Shown one piece after another: positions 1 through 64,000 of a stretch of DNA of 64,000 bases (position 1 is its first letter; the number at the start of each line of letters is the position of its first letter). Made by a program: the position numbers and the translations under genes. The notes beneath the pieces were generated by a model. That model saw only the letters and a list, made by a program, of their open reading frames with translations. It did not search any database and was not told the origin of the DNA. The stretch is from Berberis thunbergii. Lineage: Eukaryota > Streptophyta > Magnoliopsida > Ranunculales > Berberidaceae. The stretch lies in the NCBI GenBank assembly GCA_003290165.1, contig QNQO01000671.1, positions 124,001 to 188,000 on the forward strand, written 5' to 3'.

Positions 1-350
1 ACTTTGACCCAATCACAATAGAAGACAGTTTCTTTGAAATCAATGTAGTCTAGCACCAGTATGTCTCTAACAACTCCATACCATTTGACTAGTTGATCCT
101 TTGGCATCTTATCTTTCTTACTAGCAACAAAATGAGCAATGGCATCCATGGAGACACCACTATCTTGTGTCACCAAACATTCATCCAAAGAACTTGTCGC
201 AAATGTGAAACCATTTACACAATATTTTGGATATCGAGTTGCCAAAAATTTGGACCATTAGCTAACCTCCAAAGTGTGGTATTTGTTTCCCCAGCCTTCT
301 CCAACTACATTGTAAAACAAATCATCTTAGAACTGAAATCTAAAATCTAA
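1..350 (-). pseudogene. CACTA transposase C-terminal region (DUF4216)
   Basis: The minus strand of the first ~165 bases encodes a stretch containing KWYGVVRDILVLDY and VFYCDWVKV, the typical DUF4216 pattern (YYG-v-eIweLdY then vFkCkWvd) found near the C-terminus of plant CACTA tnp2 proteins. It continues beyond base 1, so it is cut by the window. Upstream (350-530) the frame is lost. Family assignment is from recognised motifs; no alignment was run. Confidence 0.75.
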
Positions 351-530
351 TATACCTCATCACACAACCAAGGAATAAAATCTGTAGCTTTCTCAACATT
401 TTTCCTTGACCCTTTTTTTTTACTTTGTGTAGCCAACTCCATGCAATATTCATTGTATTTTCTGCACAAGTTACCATATTATCATAATTCTATATTTCTA
501 GTTATAAAAAAGACTAAAATATTATATATC

Positions 531-1661
531 TTACTCTTCCCAATCACTCGAATCAGCAAGTGCATTGAAAACCCATATTCGAGCTTGTTTAAATTGTACA
601 TTATTTAGCATATAGTTTTTTCCTTTATCCAATGGCTTTTCATCGGCATACTCATCATCTACATCAAGCCACTCCTCTTGACTGTGTTTGTGAGTTCCGA
701 ACCGTGGCTTTCTCATATACTCCATGCAGTATGTAACAGATTCATCTACAAGGTATGATTCTGCTATTGATCCTTCCATGTATCTGAAATTTTTAGTATA
801 GTCTTTGTATCGTTTCATTAACCTATCAATCATAAATAAAAGGATAAATTAGTATATAATATAATAAGATAACGTGATGACGTGCACTAAAATTAGAAAA
901 TTTATTTACCGCTCAAAGGGATACATCCATCGATATCGAACTGGACCACCAAGCATGAATGCGGAAACTCCTTTTCAAGGACACACATTGCCTCAATCAC
1001 ACCTTTGTGTGCCAACTGAAGATCTGTTTTGTTGATCACTTTAGCACATAAGATATTAAAGAATAAGCTAATTCTTTGAATAGCAATTCTTAAATCTTTA
1101 TCATTCTTGTCACGAAAAACATGTCTAAGCAAAACTGTAAGTAAATGTTGCATAATGACATGGTAATCATGTGACTTTAGTCCTCTTAGCTCCAGGGGAT
1201 TGCTAAGAACGCAATTACTCAACTTGGATGAAAATCCACTCGGCAATTTCAACTCTTTTAGTGTATCCATAAATACTTTTTTTTTTCTTGGTCAAGGAAA
1301 ATGATGCTTTTGGCATTGAAGTTTTTCCCGTTTCATTGTCATGGCTCAACCAATATTTCTTATGAGTTCCCATGTCTTCCATATCTTTTCGAGCATTCTC
1401 ACCATCCTTTGTTTTCTTAGAGACATTCAACAATATGTTCAGTAAGTGTTCAATGACATTCTTTTCAGTATGCATCACATCAATATTATGTCGTAGCTCA
1501 ACAAACTTCCAGTACGGCAAATCAAATAAAATGGACCTTCTAGACCACGGTGGCGCAATGTTATTGGTTGGTTCATCATTGTCGTTATCATTATCAACCA
1601 TATTCTTGCGCTTTTGCCCACTAACCCTACCTTGTGTAGAACTACCTTCCAAAATTTCCAC
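531..1661 (-). pseudogene. CACTA transposase middle region (tnp2 end and DUF4218)
   Basis: Three minus-strand pieces in different frames (1661-1215, 1270-902, 833-531) carry consecutive parts of one protein. The first contains the tnp2-like MHTEKNVIEHLLNILLN. The second contains LKSHDYHVIMQHLLTVLLR and the Arg/Phe-rich segment typical of DUF4218. The third (ESYLVDESVTYCMEYM) is the usual end of DUF4218 with an acidic tail. Frames change at about 1260 and 870; these could be introns or frameshifts. Given the further breaks upstream I treat the gene as decayed. Confidence 0.8.
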
Positions 1662-1664
1662 TAT

Positions 1665-3063
1665 CCTTCGTTCAACTTCTTCGCCAGATAACCGTTGTGG
1701 AGCACGACGATGTTCAACATCTTTGTTGAATCCCTTGTCATTTCTAAACTTGTGTTTTGTAGGTAAAAAATGTCGATGGCCTCTATAGCATATCTTCCAA
1801 CTGTTTGAAAGACGTTCAGATTCTACATCATCAACACAAATAGGGCATGCATTATAACCATGAACATTACAACCAGCTAGAGTCCCATAAGCAGGAAAGT
1901 CATGGATACCTCAAAACAACATTGCTTTCAACCGGAAATTGCTTTTAGTACACACATCCCAAGTTGAAACACCATCTGCCCACAATTCCTTCAACTCTTC
2001 TACTAATGGCTCCAGGTAAACATCAATATTCTTTCCGGGTGCTTTTGGCTCTGATATTAACAAGGTTAACAAACAAAACTCCTTTTTCATGCATAAAGAA
2101 GGTGGAAGATTCAAAGGTGCTATTATTACTGGCCAACAACTATAAGCATTACTTAGATTTCCACGTGGGTTAAAACCATCAGTCGATATTGCCAGTCTCA
2201 AATTCCTACTATCAGAGGCAAACTCTGGCCATTTCATATTTGTTAAAGTCCATTGTGCTGAATCACATGGATGTCTCATCAAATTCCCATATGAACAAGC
2301 ATCCTTGTGCCAAGTCATTGCTTCACCAATCCACGGTATGCTAAAAAATCTTTTCAACCTTGCAATCAATGAAAAATACTTCACAACCTTTTAACTTCTT
2401 TCCTATATACCTTGCCGGAGTCGTTCTCATCGACATCCACACAAACCTTATACCTACGCTCCCCGCATTTTGGACAACCAACCAGACCCTCATATTCTTT
2501 CCAATAGAGTATGCATCCATTGGCACATGCATGTATTGTCTTACATTCCATCCCCATATCTTTAATTGTGGTTTTCATGTTTGGGTAGTTATCTGGCAAA
2601 TTACAATCATCTGGCAATAAGGTTTTTAGCCATTTTAACAACATCGTTACACTATTACCACTCCAACTAAAACGAGTCTTGAAATTCTGCAATTCAATAA
2701 TGGTGGACAACATGGTCTTATCCTTAGGACACCCTTTGTACAAAGGCACAGTCGCTTTTCCTTATACTTTTGATACTTCTTGTTCATAACTGTCTCAGGT
2801 TCACGAGAAAGTTCCGGACCACCTTCTGGATTACCGCCAAAACATTCTTCGACGGTGTCATTCAAGTCATTTATCCCATCATCAGCCTCCACAGTTTGCA
2901 TGTTGAGGAATACATCATCAACAAGCTCACTCATCCTAGGATATTCACATACATCATCAAGTTCAGCCACTTCTGTCATAGGTATACCAATTATATGCTT
3001 GTTTATATTCTCTCCATGATGTATCCACGTGACATAATTGGTATCAATGCCATGGCTTAACAA
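1665..3063 (-). pseudogene. CACTA transposase core (tnp2 / Transposase_21)
   Basis: Minus-strand ORF pieces 3063-2647, 2749-2381, 2532-2341 and 2384-1911 overlap in different frames and together follow the order of a plant tnp2 transposase: acidic linker, KTRFSWSGNSVTMLLKWLK, the Cys pair motif CPKCGERRYK, DGFNPRGNLSNAYSCWPV, and then a second Cys motif in AYGTLAGCNVHGYNACPIC (about 1900-1830). The many frame changes over about 1.2 kb, more than the normal intron number, indicate frameshift decay. This is the only recognisable DNA-transposase coding region in the window. Confidence 0.82.
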
Positions 3064-3071
3064 ATGAACAC

Positions 3072-3287
3072 CTATGTCGTCAACACTAATGTTTCCCTCG
3101 AGTTCCTACATCGAACACATGGGCAAGGAAAAAGACTCTCTCCATTTGCATTATCCTCAACAAACTGTTGGAATTGTCTAACGCCATTTATATACATTGC
3201 ACTTCCCCGTTTGTTCATCCATGACTTGTCTAAAGGAATTGTTGACATTTCTACACACAAAAAAATTAAAAGATTAACCTTAGTCAT
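3072..3287 (-). pseudogene. Transposase-associated N-terminal domain of CACTA transposase
   Basis: The 71-residue minus-strand ORF contains DKSWMNKRGSAMYINGV and FPCPCVRCRN, the signature of the transposase-associated domain (Transpos_assoc) at the start of plant CACTA tnp2 proteins. It precedes the core on the same strand, as in known elements. The first residues (MTKVNLLIFLCVEMSTIPL) do not look like the domain, so the true start is probably the MS of MSTIPLDKSW at about 3248. Confidence 0.82.
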
Positions 3288-4102
3288 TGACCAAAGGAAT
3301 CTAAATTGCTAAATTGCTTGAAAATCATTGACCAATCTAATGAACTTCAATTCATCCAGTTGTGTTGTCATATTTGTTATGGTACCCTATACAATGTTTC
3401 ATTGACCTTCTTTCTACATTCCCAATCCAACTCAATTACTTGAGTTACATTGGATCTCCTATCCAAACTAATTGTTTCTAAAATACCACAATCATGCTTA
3501 TTGCTGATCTTAGAAAAAACAAAATAAAAATATATAAGGACAAACTAACAAAGTACAAAACTACAACTGTTCTTAGATAATGGATTGGAGCAGAGAAGTT
3601 CCCTACTAAAGGTAAACAATGCATGGTAAGCAATGGCAATCTGTTGAGCATGGAGATCAGTGTTTTCTTTTCTATAAATGATTTGATGAATAAGTAAGAG
3701 TTGACATGAGGATCAGAAGAGCTAGTACAATATAATCAACTTTGTCAGTTAAGTAGCTTTAGATCATACTTAATATCATTACTTTATAATATAGCAATAA
3801 AAGAAGAAAAGAATGCAATGTAAAGAACCAAATCAAGAATAATATCAGCAACAATTTATGCTATTTGTAATAAAACAGAGGGAAGATGTTGATGTATGAA
3901 ATTCATATTAGGGTCTCTTTTAAACACATGATCGTTTATAGAGAAAAATGTATATTAGCAAAAAACTTGGAAACTATTTGTTTAGGTATAAAATTGTACA
4001 CCTCGTGCGTGATCTCGGTAGACAAAAAAATTTATGTTATTTCTGGATTATGTTAAGTTTGTCAAGGTGCCCTTTGTTTTTCTTTAATAGTTTTCTTTGT
4101 CT

Positions 4103-4184
4103 GGAATCATAAGCTCAAAATGGTGGAGCAACCCAAACCAGATTTGGTTAGGGGAGGATGGTGGTTCGAATCCACCTGATTCCG
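4103..4184 (+). tRNA. tRNA-like cloverleaf (tRNA pseudogene or SINE head)
   Basis: An 82-base segment folds by eye as a tRNA. The acceptor strands GGAATCA (4103-4109) and TGATTCC (4177-4183) pair fully. The D stem is GCTC/GAGC. The T arm GGTGG-TTCGAAT-CCACC is perfect and includes a B-box-like GGTTCGAATCC. The anticodon arm is irregular: CCAA/TTGG closes a 7-base loop ACCAGAT with C instead of U before the putative CAG anticodon, and the linker after the acceptor has one extra A. I do not recognise the isotype. A decayed tRNA or a SINE promoter is more likely than a working gene. Confidence 0.5.
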
Positions 4185-4268
4185 CATTTCAGTTTCTTGT
4201 AGGAGTGCAAAGATGTAAATTGGAATGTGCGGGGATGTAAATAATTCTATTTGCTGAGTGTGAATACT

Positions 4269-4418
4269 TTAGCATTATGCATGTTGGCTTACCTCTTAAG
4301 TCATGATGGTTCATAAGAGTCAAGTTAGAATCGAAATCATGGGTTAGCATTATGCATGTTGGCTTACCTCTCAAGTCATGATGGTTCATAAGAGTCAAGT
4401 TAGAATCGAAATCATGGG
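4269..4418. repeat. 75-bp tandem duplication (two copies)
   Basis: Copy 1 is 4269-4343 and copy 2 is 4344-4418; both start TTAGCATTATGCATG. They differ at one position (CTCTTAAG versus CTCTCAAG), so the duplication is recent. It lies about 85 bp downstream of the tRNA-like segment. Confidence 0.9.
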
Positions 4419-5573
4419 TTACTCTCAGTGAACAGTGTCTGATCAAATTTGATTGAGTTTAATTCTAAAATTTATAATATATATATTTAACTTAAAATTG
4501 AGTTTAATTCTAAAATTTATAGATATATTCTAATTTATTAACTCTAATTTATTATAAATGACTAATTTATTATAAATGACACGTAGCAATAACCCTTGAA
4601 TAATTTATAGAAAATTTTCATGTGTGCGTCCCGAGGGGATGGATGACTCTATCCCTCCCTCGCTGTTTTCATATTTGCTTTTACATCTATAAATCATAAT
4701 TACTTATTATTTACGCGAGCTTGGATTGATCGATATGTACCTTTTAAATTCTATATTGAAAAGCACTTCCTACATTCTATAAAGTAGTGAAGATGTGCTA
4801 GAAAATAATATCACATGAAGTCTGAAGTTTTGAATAAAGAATGGAAAAAAAAATGCATTAATAGAAGTGGGTACACAACAACATGGTGTATAAATTAACA
4901 TGATACACAATTTCTCAAAAACATGTAAAAGTAGTCAAACAAATAAATAGTAGATTCATGAATTTGCTGTACATAAGAATATATCTTATCATCTAGATAA
5001 CCTGTTTTTGATTAGTCTAATTGAAAGAAACCTTGAGTCAGGTAGCTCCTTGTATCATTCATAGATGTAGTGCTGTGTCCTTGTCTCACCAGTAAGATTT
5101 GCTAGACTTGAATTAATATATTGTCCTTATCAACAACAGTTTAGTTTTGGACATCAACCATGCATCATCAATGTGTTGAAATCAGTAAATGAAAAGCTAG
5201 GGGACCGGTGATGAGATAAAAAGATGGCAATCCAGCTAGATAAGGTTTCTTCTCTCATCTAAAATGGCCCCATTATATAGAATGAACAAACAAAACCACA
5301 TACCTCCATGGTTGCTTGATGTGTTGTTAGTCCTTATATTAAATAGTAGATTCATGAATTTGCAGGAAACATATCTAAAATGGCCCCATTATATAGAATG
5401 TGACTCTGGAATCACATTCGATCTAAGCTTCCAGTTACTACATCCCTTAGCACTTCGAATCTCCCAACTTTTCATTGAATCGAAAGTAGCAATCAATATA
5501 AACAATCATCGATCCCTAATTTCATCCTAAATAAAAGAGAACCCTGATGAACCCTAATTTCATCATAAATAAA

Positions 5574-5595
5574 AGAGAGAGAGAGAGAGAGAGTA
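5574..5595. repeat. (GA)n microsatellite
   Basis: About 22 bases of uninterrupted GA dinucleotides. They lead into 5630-5850, a purine-rich stretch with repeated GTCGAGGGAGG / GCAGGGAAG units, which gives spurious Ser/Pro/Leu-rich ORFs on the minus strand. Confidence 0.8.
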
Positions 5596-5929
5596 CCTGT
5601 TCGATTGCAGTGGCTGTCGATTTTGAAGTCGAGGGAAGTCGAGGGAGGAGCAGGGAAGTCGAGGGAGGAGCAGGGAAATCCAGGGAGCAGGGAAGGAGGG
5701 GAGGAGGGAAGTCGAGGGAGGGAGCAGGGAAGGAGAAGGAGCAGGGAAGGAGAAGGAGCAGGGGGAAGTCGAGTCGAGGGAGGGAGCAGGTCGATGGAGA
5801 GAAGGAGTGCGCAAGTATCGATTTTGTGAAATTTTCGTCGATGAAAGTCGAGGAGGGAAGGTCGAGTGCCAAAAATAGCCCGCCCATTTTTTTTTGTTTT
5901 TCATGTAGCAACGGCTAAAGATAGCCACG

Positions 5930-6320
5930 GTTTAAAACCGTTGCTAAATTTTTTTGTTGCAACGGTTTTTAGCCGTTGCTAAGTCTAGCCACGGTTTAAA
6001 ATCGTTGCTAAATTTTTTGTTGCAACGGTTTTGAGCCGTTGCTAGGCCTAGCCACGGTTCATAACCGTTGCTAAATTTTTTTTTGCAACGGTTTTGAGCC
6101 ATTGCGAATACTTTCCACGGTCTGTAACCGTTGCTAAAATTAGTCACGGTTTTTAACCGTGCCAAATATACCAACGGTTTTAAACCGTGGCCAGGGTGTT
6201 TATTACCCACGGTTTTAAGCCGTTGGTACTTATAGCTACGGTTTTTGGCCGTGGCAAATGTACCAACGGTTTAAAATCGTGGGCAGCTCGGCGTAGCTAA
6301 ATGGCCCTTTTGGTGTAGTG
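5930..6320. repeat. CACTA right terminus and subterminal repeat array (family 1)
   Basis: At least a dozen copies of a short motif around AACGGTTTTAAACCGT occur in direct and inverted orientation, often as adjacent palindromes such as GCCACGGTTTAAAACCGTTG. The array ends in GGCCCTTTTGGTGTAGTG at 6320. Subterminal arrays of this kind bind the CACTA accessory protein (TNPA) in En/Spm. The two bases next to the core alternate between CCACGG and CAACGG. Confidence 0.88.
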
Positions 6321-7508
6321 GGTGTATAAGACGATCCCCATTCCGCAACCTTTTACATTGGGTGACCATCGCATCGCAAGATCCATAATGTTGAATTAGG
6401 GATCTTAATGTTGCAAGCAGGGTTTTGATAGGATCCCAGAACTCATAAAAATATCGCAAGCTGAGTTTGAACTCATGACCTAGTGGTACCATTTGTCAAG
6501 CTCTAACTGTTGAACTGTAATATCATTGACATATGTCACAATAAATTAATCATTGAGTGAAGTTACTAAAAATAAATGAAAATTAATCATTGAGTGAAGT
6601 CTTGTAATATACTAATCATCTAGTGAAGTTACCGAAAATAAATTAATAATATTATTTATAAAAATAACTAAACAATAAATAAAAGCTACTTAAATGGTGC
6701 CTTTGTTATTTAGTCACACCCAAAACCCCTCTTCTACAAAACCTAAAAACTCACTCAAATTTGGAAATCTCTCTCTCAATTGAAGATTTCTATCTCCATC
6801 ACTCTAGTTCGATCTCTTCGTCACTCTCTTCTTCTGTTGTTTTACTCAAAACCCAAAACCCAAAACCCCTCTTCTTCTGTTGTTTCACTCTCTCTCTCTC
6901 TCACTTTTCTTCTCTGATCTGATGGCTCGGCAATGATCTGATTTGCTTGTATTCTATTGTCGCCACATGTACAACATCAAGTATGAGCTTCATTGATTCT
7001 CTTCCTTTTGAATTATCCTTCATTGTCTTCAAAATTTAATAATCAAAATGTAGTAGGAAATAGGCACAGGCCTTCACCTTTGCAAGTTACAAAAACCAGC
7101 AAATTAGAACCAGTTACATGTAAAAAATTACCACATTTTGTTGAAGAAATTGTTGCAGAGCTGGTTATCAGTGATGCCTTAGAAGATACAAAAGCACCCA
7201 GTAAGTTAGGCTCAAATTATTTCTATAGAATTGTAGATCAGCTACCAACACATGTAAATGCTGATTAATAATTTTGTTTGCAAAGATGGAACAAAATTGT
7301 AGTTATTAGAAACACTCCAAATAACCAAGGATGAAGAAGTGAGAATGAGTTCTACTCTAGAATATATGTACTAGGACCAATGCCTTTTCAGATCAAATGT
7401 TCCAGGGGTTTGAGTCTCATTCCATTAGCACCAACATTCCTTATAAAGACGTTTTAACGTGTGATCTCTAGAGTGATTGATATTGAGTGTCATATCATCA
7501 TATGCCAC
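6321..7508 (+). other. Flanking DNA with possible 5' end of an unrecognised gene
   Basis: The segment 6530-6650 holds about three imperfect copies of AATTAATCATTGAGTGAAGT. From 6715 to 6915 the sequence is C/T-rich (CCCAAAACCCCTCTTCT occurs twice, then a CT run), like a plant 5' leader. A plus-strand ORF at 6993-7268 has a mid-section (about 7050-7200) with balanced composition and ends at a possible splice donor, but I do not recognise its product. It could be the first exon of a gene that is broken up further right, or chance. Confidence 0.3.
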
Positions 7509-7816
7509 CACTACACTAAATTGGCACTTTTGTAACAACTCTCAAAACATTATCACTTTTGAGATGTTACAATCCACCAAACAATTTCAAGTCAAAACTA
7601 AAATTAGTAAAAAAAATGAAAAACAGTAACACAAAAAAAATGATACAATAAGTTGGATCACCATGAATAGTATCACTTTTATAACCATACTCTTCATGGT
7701 GATACAATTGTTGTATCATTTTGTTTTGTGTAATTGTGTAAAATTGTTAGGTGGATTGTTACACTTCAAAAAGTGATATTGTTTTGAGGGTTGTTACATG
7801 CCAATTTAGTGTAGTG
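7509..7816. mobile_element. CACTA-type MITE, 308 bp
   Basis: The termini CACTACACTAAATTGGCA and TGCCAATTTAGTGTAGTG are perfect 18-bp inverted repeats. They are flanked by a 3-bp target duplication CAC (7506-7508 and 7817-7819). There is no coding capacity. The inside shows long internal complementarity (e.g. GTTACAATCCACC near the left, GGTGGATTGTTACA near the right). A second copy of the same family is at 20580-20879. Confidence 0.92.
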
Positions 7817-8910
7817 CACTTTGTATGAAAATTGGTTTGTTGCCAATCACTCCCTTCTTTAGGGAAGATCTGTGTATAAGCTAGTGACTGGTATTCATGA
7901 TTTATCAGTCATGTAGTGCTTAAAATGTGTTTGCTAACAATGCTAAAACTGAGACCTTAAGTTGATGCTGGAACAAATTTTAATTCAATGCTAAAATGCT
8001 AGGACTCCGAATCTTCACAAAAGGTAAAACAAAAAAATAAAAAATAAAGTGATAAGATCATGATGAGAAAGTTTGCGATATGAGAGCAATCTCGGAAGTA
8101 TTGACATCAATTTTGATTGGGCTCAGTTGTTTACAGTTGCTTGGATGAAATGCCACTTTAGCTTTCATATATATTTTTTGTCTATAGGTGTTAATAATCA
8201 TCCTGTCTATAGAATTAATTGTTACATGCATAGCACATTCTAAGACTTGCTTGTTCTTTTCCTTTTGATTTCCTTTTTCATTAGTTAAAAGATTTCATTG
8301 CTATAACTTGTTTGCAGATCATTGCTAACATAAGGAATTGTCAACGAACAAAAGTACCAATTATTGACTTCAGAATTGTACTCGGAGCGGGTTCAAGGAA
8401 GTTCACGTTTCTGAAGATATTGGAGTGGTACTTTTTCGGCCTCTTTCTGGCACACAGACACACAAGATGCTGGTGCAGGGCATATTTAAAATTTTATAAA
8501 CTGACTCTTTTTATTTATTTATTATTCCATGAATATTCTTATTTTATCTATAGGATTAGGTGTTTGCTTATTGCATTATGGTTTATAAATAAGGTTTAAG
8601 CTATTCTTTTGCAATCAGTTGCTTTGGAAAATTGGTTTATGAGTAGGGTCGAAACATATTTCTTTCTGTACACATGACTCTGAAAAGCATGATGCGTCCA
8701 TCAAGTTGATCTTTACTAGTCTCTAGGATCAAGTTGATCTTTGCTTTGATTGGTAGTTGTTTACAGTCACTTTGATGAATTGCCACTTTGATGAATCAAA
8801 AGGAAGACTTGATTTGATCTAGGATTATTAACTCTATAGACAGGATGATTATTAACACCTGTTTCATTGTTGGCTTTTGACAACAATGTGAACTAAAGAA
8901 AATCGAATAT
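7817..8910. other. Intergenic DNA with a 34-bp inverted repeat
   Basis: No recognisable gene; a 95-residue ORF at 8312-8599 matches nothing I know. 8186-8219 and 8827-8860 are inverted repeats of 34 bp with one mismatch. The segments 8111-8165 and 8744-8798 are imperfect direct repeats (TTGTTTACAGT...TGCCACTTT). ATCAAGTTGATCTTT is repeated at about 8700 and 8729. Confidence 0.6.
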
Positions 8911-9134
8911 TATTGAGAATATATTACGAATATCCTGATTGATTGGGAATATTTGTATTAGGAAAGTTGCTTATAGAGTCAATATTGTATAATAGTTTTA
9001 AGGAAATTAACAGATTATATTGTGAATATTCTCACAATATTCTCTGGATTAGTTTGTATATAAACAGGTGATTATGAATGAAAAAGATAAGACAATACAC
9101 ACAAATCAATTCCTTTGTGTCTAATATTTCATCA
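8911..9134 (+). repeat. Copia-1 5' LTR
   Basis: The LTR starts TATTGAGAATAT and ends TTTCATCA. The start is set by the exact AATAT target duplication and by the same TATTGAG following the polypurine tract at the 3' LTR. The termini are therefore TA...CA rather than the canonical TG...CA; starting at the TG three bases later would spoil the duplication. Confidence 0.92.
9057..9064 (+). promoter_or_regulatory. TATA box in Copia-1 LTR
   Basis: TATATAAA lies 70 bp before the LTR end and follows a palindromic GTGAATATTCTCAC segment. Position and sequence fit the retrotransposon promoter; the same motif is in the 3' LTR at about 13777. Confidence 0.6.
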
Positions 9135-9146
9135 TGGTATCAGAGC
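9135..9146 (+). other. Copia-1 primer binding site (initiator tRNA-Met)
   Basis: TGGTATCAGAGC directly follows the 5' LTR. This is the standard plant copia primer site, complementary to the 3' end of initiator tRNA-Met. Confidence 0.92.
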
Positions 9147-10176
9147 AAAGAGTATCATAAAGGGAGGAAATGTACCAGTGTACGATTGGAACGATTGGAT
9201 CTTCCTCTAACTGGGCCTTGTAACCTCAAAGTGCAGTCTCTAACGATTGGATCTTCCTTCTTCGAATAAGAAGGAACGAAGAAGAAGAAGAAAGATCGAA
9301 CCGCTGATCGAACCCCTAAAGGGACATCGACATCGACTCTCTGATTGAACCTCTGATCGACATTGACCCTTTGATCAACTCATAATGAACCTCTGACCTG
9401 ATCAAGAAGGAACTCTGATTGAAAAAGGAACCCTCTGATTGAACCCTAATCAGAGACTCAACACTCCCAACAGCAACCCTAAAAAAAAAAAAAAAAAAAA
9501 AAAAAACCCCTCCTTTAGTTCATTCTTATTATCTCCATCGCTCGCTTTAGATCTCTGCTGCTTCTGTAACAACAATCAATCGATGAGATTAGAGAAGCAG
9601 ATGAGAAACCCTAGCCGCATCTCAACCTGAAACAGATCTCGCAAGCAGATCTCTCAGAAGGACGAGGGACTGCGAGGGGTCGTGAGGGGCTCTGCGAGGG
9701 GCTGCAAGGGGCTCTGCGAATCTGAGAGAGGGCTGAATCTCAGCCTCTGATCAGTTTCAGATCTGCGAGAGGAGGGGCTCTGCTTCAGCTCTGCCGGATC
9801 CACCTCTGGTCGCTTCTGGACTTTCACCACTGAATCAGGCAGCTATTTTGAATCGATTGGATCGAGTTCTCTGCTTGGATTTCGACCTGCTCACTGCTTG
9901 GCCATCGTTCTGCTTGGATTTCGATCTGCTCCTGTTTGGATATCGATCTGCTTGGATCAGAGTGTTTGAAGAAGCTCTGTTCTTCGTTTCAAGAAATAGA
10001 TCACAAAACTCTGTTGATTCATAGCTCTCAGAACCTCTCTCTGGTTCTTGTTTATGTTCCTGTTTAAGTAAAAAAAAAAAAAAAAAAAAAGAGGTAGAGT
10101 TTATCTTCTGTGGCTGTCGTGAATACAGCTTTGATTCTTTCTACGGCGGTTCGAGATTTTTCTTTGAACATCGCTC
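9147..10176 (+). other. Copia-1 leader, no gag ORF
   Basis: About 1 kb between the primer site and the first long ORF. The longest ORFs are around 60 residues and show no gag or CCHC zinc-knuckle motif. It contains two A-runs (about 9480-9506 and 10070-10090) and repeats of GGATTTCGA(T/C)CTGCT and CTGCGAGGGGCT. In ordinary copia elements gag would occupy this interval. Confidence 0.7.
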
Positions 10177-13100
10177 ATGGCTGGCAGTGCCAACACTGCT
10201 CAGATAGGTTCTTCTGGGGCAGGAGTGACTGAGACAAATGCATCTCCACTGCCTGGGCTGAATACCACCCAGTGGCAGACACTTCTTCAGATGCTGGGTG
10301 GGTCAAAATCCGCAACGACAGATAAGATGATTGGTACGCCTTGGATTATTGACACGGGAGCTTCGAATCACATGACTGGCACGATCGGGGATCTCCGTGA
10401 CTTAAGGGAGATTGCTCAATGTCCCGTGGGATTGCCAGATGGGAGTAGCGCTATCGCCACTAAGGAGGGGACGATCCTTCTTGACAGAAATTTCTGTTTG
10501 CAAAATGTTCTTTATGTGCCAGGGCTAACTTGCAATTTAATTTCTGTGTCGCAATTGACTGATCATTATAACTGTTTTGTCCAATTCACTAATGATCTGT
10601 GAGTTATACAGGACCGCACTTCGAGGATGCTGATTGGTGCGGGTGAACGACGCGATGGACTCTATTACTTCCGAGGGCTGCCACAGGTTCACGCAATAAA
10701 GGCCAATAGTGTGGTGTCTCTTGATCTATGGCACCAGCGACTGGGTCATCCATCTCTACAGGTAACAAAGTTAGTTCCCGACGTCAGTTTTAGTGAAAAG
10801 AAAAATCGCTTGAATAAAAACTGTGACGTCTGCCAGAGGGCAAAGCAAAGTAGAGATAAGTTTCCTGTTAGTGAACATAAAGCTTCGACTATTTTTGAAC
10901 TTATTCACACTGATTTATGGGGACCTTATCGAACAACTTCTTCCTGTGGTGCTTCTTATTTTTTGACCATTGTTGATGATTTTTCCCGTGCTGTATGGAT
11001 TTATTTACTTGTTGATAAGAAAGAGGTCTCCCGTACTCTTCAAATGTTTTTCTCGATGGTTAAGAGACAATTTGATAAAGAGGTAAAAATTTTGAGGAGT
11101 GATAACGGCACTGAATTCACTTGCCTGCGACAATATTTTCTTGATCATGGGATTGTTTTTCAAACGTCCTGTGTGGGAACACCTCAACAAAATGGGCGGG
11201 TTGAACGGAAACACCAACATATTTTGAACGTAGCTCGGGCGCTGCGTTTTCAGGGCTCTCTTCCTATTGAATTTTGGTGAGAATGTGTCTTGACGGCTGG
11301 ATACTTGATAAATAGGACTCCCTCCTTGGTTTTGAATGGGAAAACACCTTATAGTGTCTTGTATGGCAGCACACCAACTTACGATCACTTGCGCATTTTG
11401 GGGTCCTTGTGTTATGCGCATGTGCAGACAGGGGATAAGTTTGCCAGTAGAAGTCGAAGGTGCGTCTTTGTTGGGTACCCTTATGGAAAAAAGGGGTGGC
11501 GTTTGTATGACTTGGAGAAACAAGATTTCTTTGTTTTTCGTAATGTTGTATTCTCGGAAGGAGTTTTTCCCTTTGCAGATAATTTTAATTTAGACCACGA
11601 TGGTCTGCCTAATATCGAGGCGGTTCAAGAGGACTGTGAGGAGACATCTACACCTGTTTTGAGGGGGGGTGCCGATGAGTGTGTACAGCCGGATAGGACT
11701 GCTGGGCAGTCGGCTAGTGCCGAGGAGTTTGTTCAGCCAAATAGGGCTGCTGGGCAGTCGGTGTGTGCCGAGGATGGGGCAAATGCTGGTGTCGAGGCGT
11801 TTGTACAGCCGGATGAGGCTGCAGGGCAGCCGATTTGTGCGACCCAGGAGGACAACCCGGACGCAAGTCAGGAAGATGTGTTGGGCAGGGGTCAACGCAG
11901 AAGACAAGCCTCGATACGACTCAGTGATTATGTTACTCATACCATTCGGAAAATGAGTCCATCCGTACCTCCTTCACCCGTACCACGGCATTCCTCAGGT
12001 ACACCCTATCCCATAGCACATTATGTGAATTGTGATAATTTTTCTATGCGACATAGACATTTTCTTGCAGCCTTGACAACAAATCGGGAACCTGTGTGCT
12101 ATTCTGAGGTCGTGAAAGACAGCCGCTGGAGGGATGCCATGCGACGAGAAATTGAGGCTCTTGAGATTAATGAAACCTGGGTTGTAACAGAATTGCCACC
12201 AAGAAAGAAAGTTCTCGGATGCAAGTGGGTATACAAAATCAAGTATCACTCTGATGGTACCATTGAGCGATTGAAGGCTCGGCTGGTTATTCTTGGGAAT
12301 CATCAAATTGAAGGAGTTGATTATACAGAGACTTTTGCTCCAGTAGCTAAAATGGTTACAGTACGGGTTTTTCTTGCCGTTGCGGCTGCCAAGAATTGGG
12401 AAGTCCATCAGATGGATGTTCATAATGCATTTCTACATGGTGATCTTACGGAGGAGGTATACATGAAATTACCACCCGATTTTCAGGTGGGGACTTCTGG
12501 AGAGGTGTGCAAGCTTAGAAAATCATTATACGGGCTGAAGCAGGCACCCCGCTGCTGGTTTGCTAAACTGTCGACTGCTTTGAAGAATTATGGTTTTCGG
12601 CAATCTTATTCAGATTATTCTTTGTTTACTCTACAAAGAGGTGCGGTTCAGCTCAGTGTTCTTGTCTATGTCGACGACCTTATCATCTCTGGGCGTAATC
12701 CGGGGGATATACAGAAATTCAAGGGTTACCTCAGTGTTTGTTTCCATATGAAAGATCTGGGTCCTTTAAAGTATTTCTTGGGGGTTGAAGTGGCACGCGG
12801 ACCAGATGGGTTTGTGCTTTGTCAACGCAAATACGCGCTAGATATCATCTCTGAGGCCGGATTGCTAGGGGCAAGGCCCGCGGCGGTGCCATTGGAACAG
12901 AATCATCGACTCGCCTTGTCCAAGTGTCCAGAGCTCGCTGACCCGGAGCCTTACCGTCGCTTGGTGGGACGGCTAATTTATTTGTGTTTCACTCGACCCG
13001 AATTATCTTATAGTGTTCATGTTTTATCTCAATTTATGCAACATCCTCGGGCGGACCAATGGGAAGCTGCTTTGCGGGTGGTTCGGTACTTAAAAGGTAA

Positions 13101-13623
13101 TCCAGGTCAAGGTATACATTTGAGTAGTAAGTGTGACTTGCAGTTACATGGGTGGTGTGACGCTGATTGGGCCGGATGCCCTTTGACTCGGCGGTCCCTC
13201 ACTGGTTGGTTGGTGTTCCTTGGGAACTCGCCGGTATCTTGGAAGACAAAGAAGCAACATACAGTATCTCGCTCCTCCGCAGAGGCGGAATATAGGTCTA
13301 TGGCTATGACTACATGTGAGTTGAAATGGCTTAAAGCTATTTTAGCTAGCCTCGGGATGCCTCACACACGTCCTATGTCTCTTCATTGTGATAGTCAGGC
13401 GGCTCTCCATATATCTCAAAATCCTGTTTTTCATGAACGGACAAAACATATTGAGGTCGATTGTCACTTTGTCCGTGATGAAATTGTTGCTGGACATATC
13501 AATCCCACATTTGTCCCATCCAATGAGCAACTCGCTGACATTTTCACAAAAGCATTGGGCAAACGACAATATGAGTATCTACTTCGCAAGTTGGGCATAC
13601 GAGATCTCCATGCACCAACTTGA
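10177..13623 (+). pseudogene. Copia-1 pol (protease, integrase, RT, RNase H) with two nonsense codons
   Basis: One reading frame runs through the interval, broken by TGA at 10600-10602 and at 11278-11280; each is one base from a sense codon. Order: protease active site DTGASNHMTG (residue ~59); HHCC zinc region (WHQRLGHPSLQ...CDVCQRAK); integrase with HTDLWGPY, LRSDNGTEF and TPQQNGRVERKH for the DDE triad; RT with KWVYKIKY, MDVHNAFLHGDL and YVDDLIISG; RNase H with CDADWAGCP, SSAEAEYRSM and HCDSQAALH. The N-terminus lacks gag. The stop at 13621-13623 adjoins the polypurine tract. It is on the plus strand with the LTRs. Confidence 0.93.
11680..11843 (+). repeat. Three-fold peptide repeat in the integrase-RT linker of Copia-1
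   Basis: Three imperfect in-frame repeats encode a VQP(D/N)-x-(T/A)AGQ unit followed by (S/P)-x-CA-type residues. They lie in the usually variable linker between integrase and RT. The repeats are diverged in both DNA and protein, so they are older than the insertion itself. Confidence 0.75.
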
Positions 13624-13630
13624 GGGGGGG
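13618..13630 (+). other. Copia-1 polypurine tract
   Basis: ACTTGAGGGGGGG lies immediately upstream of the 3' LTR; this is the plus-strand priming site for reverse transcription. It overlaps the pol stop codon. Confidence 0.85.
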
Positions 13631-13854
13631 TATTGAGAATATATTACGAATATCCTGATTGATTGGGAATATTTGTATTAGGAAAGTTGATTATAGAGTC
13701 AATATTGTATAATAGTTTTAAGGAAATTAACAGATTATATTGTGAATATTCTCACAATATTCTCTGGATTAGTTTGTATATAAACAGGTGATTGTGAATG
13801 AAAAAGATAAGACAATACACACAAATCAATTCCTTTGTGTCTAATATTTCATCA
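13631..13854 (+). repeat. Copia-1 3' LTR
   Basis: Matches the 5' LTR over 224 bp with two differences (GTTGATTATA versus GTTGCTTATA; GATTGTGAAT versus GATTATGAAT). Confidence 0.93.
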
Positions 13855-13859
13855 AATAT

Positions 13860-15420
13860 GTTTGTTATGTCGTAACAACTTGGAGTAATGGTATTTATAT
13901 GTATGTCAACATTAGGCTGGAATGCTCAAAACATAAATTGAGAGTCAAGTTGATGGTTGTACAACAGTACGAGTGTTAATACTGCTACATTATTCTCCTC
14001 ATTTGAATTTCTGTTCCATAGGTCATGAGGGAGCCCAAGAATGCTCAGGGTAAACAATACCAGAAGATGTTCAGTATGAATGACGTAAGTTTTTGTTCCT
14101 TTGCATCTTCCTGATAAGCATGTATATTGTTAGAGGTGAGTTTTTGTTGAAATGTTAGTACCCAATTTTAAGTGAAAGGTTTGTATTTTTTAGCTTGGAT
14201 AGAATGATTGGTATTGGTTATGTGGATTGAAGCTTGAGCAATTGTGTGTGACAATTGCTGCTTTGGAGGGTTTTGTTGAACTCAACTTGGAAATTGGGCA
14301 GGTTTGGTGTTGAACTTCTCATTTTGATTAATGGGTGTTTGGTAAAATTTTGTATTTAATTGGAAGTTTTTGTCCTTTAAACAGGATGCTACCCCATCCA
14401 AATTTGCAGATAAAGTTTTTCAACTTTGAGAACCAGTCCAGAAGGCAATGAGTTGAAAGGACTGGATTGTCAGGTTAAAGCTATTAAGGGACTGGTTGAG
14501 CTTTTACTTGGGAATACTGAAACAAGTAAGACTGATATAGTATAGATATTTTTTCCTTTGTTTTGAGAATTTATTGTGAATATGTAGATGTTTACTTCTT
14601 TATTCAGTTGAATCTTGTTTTGGAGAAGCACATGAGGGTACGGGTTGCACTGGTAAGGTTAGGCCATTTACTGACCTTTTCGTGATGTTCATAATTTGTG
14701 CTATAATATAATATAATTTGTTCTAGCCCTTTTTTATTAGAGTAGTTGGGTTTCATTGTTGTTATTGTTGTTGTGATATTTTTTGTTGTTGCTGTTGCTC
14801 TTGTAGGCTGTGGTGAGGTATCTTTCACTACATTGGCAGCTTCGGAGAGAAGGGTTAAATTTCATTACATCTCTTGGCAAAACAGCTTGTTGCTGCAGCC
14901 ATGGGTGGGAAAATTTTCCTCTCCTCTAAGTACGAGGGTACACTCTGAGCCTCTTTTCTTTGCTTTGCTTTATTTTGGTTTGGGTACATGCAGGCAGTTT
15001 GGAAGGTCTGTGTCAAAAGGGTTGTTGGGGTTTCTTTTGTACTTCAACCCCTTTGCATAGACAACCATTATCTGTCCCATGGTGGTGTTTGGCGTCCTTT
15101 CCTATGTCTGAAAAAAGGAGATTCTGAGCCTAGTTGATAGTCGTCCCCTCTCTCCACTCACACACATATACATATTTTCTTTCTGGAGGAGGATGAAAGT
15201 GAAACTTGTGGGTGAAAATAGTAACTCCTATTCTCTCATTAGTTTAAGTATGAGACTTTGGAAAGATCAGTCAGATGGGTGGTTGTTTGCCAATCCTATC
15301 TGCACTGATTTCAAAGTCTATGATTCAATACATTCGATACAAAATAAACAACTCTTATGTTTGGATGATGATGTTGTTCTTGTAGGCTGTGCTGAGAAAT
15401 GTGAGGTTCTGTTTTGATTT
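13860..15420 (+). other. Gene-like DNA with unrecognised exon-like stretches
   Basis: Several short plus-strand stretches look exon-like. 14022-14083 ends at GTAAGT. 14230-14300 encodes LEQLCVTIAALEGFVELN and ends at a possible donor. 14386-14526 encodes ATPSKFADKVFQ and then, after a frame change, LDCQVKAIKGLVELLLGN. ORFs at 14746-15060 and 15193-15417 are of unknown meaning. I do not recognise the product. It may be the continuation of the possible gene begun near 6900, with Copia-1 inserted in an intron, or another captured fragment set. Confidence 0.3.
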
Positions 15421-18400
15421 TTTGATTTTTGTGGGTTTTGTATTGATTAAAAAACAAAGATCACTGCACAACACAATGTAAGTGGGCTGATTGCTCTGAC
15501 ATACATAAGAGTTTTCTGAAGCACATTATCTCATATATTTCATACTTCTACACCTGAGTACCAGTATCTAATTCTGAAAGCATGAAGCTTACACAAGTGA
15601 ATTGTCCATATAGAAGTTCAAGTAATCAATAACAAATTTCACATAAAAAAAATAATCTGACGTGTTTCGCTACCTTAACTGTCAGCATTTGTTCAATTTT
15701 CTGAAAATGACAAAATCTCCACACTGTCTGATTTCATTGACTGCATCTACAATATCTGATTTTGATTTCATTGACTGCATCTATACTATCTGATTTCATT
15801 GACTACAGTCACTGCAAACGTGTTTATGCTACCTAATTAGTGCAACTACTTAGTTATTTGCATATGAACCAAATGATCAGTTTAGGTTATTTGATCCAGG
15901 GGAACCCAGGCAAACCCCTTGTCCATATACTCAGAAAGCCAGTGATCCAGGTGAACACATGACATCCCTTGTTATCTTTATAATGTTTACAATGTGTTTG
16001 GTAAACTTGTTGTACTGTTTCATTTATGTTGAGACTTGAGAGTTTAACAAATCATTCAACTGAGTTCACTGTGACAATCGGAAATAAAGTTGGTGTAAGA
16101 AAAAAGAAAAAATCGAACTTATTACATTGCTTTGAGTTATGAACTACAAGTCTAACTTGTTACGTGTTAATTTGAATTATTACCTATTACACTTTTAGAT
16201 TTTAGCTATTTGTTCAAGCTTCCATTTTTGCAGAGAACTTGGGAAATAGCGAAATTGGCAGCTATATTGGACCATGTTGGTATGTTTCTCTAATTAAACC
16301 TTAATCAATGGTAAGTTTTGGCAATGGCATCATAGCTCATTCAGATTACATTACTATGTCTATGCTTAATTTTGTGGTAGCCAAACTTGCTAATGGAATA
16401 TAATTAAGGTTGCATGCATGTACTTGATTGATTTATAGTCTGGGATTGTTATCAAAATTTGAGATTTGTGACCATGGAGGTCGAATATGTTGCATTGGTT
16501 CAATTGTTGTGAGTTTTGACAGTTTGGAGATTTGTCTAGTTTGCTTGGTTTTCCATAGCCATAGAAGAAATTTGCTATAAGTTGCTATAACTAGGATAAT
16601 TATGATGGTTTCAAATTATTTGGTGGATTGAATTAGATTTGACTACCCATTTTGATTTAGCACCTTAAATGTGGACTTCTTTAACTGTTCTATGCATGGT
16701 AGATATGGAATGATAAGTGTTATATATAGCTTAGTTGTTAGATTAGGCTTGGTCGTAATGATTCTGGTCTGATACCCCTTTTACCCAATTTTGCTGGAAA
16801 ATAAATAAATAAATTTTGTTTAGTTTTTTGGTGAGATCGTTTCATCACCTTTGTTTTATTATGGATTATATATGTTGATTACTGGTACCTTCTTACTTAT
16901 ATGGATATGCAATGTGCCATTGTTTATATTTAACATTGTCTGTGTTTTGTTGTGTATGATTTTTCTTATTGCTATGTATTAATAAGATGAATGGTGTATT
17001 GTAGGGATACGTTGGGTCAATGATGCAGGGAGATGATGTCCAATATGAAATTATTGAGAGCTTGGAACATTTTTTTAGTTTTCTTGGTGTTAGCATACTA
17101 ATGATGTACTTGATACATGTATTTTTTTTTATTATAAATACTGATCCAATATGAGAAATGATGTTATAATTGACTGCAACTATTTCACTTTGTAATGGTA
17201 GCAAGACTATTTTAATTTGGGTATTAACATTGGTATTTCAATATTTGAGTTTTATAATCTCATTGGATGTCATTCACTTGTTGATACTTTATTTATTTAA
17301 TTAAAAACAAATAAAATTTTACATATTGATTTTTGTAAAAATAAAAAAAATTGTAACACGTCGTGGTGTTGTTAATATTTGAATATCGTAACATGCTATA
17401 GTGCCATTAGTAATCTTGGACAAGTGTTATGAAATTTGAAGTTTGTACATGTCGAAGTGTTGCTAATATTTGTAATGCCATGATTTACAAGATTTTTGTG
17501 GTGTTATAAATTTTTCAAGAAATAAAGCTAGTGTATTACAAATTGCCTTTTATGGTGCAGTGTCTAGTAGACAACATGTCAAAACTTTATATTGTTGATG
17601 GTTAGTTATATTCTTTTTGTATTATTTTAGCATATCTTACAGTTTTATAGTTTCCCATGCATACTAATCCCATCTCTTATACTTGTTTCTAGGATTGAAT
17701 TAGATATCCTTGTGCAAAATTATAATGTCTTGCTTGAAATGTTCTGCATAATTGAGTTTCATTTTTAAAAGTGATTTCTAAGCTGACTTGCAGGGAATTA
17801 GCTAGGATTGAATGTGCTTAATGTACCATAAGTTCAAAACCCTACATGCGCAAGGGAGTGTTATAAATTCTTCATTGTCAGGTACCCCAACACAATTTTT
17901 ATCATAAGAGTATATCTCACACTCAGTTGGCAAGTGTTACAAGCTTATTTGATGGTACTCCATACCTACACCTACTTGGAGCCGATTTCTTTTACGCCAA
18001 ATCAAGCGTTGGGATCAAATTGGTATTTTGAAATCAGTTTCGAAGGTTTATTCAATTCTTGATTTGAGAAAACAACAAGTGGGCTTGCCTAAATTTACAA
18101 ACCCTGGAATCTCTTTTGAAAACATGCAAGTTAAGAAAATATTTCAAGCAATGACATAGATAACCATGGGTAAGAGAAAGTAAAGAGGGATTAAGAGACA
18201 ATACCACACAATACAAAGAGATGATGAGGTTCCGCTAAATTGGGATTTTGATTGGCCACAATTGGCTAATTGCACGCCACAGGCTTCTTTTACTGTATAC
18301 CCACGAAATAGAGTACGAAGTTTCATTTAACGAGATCCAACTCTCTCGAAACTGCAAGCATGACCTCAGAAAGTGAAAACTAGTTCAGAATAGGCCTTCG

Positions 18401-19104
18401 ACAAGTACTAAAAAAACAATTTTTTTTTTTAATTTGCAAAACAAGCAGATGTCGAAGGGACCCTACCCTTTTATTGGTCAATTAAAAACTAAAACTAAAT
18501 AATGGGAAAGGAAATTCCCTTACCCAAAAAGGCCAAACAAAACAACATTAACACTCTGCCACCACAAAAAACGAGAATCATACTCCTCATTACATCACTA
18601 TCTTACATAAATAAACTGCTGAGCATTTCCATCACTAGCTTGTTAGTTTCCTTATCTAAAGGGAGGAAGAATTTCACATGACCTTCTTGGGATGTTAATC
18701 ACAGAGTTGCATCCCTTGTCTAAAAATATCTCTGAAATAGATGGATTAGAGAAGATTTGAACTCAATGTTTCACTTCTTTATAACTTAGAAGTGTTACTT
18801 GAACCTTACAAGTATGAAGGTTTTGGGTGAAAGGACTGGTCTTTCTAGAGCATAGATCTGAAACAAAGAAGTTTGGTCTAACTTAAGCTCACATATAAAC
18901 CCTAGGTTACTCTTTTTGTTCTTATCTTTGAAACTTACTCAACAATGATTAAAAAGAGTATGATTCTTGAGCTCGAAGAGGAGAACTAACTCTTAGAAGT
19001 TGAATCTTTTCTGAATCTATCAAGTTTTCTTAATAAAATTCCAAGTTGTTTAAAACTCAAGGATGGATGCCACTATTTATAGGCCGAAATTGAGGAGACA
19101 TAGT
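15421..19104. other. Non-coding AT-rich DNA
   Basis: No supported gene. 15728-15812 holds three imperfect copies of CTGATTTCATTGACTGCATC. At 17549-17564 TTTTATGGTGCAGTG resembles a decayed CACTA right end (compare TTTTGGTGTAGTG), preceded by TTGCC as in the MITE family here, but I could not find a matching left end. Confidence 0.5.
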
Positions 19105-19364
19105 CAGTGTTCTAAAAATCTCTAAGCGGTAAGCGAGCGATGAGTAAGAGACTAGCGCCTAGAGCCTAGGCGGGGTTTTTTTTATTATAATTTATAAAAG
19201 TTAGGGAGAGTAGCATGTAAATTACTTCCGATTCAATGCCAAGATACATATGCAAAATGTATTAGAAAAATAGTCTTAATATATATTTTCGATCTGGAAA
19301 TAAAAAAATTTCAAAAACTCGCCCAGGTGACAGCCTAGAGCCTAGAAGGATTTTTAGAACACTT
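19105..19364. mobile_element. hAT-type MITE, 260 bp
   Basis: The termini CAGTGTTCTAAAAATC and GGATTTTTAGAACACTT are inverted repeats with one mismatch at the terminal base pair. An 8-bp target duplication GACATAGT flanks the element (19097-19104 and 19365-19372). The 8-bp duplication and the (C/A)AGTG start are typical of the hAT superfamily. The inside carries GCCTAGAGCCTAGGCG-like motifs and no ORF. Confidence 0.88.
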
Positions 19365-20579
19365 GACATAGTTGACTAACTATGCGTCCCCATGTCACCA
19401 TCAAAAGCCAAAACAACTCTTTCAATTGAATGATCACTCTGACCAATTAGCATAGTCGACTACGCAGTGGTTCTTCTTGAAATTTGAATGCTCGACTGCT
19501 CTGTTTGAATTTGCATATTTGGCCGTCTAATGTTGACTTTGATCTTCAATCGACTTTGATTTTTGGCTCGCCTTTGGTTGAGTCTACTTGGTTTTGTTTC
19601 AATGATCAATAGCTACAAATACTAGAGACAACAATTTGATTATGTCTCTAATTAAAAGATTTGAGACAACAAAACACCGTCACTAATGCTTTCGGTAGTT
19701 GACCAAGGGCATAATCATAAAATTTGTGCTTGTGATGGGTAAACTGTGGCAAAATTCAAAAAAAACCGTACCTAATTCAAACGTTTGGAATGGCATATTA
19801 GCTGTCGCTAAGTTTTACAAATAAAAACTAGTTGCTACGGTATAAGCTGACTCCAATGGACTTTTTTGCCAAAAATATATATATACACAAAAAAAAAACT
19901 TCGGGCGCGAATGGATTTACCTAATTTTTCGTCACTCATCTCCCAAGATGAGAGGAGAAGAGCATCTCCTTGAGAGGGGGAACATCTCCTAAGCTAAGAG
20001 GGAAGACCATTTCCCATTTACCTAAGCTCAGAGGGAAGAGCATCACCGGTGAGGAGGTCACCCGCTGAGACGGTGAGGAGCGTCACCCGCTGAACAGTTA
20101 GGAGATTTAGCCACTGAGATAGCATCACCGGTGAGGAGCGTCAACTGCTGAGAGAGAAGAAAAACATCTCCTTCTTCATCTTCTTCAACTTCAAGGTTGA
20201 ATGTGGGTGGGGTTTTTGTTTCTGACAGTGAAAGTGGAAGAAATTTGGGGTTTTTGTGCTCTATTAAGGGTTCAAGGTGAGTAAAAATCAAATCTCTATG
20301 TTGCCCATTTATTGTTGTGCATATTTTTTTCAAATCTTGAATACCCATTTCGGTTAGCTATAGGACTGAATACTCAGTTTAAATTTTGGCTTTGAATACC
20401 CATAAAATTTGAACATTTACAACCATTTGTAAATCCTCATCTCCTGCAAGCAAAAACAAGTAAAAAGATGTTTCAATTCGAGAGTACACACTATGGTTTT
20501 AATATAGTTCTTCAATTAAGTTACTTGCTTTTGTGTTAATAGCTCAAATTTATAGTTGGCATAATCTTCTGCAAGCAAA
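19365..20579. other. Non-coding DNA with short tandem motif
   Basis: 19640-19860 carries scattered GTTGCTACGGT and TGTCGCTAAG motifs resembling decayed CACTA subterminal repeats. 20040-20150 repeats GCATCACCGGTGAGGAGCGTCA-like units, giving the appearance of an ORF on the minus strand (20348-20058) that I do not accept as a gene. Confidence 0.45.
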
Positions 20580-20879
20580 CACTACACCAAATTGGCATAT
20601 TTGTGACAACTTAAAAAATAGTAACACTTTTGAGTTATTACAATCCACCAAACAATTTCAAGTCAAAACTAAATTTAGTCAACAAAATGAAAAATAGCTA
20701 CTCAAAGAAAGTGATACAATAAATTAGACCACCATGAATAATATCACTTGTAAGCCCATACTATTTGTGGTGATACATCGCTTTGTTTGTGAAAATGTGT
20801 AAAATTGCTTTGTGGATTGTTATAGCTAAAAACATTATTATTTTTTGGATTATTACAAAATTGCCAATTTGGTGTAGTG
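20580..20879. mobile_element. CACTA-type MITE, 300 bp (same family as 7509-7816)
   Basis: The termini CACTACACCAAATTGGCA and TGCCAATTTGGTGTAGTG form perfect inverted repeats with a 3-bp target duplication AAA. The inside shares CAATCCACCAAACAATTTCAAG with the copy at 7509. Confidence 0.9.
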
Positions 20880-21269
20880 AAAAAGAAGTAAGCATCCATT
20901 TACTGTAACGCTCCACCAATTAGTGTTCTGATTGTTTCTTGAGGAAACCTGTCAACAACATTTTCCAGTAACTCACAATTGTTCTAAATGTGAAGTGTCA
21001 AACATACTTTACAAACCAAATAATCGAAGATGAGTTGGCATCTCCAAGCTCAATCAAAGATACTTTCAAATATGACAGTTTTATCTAAGCAAAGTATAGA
21101 TTATAAAAATGTACATTTTCTTCAAATGTCTTGATGTTGGGACTGTGATGTATGTGATTTAGATCCAGGGATTTCATCAATGTTGAATGAGCTCCGTCTA
21201 TTTAAAGCACCACCACTTGAATACTAATGATACAATCATACTAGCTCAGTTGTTCTTGATCAAACAGTC
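20880..21269. other. Intergenic DNA before the GDPDL pseudogene
   Basis: No ORF or recognisable repeat. It directly precedes the start of the SHV3-like pseudogene and may include its old promoter. Confidence 0.4.
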
Positions 21270-22521
21270 TTGGGGAAAGATTCAGTTTGTCCACAATGTC
21301 AACGACTTGTATTGTATTTTTTTCTACTTGTTCTAGCTCTACGCTCAGCAACAGTGGCTGCTATAGTCAATGGGAAGAATTCAAGTTCATGGCAGACACT
21401 AAGAGGTTTGCATATTTCTCACTCTCTATATTTTCTAATTTTTTTTCTCTGTTGTAATAGCACTTACCAACCACTTCTGTGAAACAATAACAATTGAGCA
21501 ATTTCTTCTTTCTATTCAAGGAGCAAATGGGAGTGTTTATGGAAACCAAATTCTTTTGCAGGCGAACATTGGTTATTGCTCGAGGTGGCTTTTTCGGGCT
21601 ATTTCCTTCATCTAGTGATGCTTCTTTCAATTTTGCCGTTGACAACAGTTTACAAATCGTGGTTTTCTAGTGCAATGTTCATCTCACAAAAGATGCATTT
21701 GTGATCTGCATACCAAATGTAACGATCAATGGATCTACCTCTATCAAGTTTGTCTACCCAAATGAAAATACGACTTATGTTGTCAATGGACAACCCACCC
21801 TAGGATTGTTCTCCATCGACTAAACCCTAGCCGACTTGCAAAATGTCACCTGTAAGTAACTAGCCAGTTATAAGTTGTTTTGACGTTATTTACGTATCTA
21901 GTTTGGCAACCTAGCATCTGAGAAACATTTAGGTACTAAAGTATATTATTTACATACTAGGTTTGATAACCTCATATTTTTGTAATTGTGTTGCTATTCG
22001 AGATAAATTTTCAATAATGCTTAGGGGTTAGGGTGTATAAATTCATTTGTTCATATTGTCTTAATTTTGAATAACGTTATCATCAGTACAACTCTTAGAA
22101 ATTTCAAAGATTTAAAAAAAAATCTATTTGAGATAAATTTATACGAACAGTGGATGTATAAGTTTAAATCTTACAACGTGAAATTAGTACTTACATATTC
22201 TTTGTTAATTGACAGTAATGCAAGGCGTCACATCACGCACAGAAAAATTTTATGGTAATCTATATACACTGTTCTTACTGTGGAACAAGTTGCAAATATT
22301 AAACCCGGCTTATGGTTGAATATTCGATCAGGTAAGCTAAATTAATTACATTTTTCCGTCTATGCCGAATTTCATCTGAATTCTCATGTGTATTTTCTTG
22401 TCAGGCCATTATGATTTTTCTGAACTCTTTTAATGTCAGTATGATTAACTCTTCGTGCAACATAACCTAAATATGAGAAGCTATGTGCTTTCTGTATCAA
22501 GAAGGATAATAGAGACCTTGA

Positions 22522-22600
22522 CCTTTTGATTGGAGATCAAACCACCTAGATCCTTTGATTGGAGATCAAACCACCTAGATCCTTTGATTGGGGATCAGCC
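22522..22600. repeat. Tandem repeat, 29-30 bp unit, about 2.6 copies
   Basis: CCTTTGATTGGAGATCAAAC-type units repeat within an intron-like part of the GDPDL pseudogene, starting at 22522, 22552 and 22581. Confidence 0.85.
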
Positions 22601-22884
22601 ACCAATAAACTAAAATAAAAACTTGTATTGCTTGCCTAAACTCTATTACATCATATGTATTTATAACTGAATGCAAAAATAATACTTCCTAATTGAATTC
22701 AAACCTAATTCTAATCAAACAATAACTCCTAATTCAAAAAAATCTAATATTCCCTAAAATAGAATATTGTTCTAACTAAGACATTCTAATTTCAAGTAAA
22801 TACTAAATAGGATTGGCATCCTAACAACAGGTCATTGTATCAAGAAGCTATGGTGCAATTAACTATCAATATATCTTTTAGTTG

Positions 22885-22928
22885 TATCATATCATATCAC
22901 ATCGTATCGTATCATATCATATCATATC
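22885..22928. repeat. (ATATC)n microsatellite
   Basis: Pentanucleotide run with a few G substitutions (ATCGTATCGT). Confidence 0.8.
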
Positions 22929-24595
22929 TTTCACTTTCTGTTAAATTTTCATGGATTTATAATCTATAGATTCTTATTGCAGACATTTTTCGATTATTGA
23001 GATAGGCATAATTTATTGTCATCTTATTAACTGTAAGCATTGGACCATCTACAAGCAACTGTTTGGTAAACATAACAAGTTTCGTTCTATGAAGATTTAC
23101 TTCAAAACTAGGTTCAATTGTGTCAATGAGACAAAGTATGGTCCTTCATTACTATGTTCAGAATTCTATTTCAGTTTCACTCCTTATTGATAGCAGGCTT
23201 TTGCTTTTTATTTGATTCTAATGTGAAAATTTTATCGCAGATTACTTTTCTTACACAAGCAAGATTAATTCTGGAAAAGGTATGTCGTTCATTATAAAAA
23301 TCAAGTTCCTTGCAGTAAGTTATATAAATATAGATTAAAATGTTATCCAGTCTAAGTTTATTACAGGTATTTAGTCTTCTACCTATCTTGTGCTTCAACA
23401 ACGCTAAAACTATATCGCATAATGGAGCTAGTGGGGTGTACCCTGGTTCAACGGATCTTGCCTATAATTAGGCTGTTGAAGACGGTGCAGATTACATTCA
23501 CTGCTTTGTACAAATGACTAGTGATGGGATCCCTATATGTTTAGGCTCAACCAATCTCATAGATGCTAGGAATGTTGTCCAATCACCCTTCAACAATCTT
23601 TACATTAGTGTTCCTGAAATTCAGAATAATCCTAGAATTTTTACCTTCAACCTGACTTGGAAAGATATCCAAAGCTTGAGGCGTAAGCTCCAAGTCTCTT
23701 GTTTATGCTTGTCATTTTTAATGAATTGTTCATTTCTGTAGCCTTTTTGTTGTACTCTGCCAGATTTTTTTTTTTTGAAGTATATGCTCTGTTTTCTCTG
23801 TTCTATTGTAGCGGCCATATCAGACCCCCTTTCGGTGGATTTCCCATTGTACCGGAATCCAACATATAAAAATGCTGGGAAGTTTTTATCATTCGATGAC
23901 TTTTTTTCATTTGCAGAAAAAAACCACTTGCTGGTGTCTTGATCAGCATAGAGGTGAGTACAGTATATTTCATCTGCTTGTATTGCATTTTTTTAGCACG
24001 AGTAAAAAATGGCTATCTTGACATTAGTCTCTTCTTCTAATTTGTTTTGTCTTCTTTAGAATGCAGCGTACCTTGCAAAGAGGAAAGGCTTAGGCATAGT
24101 TAATGCGGTCCTTGATTCTTTAAGAAAATTTGAATATAGCAACCTGACTACCAAGGAGGTTATCATTCAGTCCGCCAGTGAAGCAGTTCTGACAAAGTTC
24201 AAGGAACAATCTAAGTCCAAGTGCATGTACATGGTTGATGAGAGCATCAACAGTGTAGACAATGCAACTATTGAATATATAGACAATCACTATGATTTAT
24301 GTACTTATTTAAGTTTACGTGAGTATCACCTCAAATTGAAATTGTATATATATATAATTTCAATTTAAGGTTGATAGAGTATAAAGTTGTTTGGGATTGT
24401 ACTTTTTTGATGGACAAGTTATTGATTATACGAACTAGGTTAGTGTATTAGTCATCATTTACGGTGAAAATTAATATAATTGTGTTCAGGTTTGAAATGT
24501 TTTTTCAGAATGACAAAAAAAAGGCAATGAGAAATCTGAAAATTAATAGAAAGGACTAATTCCATTAAAAAATGAATTTTCATTAGTAATTTTTT

Positions 24596-25093
24596 AGCTA
24601 CAACAAGTTAGTGTTAGCCAGGGCAAATGTCGTTTCTATTTTGGCCAACTTAGTGATGGTCAGAAACTGTCGCAAGATAGCCACGACAAATGTCATCTCT
24701 ATTTTGTCAATTTGATACAGTTTCAACCATTTCAGAATTTACAACTTAGCAACAATTTGAAGCCGTCTCCAGATAGCACCGTCTCTATTTTGTCAATTTG
24801 CGACAGCCTTAACTGTCTCAAAAATTTTAAAAGTTGTCGCCAGTACTGATGTCTCAAATAAAACTTGGAATTCAAATTGGTTGAGCAACAGAGTTTTTGC
24901 AACTTAGCGACGATTATAAACCGTTGCCAGATAGCCACGGAATAGTACACCGTTGCTATTATATGGAGCGACAATTCAAATAGCTACGATATTGCAACGG
25001 TCGTTGAGCTGTTGCTGATTCATTTTAGCTACGCTTTTTTGATACTTAGCAACGGTAAAACGTTGTTGCTGAATTTACTTTTTTTTGTAGTAC
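24596..25093. mobile_element. Decayed CACTA-like remnant
   Basis: The right edge TTTTTTTTGTAGTAC resembles a CACTA end with a mutated last base, and the left edge GCTACAACAAG resembles CACTACAACAA. Between them are AGCCACGACAAATGTC, AACCGTTGCCAGATAGCC and GCAACGGT motifs like those of the intact subterminal arrays. No matching target duplication was seen. It lies just downstream of the GDPDL pseudogene. Confidence 0.5.
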
Positions 25094-26110
25094 ATGATCT
25101 AAATTCCTTGATCACTCATAAACTCAATATGTACGACTTTATAAGACATAAATACATTTACAAAATATCATTCAATGCTTAACCTGCATAAGTTTTATAA
25201 ATTCTACCAATAATTATTTTTGTTCTATTTTCCAAATACACTTTGACACTTCTCAACAAAAAACCAAATCAATTTATCTTTCATCTTTATTTATTTTTAA
25301 TCTTTTACATTTCAGCAATTTACTTTCAAGATTTGCAGTTCAACTCCTTCGATTACATTCATGAAATTTACTTTTAATGCAATTTGTATTCCTTCACAAT
25401 TTTCTTCATTTTAGTGCTTAGTAAAAAATAAATAAAATCCGGAGTCACTGAACTCATTTCTTGATCTGAGAATTCAGATTCTAGTTTGAGGTTTCACTTA
25501 CACAATCTCATCTCTCCCTATGTTCTTTTGACATATTTTCATCAATGAACATTTTCAAAATAAAATTTCAAGGTAACAAATCTTAAAAACACCAAATTAT
25601 TCAAATTGTTTGTGACAACTTAAGGGAGCTACCTCAAGTCAACTGCCCAGTAGTTAGAGCTGGAAGGGGTCTCACTGCTGTGTTCATTCACCAAACACTT
25701 GTTACCTCAAGGCCATGTTGTGTTTTGGCTTAGCACAATTGATGCACATTGGTATAGCTTGAAGAAGACCATACGATAGAGGGAGTGTATTATTTGCACC
25801 TCATCAGCCAAGTCAAGTATCTCAGTTAGTGCCTTCTAATTGCCATCTATTTACTTCGTCATTGAAAATGCTAGACATCCAAGCCCTCATGGAATTGTAT
25901 GCTGTCTTTTTTAATAGGAAGTGCATCAGATTCATGTATCTATTCATTGATCACTTCCCCGCTCCTCTGTTAGCTCAATCACTTTTTGAGAAATAATATT
26001 TGCGAAAATTTTCAATTATAATCGGACCCAAATTTAGGGAAATTTCAAAATCCAGGGTTGGAGTTTAGTCACGTGTACTAATAGATACAAGTTTTGACAA
26101 TACTTCTGGA
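25094..26110. other. Non-coding AT-rich DNA
   Basis: I see no gene, RNA or repeat structure here. Confidence 0.4.
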
Positions 26111-26749
26111 CAAGGAAGCACTGACTCTTTGAAAACTTACCACATCCGTGTCCGACACGTATCCGACACACGACACTTGCTTGATACACCTTCGGCACGT
26201 GTCAGACACTTGGTTAACGTGTCGGCAGGTATCAGACACATGGCCAATGTTGTCAACGTGTCGAACACGCCTCTGATACACCCGAAACTTGGTCAGGACA
26301 CAATCAAGACTCGAAAACCAACTTTGTTTTATTTTTTTACTTTTAGATGTTTGCAAATAATCACGTAATATAATGATTGTTGATTTATCTGAAGTGAATG
26401 ACTATTTCAATTGATGTTTAAGACAAATAGGGCAAAAAGCCACTAAAGTATAGAGGTAGTCTATGCTTCTTTTTAATCTTTCCTTCTTATTTTCTCTCAT
26501 TTGCTTCTCATCTCCTTTACTTATTCTTTACTATACTTTTTCTCAACTTTAATTAATTCTTCCAACAGTGTCATCTTCTTTAAGACATTATATAAATACA
26601 CTTTATTAGATTATTATTTATATTTATGACATTAAAAAATTATATGACGTGTCGATGTGTCCTCGAGTCCTAGTTTTTGGAAAATTGCCGAGTCGGCGTG
26701 TGGTGTCAGTGTCTGACACGACGCGTGTGTCCGTATTCATGCATCCTTG
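26111..26749. mobile_element. hAT-type non-autonomous element, 639 bp
   Basis: The termini CAAGGAAGCA and TGCATCCTTG are 10-bp inverted repeats with one mismatch, flanked by a perfect 8-bp target duplication CTTCTGGA (26103-26110 and 26750-26757). The left 180 bp and right 100 bp are rich in GTGTCCGACACG- and GTGTCAGACAC-like palindromes. There is no transposase; ORFs over the palindromes are incidental. Confidence 0.87.
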
Positions 26750-26757
26750 CTTCTGGA

Positions 26758-27006
26758 ATGGTGTATTCTTGCCAGGGCTTTCCAAGATACCTTTCATAAC
26801 TTGTAGTATTGACCATTAGCTGACTAACTATGCCGCTTACAGAGGACAGTGAGCTTGGTCCAATTTAAATTTTCATAAAGTTAAGTCCCATATAAAGATT
26901 CATTTTGCATCTGATGCCCTGACTTGGCTTGGGAAGTAACCTTACCTTGGCTATCCCAAAGGTTGAATATAATATGATAACAAACAAGTCTAGTAATGGC
27001 ACCAAC
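26758..27006. other. Flank of Copia-2, no feature
   Basis: Short stretch without an ORF before the Copia-2 5' LTR. The five bases before the LTR (CCAAC) match only three of five of those after the 3' LTR (TTAAC). Confidence 0.5.
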
Positions 27007-27310
27007 TGTTAGACATTAATCTAGACTAGTTCTAGAAGAGATGTTTGATGTTTCATATGCATTGTTCTTTGGTGTTCCATTAGTGTGACTTTTAGAATTA
27101 CTAAGTGTCTCTAGATAATTGTATTTTCTTTTGGTTTTACTAAGAGTCTGGTCATGTGAATCCTGTTTAAACCTATGTATCATTTGGTTTCAAGTATGGT
27201 GAATGAAGTGAGTTCTCTACACAGTTGAGTTCTTGTTTTACCAAGAGATTAAACTCTCTCTTGTATTCCTTATCTTCTTATTCATTCACATAGTTGGTTA
27301 AATCCCAACA
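27007..27310 (+). repeat. Copia-2 5' LTR
   Basis: Starts TGTTAGACATTAATC and ends AAATCCCAACA, i.e. canonical TG...CA ends. It is followed after two bases by the primer site. Confidence 0.93.
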
Positions 27311-27313
27311 AAT

Positions 27314-27325
27314 TGGTATCAGAGC
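27314..27325 (+). other. Copia-2 primer binding site (initiator tRNA-Met)
   Basis: TGGTATCAGAGC, three bases after the LTR, matches the standard plant copia primer site. Confidence 0.9.
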
Positions 27326-27340
27326 CTAGTCGAGAGAACC

Positions 27341-28010
27341 ATGGCGTCCAACAACAACAATTTTGTCCAACCTCCATTTCCTTTTCTTACCTGTAAAAGC
27401 TACAATCATTGGAGAATGAAGATGATGGCCCTATTTGGTTCACAAGACCTATTGGAGATCGTAGAGATTGGTTTCCAAGAGCCCAAAATGAAACAACTCT
27501 TAATCCACAAGACTTGGCCGAGTTGAAGTCTAACCGCAAGAAAGACTACAAAGCCAAGCATTTCATTATGCAAACAGTAGATGAAGCTATTCTTGATAGA
27601 ATTTTCGTAGCCACGACGGCTAAACAAGCTTGGGATATTCTTTGTTCTTCATACAAAGGAGATGACAATGTCAAGATGGTGTGCCTACAAACTCTTCGAG
27701 GGGAGTTTGATACACTAAGAATGAAGGAGTCCGAGACTATTGAAGAATACTTCAATCGTGTTATCTCAATTTTCAACCAATTGAGATTGAATGGTGAGAA
27801 TCTCGAAGACCAAAGAATTGTTGAAAAGATCCTTTGGAGTTTGACTCGAAAATTTGAGTCAGTGTTGTTGCTATTGAAGAATCCAAGGATTTATCTTCTA
27901 TGTCGGTGGAGAGTTTATTGGGATCACTACAATCCCATGAACTACGAATGAAGTAATATGATTATAGTTCCATTGAACAAGCCGTTCAAGCACAAGTCTT
28001 CTTTAGAGAT
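27341..28010 (+). pseudogene. Copia-2 gag (UBN2-type)
   Basis: Starts with MASNNNNFVQPPFPF and YNHWRMKMMALFGSQD, the typical start of a plant copia gag. It then changes frame near 27490 and continues with FIMQTVDEAILDRIF, AKQAWDILCSSYKGDD and SETIEEYFNRVISIFNQL. Another frame change near 27880 precedes SLLGSLQSHELRMK. This is the capsid-forming region; the frameshifts make it non-functional. Confidence 0.9.
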
Positions 28011-28025
28011 TCCTCTAAAGATGGC

Positions 28026-29946
28026 TTGAGAAGAAGAGGTCGTGGAAGAGGCACTTCTCGTGGTAAAGGAAGAGGCTATGGTGGAAGACATCAAGGACAA
28101 AAGAAATCACATGATGGTGAGTCTTCATTTTCAAATCGAGGAAGAGGGAGAGGAAGATCTTTCTTATCAAATATTCAATGCGATCGTTGTCATATGTATG
28201 GCCATGTCAGAAAATATTGTAGAAAGAAGATGGAGGAGGAGAACAACAAAGAATCAAATTTTTTCCATGGGAAGGAAGAAAACAATCTTTTCCTTGCATG
28301 GAATGTTCAAGAAACTTCCTTAGAAGAGGTGCGGTTCGTGGATAGTGGTTGTAGCAACCACATGACCGACAAAAAGGCCTTTGTGGAGATAAATGAGACA
28401 TTTCAAAGTGAAGTTAGAACCGGAGATGACAACAAGCTTCAAGTCAAGGGAAGAGGTGAAATTCTTGTCCAAACCAAGAAAGGAGTAAAACGGATCTCAA
28501 ATATATTTTATGTTCCCAGCCTTAAGCACAATCTCTTAAGTGTTGGGTAACTTCTTTTGAAGGGGTATGAAGTAAATTTCAAGGGAGCTTTGTGTGAGAT
28601 CAAAGATAAGAATGATGTTATCATTAGAAAGGTGGGAATGACCAAAAGCAAAATGTTTCCTTTAAAGTAATATTAATTCTTGTTTCTATACTATTCAAGA
28701 CAAGTCTTGGCTATGACATTATCGTTATGGTCACTTGAGTTTTAAAACTCTATCTCTTATGGGTAAGAAGAATCTTGTGTAAGGCTTACCTACAATTCAA
28801 CTTCAAGATAAAGTATGTGAAGGATGTGTCTTGGGGAAGCATAGTAGGAATTCTTTTCTTAGTGGGAAGGCATGGTGAGCATCAAAGCCACTTGAGCTTG
28901 TGCACACTGATCTTTGTGGGGCATTGCATACTACTTCAATTGGTGATAACCGTTATTTGTTACCTTCATTGATGACTATAGTAGGAAGACATGGATATGC
29001 TTTCTTAAACAAAAATCGAAAGTATATGGTTGTTTCAAAAGTTTCAAGGCTTTTGTTGAAAAGCAAAGTGGTTTCCAATTGAAGACTCTTCGCTTGGATC
29101 AAGGAGGAGAATACATTGATCATGGGCTTCGAGATTTCTTAAAAGATCTTGGTATTCGACATCAATTTTTAGACCATGGTACCCCTCAACAAATGGAGTC
29201 GCCGAAAGAAAAAATTGCACAATTATGGAGTTGGCTAGAAGTATGTTGAAGGCCAAGGGATTGCCAAATTTCTTTTGGGCAGAAGCGGTGGCATGTGTTG
29301 TTTATCTTTTGAACCGTTCCTCTCCTAAAGTGTGCAAGACAAGACACCACAAAAAGCTTGGAGCGGACACAAACCAAGTGTTGATCACTTGAGAATTTTT
29401 GGAAGCATTGCCTATTCACATGTACCAGATGAAAGAAGGAAGAAGCTAGATGACAAGTCCGAGAAATGCATTTTTGTTGGATATAGTGAAAGTTCCAAGG
29501 CATACAAGTTGTACAATCCCCTGACCAAGAAACTCATTGTAAGCCGTGATGTGAAGTTCAATGAAGAAGAATCTTGGAATTGGAAAGAAAATGCAACTTA
29601 AGGAAATTCAAGTTGCATAGAAATCGAAGAAGAAATTGAAGCTCCAAATGAAGAAAATGAAGAGGTTGGTGTTCCACCTTCTTCTCCCAATTCTAATTCA
29701 TCACCCTCTTCATTTTCAAGTTCAATTTCAAGTTCCCCTTTGAAGAAGACGAGGAGTCTACAAGATATTTATGAGCAAACAAATAGAAATTTGGGTGACA
29801 ATTTGGCCAATTTGGATGATGATTTGGCTAATTTTGCTTTGATTGTTGATGCCTATCCAATCATGTTTGAAGAGGCTTCTAAAGATGAGAAGTGGAAGCT
29901 TGCAATGGATAATGAAATTGATGCTATTCAAATAAACAAGACTTGA
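28026..29946 (+). pseudogene. Copia-2 zinc knuckle, protease, integrase and start of RT
   Basis: Order on the plus strand: an Arg/Gly-rich segment; a CCHC knuckle in CDRCHMYGHVRKYC (about 28180); protease VDSGCSNHMT (about 28338), with Ser-Gly-Cys where most have Thr-Gly-Ala; a pre-integrase region with stops; integrase pieces LVHTDLCGALHTT, LRLDQGGEYIDHG, and FWAEAVACVVYLLNRSS; then DHLRIFGSIAYSHVP and FVGYSESSKAYKLYN; then the RT lead-in IDAIQINKT ending at 29943. Several frameshifts and stops. The coding sequence stops abruptly at the CACTA junction. Confidence 0.9.
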
Positions 29947-29949
29947 TGT

Positions 29950-30115
29950 GACTACACCACAAGTCCATTTTTATAACATTTAATTATAGCGTTTTTTACG
30001 CATTTGCTATGAAAAGTCAAGTTGCACTACTGTTGAGTATACAAACGCTATGGCGGGATTATAAAACGCTGAGCGCTCAGCCAAATATTTGAGGTAGCGC
30101 CATTTTTCTTCCCTC
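29950..30115. repeat. Outer element left terminus (L-type end, family 2)
   Basis: The ~150 bp align by eye with the reverse complement of the right end of inner A: shared CATTT(A/G)AT.ATAG, GGCGGGATT.TAAAACG and GGCGCTCA-type blocks. Contains ATAGCG motifs. Confidence 0.75.
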
Positions 30116-30169
30116 CCTTGAACCTAAATTAAGACAAAATTTTCAAGTTTAACATCGAAATCTCTTCTT

Positions 30170-30560
30170 TCATTTCGATTTCGATTCCCCTCTCAACACA
30201 CCCAAATCCCATCTTTCATCTCTCTCTTCGTTTCATTTCTTCAATGGCGACTGAACAAGTTAGAACGAAGCAAGAGATAACTTCCCACTTGTTTCCTTTC
30301 CCTCTGCTTACTATCTAACTGGAGAAGGAGAGGACGAGAGGTTGAGAAATTGCTAGGTTTATGTTAGCAACAGTGAAATTTGGGGCTCTAGTTTGGTCAA
30401 GTGACATGTAGAAGAGAAACAATAATATCTGCTGCACTCGAAACACTCCTAGAAACAGAAGAAGCAGCAGCAGAGAAGGTCTCTGAAGTTCCCCAATCCA
30501 TTGAAGAAGAAACAGAGGTTTCCATTCTACCCTTCGATTCTATTCTGTCTTGAATTATGT
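30170..30560 (+). pseudogene. 5' leader and first exon of an unidentified captured gene
   Basis: After a C/T-rich leader, ATG at 30244 opens MATEQVRTKQEITSHLFPF. A later stretch (about 30410-30520), in another frame, encodes ETIISAALETLLETEEAAAE followed by SEVPQSIEEETE and a possible donor. It looks like the 5' coding end of a plant gene, but I do not recognise it. It is the first fragment after the L-type end and may supply promoter and start codon for the array. Confidence 0.35.
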
Positions 30561-31835
30561 GTTTATGTTTACTTTATAATTGATTCCACATTTTCTCGCA
30601 TTTCATCGAATGTATCATCTTAAATTTTGTCTCATTTTTCATTGTGAATAACTTCATCTCCCATTCAAACAACATATGATTAGCCAATTGTAATTGGAAA
30701 GGTAAATATTGACTTAATTGCCTCCTTGTTCAATTGTGCATCTCTTCCATATATACTGGCCTTTGCGTACCTATTTTTGAAGTTCGATGTAGGGGTAATT
30801 ATATCTACTACGTTTTTGTTATTGCTAATTCCTTCTACGACTGGACTGAGTACTATGACAAAGATTTTATTCATGATATATTTGACAGTAAGGAAGCAGG
30901 TTGGGAATTCCAATTTGCTGGCTGGCATCAAGTATTGTTGTTATGATTCTCTTAGTCTTGAGCATTTTCCTTATTCTTCTTCCCGGAAATGCTATTTGTT
31001 TTGGGACACCATTTTATTAAGCATTCAATTTCAAAGGGTTTTTTTTCAAAGCTATTTCTCTGTTGCTTTTATTGATGAGATGAAAATTTCATTTTCTAAC
31101 TGGCTATTATTATATTTTGTCATTCTGGTTTAATTCTTGAAAATCTAGTTTAAAAAATGTAAGTGCAGAATACATGGATTATTTTCATGATTATGTAGGG
31201 AACAGTAAATATCCATATGACTTAATGATATGAAGTTTCCTTGTTGACTTCAGTTTTTGCAAAGTTGTTATCTAATGGCACATTGTTGTTTCTTGGTCAG
31301 ATGTTAATATAGTCACCACCGTCTATGTATCCTTCCAACAAGTTATGCGATAGGTATGTTGAGTTCTATTGTATCTACAATTATTATGTGTTAAATTAGG
31401 GTGTAAGGATGATATGGGGGTATACGTCTCGTCTCTGATTTAATAATTGCATACTTACAACTTGCCTATGCCTGCGGAAGTCTCGAGTTAACTGGTGCAC
31501 GAAAGCACTGTGATTCCAAGAACCTTCTTAGTGGACTTAAAATGGTAAATGATAGAGCTCAACTTCTTCTAATGTTTTAAGCATTATTGTTTACATATAA
31601 TATTTTGCTATTCTGGGTAATTTGAGGTTTTCTGTTGAATGTAGTAGTAATCTGAGTAGAAACTCGTTTCATTTTCTTGAGATAGGGTATTTTCTATCTC
31701 TGATTTCATCTTTATCCTGTTTATTTATGAAAACTCGTGTCCTGAATTTGACTTGGACTTAAGTTTTTAGTGTTACTCTTGTCATGACATGCTTTTGAAA
31801 TAGGTTTTGCCTTGTGATTGGCACTATGAGATTCA
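30560..31835 (+). other. Intronic or unrecognised DNA in the outer element
   Basis: 30697-30770 (GGAAAGGTAAATATT...GTGCATCTCTTCCATATATA) recurs as a direct repeat at about 32218-32290. An exon-like stretch near 30835-30930 encodes YDWTEYYDKDFIHDIFDSKE, with no family recognised. Confidence 0.4.
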
Positions 31836-32222
31836 GGAAAGGAGATCAAGTCGAGGTACAACGCCAAATGGGATTTACCTTCTTGTTCTTGGCAGCATGA
31901 CACATTGCTTTTGGGAAATGGCCATGCTTATGTCATTAAATATGAGCAGCCAAATGTGGTCAGTAGCACGCCTATGATGGAGAAACTATCTCAGAAACTC
32001 ATTAGGCCTTGCCCTTTTATGAGAGTTGAGCAAAATTGGGCAACTGGAGGCAAGGTCAATGTTTTCAACTATTATTTATGGAAACCGACAATTGTCTCAG
32101 AAGTTATATGATGCGCATCTTTTTATGATTAAGCTCAATGAAATGGCCAAGAAACTGAAAGCCTACAAATCTCAACAGGGTTCCACGATATTGGCATAAT
32201 GAAGAATGGATTGTTATTGGAA
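31836..32222 (+). pseudogene. Captured Agenet/Tudor-like domain fragment
   Basis: Contains KGDQVEV, GNGHAYVIKYEQPN, IRPCPFMRVEQNW, KVNVFNYYLWKPTIVSEV and, after a frame change, VPRYWHNEEWIVIGK. The order (K-G-D-x-V-E-V; IRP-P; W-x-G-x-V-x-VF..W; ..W.IGK) resembles plant Agenet-domain proteins, which are chromatin or RNA binding. It ends at GTAAAT. No ATG or full domain pair is present. Confidence 0.5.
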
Positions 32223-32633
32223 AGGTAAATATTCACTTGATTGCCTAGTTGTTCAATTGTGCATCTCTTCCATATATATGGTTTTTGCATACTTGTTTGA
32301 AGGCATGTTAGGGTGAATTCTTTTGGTATTGTCTTACATACATAATTCTACAGTCATTCACTTTGAATTATTCTAGAAGCCAATAGATCACCAAGTGTGA
32401 TCGCAGCAACAAAAACTGGTGTATGGGAAGTCCAACAAACGCCCACAAGAATGTTGAAGAGAGGGTTAGGCAATCTGTGTTGTCTTGAATGGGATGCTAG
32501 AAGAAGTCAGAAAATGAGAGTAACTAGACAGATGGTGATCACCATGAAAGGGTTCCAATGCCAGAGCGACAACATCATTGCCCAAGAAGCTGCATTCTGT
32601 TACTTCCTCTAATAAAACACTGGGTGGAAAAAT

Positions 32634-33110
32634 ATGTTGACAATGCTTCCCTTAACAACAAAACGGTCCAATATTCAGTTTGATAGAATGTCAGAAAATA
32701 GAAACAGTAATATCGGATGTTCTATTATTGGAAGTCTAAAATCACATTATGCTGAGCCTATCACTAACGTACAGTCCCAGTTGCACTGCAAACAACAGTT
32801 CATGTCAACTTTGGAAACACGTACATTGTCACGTCTAGGTTTAGCTATGGCTTTCCAAGAGATCATGGCTAATGCTTTTACATTGATGATCGATGTCTTT
32901 GGAAATTATGTAATCTAGAAGGTATTTGTACTTTAATAATCCATCAGTTTTGAAATTGATTTTATGTTCATTCTGTTTGTTTCCGCATGGCATAACAATT
33001 GGAGTTCTCCTTCAGTTTTTTGAGCATGGAACAGTGTTGTAGAGAAGGGAATTAGCAAACCAACTGAATGGGCATGTATTGGCGCTCCGCCTTCAAATGT
33101 ATGGACTTTG
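32634..33110 (+). pseudogene. Captured Pumilio (PUF) repeat fragment
   Basis: The 3' part of the first exon encodes AFQEIMANAFTLMIDVFGNY followed by VI and then an AAGGTATTTG donor. The next exon (about 33017-33105) has FFEHG, RRELANQLNGHVLALRLQMY. This is the linker between two PUF repeats of plant Pumilio proteins (family pattern DVFGNYVIQKFFEHG). An in-frame TAG in the second exon and the missing remaining repeats make it a fragment. Functional PUF proteins bind mRNA 3' UTRs with eight repeats. Confidence 0.85.
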
Positions 33111-33395
33111 CTGGAGAAACCTCAAAACAGTTCCAAGATAGCTACAAAGAAGCACTATTTCCGTCAAAAGATGACATGGCTACTAAGGAATATGCATAAT
33201 ATGCACTACCTTACAGTAAAGCTGATGCAAATTCAAAGGTTAGTCCTGTTTTCTGTGAACCCTATGCTCCAAACTTATGATTTGATCAAAATCAGGAGAA
33301 CAAATTCTTAGATACAATGCTAAATTGATTAACACATAATGGTTATTATTAGAGACAATTCTAGCTTTCTTATCCGACATATTTGGTTGAGTGCA

Positions 33396-33760
33396 GGAGA
33401 ACAAATTCTTGAAGTTTCTTGGTTTCATGCGGAATCCTTTGTCATGGGTTATGGAAGCTGCAACAGTTATGGCACTTGTCCTTGCTAATGGTGGAGTGAG
33501 TCTAAAAAACTTGACATGCTTCCATGAGTTCTTGAGCTATTACTTTTTATTTTTCAAACATATGAAACATTGTATGGTGTTGCATCTACTAATGGAAAGT
33601 CTCTTGGTATTATATTTCAGGGCGAAAGTCCTGACTGGCAGAACTTTGTAGGGATCATGTGTCTATTAGTAATCAATTCTACTATTAGTTTTATGAAGAA
33701 AAATAATGTCGGGAATGCTGCAGCAGCACTTATGGCCCGTTTAGCTCCAAAGACAAAGGT
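33396..33760 (+). pseudogene. Captured plasma-membrane H+-ATPase (AHA) fragment, two exons
   Basis: Exon A (33396-33495, after an AG acceptor) encodes [20 protein letters not shown] and [12 protein letters not shown] and ends at GTGAGT. Exon B (about 33620-33760) encodes [20 protein letters not shown] and then [18 protein letters not shown] and ends at GTATGA. These are consecutive N-terminal exons (M1-M2 and start of the A domain) of plant P3A proton pumps. The native intron is kept, so the capture was from genomic DNA. Substitutions such as MKKNN for the usual IEENN show drift. Confidence 0.93.
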
Positions 33761-34189
33761 ATGAGTGCATTTTATTCTTATGGATTTCACTTGTAAACAA
33801 CAATAATTTCATTTGATAAAGCATGAAACTTTTACAAATATTCATGAATTTCTAGATTGCATTTACTATGCTTCGTAAGTTTTAAATCAACGGATTCACT
33901 AGTCAGAGATAAGAAGTTCTAGCAATTCCTCTGAATCCTTAGGGATATGTAATTCATAACAAAATTCGTTTTATTTTCAACGCCTGGGATAATATGATTG
34001 TTTACCATGGGGTGTTTGTTTTTTTGTATGAAATTGCTTGTTTCTAAAAGCTTGGACATATCTGGTTCTCTTGTATTCTTGGTTCAACATAAACTAACAT
34101 ATTTGTTTTTTACCTGATGGAAATACAAAATTGTGTGGGAAACAATCTGTGATTGTTTATTATAAATGTTTTACTTGTCTACTTGTCAC

Positions 34190-34320
34190 CACAACTGCAA
34201 CCTGACTCATCAACAAGGACCTTGTTTCCCATGGTGTTATCACAGAATATATCTACTGGTCCTCCAAGCTCGCTTTTGCAAGTTGCAGTAAAAAATAATC
34301 AACATCTTGTATGTAGCATG
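34190..34320 (+). pseudogene. Captured beta-adaptin appendage fragment
   Basis: [20 protein letters not shown] followed by VKNNQ corresponds to the start of the appendage region of plant AP-1/AP-2 beta-adaptin (family pattern [24 protein letters not shown]). The reading then degenerates. Adaptins are coat-protein adaptors for clathrin vesicles; this piece is too short to function. Confidence 0.7.
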
Positions 34321-34914
34321 TAGGTAATGCACTGGATGGTAGTAATCTTTGGGCTTCTGACGCTGTTAACCCTGGTTTGTCCTTCGTTGTATCCACATTC
34401 ATCTCTTCATTTTCATCAAATGTTTATTGTGGAGACCTTACAGCCATGTTGCATGCTACACTGTCGCTGGCTAATAATTAATTCATACAAACAACATATG
34501 AGAGGCTGAACAGTTTCTCACTTCAATTTTAGTTGTTTTATGATTATATCATTGAATAAATCTTGTGCAGTCTTATACACATTAAGTAGTTTGATAAGGC
34601 CTTTCCTACAAAATATGATCTTCCAACTATATCATATCTTAACTAAGGATTCTTGGATATCCAAGCGAAAACGATTATGGTCTTATTTACCCCTTTGAAT
34701 GGAACAAACACGTACAATATCCATGCTTTACCTGTGTAGTAGCTTTCTAAGATTTGTAGTATCACTATGTACACTGGTATCCATATCCATGTCTTTATTT
34801 TCCGAACCATTTGCATTCTGTTGCAGGAAAACTTAGATTAGAGTTTACAGTTTGTGTGGTGAGGATGGGTATATAGGTGATGATTTGGAGGAGGGTATAG
34901 CATCTGACATGGTA

Positions 34915-35160
34915 AAGCATGTTGTTTTGTTCATAATACATGCTGTGTTGTTCATATTGCAAACATGAGGTTTTCTTCATATTGCAAACATGCTGCTTTG
35001 TTCATAATACATGCTATAACTCCTAATACATGTTGTTTTGTTCATACATGTCCTGCTGCCAGCAGGAAATCTAATACATGCTATTTTGTTCATTCTTAAA
35101 TACATAATACATTTTCTGCTGCCAGCAGGAAATCTAATACATGCTGTTTTGTTTAAGAAC
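34915..35160. repeat. Irregular tandem repeats around CATGCTGTTTTGTTCAT
   Basis: Many copies of TACATGCTGTTTTGTTCATA-type units, plus two copies of a larger unit with CTGCTGCCAGCAGGAAATC (near 35049 and 35114). The latter contains a CTGCTGCCAGCAG palindrome. It directly precedes the WVD2-like exon. Confidence 0.75.
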
Positions 35161-36115
35161 ATGCTGTGAGGTGAAGGAATGCACCACCGAATGTTCAATT
35201 GAAGTGACTGCTCCATATCAAGTTGAGAATGGTCACAAGGAGAAACATGATCTGCTTTGTGTTAAAAGCACAAACATTGATGCTGCAATACCTGAGGAGA
35301 AGAAAGTGAAGCCTGGAGTATCAAAACAAAACAACGATAAGAACTTGAGCACCCCCGTGAAACCTTTATCAAAATCTGCTGTTGGAAATGGTCGATCAAA
35401 TTATATTGTTTCACAGCCATTTGCTTTGGCTACCGAAAAGTGTGCTTCCTCTGGAACTCGACCTACTGGGTTTGAAACTACTCCTGGTGATGTGAATAAG
35501 ACAAATGCTTCCCCACCACCCACTATTGCAAAGAGGTCCCAAGTAACTGAACAATTCTAGCACTCTCTTGGTCGGATAGGTTATCATGTTACATACTGCC
35601 TAGCTATTTGCAGCCTTTGTTAACTTGAGAGTCTTTTTGTTGTTTAATATATGAAAAAAATATGGTTTCTCAATATATGTTGTAGCATTTTATAAAATAC
35701 ATGTTGGAATCCCCTGAAGCTTTTGCTTACTCTTTACAATGCTATTATTAAGACAACATAGCCTAACTACTGGTGTGCTTTGCAAGTCTGATTTGGTTGA
35801 TTGTTTCCTTCATGCTAGATTCTCTTAATCTTGGCATCCTGGAATTTCCTTTGAAAAGCTTGTGGATGTTATTTAGGCTAATGAATAGTTAGTACTATAG
35901 TAAGTGTATTTTATGAACTTATTTCACAAGCTTTTAAAATCAAGATATCAAACTATTATGTTCTTATAAATTGAAAAATTAGGACTTCATTAATGGTTGG
36001 GCATGCATATATTTATTGCAAGAGAGTCCCCCTTCTGTATCAAGGAAGCCACTCCAGACTGAAAACAAGAAGCACTCTGATGAAGAAGATGCAGTTTTAG
36101 TTGCTTCATGGTATC
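35161..36115 (+). pseudogene. Captured WVD2/TPX2-like microtubule-associated protein fragment
   Basis: The main exon (about 35161-35560) encodes ECTTECSIEV, then KPLSKSAVGNGRSNYIVSQP and FALATEKCASSGTRP, typical of plant WAVE-DAMPENED2-like proteins (VPQPFALATEKRAS). A further exon (about 36015-36112) encodes ESPPSVSRKPLQTENKKH and SDEEDA. The C-terminal TPX2 motif that binds microtubules is missing. The upstream start at 35141 runs into repeats, so the N-terminus is not genuine. Confidence 0.88.
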
Positions 36116-36279
36116 CTTTCCCAGAATGATGACCTCAAGCCGTTTTTCCTATTGTTTCTCATTTCTTTATGAAACAATCTTTACATGCATGGAGCACAGC
36201 TCAGAAAATTTAGAATATTACTTATCACATATCCTTGCTAGAGTTCAAAAAGTTTCTAATTTCAGAAATTTCATTTTGT

Positions 36280-37520
36280 TGTATAGGGGAAGAAAATTTG
36301 TCCTTTGTGGGGCACAGTTCAGTTGTTCGTGCATCCACGTTACATGCATGGAACTGCTACTAGGTATTATGGTTTGCAGTTTTGTGAATCTTTTTATGGT
36401 ATTATGTTTTTTTTATTTTAAATATTCTTATGGAAACTATGGAAAAGTGTTTTGCAGCTCTGAAGTAAGTGTATATGCATATGTTGCAGCTCCAGTTAAG
36501 AAAGCTATGGAGGTAATTCTTGGTGTTTATGTAACATGTGTCGCTGACCTGAACCTTTAGCATATACTTTGCTTATATGTTTAATCTCTATAGGTCACAC
36601 ATTACCTCGGAGGAGAAAACTACGTATTTTGGGGTGGTCAGGAAGGTTACCAAACTCTCTTGAACACAGACATGAAAAGAGAGCTTGACCATTTGGTATA
36701 GTCTACAATTTTCTTTTCTTCGAATTATTTTAAATACAATTACAGTCTTTGTTTGCATTTTAGCTGTAACTGTTTTTAGCAGCTTCAGATTGGGACGCTG
36801 CAACAACTACTGCATTCCTACAAAATATGGTTTTGTGGGTGAGTCATTTTTGTTCAAGTTTTTTCCCCTATAAAAGCAGTGTGGTTACAGTGTATGTAAT
36901 GCAGGTTATGTAAGCAGTGTTTAGTAGCAATGTTAATTTAAGTATTATATCTCACATTTCAGTAGACTTTCTCTATTAGCATTGTTATGACACCGTTTTG
37001 TGGTTTTCTACTTGAGGTCATCTTAGAAATATATTTTTATTGGATCACTGCCATGTTTTCCAGCAATAAGTTGCGCTACTTGTCCATTGAGAACTTAACA
37101 TGCTATGTGTTGCAACTTGCAAATATTGATCACTATTGTTTGTGAAATATCAGACCTCTCCACTATGTACTGAACCCTCTCTTCACAAAGACGAGTGAAG
37201 TTCTTATTAACCTTTAGAAAAACACTTACTAGTGCCAAGATTTAAGTGAAAAACAAAAAAAAAGTTCAAATTCTTCAAGTTTTGTTTATATTTCTATTAC
37301 TTTCTGTACAAATGCTCATTGACTAATTTGGCAAGGATTTAATGAATCCTTTATTATGATGCTCTGATTTAATACTTCGTGAGGGAACTAGAAGATGAAG
37401 TGGGACACTTTATATTTAATATAAGCACACATGTCATAGATTTCCTGCTTCTGTTTGTTTTGTAGATGAATTCAAGCTTAATATTGAATGCAACCATGCC
37501 ACCCTGTCAGGTCACAGGTA
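36280..37520 (+). pseudogene. Captured xylose isomerase fragment, four exons
   Basis: Consecutive exons on the plus strand: 36290-36354 (CPLWGTVQLFVHPRYMHGTA); about 36456-36512 (SEVSVYAYVAAPVKKAME); 36594-36697 ([20 protein letters not shown], then [13 protein letters not shown]); 37465-37517 (DEFKLNIECNHATLSGH). These match in order the middle of plant xylose isomerase, including the metal-site region around IECNHATLSGH. Introns are retained. Both ends of the protein are missing. Inner element A sits 31 bases downstream, in the following intron. Confidence 0.92.
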
Positions 37521-37547
37521 TGTTTGTATCCATCTTCATGCTATTAT

Positions 37548-37815
37548 CACTACAAGAAAAATTGTGATCAATAGCGTTTAAAAACCGCTATGGTAGGATA
37601 CCATAGCGGTTTACTAACCGCTATGACAGCCGGCGCTATAATAGACCCAGGGGATATTATAGCGGTTTTAAAACGCTATGGTAAGTTTGGCTTTTATAGC
37701 GTTTCAAAACCGCTATGGTAGTCTCTTCCATAGCGTTTTAAAAACGCTATAGTAGACTCTAAAACCGCTATGGTAGACTTTACCATAGCAAAAACGTTAT
37801 GGTAAGTATACATAG
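37548..37815. repeat. Inner A R-type terminus and subterminal array
   Basis: About a dozen AACCGCTATGGTA / TACCATAGCGGTTT motifs in both orientations, followed by a T-rich run. Adjacent opposite copies form palindromes. Confidence 0.9.
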
Positions 37816-38140
37816 CAATTTTATTTTATTTTTTTTTTTATTTATTTTTTTTTTTTTACTATCAAATGACTTTTATTACATCTTATCATGTATGCATTAG
37901 CCTGAGAACTCGAAATTCATTGTGACAAAGACAAGAAACACCATGTTGATGATCAAGCAAAAGAAAATAAAATGTATTATTTTCACTTCCTTTTGCTAAA
38001 AGAAATGTTGAATGATCTAAACATTTTTGTGATGATGAATGTACATAATGTTTCAAGGGAAAAAAGGGAACGAAAGCAACGACATAATTTTTGTGATGAT
38101 GAATGTACATAATGTACAAACTCTTATTAATCTACACCTG
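37816..38140. other. Non-coding DNA in inner A
   Basis: T-rich tract and AT-rich DNA with a 26-base direct repeat starting TTTTTGTGATGATGAATGTA (near 38024 and 38088). No supported gene. Confidence 0.5.
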
Positions 38141-38144
38141 CAAC

Positions 38145-38227
38145 AACAACAACGACAGCAGAAACAGCAACATCAACAGCAATAGCAACAGGGGCTATCG
38201 ACAGCAACAACAGCAACGATAGCAACG

Positions 38228-38260
<33 letters not shown>

Positions 38261-38285
38261 GCAGCAGCAGATAGCAGCAGCAACA
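38145..38285. repeat. (CAG/CAA)n-type imperfect microsatellite
   Basis: CAACAGCAACAGCAGCAG-type repeats over about 140 bp. On the minus strand they are read as poly-Cys, which is not a protein feature. They abut the last XLG exon. Confidence 0.9.
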
Positions 38286-38289
38286 GGTA

Positions 38290-41200
38290 GCATTTGTAGC
38301 TCACTTCTTCGACTAAATGTAGCCTGAATGGCATCATCCTTCCACAACTCCTCCACTAAAGGGGCATACTCACGAGTAGCAGCTGGGAAAATGGCTTCCA
38401 AATTACCAGACACCATAATTTTGAGAAGCCAATCAGAGAATGCTTTCAACTTTGGGCTGATGGAATAGATAGTTTTGTCATCCCTCTCACCTGAAGTCTC
38501 TGTAATTAACCACATTTTGCATTCAGATTTTATTCTTACCATCATATAAGCAATGTATCAACATCACTAGACTCTTGCTAGACATTGGACTCTGAACATG
38601 TTTGCAATGCCAATATGTAAATTTTAGTTCAAAAGCAAATAGTCACTGCGTTCTTATTTGTGTTCTTGCTTAGTATCTCTAAAAACAATGAATGTTTTAT
38701 AGGTGCCTTACTTCAAAACCTAGTTTGAACATAATTGGTTTCTATTTTTTTTTCTATTAATAATCATTACTGTTTTGCTTCCTTGAAGATTTACACTACA
38801 GGAACTTAAACCTTTTCGTTCTTTTTTCTTTATTTTTTTAAATCCGTGACAGCATAATGCTTAAAAAGTATTTACATGGCCTGCTTCATTATTCTGATTC
38901 TTCAATCTTTGCAACCATCATAAATAAAGAATAAGTTATCATTGCATACGACTAAAGTTTATCAATGTCTAATAGCTATTAAAGAACCATACCTGTAGTA
39001 GCACCTGTTTGATCAAGCAATCGTTCTTTGCCCATTTCGGTCAAACTTTCATCCTCAAACCTTTCACGGCCCTCGAGCAGTATACCAAGATAACGGTATA
39101 CATTAGTTTGGATAACCAACTTGATACCTTGGTGCTCGTTTTCCAAGAAATGATCGATTTTATACAAGATCTTTGTCTGAAATAAACATTTAAATGAATC
39201 AATCCTAAAGTAAAACACAATTATGAATTATTAATTGGTTAAGAACATCCGTGGAGTTGAACTTTGGTCCAGCAAACCGACAGTGCAAGGAACAAAACAT
39301 AATAATGACCAAACAATAGAAATATTGTCAACCTTTTCAGTAGCATTTCAAAGAGATAACAGCATATATCGCCTTCCATTGGAAGTCAACATAAAACAAG
39401 TGAAGGTAGTTTTCTCCAATTAGGTAATACCTGTTTAAAAATTGTGCTAGTCCCAGATCCCTTGAATCCAACCAAAAGAAGCTTCTGAAGTGCTCTTTTG
39501 TCAATGTACTCGGGGAGAGCTTTACCAACTAGATCATTCACTTCTTCCCCAGTAGAATTTGCTCCCTTGGAAGGAACAGGCAACAACAGAATAACACAAG
39601 CCAGCTTTGTCCCAGCCTGAAGAAAATCCGTCATTAAGTAAATCTGCTAAATAGAAAATCAACAAAGAAAAGAAGTAACACATCTTTATGCATAACACAC
39701 CTTGCTCCATAAATTCCCTTTTATGCTCTTCTGTCCCTCTTCCTGGTATGACCCATCCTCATCCAGCCAGAAGTGGGGGTTTCCAGCACATTGGACTCCT
39801 GCCAACTGCAAGATCAAAAGAATAGTTTTTCTTTATATAATTTTTCAATAAAACCATAAACAAACACTAATTGTGTCTCGAAAACAAACCTGAGGCATTG
39901 GTGTTTCTTTGTTGTTTGTGATCTGAAGATTGTTACAGTAACATTTGCTCCAAAGCCAGGCAGTACCAGAAGCTTCTCTTGCAACGTCGACAACCTCAAA
40001 TTTCTGTTTGTCAAACACGAGTTTGTTCCTAGCCTGCCAAATATGTGAGATAACAGCTGCAGCACGAGATAATACAGATCCATTTGGCATCTCCCCTGAC
40101 CTGTCCATACCTAAAATCATTTCTAAAGATTCCCTTTCATTGAGAGTATTGCTAGCATCCCATCGAATTGGAATAGCAGAAAGTGACCAAACTTGAACTA
40201 CAGGTGTGCACTTAAAGAAGAGATGGTCAATTGTCTCAACTTCGGTGCTGTAAAGTGGGCATGTGACGTCAACTGCCATGGTATGACGGTTAAGGTTCCC
40301 ACCCACTGGGATGATTCCATTATAAATTTCGCAAAGGAGCATTTTAACTCCATTCGGAACATTAAGTTTCCAAATGGAGTGGAGAAGGGTGGAATTGTTG
40401 ATGGAAAAAGATGGTCTCTTTGAGTTTAAGGTGCTGGAATAACAAGTTCCATAGGATGATTCGGAACCAACTAGATCATACACTTCTTCTCGAGAAAATT
40501 GTGCTGCCTTGGAAGGAGTAGGCAATGACAAAATAGTACAGACCAGCTTTATCCCAGCCTGAAAAAATCTCTCGTTAGATAGCAAGAAAATGAATCAGAA
40601 AAAATCGCACATCTTCATTTTAAGCTCACCTTGTTCCATATATTCCCTTTTATGTTATTCTGTCCCTCTTCCTCGTACACACCATCCTCGTACACCCATA
40701 AGCGAGTGTCTGCACCACATTGGAGTCCTGCCAACTGCGTGATCAAGAGAATATTGTCTTTAATTGTTTTTCAAACCTTGAATGAGACTAATTCTGTCAC
40801 ATACACAAACCTGTAGCATCCTTAGCTCCACTTTTGTAATCTCCCTGCAATTTATAAAGACCTTTGTGTTACCATTGCTGGCGTCTGGCATGAGAGGACC
40901 TCCGACATTCAGACAAGAACTAATGATATTGCAAGGTCTTTGGCCTTCCTGTTAAAATTTCATTACAATAAGCTACATATCCATATCAAACCAAACTATA
41001 AAAGCATTGTAAAACTAAAGTATGTTAATTGTGTGTATATTCACCTTTCCCCAAAGACCTGAATATTGATCATACCAGTAGTGTCCTGGTTTTAGCTTTG
41101 TCGGCGGCTTCGGGCAACTTTGCAATACATCCAGTTCCAATTGACAAAGTTGTTTCCCGTTCACATAAACATGCTCAGGATGTAATTGATTTGCTTTGCA

Positions 41201-41668
41201 TGATTTCTCAGTTTTCATTACCTGTCGAACTTCCAAGGGGGACAGCAGCTGCTTCAGCATTCGAGAACTTTTACCCAAGCTATCTCTCTTTGACTCGTCA
41301 ATCAGAAATCCAATGCAAGTAACACATTTCCTTCCTTCCGGCATTGAACCCATCGCTCTAAGAACACAATTAATGCAATATTTTGCATTACAAACAATAC
41401 AAACCTCCTTTTCAGTGAACCTATTTCCTTTATTGCATCGATAACATGATCCTTTCTTTACTTTTGCCACAGAATCAACAGCATTAAATCTTTCATCCCT
41501 TAAATTAACATCGAGGAATGTTTCTTGAGATGCATTACCACAATCGTCAGCCTTGAACGAAGATTGGCAGCTCAAAACTGACTCATTTGATCCCCAATCC
41601 TGTATATTCCTATCTAAATTATCCTTGTTAGCCCAAAACATCTGATCTTCCAACTTCACCTGACCCAT
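38290..41668 (-). pseudogene. Captured extra-large G protein (XLG) gene with exon duplication
   Basis: Exons in order on the minus strand: 41668-41041, Cys-rich region with [20 protein letters not shown] and [20 protein letters not shown]; 40950-40811, [20 protein letters not shown]; 40735-40631, [18 protein letters not shown]; 40561-40440, TILSLPTPSK. After a LINE-like insert the last two recur (about 39805-39703 and 39620-39433), the second with the nucleotide-binding loop GFKGSGTSTIFKQ; then 39182-38991, TKILYKIDHFLENEHQG and YLGILLEGRERFEDES; then 38505-38290, [20 protein letters not shown]. This covers the Cys-rich domain and part of the G-alpha domain. The C-terminal half is absent. Confidence 0.93.
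39890..40432 (-). mobile_element. LINE-like fragment (zf-RVT region) inside the XLG exons
   Basis: The minus-strand ORF 40585-39845 starts as XLG (AGIKLVCTILSLPTPSKAAQ) and continues without a stop into SIWKLNVPNGVKMLLCEIYN, TCPLYSTEVETIDHLFFKC and VISHIWQARNKLVFDKQ. This is the zinc-binding tail region typical of plant non-LTR reverse transcriptases (CPLC...ETVEHLFF.C...W; then IWKARN..VF). It sits between the two copies of the repeated XLG exons. No RT catalytic core, poly(A) tail or target duplication is seen. Confidence 0.82.
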
Positions 41669-41699
41669 TTCTATAGTCTGTCTGAACTACTTTTTCTAC

Positions 41700-42235
41700 T
41701 TAACATCTACCACTGAAAGCTCCATCACTAAAGAGTCATCTAGATCTTAGTAGAAATTAAACATGTTTTGTGTTCTCAAGTCTCAAAGTGAACAAATAAA
41801 TAGACACAGAGAAAGTTTGCATTGTCTTACAAGTGGAGATAGAGCTAGAGAGAAAGAGAGGTGATGTGGTGATGAAGGTGTTAGGAAACTGGGAGGGGAG
41901 TTTCTAAAAAAAAATTCAGCTCCCGCGTTTGGAATAATGAGAAAAAGAAAGACCCACAAAAAGACTTAGGATGCGAAGAGTTTAGTTGGAATCTGTTGCT
42001 TTTAGAAAATGAAACTCTGCAGGCGGAGCCAGGATTTTCAACAACCGCCCGGGGGAGTATTTTTATATATCATATATACCCTATGCACCCCTGGTTCATT
42101 TTCTAAACAGAATACACGCCCATGGCACTGCGCTATACGCTCAGCCTCCTCTGTGACCAATATTAACAGTGTGTGGAGATCAGCTGAAGTACTTGGGAGT
42201 AAACTAGTGCATCTTTGATGTCAATTAAAAGCTAG
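41700..42235. other. Upstream DNA of the captured XLG, no clear gene
   Basis: It contains AGAGAGAAAGAGAGG at about 41848, a likely 5' leader of XLG on the minus strand. The rest has no recognisable coding sequence. Confidence 0.4.
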
Positions 42236-42243
42236 AGGAACTT

Positions 42244-42366
42244 ACGAGGCAAATTAGGCTTGAAATCAATGGTAAGCTGAACAGGTACTAAACTTTCGTC
42301 ATCAGAAGTGGTAGCCAAAACAGCACGAGAATCACCAACATTTGCTATGATAATGAGCTCGCCCTA
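42244..42366 (-). pseudogene. Captured protein phosphatase 2C fragment
   Basis: One exon on the minus strand encodes GELIIIANVGDSRAVLATTS and then VPVQLTIDFKPNLPR, the conserved PP2C segment with the metal-site motif NVGDSRAVL. A possible neighbouring piece at 42490-42560 is not recognisable. PP2Cs of this pattern are Ser/Thr phosphatases; one exon cannot function. Confidence 0.88.
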
Positions 42367-42559
42367 TGACAACACAGGTTTCATACTAGTTATACATAAT
42401 GCTCAACAAATGATCATTCATAAACTAATTATAATCAGAACTTACACGAATTTACAATATACATGAATTTATAATGTAGAACTTACGGTAAACCTATCAT
42501 ACCCAAAAACACAAGCTATAGCTTCTTGTATATGATGTGATAGCGGCATGTCCACCATT

Positions 42560-43265
42560 ACGTAAAATCAATAGAGGGGCAGCAGTTCAACCTCTTGCAT
42601 GGTCCACAAAGGTTGCCAGTCAAGAGTTCCAAATGTTACAATGAATACATATTTCAGGATCATATGACTTTAACAAGTTCAAGTGAATGGGCAAACTGGA
42701 TAGTTGCATGAGTGGTTCAAAAAAAGTTCAAAAAAAGTACAGAACTCATGCAAAAAAAGGACCTGTTCAAAAAAAGTTCAAAAAAAGGACCTATAACTTC
42801 AAGAAGGCTTTCTAGCATCTAATATCAGGCAAATCACAATAATCAAAACACCAACTTACTCATGAAAGAATCTCAAGGACATTGGTAGTTATGTAAACAA
42901 ATAAACCTTCAATCACGACTTCAACAAAAAAAAAAAACCTTCAATCAGACAACTCACAACATTCTAAACCATCATAAAGTCGTAATATATTATGCGATGC
43001 TGCAATTTTTATTGGATCAATCAAATAGCTGCCTCTGATCCATTGATTGGATGAATCAAATAATTAACTTCTAATTTATTGATCAAAATAAGCTATAAAA
43101 CACATTAACAAATAGAAAAAAAGTCTTAAAGCTGTGATTGTGAGCTATGGACTTGTGCTATTGTTAATCACTTGTGTTGCAGTGACAAAAGGCAAAATCC
43201 AACCCATTTTCAATTACAAAATATACTTATTGCAATTTTCATGTTATATCTTACCTTCTGCCAAC
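42560..43265. other. Non-coding DNA in inner A
   Basis: 42715-42795 has repeated GTTCAAAAAAAG units. No coding sequence recognised. Confidence 0.45.
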
Positions 43266-43270
43266 TGGAA

Positions 43271-43358
43271 ATCTGAGCATTAGGTGATCTGTTGGTGGTT
43301 CTGTGGCCAATGCCAGCGCTCCAAGAGTATCCATGATGAGATTGACCCAAAGAAGCTG
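43271..43358 (-). pseudogene. Captured P2B Ca2+-ATPase (ACA) fragment
   Basis: A short minus-strand exon encodes [20 protein letters not shown] and TEPPTDHLM, a hallmark of autoinhibited plasma-membrane or ER Ca2+-ATPases at transmembrane segment 6, where calcium-binding residues lie (N and D of VNLIMD). It is flanked by intron-like DNA. It is the only piece of this gene that I find. Confidence 0.9.
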
Positions 43359-43359
43359 C

Positions 43360-45240
43360 AGAAAGAAACAGTTCAGACGAAAATCAAACAAAGAGAAATT
43401 ATGGTACATAAGTACAATGACAAACTAATTCAATCTCATTATAGCATAACATGTAAACATAGCATGAAAATGTCATTTCTTCAAAGTACATAGATTTTTT
43501 TTCAAGTCATTTTTCCAATCACTTTCTTCTTCATCCTTTTTCATCTTACAAAATAAACATAAATATATATCAAAACTCTTGCAAGTATAATTTCTTAATG
43601 AGTGTGGTTGAAATTAATCCTTTATAATAACCTCAAATAAGGTCATACATACTACCTATACAACAACCAATGATCTAATTCTCACACAATCTAGTGTATA
43701 GTACCTTTCATGAAATAAAGCAACAATTCAGATGTTACCCTGTAAACACATAAGTTTACAATCAATGTGTTAGTATTCTCTTTCAGGGATAAGTAAGATC
43801 TTAACAATCAAGGTGTTAGTATTCTCTTTCACTTGCCTAGCTTCTACCTTGTAAACACAAGTTTCAAAGAATGTTATTTTTCTCTCAACTTAGCAGCGCA
43901 CAATTTGTACATTGCAAAACTCGAACAATTTATTGTTCGAATTCAAAATGAGTTGGGTTTAAACCATAAGAAATAATCCTTCCAGATCAAAATATGGTTT
44001 ATAAATTGACAAACATAAACTAAAAAGTAAAGACTACATCACCCCACCCCCCAAAAAAATGCACACAGACCACCTCCACCATCAAAATCTAAGAATCAAG
44101 TAAACTCAACAACATTACAAGCAATCTTACAAGTACTTGTTAAATATGATAACAGGGTCACAAGTAATGTGAAAGTAACATTGACACGCTGAGTAGTAAT
44201 TGAAAACTTGTGGAAAAGAAACAAGTACACAGATACGCACTCACGTCTCGATACACTTTCATTTGAGTGTCTAACATAATGAACCAAAAGACCAATTGAA
44301 ATTGTTAGGCATCTTTTTGCCTTAGTACAATTGTTTCTAATTATTACGGATATCTCCAAAAGTGTGATATGCAGCTAGTTTTTTTAGTATGTTTACCCTT
44401 GTTTCGAATATAAAATGTTTCTTCTAACCAACGCTTAGCCAATGATTTGTTAAGTCATAGTGAACAAATCCCTGTACACACATAACAAACCTGGATAATA
44501 TAGCTTAACCATGCCCAAATCTCTTCATGCAGGTTCAAATCCACATCATCATTACATCATCGACATCTAAAATTCCCTAAATGCATGCACAAATACACAC
44601 CCAAATCAACAACAAACCTCCACATTTGCGAACTTATCACAAAATAAAGAACAATCATGACCATAACAAAAAGCCTAGAAATCGCACAGTACATAACACA
44701 ACATATGAAATGTTAGGGGTTTTCACCTTGGTCGGATAAATCGTACTCGCTGTCATCATCGGCTTCTTGCGTAGCGACGTCTTTTGATATCTTCTTTTCT
44801 ATTCTCAGCTCGCCCAAGCCTACACACAGGGAAATACTCATCTAAAATTTAGCAGAGAGAGCGAAAGATAAAGGCAAGCAGATAGAGGGAGTAGAGAAGC
44901 GAGCAGATAGATTCACCTCTTTCAAATGTTGCAATTGACTCCTCAAATCTTCTTGATCGAATTAGGGTTTGAAGAAACTTGGATTGGTCCCAAGAGATCA
45001 AAGAATTGACAACGAACTCAACTCTCACCCTCACACTCACATCCCCAAATGGTTTTTCAAGAAGACAACTTGAACTTACAGGGAGGAGGAGAATTGCAGA
45101 AGGAGAAATGACAAGGATGTCGGTGCAGAAAATTGCAGCAGAGGGAGAGATGAGAAGAATGTTGGTGCAGAGAAAGGTGAGTTGTGTTTTTGAGGTTTGT
45201 ATGATTGAGGGAAATGAGAATCGCGCGATGTCAATATTTG
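43360..45240. other. Promoter-proximal part of inner A, mostly non-coding
   Basis: An exon-like minus-strand stretch at about 44725-44820 encodes LGELRIEKKISKDVATQEAD and DDSEYDLSDQG; I do not recognise it. Further right is a purine-rich leader-like region (44845-44960) and two related pieces around GGAGAAATGA(C/G)AAG(G/A)ATG (45100-45165). The rest is AT-rich. Confidence 0.4.
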
Positions 45241-45382
45241 GGTGAGCGCCTTCAACGTTTTAAAATCCCGCCCAATTTTTATAGCGTGTTATGATTTCAA
45301 TAGTAACTAAAAGTTGGCTTTTATAGCAAAGATGTAAAAATTCTATTATCAAATGCTATAAAAAAGGAGTTTTGTTGTAGTG
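45241..45382. repeat. Inner A L-type terminus
   Basis: Ends GGAGTTTTGTTGTAGTG. In reverse complement it parallels the outer element's left end, including the GGCGGGATTTTAAAACG block. Confidence 0.85.
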
Positions 45383-45881
45383 TATTAGTTGCTTACTCGT
45401 GTCAATGGTGAAAATTTATGCTTTAGGGTCAAGATGGGGTTGACATCGAGATGAATTTGAATGGAAGTAAATCTACAATGGAATTGGATGACTTCAGTGA
45501 CATGGTATGCTCCCACCACCCCCTTTTTAACATCTTAGTTTGGGTATCTCCAGCATCTAAAAATGCGATGTCAATCTGATGAAAGTGAAATTTTTAGATA
45601 ATTCATTGAGATAAAATAGATAAAATTATGATTTGGTTGGTGTATATTTCTGTTTAGAGATTTAATGAGCACCAAATGTCAAGGTTGAAGAAAAGTGAGG
45701 CATTTATAGCAGAGAGGGAGAGAGAGATAACTCAGGCAAGCTTAAATGATTCTCCTTTCAGCTCCATTTTCGAATTAAAGATAAAAAGTCCTCAATTAAC
45801 CCGCCTGATATCTGTTTGTAGGTTGTGGAATAAGTGAATGAGCTTGCTAAAATCATGAAAGATCTTTTAGTTCTGGTGATA
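45383..45881 (+). pseudogene. Captured SYP4-type syntaxin fragment, 5' part
   Basis: Belongs to the outer element. Exons: 45427-45505 encodes GQDGVDIEMNLNGSKSTMEL then DDFSDM and a donor; 45660-45740 encodes HQMSRLKKSEAFIAERERE; 45822-45881 encodes VNELAKIMKDLLVLV before the CACTA of inner B. The order matches TGN syntaxins of the SYP41/42/43 group, t-SNAREs of the plasma-membrane/TGN route. An in-frame stop (GAATAAGTG at about 45830) shows decay. The exon resumes at 56500. Confidence 0.88.
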
Positions 45882-46300
45882 CACTACACCAAAAACCCCC
45901 ATTAGCAACGGTTCTATACCGTGGGCGTAAGCCATTGCCACGGCTAAGAGCCGTGGACTACAGGGGCGGCGCGAAATCCTTTGTAACGGCTATAAACCGT
46001 TGCTAAAATTGTAGCAACGGTTTTATGCTTGAATGGGGGGCGTGATTTTCAGCAATTAGCAACGGTTATAAACCGTTGCAATAATAATAGCAACGGTTTT
46101 AGCCGTGGCAAAAATAGCCACGGTTTTAAGCCGTGACAAGGTGTAGATACTAGCAACGGTTTTAAACCGTGTCTAATTAAGTAGCAACGGTTTTAAGCCG
46201 TGGCTAACCATAGACACGGTTATAAGCCATGGCAAGGTAGCCACGGTTTTTAGCCGTTGCAATAGTTAGCCACGGTTTAAAACCGTGGCAAATTTTTTAT
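45882..46300. repeat. Inner B left terminus and subterminal array
   Basis: More than a dozen AGCAACGGTTTTAAGCCGTGGC-like units in both orientations, many as head-to-head palindromes, ending in an A/T-rich run at 46290-46330. Confidence 0.92.
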
Positions 46301-46659
46301 TTATTTATTTATTTTTTTTTAATTTTTTTGTTGTTGCTATCAAATGACTTTCACCATCAAAGTATAAGTAAACAAAGCACCCATTTCAATATATCCTAGA
46401 AACGTTTTTTCTTCTTTTCTACACTAGCTTTAATGTCAAACAATTATTGACTGAAAATATTGGATGACTAAAAAAAATTCATTATACATAGAAGTCATGT
46501 TTTGAAAAATAGTATATGGAAATCTATCCATGAAATAACTGCTCAAGACTTGCAGTAGTTGAATTTGTTACTACCACAAGGGTGGTCACCGAAGAAAAGA
46601 AAAAAAATTCCCACATGAGAAAAAAAAAGCCTTTTGGTTTTATTATCGATTTTTCTTCA

Positions 46660-47440
46660 CTCTGTACTGTCGATCCTCATTACATAGATGTTAGCCAGAA
46701 GCATCCACTGGTGCTGCACCGTCTTCACTGGATGACACAGTACCCATTGCCCATGAGTTGAGAGAGGTTCGAGAACATAAACCCCTCCATTGCTTAGACC
46801 CAATGCAAACTGGTGGGGTTTAGATGTACGGGCTGCAACCACCAGAGGATGCACACTCGGTTCGATCTCCCTGTTGAAAATGCACATGTTTAATAACAAA
46901 AGAAAGAAGAAGAAGAAGACTATATTTCAATTATTTGTAACATAATATACCTCATATACGCCATAGGGTGGATCCAACACTTCAGTGTAAGTGTTGAAGC
47001 AGCTAGAACACCCACATTTCCATCTGCAAAACTTGCATAAATGGATTCTCCATCACATGAATACCTAGCACATGTGATCCGGATCATTGGATCTTCAGGC
47101 ACCCACTGTCCAAGGTAAGAACAAAGTAGAATTCAACAACGAATGCAAGCAATTTAAAAACGGAATGACCATTTGTATATGTTAGATTACAAGTGGCATA
47201 CCTGTCTAAGAAGTTTAATTTGAAATTGTTTCGCATCAGGTGCTTCATCAGATGCATGAGACACTTCATGAATCACTAGTCTTGTCTCATGGACAACCAA
47301 CAACTGTGTCTCATTGCAGTGAAACTGCAGATAAATCCCCGCAGGTGGAGCTGAGTCTCGCCTAGTGGCTAGTGGGAGTAGGCAATGAGGCACTGCACTC
47401 TTTCCACCACTGTTGCTGATCTATGGTGTTCCAAACACAT
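46660..47440 (-). pseudogene. Captured TOPLESS/TPR co-repressor WD40 fragment
   Basis: Exons in minus-strand order: 47440-47215 (IYLQFHCNETQLLVVHETRL, then VIHEVS); about 47102-46952 (ITCARYSCDGESIYASFADG and LKCWIHPMAYM); about 46873-46670 (EPSVHPLVVAARTSKPHQFA, then LGLSNGGVYVLEPL). These follow the last WD40 repeats of TOPLESS-related proteins (FHQ...FLVVHE; ATFSCDSQLVYASF; EPNQFALGLTDGGVHVFEP). The N-terminal CTLH/LisH part that binds EAR motifs is absent. Introns are kept. Confidence 0.9.
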
Positions 47441-47619
47441 ACCTAAGGAAAAAGAAAAGTCGGTTCATGTTACTGTATCATCCCAAAATCAGATAAACGT
47501 AGATAAATTTTGGAAATGGAATTGGTTCATACCTGTGTATCAGATAAAAGTAGATAAATTTTACTTTGTAACAATTTCCAAAGTAGAACAAGAAGCAGCA
47601 AGGAAAGAATATGAATAAT

Positions 47620-48010
47620 CACCTTGAAAACCTCGGTATCGTCAACATATGAGATACCAATAAAATATTCAAGTCCCAAGAGAAGTAAAGACTTATTTTC
47701 TGGAGTTGATTCAAGTACGCGAATATGGGACTGCATAAGAAATAAAATATACAAATCAGGATAGGGAAAATTAGAAAAGAAGAAAAGGACAAAAAGACAA
47801 ATAATAAGAACTGTACCTTAAAAAAGGCAGTGAAGAAAAGGCCCAGATTCTGAATAAATGCCTGAAAAAAAAAGGAATCGAATTAGACACATGCTCGGAG
47901 GACACACAACTTGATCATAATCCCAATGAAAGAAAAATTTCACCTGTTCTTCACTGGAACCCTGGGCATAAGCTTCGGGGATGTTTGTTCCAGGTGGAAG
48001 AATCGTCTAA
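47620..48010 (-). pseudogene. Captured exportin-1 (XPO1/CRM1) fragment, three exons
   Basis: Minus-strand exons: 48006-47944 (ILPPGTNIPEAYAQGSSEEQ, donor GTGAAA); 47862-47818 (AFIQNLGLFFTAFFK, donor GTACAG); 47735-47622 (SHIRVLESTPENKSLLLLGL, then YVDDTEVFK, donor GTGATT). These are consecutive exons of the HEAT-repeat region of the nuclear export receptor. All three keep an open frame and plausible donors. No other part of the protein is present. Confidence 0.92.
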
Positions 48011-48490
48011 AAGCATCACATACGAAGGCAAAATGTCAGCAATTAGTTTATGCCAAACATCAATAATCAAATCTATCAATATTGCTACAAAAGTAATCAG
48101 ATTTAAACCAAAAGTTTGCACACCAAAGTTATAATAATAAATGTTTTCAAAACTCAGAAGTATGATACCTGTAACTGCACCATAAAGATAGTATACATCT
48201 TGTTGTATCATGGTTTGGGTGTGCATTAACTGAATGTTCATATTTTAGCACTTTGATTTGGCTTTTTCATCTATCTTGCAACCATCCAGGAACAGAATGT
48301 TCATATTGTTGATGTTTAAAAAGCTGAGGGAAATTTTCTTCTTTACCTTTTGATCTATGCAAGAGGTACTGGTGCATCCAACAATCCTACATGTTGGGTT
48401 TTGTTGAATCTGATGCTCTAGATTCAAGTCAGACTCTGACATTTGTGCGAGTATCCCATGCAATACAGAAAAGGATAATTTAGCGTGCAA
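48011..48490. other. Linker between XPO1 and SPS fragments
   Basis: AT-rich. ORFs on the minus strand (48241-47951, 48490-48245) show no family features. Confidence 0.4.
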
Positions 48491-48510
48491 AAATTAAGCT
48501 AACGAAGATA

Positions 48511-48903
48511 AGTACATACCACCATACGTGGCATGTTTCGGCCAAGGCAGCTCACTCCTCTTCTTCTTCTCACCCTGAGTTTCCGCTCCAGCTTTGGATC
48601 AAAACCATCATACAAACCCCACTGCTCTTCTATTTCCTGCCTTGTACTAGTTATCACCATTTCAGCAGCATCAAGGCCCATCTCCTCTGCCTCAATTCTT
48701 CTCATTATCTTGTAAGTTGAGTTAATGTCCTCCCTAGAGTGCCTCCCCTGTTTCAGTAGTTGCTCAAATTTGTTCCTGCCCAATGAGTGTCCGGTTAGCA
48801 CCATTGGGACATTGAAGGCACCGGATAAATGTGTTGCTGCCTCTCCAGCATCTGCATAGTGCCCGTGAATCACATAAGGCCATGTTGGCTTCCCACCTTC
48901 CAC
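48511..48903 (-). pseudogene. Captured sucrose-phosphate synthase fragment
   Basis: One minus-strand exon of about 130 residues: [80 protein letters not shown] and RNMPRMV, then a GTATGT donor. This is the start of the glycosyltransferase domain of plant SPS, including the HGHYAD and TGHSLGRNK sugar-nucleotide region. It makes sucrose-6-phosphate in intact form. The frame is open throughout, so this is one of the best-preserved pieces, but N- and C-terminal exons are missing. Confidence 0.95.
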
Positions 48904-49919
48904 TTGGATATCATAAAAGACACAAGATTAGCAAAGTTTCAATGAGCTTAAGTGTTTCTCTTTTCACAGATCTGTTATAGAGGATTGAAAAGCAAAAGAT
49001 GTAACAAAAAAAAAACTACAAGTGTCATTTCACAGTGTTCATCAAAAAGGTAGGGTCCCCTTCAATAGCCAATTTTAATGGACACTTCACTTGAGTAACA
49101 TATCAGAAAGCTAAACAAATAACAAATATTCATGCTTGAGTCATTGTGAAGTAAAGCGTTCAAGAAAAAGTGCTCAAGAAATTTTCAACCGAAGAAGATT
49201 ATGGATGCCTATATGAAATGCTCTAACTAATGAAAGGAAAAAGTCGCATGAAGAGCAGATAGATTTTCACCATTTCAGAGTGTGGTTCCTCTTAAATCTC
49301 TTTCCTCTAAAATGTCGTCAAATATGTTGCTCAACCTTTCTTGATGAAAACACAACTCTCTATGTATGCATACCGTGTTTGAGCGCCAATAACAAGCTAT
49401 AAAACTTTAGCTGTGTACAAATAAGCGATAAAGTTCTTCTGATGAGTATGTTTGGAACAAAACTACAAAAGATAGCCATGAAAAATCATGTAATTAAAAA
49501 AATGACCACATACGCACCTATACGGAATCCAACAAGAGGGATTGGTTCTAACAGTTACTCAATTTTCTCAAGTCTTTGCCTGCAATTTTTATTTATTTTC
49601 TTATGTAAGCCAAGATCAGGATAAATGCAATGCATAACTTTGAAATTGACTTAGAAACACATATCATTACCGGATACACTTGCTAAAGAATGGATCTCTC
49701 ATGAGATAAAATGCCAAGAGCATCTTTCGCCTCTTTACCTATCAACAAGAGATGAGAGCATATGACCATGTGAAGCCAAAGAAACTAACCTCATTTTTCT
49801 CTGAGGTTGAAAGAGGGAAATGTCCATCAGATCTACCATGACCTAACAATTAACAAAGGAAGCAGGCCCATTCAACCACTGAAGCTGCAAGAACAACAGC
49901 ACCATGAGCATAGAAAATC
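48904..49919. other. Non-coding DNA in inner B
   Basis: No recognised coding or repeat structure. Confidence 0.4.
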
Positions 49920-49961
49920 TTAAAGTTCTGATAAGAAAGGATCATTACGTGACCAAATCCA

Positions 49962-50290
49962 TAATAAATAAACACCTTTTATATTACTTGGAGGTTCCAC
50001 TCTCATAGCTTGATGGAGTTGTAGCCTGCTCAACCATGTTGGATCAGATATCAGCCTACGGTTCTCTCCAAATCTGTTCAATGAAGACAATGCCCTTCCT
50101 TCCAGATTCTGTGGGTTATGTCCATAATGATTATGCAAGTAACCAAGCACATGGTGCACACCAGGTTTAGGAAAACCGCCTATTCTATGCTGGGAATCTG
50201 AGGCTTTAGAATCCTCTGGTACATTCAATTTCTCCCCTCCCTGCAAAAGCATCTTGTATCCACTATCTCGCAACAGAGCTAGCCTAACTT
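49962..50290 (-). pseudogene. Captured exon of an unidentified conserved-looking protein
   Basis: A 100-residue open stretch on the minus strand: LLRDSGYKMLLQGGEKLNVP, GFPKPGVHHVLGYLHNHYGH, NPQNLEGRALSSLNRFGENR and PTWLSRLQLHQAMRVEPPSN, then an AAAG/GTGTTT donor. Composition, open frame and donor suggest a real exon of a plant gene, in line with the neighbouring captured exons. I cannot name the family. Confidence 0.55.
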
Positions 50291-50699
50291 AGTACCTGAA
50301 TCAAACCAAAATACCAAGTACTTAAAATTTAAACCAAAAGCACTTCCATTTTCAGTGTGAATCTCATCCATCAACCTTGCATGGAAGTAAACCTAAGAAA
50401 TTGTACCTATATGGCGGCGGTCTAAAACCCTCATATTCATGCTAAAGGGCTTGTTTCTTAATATTCTCCTCGGCTACTGTCTGCAGAAATTGGGGTAGTC
50501 AAAACATTTCAGACTAGCTTGTGGGACATTCATACAATATACATCTGTCAAAATGAAAGAACAATTTTCAATCAATACATACCAACAAGTTTTAAATGCT
50601 ATTCAAACTTACAATACATGGTCCTCCATAATGCCTTCCATTCCCTTATGGAGAGCAAAATTGGCTAATCCTGAATCCTCACAACAGACAGATATAAAA

Positions 50700-50812
50700 C
50701 CATTCATCCCTCCACTGCAAGCTGGTATTCATCTTCAACTCCATCATCTTCAAGCTGGTATTCATCTTCAACTCCATCATCCTCTACCTCACCACTTGAA
50801 TCAACCTTGAAG
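50700..50812 (-). pseudogene. Captured coatomer gamma-subunit fragment, internally duplicated
   Basis: Encodes GEVEDDGVEDEYQL followed directly by EDDGVEDEYQL and then a stop. The family has a single (A/V)E(E/D)DGVEDEYQLEDLE in the appendage region of coatomer gamma (COPI coat). A 33-bp unit (ATTCATCTTCAACTCCATCA on the plus strand) is duplicated in tandem at 50728 and 50761, giving the doubled peptide. Confidence 0.75.
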
Positions 50813-51039
50813 AACACAAATTGATTCAACATCAAAATGATAATACACCAAAATTGATTCAGATATACTACAATCCAGTCAATGAAGTTCTTTATTTCTC
50901 AGATTGACAGATATCTTAAAAGATACATAAAACTTTGTTATTAATTTCTATGAAATATGACTACCGATTTCCATAGCACATAAATATGTAACATGAGACA
51001 TGACTGACAAGCATGAAGAATATTCTATCTGACAAACCT

Positions 51040-51600
51040 TTATCCTACTACTTCCCCATGAATTAAGGTTCTTCTCCTCCCATGTTCCAGCCTACAACAA
51101 AACAAAAGCAGTTGTAATCATAAATCACTGGCAAATGACCAGTCCCATTCTCAATAAAAATATAACAGCCATAGATAGAAAGCATGATTGCCAGCTGTGA
51201 CCAGTGACAGCAAATGACCAGTCCCATCCTCGGCATTTAGACGGCTTCTAAAAACTTAGTCTGGAACTGTACAAAATTATCTCCATTTCTCTAAATAGCT
51301 AAGTCACTAAAAAAATAGTTGAGGCGTGCTTAATTTAAATTTAGCGAAATATAGCATTTTTTCAACAAATTCAAACATCTAGCAGAGGCGAAAGTAAACA
51401 ATTCCAAGTCGAAATACTAACACAACAACACACCATAGATGATTTAGCTTCAAGCTTGAGATAATCTAAGACAATTCATACCTCAGCTGCCAGGTTCTTT
51501 TGGCCTCTCAAGTCATTCATGTACTCCCTTATTGACTCCTTTGCCGCATCAGCGGTTCTTCTAAATTTGGCTTGATTTCAGTTTGTCTGCTCTGTAACAA
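51040..51600 (-). pseudogene. Two unidentified captured exons
   Basis: 51051-51096 on the minus strand encodes AGTWEEKNLNSWGSSRIK, reminiscent of a WEEKN-W motif in Aha1-type Hsp90 co-chaperones. 51480-51570 encodes AKFRRTADAAKESIREYMND then LRGQKNLAAE, bounded by AG/GT-like sites. Both look like real exons, same strand as their neighbours; neither is assigned with confidence. Confidence 0.4.
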
Positions 51601-51605
51601 TAAAA

Positions 51606-52330
51606 GAAATCAGTCCAGTAGGGCGTTGTCTATTGTTTATCTATTAGTAAACAATTCCCACTACAAAATGTCAGTTATGAATGCTAATAGGCAATGGGCC
51701 ACTTACCCCGGGAGTTTGAGGCATGTTCAGATGGATCGGAAAAGGAGCAGAGATTATAGGCCCAATTCAAACTACAAAAAATGCGTCGAAGATGCACAGG
51801 TATAAACTGTATATGGTACCTGGCAGATGTCACTGCGAATGGATTTTTCCCACGAAGGCTGCAGGAGCGGAAATAATGGTTTCTGCATCTTGGCAAACAC
51901 ACTTCCATGCTGAGCACAACCATCATGATCATAAACTGCATCCTCGAGCACATCCTCATTACGCATGTTTGATTGTGTATTCATTTGTTGACAACATATG
52001 TTCATATGCTATTTAGTACAATACACAAGAATAGAAATGGACAACAAACAAATGGATAAATTTTTCAAGTTCATGAGAATCAGACTGTTAGACGAACCTG
52101 CTGAATTGGGCAATCATTCACTTCTTCATCTATATACAAAGATCACAACTTCGGTTAAAATGACATTTACAACAAATAGTTGAAGCAAGTTTGGCAAGTG
52201 AAGTGAACTGACCTGAAATTTCAGCTTCCGGAGTCACTGTATCCAGCTTCTCTGCACCATTAATCCTTCAAAATTTTCGGACTCCATGAAGCTATTTTGA
52301 TGAGTCTGCAGTTATGTCTGATAGTAATGT
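51606..52330. other. Unassigned DNA in inner B
   Basis: Overlapping short ORFs on both strands without family features. Possible further exons of the unidentified genes, not supported. Confidence 0.35.
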
Positions 52331-52334
52331 TATC

Positions 52335-52605
52335 AAACCTGCATGAAAACACAAGTTCACTTCACTAGAGCATACAAAAGTTCTGTTGTGACGTAAAAAC
52401 ACAACTTCTGTTGTGACATTTACATAAAAACATAACTTCACTATCACATAAGTTCACCTGCATAAAAACACAGAAGTTCACTTTTCACTTCACGTCTATA
52501 AAAACACCTACATAAAAACACAGAAATTCACTTCACTTCCATAAAAACACCTGCATAAAAACACACTAGGGCATACAGAGGTTCACTTAAGTTCACCATA
52601 ACAAT
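52335..52605. repeat. Irregular tandem repeat around CATAAAAACACAGAAGTTCAC
   Basis: About eight imperfect units mixing AAGTTCACTTCAC and CCTGCATAAAAACAC over 270 bp. Confidence 0.75.
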
Positions 52606-52609
52606 GTGT

Positions 52610-53400
52610 TTTTTTTCTTTCATTAACAAGAGTTACTAAAAACCATAATAATTTTATATTTTAAATTGATTGCATAGTTGCAAAAAAAAAATTTAAAGAA
52701 AAGAAGTAAAATAAAATTTAATTTACAAGAAAATTTGCTTTCGAATCCGAAATATGGTGTATAGGTCAAATGGTGGAAAGATATGATCATTTATATTGGT
52801 AAACATTGAGGTGGAAAGATTTCTATTACAATGAAAATATGTAAACTCTCAAAAACATGTCAAATGGCATAAATGTTTAAATAGATAGATGGGAAGTTGC
52901 TTAACTGTGTGCAAAGACAAGGGAGGAAAATGAGAACCAGAACAACATGCATGTAGCAATTACATATCTATAGTTAGTGCTAAACTTGAATCAAATATGA
53001 CATACATATACCAATATGAATCAAATTTGACCACCAGCCTATCATACCAATTATGGGTGTCAATGACTGTGTGTATGATATGATATGATTCCTGGTCTCA
53101 CACTGCAAATGAATGTTTTGATTCTAGGAACAAAATTCAAGAGTTGCTGAAAAAAGGAAAAACTCAAGTTTTCAGACTCAACAATGGGAATTGTCAAGGA
53201 TACATTCCAAACGGCCAATGAAATGAGTGTGAATCTTGGTAATGTAAATCACGAGTCCAACAAGGGAGTATTTAAAGGAACCAACATTTGTGTTCAACAC
53301 TAATGTGTAGCTTGTGGCAGTGAATTCCCAGGTGAAGAAAGTCACAAGAAAATGAAAGTTAATGAACCACAATTAGTCCTGCCTAGGGAAACTAAGTTCA
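52610..53400. other. Non-coding AT-rich DNA
   Basis: No recognised feature. Confidence 0.4.
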
Positions 53401-53559
53401 ACAAACCTATTTTTGAAAGACTGAGCATGGGCTTCATTGCTGGCCTAGATTTCATGAAGTCAAATTAGAGCAAAATCAAAGGCAAAAAACCTTAATAAAT
53501 AGGCCTGGAACTACAAAACATCCACCAAAAGGATTAATACTGGGTGTACCTGACTGATT

Positions 53560-54450
53560 TATTTTGCAGGATCCAATGATAGTCCAAAGCAAGCAAGCAT
53601 TATCTATTAAGGATAAACACAAGTTTGTGAAGCCTAAACCAAATGGAGTGTCACTGAGTTGAAATCTCCTACTCCCAGTTCAGCACTGATATGGACTTAC
53701 AGGAGGAATATAAAAAAAAAAATTACTTTATGTGCAGACTGTTTCTAATAAACCAAATCCGAGGTTTATTAGAGATGACATGGAGGAGTACATGGAACTT
53801 GGAAAAATAAAGGAAGATGTCAACACAGGTTTACAAAATGATTTGTTGCTAGATATGCTCATTGACTTGGAAAAACATGGCTACCACATTAGCTAGACAT
53901 TTGCTGCCAAGGAGAATTAAGGAAATGGAGAACATTGCTGCTGGTTCAGATGATTTAGAGATTTGATTGAATGAGAGTGAAGAGGTGACTACTCCACAGT
54001 TTTATTTCACTTCTGCCAGCTTCCGTTATACTTATGAAGAACCAACTCAAGAAATGGTTAAATGTAAAACCACTATTTATCAAAGGGTTTAATGGAAAAC
54101 TTTTAAAACATGGCATTAGTAGACAATGATGCATCAGTCATTATTACTAATACTTCGAAGAAAATAAATAAACAAGATGTTGAGTTAGTGACAACCAGGA
54201 TTACTATCTCTGGATTATTGGAAAGATAAAACGATGGCCAAAAAAATTGTGCCATTAGAAATAATAGTTAGGAGTAAACCATTCAGAGAAAACATTCTTT
54301 GTCATAGATGGTGCACTTAATTTTTTAACTTTATTAGGCAGAGATTGGATTCATGCTAATAGATGTATTTTGTACTCTATGCATTGAAAATTTTTAGTTC
54401 TGATAAGAAAGGAGAAAAAATATTGAGGAAGTACATGCGGATCCTCAACC
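53560..54450 (+). mobile_element. Degenerate Ty3/gypsy fragment (protease region)
   Basis: On the plus strand, 54110-54370 in shifting frames reads ALVDNDASVIITNTSKKINK, ELVTTRITISGLLER, and LLGRDWIHANRCILYSMH. The gypsy aspartic protease region has the pattern ALVD.GAS.N.........F......YN.LLGRDWIHA. Here the catalytic-site DNGAS-like motif is DNDAS. Upstream DNA (53590-53990) looks like the preceding gag-pol linker. Many stops and no LTRs: an old fragment, and opposite in strand to the captured genes of inner B. Confidence 0.75.
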
Positions 54451-55140
54451 ATTTCATATATTCCAATTGTATCGATGCTACTCTATCATGCTAACATGTG
54501 TCCTATTGATATAAGTAACAAATAAAAATGAAAGGGCTTTATGTGAGTGGGATGAAGATCCATTTCTACTTTATCATGCTAACATGATTCGACCATTTGA
54601 AGATGATGAAGAATTATGGGAATGAACCTTGACCCTAATAAAATCAATGAAACCATGCATTTGGTTTTAGACAAATTTATAAAATTTGAATTAAATGCAA
54701 AAATATTACAAAATGATAATATTACCTGGGATACAAAGGGGAATTAAATCCCTTCAAATTTGTTGTTTAGAGCACCCACCACCACCAACAACAAAAGCTG
54801 TGAACCCCACATCCCTCTGTGTTGTGATATGCTCTCATGCACAACTTTTGTGTATGACTTGGTTGTGGATCTGAAAATTGCAACCAGAACATATCAATAT
54901 TCTCAGTGACGGAGTCACAGTTTTTATAATGGGGTGCAGAGTAATGAGTCATAGAGGCCTATGAGCCCATAATTACACCTATTCCTGAAAAAAATACCAC
55001 CAACACCTATTACACCTCTGGTTTGAGCTTCTTCATTTCCTTCAAGAGCTATAATGTTTGTGTACTTACAGAGAAATGGAACCCAAACCAAACCAAGCAA
55101 TAGAGAGACAGAGAAAGGGGAAATAGAGAAGGAGAAGAAG
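54451..55140. other. Non-coding DNA between gypsy remnant and PLPHP copies
   Basis: No supported feature apart from the start of the ~190-bp direct repeat at about 55061, described under the next entry. Confidence 0.4.
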
Positions 55141-55144
55141 AAGA

Positions 55145-55252
55145 CCTGGGGTGCCTTTTCAATTAACTCCTGCACATAGTTTTCGCCAAAACATCGATGC
55201 CCAGCAATATCATCATAGACTTGGCGAATGAGGGAGACTGGCTTGGTCTTCT
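55145..55252 (-). pseudogene. Second, partial copy of the PLP-homeostasis protein exon
   Basis: Encodes KTKPVSLIRQVYDDIAGHRC and FGENYVQELIEKAPQV on the minus strand, the same exon as at 55775-56000 with a 3-bp insertion (DDIAGH versus DAGH). With the adjoining intron it forms a diverged direct repeat (about 55061-55250 and 55697-55880, offset 630-635 bp). Confidence 0.88.
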
Positions 55253-55696
55253 AATCACAAAAACAAACAACCCAAACAAGATCAAATCACTTTCATACAA
55301 AAAAAAAACCCATTAAGCTTTAACAACTAAACAAGAACCCCAAAAAACCAAGGGTACAGATTGATCAATTTTACAAATTGAAATATACCCAAATTCTAAT
55401 TTTAAACAAAAAGCAATGCACAAAGCATGAAAACAAACATTCAGTGGAGAAAGAATAAGAGAGAGAGAGAGACAAGGACAAAACCTTTAAGCTTTCCACC
55501 CCTCTTCAACAACTTCTCCAAAATCTGAAACAAATAACAACAATTAGAACAAAAATATTACACCCAAATAGTCCTAAAAAAATTAAAACTTGAAAATAAA
55601 TAAAGAGAGAAGATCTAACCTTCTTTCCAGCACTGGGTTTGCATCCCTTCCAACATTCCAACTAACCCATTCGATCAAATCACCCAATTTGCAACT

Positions 55697-56000
55697 TACA
55701 GAAAAATGGAACCCAAACCTAACCAAGCAATAGAGAGACAGAGAAAGGGGTAATAGAGAAGGAGAAGAAGAAGACCTGGGGTGCCTTTTCAATGAACTCC
55801 TGTACATAGTTTTCACCAAAACATCGATGCCCAGCATCATAGACTTGGCGAATGAGGGAGACTGGCTTGGTCTTATTCACAGTCACCACTCTGACTTGAT
55901 CGGCTCTTCGCCCAGATTTCTCCGCCGCTTGTTGCACCCTTTGCATCACTGAACGCAGTGCTGTTACAGCTGTTCCTTCCAAGGCGAGTGCTGCAGCCAT
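55697..56000 (-). pseudogene. Captured first exon of PLP-homeostasis protein (YggS/PROSC family)
   Basis: ATG at 56000-55998 opens MAAALALEGTAVTALRSVMQ, then RVQQAAEKSGRRADQVRVVT, VNKTKPVSLIRQVYDAGHRC and FGENYVQEFIEKAPQV. This matches the N-terminus of plant YggS/PROSC proteins, which bind pyridoxal phosphate; the PLP lysine is in the family's V(S/N)KTKP motif and is present. Upstream (56000-56120) is a C/T-rich leader on this strand. It is the first captured exon after the right end, so the element may have taken this gene's promoter and start codon. Confidence 0.92.
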
Positions 56001-56284
56001 GGCTGGTGATGACTGTTGTTGTTTGGTCTCTGTTTCTTCTGACTGCTTGGGTTGCTCGACTTCTCCCTCTCTCTTTCCTTCTCCTTCTCCTTCTCATTCT
56101 CTCTTTCCCTCTCCTTGAAATTTTAGGGTTTTTTTCACAAAGGGTTGAAAAGGGGGAGATGGAGCGTGAGATGGAGAAGCAAAGGGTTGAGAAAAAGGGG
56201 AGATGGAGCGGGAACGCGGGAAGAAAATTTTTTTCCCAAAATTTCGCCCGCGAGCCTTCGACCTATTTCTCCACAGGTCCACGT

Positions 56285-56499
56285 GCACCTTTGCAACGGT
56301 TTTAAGCTGTGGGTCACTATAGCCACGGTTTTTAGCCGTGGCAAACACACCAACGGTTTAGAACCGCGGCCAAGCCCTTTTTTAACCACGGTTTTAAGCC
56401 GTTGGGCACTATAGCCACGGTTTTTAGCCGTGGCAAACACACCAACGGCTTAGAACCGTGGCCACCCCTGTGTAGCTAATCAGCCCTTTTGGTGTAGTG
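56285..56499. repeat. Inner B right terminus and subterminal array
   Basis: Includes a roughly 110-bp unit repeated twice (CACTATAGCCACGGTTTTTA at about 56312 and 56408). Ends TTTTGGTGTAGTG. Very similar in layout to 6180-6320. Confidence 0.92.
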
Positions 56500-56512
56500 A
56501 TAGACCAGGTTT
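56500..56512 (+). pseudogene. Captured SYP4-type syntaxin fragment, end of the interrupted exon
   Basis: Directly after inner B the sequence ATAGACCAG then GTTTGT continues the syntaxin exon (Ile-Asp-Gln before a donor), exactly where SYP4 genes read LVIDQ before an intron. The ATA is the target duplication. Confidence 0.85.
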
Positions 56513-57214
56513 GTATCTGAGTCTTTCATACTAGTCTACATGCTTCTACACAAAACCAGTTTTGCTAACTGATCTTTGTGTGGAACAATGACTTCAAACA
56601 TTCAGTGTCTGATATGGAGTTAGCAGTCAGAACTAATCTTACTGGGAGAAGGATGTCAATGCAGTTTATCTATGAAAACAAAGCTAGTGCCTTACGTGCC
56701 ATAAAAGATATGGAGAATGACAACTTAAGTAAGGCATTTCAAGACATTTTCTAAGATATAGTTATCTGTAGAATGGAAAGGGAGACTGGGAGAGCCATCG
56801 GGTTTGCTGCTAGCATGGTCAATGTCAACGTTGCAACTGATCCAAGGACGAGCCTGGTGAATGAATCGGCACTGCAACAACATGTTTTGCCCCAAGCTTC
56901 AACAAATCTCAGTCATATTTTCTTTCATGCAGAGCACTTCTTTTCTAAGTTCAACTCTATATCAGTTCTAATTTGACAAAGAGAGCAGTTGATACGTAGA
57001 CATGGCAATCGAAGAGGATGTAGAAAACAACAGTGTACATTTCTAATCATAGAATTGGTATGACTGAAATAAATGTAGTCTGATCTTTATTATTTGATAG
57101 ATTTTGTGACTCGATGTAATACATTATCTTATTAATTACATTACTTTGCCTCAATTCATGGAAATGTTTAAGTTTGGCACATTTAGATTTTAATTTTCTA
57201 GAAATAAAACTTAT
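56513..57214 (+). other. Remaining interior of the outer element
   Basis: An exon-like stretch at about 56610-56755 encodes LAVRTNLTGRRMSMQFIYEN and KASALRAIKDMEND; the ORF 56773-56976 starts MERETGRAIGFAASMVNVNV. Neither is recognised. The rest is AT-rich. Confidence 0.4.
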
Positions 57215-57545
57215 AAAATGTTATAAAAGTCATTTGATAGCACTTGATGAGTGCTATAGAAAAAAAGGGCCTTGAGAAACGCTATAGAAACTAATAAAAT
57301 AACATTTGTTAAATATTACGTGAGGGAAGACAATAGCATTTCAGAAACGTTATGATAGAGTATACGATAGCGTTTCAGAAACGCTATGGTAGAGTCTACA
57401 AGGCCAACTTACTATAGCGTTCATAAAACACTATAATAGACCTTGGGTCTATTATAGATTTGGCAGACACAACATTTTCTAAAACGCTATGGTATCCTAC
57501 CATAGTGTTTTTGAAACGCTATTAATGGGCATTTTTCTTGTAGTG
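57215..57545. repeat. Outer element right terminus (R-type end) and subterminal array
   Basis: GAAACGCTATGGTA / ATAGCGTTT motifs in both orientations, ending GGGCATTTTTCTTGTAGTG at 57545. In reverse complement it begins CACTACAAGAAAAAT like inner A's left end. Confidence 0.88.
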
Positions 57546-58938
57546 TGAAGTGGGTTTACAAAACAAAATTGAACTCAAAAGGCGAGGTTGATAAACACAA
57601 AGCGCACTTAGTGGTGAAAGGCTACAAACAAAAGTATGGTGTTGATTTCCAAGAAGTATTTGCACAAGTGGCTCGCCTTGAAACAATTTGAACAATACTT
57701 GCATTGGCGGCTCAAAGAGAATGGAAAGTCTATCAAATGGATGTCAAATCAGCATTCTTGAATGCTTTTCTTGAGGAGGAAGTTTATATAACTCAACCAC
57801 CCGGTTATGTGAAAATTGGTGAAGAAAAGAAAGTATGTCATTTGAAAAAAGCCTTATATGGGCTTAAACAAGCACCAAGGGCATGGTATAGTCGTATTAA
57901 TGGCTCTTTTTTGAAGAATGGCTTTAAAAGATGCCCATTTGAACATACTCTATACACCATGGAAGGATCTCATCGTGAGCTTTTGATGGTATGCTTATAT
58001 GTTGATGATTTAATCTTCACCGAAAGTTGTTCAAGTATGAATGAAGATTTCAAGAAAGCTATGATGAATGAGTTTGAGATGACCGACATGGGACTCCTCC
58101 ATTATTTCTTGGCATTGAAGTTAAACAAAAAAGAGATGAGATTTTCATCACTCAAGTGAAGTATGCAAAAGATTTATTATGAAAGTTTAGAATGGAGGGC
58201 GCACTACCAATTAGCACACCTATGGAGGCCGGTTGGAAGCTAAGCAAATTTGAAGACAATAGGCATGTTGATGGAACTCTTTATAGAAGTCTTGTTGGTA
58301 GTCTTATTTACTTGACTTCCACTAGACCCGATCTTATGTTTGCGGTGAGTGTGCTTAGTAGATTCTTGGAATCTCCTAGGCAAAATCATTGGGAGGCCGG
58401 AAAAAAAGTCTTAAGGTATGTGAGTGGAACAATTAATGAAGGCATTCAATTCAAGAAAGTTGAAGAACCAAGTTTGGTGGGTTATTGTGATAGTGATTGG
58501 GGAGGAAGTGTTGATGATAGTAAAATCACTTCCGGACATGTCTTTAATATTGGTTCCGACACAATCTCATGGGCATCTAAAAAGCAAACTATTGTGACTC
58601 TCTACAACCGAATCCGAATATGTCTCACTAGCTTTCGCATCTTTTCAAGCACTTCTGTTGATTTGGATTTTGAGTGAACTCAAGCATGGTCATATTAGTA
58701 CTCCTACATTGTTTTGTGATAATAGTTCGGCTATTTCACTTACGAAGAATCCGGTTTTTCATGGAAAAATCAAGCATATAAGGATCAAATATCATTTCAT
58801 TCGAGACTTGGTTAAGGAGGGACATATCAATGTGAAATTTTGCAGATCTCAAGATCAAGTTGCCGATATTTCACTAAAGCTTTGAAGACCGACACATTCA
58901 ACAAGTTGAAAAAGAAGCTTGGAATGGTGATAGTCTAG
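57546..58938 (+). pseudogene. Copia-2 RT and RNase H
   Basis: Begins at [20 protein letters not shown] and continues with YQMDVKSAFLNAFLEEEVYI, LYGLKQAPRAWYSRI, YVDDLIFT, then after a frameshift near 58100 TPMEAGWKLSKFEDN, YLTSTRPDLMFAVSVLSRFL, the RNase H residues CDSDWGG, and after another shift TLFCDNSSAISLTKNPVFHG. Stop at 58936-58938, just before the polypurine tract. A stop near 57690 and three frameshifts inactivate it. Confidence 0.93.
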
Positions 58939-58950
58939 TTTAAGGGGGGA
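58939..58950 (+). other. Copia-2 polypurine tract
   Basis: TTTAAGGGGGGA immediately before the 3' LTR. Confidence 0.85.
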
Positions 58951-59254
58951 TGTTAGAGATTAATCTAGACTAGTTCTAGAAGAGATGTTTGATGTTCCAT
59001 ATGCATTGTCTTTTGGTGTTCCATTAGTGTGACTTTTAGAATTACTAAGTGTCTCTAGATAATTGAATTGTCTTTTGGTTTTACTAAGAGTCTGGTCATG
59101 TGAGTCCTATTTAAACCCATGTATCATTTGGTTTCAAGTATGGTGAATGAAGTGAGTTCTCTACACAATTGAGTTCTTGTTTTACCAAGAGATTATACTC
59201 TCTATTGTATTCCATATCTTCTTATTCATTCACATAGTTGGTTAAATCCCAACA
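58951..59254 (+). repeat. Copia-2 3' LTR
   Basis: 304 bp, TGTTAGAGATTAATC to AAATCCCAACA; about 13 differences from the 5' LTR by eye. Confidence 0.93.
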
Positions 59255-59450
59255 TTAACATCATCAAGCAATTAAATGATACCCTTTCTTGTTTAAAAAC
59301 AGTATGAAATGAAAAGAAAGATTAATATTTTACTTATGAAAATCAATGTCTCATTGCAAAGCATCCCATGTAATCAAATGAACCATACAGAATGGCATTT
59401 ATATGTCCAACTGCATGCTACATACTAATCCCAGACTCATCGAAAAATTA

Positions 59451-61665
59451 TTAGAATATAAGGCCAGCTGCAAGGATCTCCTCAGCGTGATAGTTTCCAT
59501 CCCCAATGTTGCAGTTCAAGAACACTTCAAAGTTTTTCTTGAAGAGACCTGCCAGCTTCAACAGAGTGTCATAGTAGGCTTGCTTGTCCGTCCATTGCAA
59601 TCAAAAATCACAAAAATGAGTGAATCATAACTCCATAGTTTGGGAGGAACTAGAAGAAGAAAAGGCAAGTAATCTAACAGTGTTCACTGGATCGAGGATT
59701 TCTGAAGGCACTACCTCCACTTCATCTGGGATTTCAAGCCCAAAAACATCGGTCTTGGTAAAGTTTGCCCTAAGGAGACTTCGAGAATGAATGGCATCGA
59801 TAATCTTCCAGGTATATGATAACTTCATACGGTTACCTGAACCGTAACTGCAATAGTCAACCAAATACATGAATGTTTTAACACCCTATAGAAGTTACTA
59901 GTGTTTTTCCAAAAAGGGACTAGTTTTGTTGTCATTCAATATATGTACCTTCCCCCAGACCTGCCAGTGTTAACGAGCCATGCAGTGGTGCCGTACGTCT
60001 TCATCTTCTTAGCCAGCATAGATGCATACTTGGTAGGATGCATCATTATAAATGCTGCTCCAAAGCAGACAGAGAATGTGGCCTGTGGTTTTTTAATACC
60101 ACCTTCTGTGCCAGAAACCTGCATTTTTTTTTTAAATATACTTGTCAATTCAGTTAACTTAACAGTTTTCACCTTCAATTCATGGATATTATTGTACAGA
60201 AGACATTCATACCAGAGCAGTGTAACCGCTGATGAAGTGATACATTGTCTGTGCAAGGTTCAGCTTGCTAACAGGTGGGAGCACACCAAATGCATCACAT
60301 GCAAGAAGGATGACGTTTTTCGGGTGTGGACCAACACATGGTATCTTTGCATTTGGGATGTATTCAATCGGATAAGCTGCACGTGTGTTTTATGCAACAA
60401 TAGGGAAACCGAATATTATATCAGGTTTATAAGCAACTTCTTGATTTTGCTTCATTTATTTTACCTTAAAAAATGCAACTAATTTCAGAGTATGTCAAAC
60501 CCTGGTCCTCTATTATGTTACGATTCCTGTAAACCTGATATTGGTTTATCTCAACAACTTGATCTTTTTTAGATCAATGGATAGCTTAAGGAACAAGAGA
60601 ATATAAAACAAACTGAGTAGCTAGATACAATTAATTAATAGTTCTTCCAGGGGAAAATGCAGTATTTAACAGATCATTACTTGCTGGAAGAATTAGGTAC
60701 TACCAAAGGCAAAGGTAGAAGAATCTGGCAGAATATATTCATAAATCGTGACTCTTTTTCTCATTTTGCCCTATGGTTTTTATTTTTTATTTTTTATATT
60801 TTATTTTTTATATTATATTTTTTATTTTTTATTTTTTATTTTTTATTATTTATTTATTTTGACTAGTTGTTGTATGAAGAACAATATCGATAGATCTAGC
60901 TATGTATGTTTAACGTCGTTTTGATAAAACAAAGAATATATGGAAAACTCTTTACCTGTAACAGATTTGTCCGTATAATCAACCTCTCGAGTGTGCTCAT
61001 CAAACACCACATTCTCCAAAGCTGCAAACCACTAGTAATTGTATATGGACGTTTAGATATATTAAGTAGATTACAAGGTTTAAAAAAAAAGAAAAAAAAT
61101 AAAGAAGAACCGCATTACATTAAGTTACTGAACTAGAATATTATAATTTTTGTTTTGAAACAACTTGATTAGACTGAAAACGTGGAACAAGATAGATTAC
61201 CAGTGCCAAACTTGATGGAATGGAAGATATCAGGTTCTTTCTCCCTTGAGAGGTCAATGCACTTGGCATAACAACCTCCTTCAATGTTTGATACACCATT
61301 CTCACTCCAACAGTGTTCATCATCTCCAATTAAATACCTGTTCGGATCTGTGGATAGAGTTGTCTTCCCAGTACCAGAACCAAGATAAAAGCAAAAGAAA
61401 ACTTAAGTACATTGAATACATGACAAAAGCAACAAACACATGCATAATTGAGGAGTTAAGGAGTGACAACAAAAAGGCTTAATATACAAAGGCAACTGGA
61501 CCATGTTGCGATGCTGATCCAGTGATAATACTATACCTGACAACGCAAAGAAAAGGGCAACATCTCCTTCTTTTCCCATATTGCATCCAGAATGTAGGGA
61601 AAGGATTTGACGCTTAGGCATGAGGTAGTGCATTATGCTGTTTTTTGGAGTTTTGTTTCATCATT
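59451..61665 (-). pseudogene. PEP carboxykinase (ATP), 3' half
   Basis: Minus-strand exons: 61663-61539 ([20 protein letters not shown] then [13 protein letters not shown]); about 61390-61202 ([20 protein letters not shown], the ATP-binding loop, and [18 protein letters not shown]); 61022-60958 ([20 protein letters not shown]); about 60380-60230 ([31 protein letters not shown]); 60120-59950 ([20 protein letters not shown]); 59855-59690 ([19 protein letters not shown]); 59600-59451 (C-terminus [10 protein letters not shown] and stop). It makes PEP from oxaloacetate in gluconeogenesis. The N-terminal half is missing, and [10 protein letters not shown] has Arg where the family has Trp. Confidence 0.9.
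60770..60860. repeat. (TTTTTA)n-type low-complexity tract
   Basis: About 90 bp of T/A-only repeats in an intron of the PEPCK fragment. Confidence 0.85.
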
Positions 61666-63000
61666 ATTGTAGAGTTGTTTATTTATTTATTTTAAGTTTC
61701 ATATTTATTTGGGTTTCATATTTATTTATTTGGTGTTTTGTTTAGAATCGTTTAGATAATATCTATTTCACTTTATATTCTCAATATTTTTCCCTTTTCA
61801 TATGAATTCATGTATAAAATCTAATAGTATTTCATTTTTCTTTATGTTGTCTTAGAACAATAATTATGGAACGCTCAACAAGAAGACCCGTGTACTCTGA
61901 AATGATGATGTTTGCTCAAGTTGATTCCAATGTCGAACGAACCATAAGAGGATAACATTTTTCTTTGTGTTTGCTCAAGTTGATTCCAATATATATTTTT
62001 AAGTTTATGATTATTAGTTTTTTCAATTAGTAACGGAGTTCAAGCTATTTTATTTAAAAAAATATAGGTTCAATTTCTCAAAGACCAGCGCATTAAAGTT
62101 ACTATTCAAGATGAACAAGTAGATTCAAATCAGGCAAAAATCGTAAGAATTTTTTATAGTCCAACTTTTTATCCATAACTATTTAGCTGATATGTTTAAT
62201 TTATGTTGAAGGGAGTGGACGCAACTAGATGCCATGTTGATCTGTTAGCTCCATTGAAAGGGATTGTAATAGGTGATTCCACGAATATGAAATTTAATGA
62301 TCTTGAAAAGGGAAATGAAGAGTTTTCGTCCTTTAAGGTATTTGTGACACTAACATGTCTTCATATGTTGCCTTTCGTATTTTTGGATACTAATTTTCTA
62401 TTCTTTTTTACATTTTATGAAAAGGGGTGGAAAAATCAAGTGTTGATGACAACGGAAAACGAAAACTTCCTAACATTTAGGTGTGTATGATGATATGCTT
62501 CATATTTCGAAACTGACGTCTAAATAGTTGGTTTTGTTTTATTTTTTTTTTAAAAATGTAACTATGTTGACAGTTATTTTAAGGCATTCTCATTCTTATG
62601 ATTAATCTTATTTCATATTGTTGTTATTTTTTTCTTTTGATGTTAAATGCATTACTGTCGTAATAACTTCTTTTTTTAAATTTATTAGGATAACAACATT
62701 GATAAGGAGGATTTTATTTCGAAGTGTATGTTAGCATAATGCTTATGTCGTGAAAGGGAGAGTATTAAATGTGCCACACCACCTATTCCAAAAAACTTAT
62801 CTTCTTTCACACCCAATTCGAACAATTTTTTTTAAAAATGCCAAAGAAAATAAAAATAATTTTTCCACTACTATCCCTCCTCGGATTATGGTTGAAGAAC
62901 TTATCAATACGGAATTAAATCAAGTGGTTTAGAAACAACAACAAAATATTGTGGATGCACCAACGAATGCCTCAAAAAACATATAAATTCTAGCTTTTTC
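61666..63000 (+). other. Probable 5' part of a degraded Helitron, unassigned
   Basis: Short plus-strand ORFs (62203-62490, 62750-62932) without family features. GTTTGCTCAAGTTGATTCCAA occurs twice (about 61912 and 61970). By position it may be the region upstream of, or the N-terminus of, the Helitron protein that follows, but no motif proves this. Confidence 0.35.
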
Positions 63001-63049
63001 CAATGTTAAATAATATAATTATTACATAAATGTAAGTGCTACAATTACT

Positions 63050-64000
63050 AACTCATTTCGATATGTGAAATTACATTCAGGCCAACTCCAGTATGCCAAC
63101 CCCTTACTTGGGATAGTTCTTCCAGTGATGATAGCTTGAATTTCAGAAATGAAATGGATCTGAATTTTAACTAACGTGAAACACGTCACTTCTTGGGGAG
63201 AATGGATGTTCTTTGTCCTCATTGCTTAGCACTACACTAGAAAGATGAGAAATTGGCTAAATCAAAGTTTCAAGAATCCATTTTTTGGAACATGTTGTTT
63301 ACATGGAAAGGTTAAACTACCTTTATTGTCTACTCCCCCAACACTATTTCAATTATTGTATGATAGAAATGATGTTAAATTAAATTCTTTTAGGAGACAT
63401 TCGCAAATATAATGCAATTAATGCATTAACGAGTCTCGTGTGTACAATGGAACCAAGAATTCTTAATGGAATGGGTCCTTCAAGTTTTGCTATTCACGGA
63501 GAATAACGACACCTTACAAGGTCTTTAATACCTCAACAAGGGCAGCAACCAATTTATTCTTAACTTTATATTTACGATCTCGATTCTGCATTACATGCTC
63601 GCAGTCATCGAAATCCACACTTGAGGTCAGACGTTATTAAAATCATTCAAGATACTTTGTTGCAGTATAATGTATTTTCATAAAAGTATCGTCAGGTGTA
63701 TGTAATCTTGAATTTTAATTTAGGTGAACAAAATGTACCCAGTTATTTACATTATAGCGCGGTAAAAGATAGACGACTTTACAATTTTCCTTCTGCATGT
63801 GAGATAGCAGTTATTTTACTAGGGGATGGGTTGGAAATGAATGTAATGATAGATATTGTTATACACCTGCGAGTAAATCAAGAGTTGATGCAAATTAGTA
63901 AATGTCACCCGGCTTACTTACCACTTCATTATGTGTTGCTATTTCCACGTAGTGAGCTCGGTTGGGAGTCAGAATTAAGTTAGTGGGACATTGTAAATGA
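63050..64000 (+). pseudogene. Helitron replicase/helicase, N-terminal helicase-like region, incomplete
   Basis: A plus-strand run in shifting frames: CPHCLALH then a stop where the family has Trp, KDEKLAKSKFQESIF, then FRRHSQIYNAINALTSLV, then the clear ORF 63696-63983 with RRLYNFPSACEIAVILLGDG and ISKCHPAYLPLHYVLLFPR. This matches the Helitron_like_N region of plant Helitrons (R.YN.PT..EVA.L..GDG; LHP.Y..LQYPLLFP). The Rep nuclease HUH motif and helicase lie beyond the window. Several stops show decay. Confidence 0.85.

Follow-up and report, generated by a model that had tools for sequence, protein, structure and literature searches.

Why should transposons that carry pieces of many unrelated host genes carry them all in one direction? 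The question is raised by a locus of Berberis thunbergii (contig QNQO01000671.1), here analyzed in a window of 64,000 nucleotides. An initial annotation had described three nested Pack-CACTA elements in this window, an outer element and two inner ones (A and B), with every recognized host-gene fragment of a given element lying on one strand, and had taken the pattern to suggest selection for sense orientation or a mechanism that produces it, for example chimeric transcripts through the whole array.

Nested elements with two unlike ends

The locus is built on a Copia LTR retrotransposon, which hosts the three nested CACTA elements. Termini and TSDs (TAT/TAT, ATA/ATA and TGA/TGA) bear out the nesting (Table 1). 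CACTA termini are present at both ends of A, at both ends of B and at the right end of the outer element, while the outer left terminus has lost the first CA of CACTA and its TGA duplication adjoins the damaged end. A six-frame Pfam scan (E≤0.02) found no transposase family in the outer element, A or B, as the initial annotation had held. The termini, the 3-bp TSDs and the subterminal repeat arrays that differ between the ends agree with the CACTA (En/Spm) superfamily. Captured host fragments, the lack of their own transposase in the window elements and a mobile unit present in many copies are Pack-CACTA features. Arrays of unrelated host gene fragments also occur in maize Helitrons, which are rolling-circle elements with TC...CTRR ends and without CACTA ends or TSDs, and whose cargo may have a sense bias; Pack-MULEs have long TIRs and a 9-bp TSD. 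A Helitron identity is ruled out by the presence of TSDs and CACTA ends, and a Pack-MULE identity by the 3-bp TSDs and CACTA ends.

The outer element and A belong to one CACTA family with two unlike ends, which we call X and Y, and A is inverted. Their X ends are 82% identical over 156 bp and their Y ends 79% over 205 bp, and X against Y gives short matches only. Since A is inverted, 'plus' in the outer element and 'minus' in A are the same direction, X to Y. The strand pattern of the initial annotation stands, but the kinship of A, an inverted sibling of the outer element under the same rule, had been missed. The two ends also differ in subterminal motifs (0–3 at X and 7–21 at Y in eight elements), and X carries a conserved GC-rich block within a head that is common to elements with different cargo. 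In the X-Y family, polarity was defined from the end sequences, independently of cargo. The consulted part of PMC8903248 describes the orientation of non-autonomous elements as not easily definable and sets it arbitrarily; here, the unlike ends define it. Element B represents a second family, and the genome holds 683 and 8,439 detectable ends for the two families.

Table 1. Elements and host fragments of the locus, in window coordinates
Feature	Position	Strand	Details
Copia LTR retrotransposon, recipient of outer CACTA	27007..59250	+	LTRs 27007-27306 / 58951-59250, 96%
Outer CACTA element	29952..57545	+	X end left, Y end right; TSD TGA 29949-29951 / 57546-57548
Outer cargo, three pieces	29952-37547, 45386-45881, 56503-57545	+	
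X head	29952..30250	+	Subterminal region, conserved GC-rich block GGCGGGATTATAAAACGCTGAGCGCTC, pyrimidine-rich leader, ATG ~30244
Pumilio-repeat fragment, sense	32847..32920	+	PDB E 0.0094, weak
Plasma-membrane H+-ATPase, two exons and intervening intron, sense	33398..33759	+	PDB E 3e-25
Beta-adaptin-like fragment, sense, named by eye	34189..34313	+	91% DNA identity plus/plus to L053
WVD2-like fragment, initial annotation's name, by eye	35148..35557	+	Open frame
Xylose isomerase, consecutive exons with introns, sense	36287..37518	+	PDB E 6e-20; splice junctions present
Inner element A	37548..45382	-	Y end left, X end right; TSD TAT 37545-37547 / 45383-45385
XLG (extra-large G-alpha) exons, sense X to Y, placed in A by eye	38198..41686	-	G-alpha 1.6e-6; partly duplicated (repeats D4, D6)
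PP2C fragment, sense X to Y, placed by eye	42041..42363	-	Pfam 0.0031, weak
Plasma-membrane Ca2+-ATPase C-terminal fragment, sense X to Y	43254..43424	-	PDB 1.6e-12; Pfam 9.5e-11
SYP4-like syntaxin exons, by eye	45428..45881	+	Last exon cut by B insertion
Inner element B, second CACTA family	45882..56499	-	Cargo runs right end to left end; TSD ATA 45879-45881 / 56500-56502
TOPLESS-like exons, initial annotation's name, by eye	46660..47420	-	Far end of B; last exon probably included
Sucrose-phosphate-synthase-like (SPS-like) glycosyltransferase fragment, sense in B	48502..48927	-	PDB 3.7e-8; Pfam sucrose synthase 0.0029
Second partial PLPHP copy in B	54927-55250		Repeat D3
PLPHP first exon with ATG	55722..56093	-	Adjoins right end of B; PDB 1e-8, residues 8-66 of YggS

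Orientation of host fragments in nine complete elements

Nine of the 15 host genes named by the initial annotation gained support from search tools (Pumilio and PP2C weakly), and beta-adaptin gained it indirectly, through its match to L053. The Agenet-like, WVD2-like, SYP4 and TOPLESS fragments were seen by eye only, and the claimed coatomer gamma fragment of B was not found. Pooled minus frames of the outer element, A and B matched zf-RVT, Cation_ATPase_C, G-alpha, CRM1_repeat, sucrose synthase, PP2C, SWIB and Pex16. As a rescan of the outer minus frames returned SWIB alone (E 0.0083, 16.3 bits against a cut-off of 25, ~57070-57193), the other seven families lie in A or B, where minus is sense. 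The six-frame scan (E≤0.02) found no plus-strand Pfam family in the three elements. Against PDB, neither the plus ORFs of A and B nor the minus ORFs of the outer element had any match at E≤1; the search with outer plus ORFs covered 3557 of 4142 residues. The zf-RVT match (1.1e-11, minus strand) is a retroelement remnant in the middle of the XLG array. In B, the ORFs on the plus strand at 53.1-54.7 kb were considered as a host exon and rejected: judged by eye, they are a decayed gypsy-like retroelement, and nothing was returned for them by Pfam, by PDB or by a single homologue search.

Relatives were sampled within the same 2.2-Gb genome, and both ends were found for nine elements, three in the window and six elsewhere. 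At E≤0.001, all 20 host fragments in these nine elements are sense and none is antisense (outer 2, A 2, B 3, L048 2, L051 2, L052 1, L053 4, L054 2, L055 2), that is, they point from X, or in B from the right end, to the opposite end. The chance of this outcome is 2^-20 if the fragments are independent, which they are only in part. TSDs flank L048 (CCA), L053 (TTT), L054 (TTT), L051 (AAT) and L052 (TTT); the flanks of L055, CTT and TTC, do not match, and leaving this element out gives 18 sense fragments of 18 in eight elements. Non-random orientation thus holds beyond the window, and the antisense host exons that the initial annotation had named as evidence against it were not found at this threshold in any of the nine elements.

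The threshold excluded PP2C, the outer Pumilio piece and SWIB (antisense) as well as Pex16 (0.015), CRAL_TRIO (0.0045), ABC_tran (0.0019), Cullin (0.0059), AAA (0.0071), AAA_16 (0.016) and cNMP (0.02). The sucrose synthase match was not a separate row, SPS being counted once through PDB; zf-RVT and RVT_2 were excluded as retroelement domains, Peptidase_M17 (4.2e-6) was left out because its position was not located, and DUF7651 was counted, its host origin being presumed. Also excluded were the loci for which the far end could not be located: L049, L050 (malic enzyme, PDR) and L056-L059, the located host matches of the last four being sense. Among the X-end relatives, L040-L047 are the nearest and were not counted as independent, and L039 was dropped as a 99.6% copy of the window locus, the start of insertion A included. 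The choice of loci was non-random: L039-L048 were the best X-end matches, L049 and L050 were chosen for unlike heads and L051 and L052 for lower identity, L053 and L054 were found by pairing X and Y lists, L055-L057 came from the early part of the one-mismatch X-end list with some skipped, and L058-L059 were the first two B-end places.

Could the searches themselves have favored one strand, through the X-to-Y polarity or the ORF filter? The filters were devised within this analysis, and only conserved domains are detectable. However, the polarity of the X-Y family comes from the ends and not from cargo, the filters are strand-blind and unfiltered six-frame Pfam scans agree, so that we consider an artefact of detection very improbable. 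The ORFs searched against PDB were, for A, B and L048-L057, at least 30 aa long and passed through a strand-blind composition filter; outer queries had no composition filter, and L058-L059 were searched with Pfam only. Four antisense PDB control searches gave 0, 0, 1 (E 0.39) and 1 (E 0.099) matches, and six-frame Pfam scans of L053-L057 found no antisense family at E≤0.02. Within complete elements the best antisense match is SWIB, a weak match at chance level and the only antisense one in the window. The strongest overall is DUF4371 (5.6e-22), behind the X end of L049; as the Y end of this locus was not found, DUF4371 may lie outside the element or in a nested transposon. The second family follows the same orientation rule at two partial loci: L058-L059 have O-FucT, ABC2_membrane and TIP49 in sense (six-frame Pfam) and no antisense Pfam family at E≤0.02.

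Copies, shared modules and joins

The outer cargo array has multiplied as a unit, with L040-L047 carrying the same array at ~94% identity. Because these nine copies are the outer element and four near-identical pairs, they represent about five lineages. Modules are also shared between different arrays, always plus/plus: a PDR module recurs in L048, L050, L051, L052 and L056, a Pumilio module is common to the outer element and L048 (PUF 1.9e-4 in the latter), and a piece of L055 lies inside L053. Such recurrence would be expected if a few ancestors had acquired their orientation by chance and if recombination and head-to-tail fusion of elements had later distributed the modules in register. The consulted parts of two papers (PMC13317346, PMC8903248) describe fusion between adjacent Pack-CACTA elements as well as local insertions that share one orientation. 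Against such a history, the 20 counted fragments are nearly all from different genes (H+-ATPase occurs twice, via different exons), segments of L050-L057 common to other loci had been removed ahead of the PDB searches and the second CACTA family obeys the same rule; we regard few captures with much inheritance as unlikely.

In both families, whose elements have two unlike ends, the arrays consist of host exons with their introns retained. Joins between pieces are abrupt, with short shared bases. The PDR module ends just 3' of 5' splice sites on both sides; a restriction of joins to introns was rejected, as other joins fall within exons.

That selection keeps chimeric proteins coding is highly unlikely. 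Nine of ten outer exon stretches checked are without a stop, as it would predict, but several pieces contain stops, variable sites among outer copies fall 60/52/47 by codon position (p 0.44, from about five lineages) and exons are no less variable than the rest (11.4% versus 9.6%). Purifying selection on chimeric proteins is thus unsupported, and the absence of codon-level constraint makes protein selection unlikely. Splice dinucleotides vary at 2 of 40 among the copies, and their protection is not significant (p 0.19).

Proposed transcription from one end and its precedents

The explanation we favor, with about even confidence, is that transcription of the array starts at the X end and that antisense captures are purged at the RNA level or were never made. 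The starting end has the shared head with leader and ATG, and in B this place is taken by the host PLPHP first exon, a head that recurs in L059. X would be the promoter end, and the whole array would yield one long pre-mRNA that starts there. New pieces may be acquired when repair or aberrant transposition involves template switching at microhomology, and also by recombination between related elements. Sense pieces would be spliced or tolerated, while antisense pieces may be lost because they would bring silencing, truncate the transcript or yield antisense or double-stranded RNA directed at essential genes; selection would act on RNA orientation, and the chimeric protein would not be its target. 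Some observations speak against transcription from X with purging: splice dinucleotides lack significant protection, some joins lie inside exons, a strong antisense family (DUF4371) stands behind the X end of L049, and in soybean Tgm-Express1 transcripts begin at a host promoter, an argument against an element promoter in that case.

Alternatively, the copying machinery might add sense pieces only, making later selection unneeded. For example, a gap in a transcribed element could be repaired with sequence from a second transcribed gene, the sense strands of both being brought into line by RNA-DNA hybrids or nascent transcripts. Capture would then be intrinsically directional, following the sense of element and donor transcription, for example by template switching between transcribed units, and the elements would be growing, gene-like exon trains with a promoter and first exon at their head; we think this doubtful. 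A near-complete lack of antisense pieces is easier to obtain by mechanism than by a leaky filter, the captured genes appear to be widely expressed ones and there is no sign of protein constraint. Yet some joins lie within exons, the literature searched yielded no CACTA precedent and the retention of introns shows that mature mRNA did not serve as template. Chimeric transcripts through the array, the cause put forward by the initial annotation, are a plausible reason for sense orientation and fit soybean Tgm-Express1.

The consulted part of the soybean study reports, for the wp allele Tgm-Express1, clones in which all five cassette exons are joined in a single spliced RNA, with GT-AG introns (PMC1947982), and all five must therefore share one orientation. 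Like the elements here, Tgm-Express1 is a CACTA element with several host fragments and introns, and a 6-phosphofructo-2-kinase piece occurs both in it and in L054. It differs in being a single element whose transcripts start at the host promoter, no internal start having been inferred, and the word 'orientation' is absent from the text (PMC1947982); it is a partial precedent for sense arrays. Pack-CACTA or Pack-TYPE elements of Arabidopsis and other plants are likewise non-autonomous CACTA elements with captured coding DNA, for which the consulted parts of the literature propose fusion of neighboring elements as a capture route but report no sense rule for cargo. In Japanese morning glory, the excerpted account of Tpn1 covers 339 CACTA elements averaging 7 kb, with chimeric transcripts and internal parts replaced by host genic sequence, and in that excerpt, unlike here, cargo orientation is not reported (PMC5105172). 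Grapevine Cactavine-5, also a CACTA element with captured host sequence, holds a PPR fragment opposite to its transposase according to the portion of PMC2528002 consulted, and so the sense rule is not universal in CACTA elements.

A strict orientation rule, two distinguishable ends and two families together leave fewer possible capture mechanisms, and young single captures could separate directional capture from later purging. Such arrays have the appearance of multi-exon genes, a point of relevance to gene annotation and to the question whether transposons escape silencing by gene mimicry. Their layout resembles that of one long gene, and a rule of this kind could reveal how transposons give rise to new genes.

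Nested CACTA elements in the window

The Copia retrotransposon of the window is split by the outer CACTA element, whose cargo is itself interrupted by two further CACTA elements, inner A and inner B; the B insertion cuts an outer-element exon that is syntaxin-like by eye. Two end types occur: X, at the left of outer and the right of A, is 82% alike over 156 bp, and Y, at the right of outer and the left of A, is 79% alike over 205 bp; X and Y ends share short matches only. Because the end pairs match crosswise and X and Y are unlike, outer and A form one family with A inverted, so that the plus-strand cargo of outer and the minus-strand cargo of A both run X to Y, the direction we call sense (for B, right end to left end). 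The initial annotation had described two strand patterns; each is indeed one-way, but the kinship of outer with the inverted A was overlooked. The nested locus recurs on a second contig (L039, G000:C8704), 99.6% alike and with A at the identical site; this copy is an allele or a recent duplicate.

Coordinates of features, in the window unless another locus is named
Feature	Position	Strand	Remarks
Copia retrotransposon LTRs	27007-27306 and 58951-59250		split by outer
Outer element	29952-57545		TSD TGA; left CACTA without its first two bases
GGCGGGA block and GC-rich stretch, X end	~30050-30110		also in L048-L057
Inner A	37548-45382		TSD TAT on both flanks
zf-RVT remnant	39848-40594	minus	inside XLG fragment of A; placed by eye
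Inner B	45882-56499		TSD ATA on both flanks
Decayed ORFs of B	53100-54700	plus	gypsy-type polyprotein by eye
PLPHP first exon	B 55064-55206 and 55694-55836; L059 354-789		partly duplicated in B
SWIB match	57070-57193	minus	last piece of outer; weak
Piece common to L053 and L055	L053 6417-6700; L055 41-327		element coordinates from X end
6-phosphofructo-2-kinase piece	L054 ~3.55-3.63 kb

Orientation of captured host fragments

ORFs from both strands of the window elements were searched against PDB sequences, and their six-frame translations were scanned for Pfam families. Sense ORFs of outer matched H+-ATPase (3e-25), xylose isomerase (6e-20) and Pumilio (0.0094), and the sense ORF set of A and B matched Ca2+-ATPase (1.6e-12), PLPHP (1e-8) and an SPS-like protein (3.7e-8). 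Pfam placed G-alpha (1.6e-6; put in A by eye), CRM1 (6.6e-6; put in B by eye) and PP2C (0.0031) in minus frames, sense and absent from outer. Antisense ORFs of the three elements had no PDB match at E<=1, and plus-strand frames of the elements had no Pfam family. The sole antisense match in the window, to SWIB in Pfam (0.0083; 16.3 bits, below the cut-off of 25), is chance-level. The 15 host genes originally named were recovered in part, with no direct tool match for six (Agenet-like, beta-adaptin, WVD2-like, SYP4, coatomer gamma and TOPLESS); the beta-adaptin of outer has DNA support from the related locus L053.

Two retroelement-like stretches also lie in the cargo. A zf-RVT remnant (Pfam 1.1e-11) sits within the XLG exons of A in the same sense direction, adjoined by a partial duplication of those exons. 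The decayed gypsy-like ORFs of B run antisense to its host cargo and had no database support.

Relatives were sought in the window's own genome (2.24 Gb, 11,732 contigs). The X-end pattern, at <=3 mismatches, occurred at 349 + 334 places and the B right-end pattern at 4131 + 4308 (8,439), with 0 for each control; B is a very large CACTA family. We took 100 places for each pattern and scored 40 of 401 candidates from an X-end DNA search. The outer array recurs at ~94% identity, with deletions in some copies, in eight loci (L040-L047), and thus moved and multiplied as a unit; these loci form four pairs, 98.6-99.7% alike and perhaps allelic. Other loci (L048, L049-L052 and L053-L057) have only the head and some modules in common. 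Both X and Y ends were located in L048 and L051-L055, with matching TSDs in five of the six (CCA, AAT, TTT, TTT and TTT in L048 and L051-L054) and mismatched flanks in L055.

In L048-L052, sense ORFs matched 304 PDB sequences at E<=1, with GAPDH (5.7e-19) heading the best 60, then a PDR-type transporter (2e-11) and then malic enzyme (7.8e-10), against a single antisense match (0.39). Sense ORFs of L053-L057 matched 233 at E<=0.5, with ABCC (9.4e-38), pectinesterase (2.7e-33), H+-ATPase (7.9e-21), ATP-citrate-lyase-like (6.4e-18) and HSP90-5 (1.5e-16) among the best 60, against a single antisense match (0.099). Pfam scans (six frames, unfiltered, E<=0.02) gave 11 sense families in L048-L052, including RVT_2, and 10 in L053-L057, with no antisense family in L053-L057. 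In L049, whose Y end was not found, DUF4371, presumably linked to hAT-like transposons, matched antisense (5.6e-22) in two frames at one place. Since the direction of B was set by its own cargo, the orientation test in its family lies in two other members, L058 and L059; over the 5 kb from the right end of each, every Pfam family matched was sense, six in all, with O-FucT, ABC2_membrane and TIP49 among them.

Both ends were located in nine elements, whose distinct fragments at E<=0.001 number 20, all of them sense: outer (H+-ATPase, xylose isomerase), A (Ca2+-ATPase, G-alpha), B (PLPHP, SPS-like, CRM1), L048 (GAPDH, PUF), L051 (Slu7, DUF7651), L052 (V_ATPase_I), L053 (pectinesterase, E1-E2 ATPase, DIOX_N, ARF_AD), L054 (6PF2K, HSP90) and L055 (ABCC, citrate-lyase-like). 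G-alpha and CRM1, assigned by eye, are sense in either place. The chance probability is 2^-20 given independence and equal chance, an independence that is imperfect because modules are shared between elements; per element, it is 2^-8 for the eight X-Y elements. The one-way orientation first annotated is thus stronger than claimed, and we are confident that the bias is real.

PDR-type ABC transporter exons occur in both families (L048, L050, L051, L052 and L056, and B-family L059), which would fit either frequent donation by this gene or movement of modules between families.

Element ends, joins and the cause of the bias

The bias may stem from purging at the RNA level, from directional capture, or from spread of few ancestral captures. 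Transcription of the array from the X end, with antisense pieces purged at the RNA level or never made, is our preferred cause, at about even odds of being right. Subterminal motifs in eight elements number 0-3 at X and 7-21 at Y; in En/Spm, the promoter end is the one with the shorter subterminal region. About 100-165 bp in, 11 of 12 X sequences carry a block resembling, with some variation, GGGCGGGATTTTAAAACGCTGA-GGCGCTC-CC-AAATATT; it is absent from L055, whose X part is ~45 bp only. The conserved GGCGGGA block, which resembles an E2F site, is followed by a GC-rich stretch, and the two could form a cell-cycle promoter of the element.

Outer and L048-L052 have the first 350-745 bp at X in common despite differing cargo; A, L053, L054, L056 and L057 have mainly the first 130-350 bp in common with other members, and L054 and L056 have 640 bp in common. 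The common head of B and L059 includes the PLPHP first exon with its ATG, and the far end of B holds, by eye, TOPLESS exons seemingly including the last, so that B reads gene-like.

Module borders between elements are abrupt, with a few bases shared at some; certain joins fall within introns, as in the PDR module (from a few bp past one 5' splice site to ~12 bp past the next), and others within exons. One piece is X-adjacent in L055 and internal in L053, an arrangement that fusion of elements, or exchange between them, would produce.

Across nine copies of the outer array (outer plus eight, about five lineages), ten captured exon stretches, some named by eye only, had 60, 52 and 47 variable sites at codon positions 1, 2 and 3 (p 0.44), and exon variability was 11.4% against 9.6% elsewhere, which gives no sign of protein selection. 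Splice dinucleotides, at junctions picked by eye, varied at 2 of 40 positions against ~4 expected (p 0.19), no clear sign of splicing selection after amplification.

Comparison with known CACTA elements

Passages of the soybean Tgm-Express1 report describe single spliced chimeric RNAs from five captured fragments with GT-AG introns (PMC1947982), for which the five must share one orientation; like L054, Tgm-Express1 captured a 6-phosphofructo-2-kinase gene. In grapevine Cactavine-5, according to part of its description, a PPR piece lies in the opposite orientation (PMC2528002). A text search of a 2026 gene-capture review (PMC13317346) found no word starting 'orientation' or 'sense', portions of five further papers (PMC2773423, PMC8978399, PMC3288121, PMC4289320, PMC1852403) do not state a sense-only rule, and no such statement for CACTA cargo was found in the literature searched. 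By type, these are ordinary Pack-CACTA elements; what is new is a strict orientation rule across two CACTA families.
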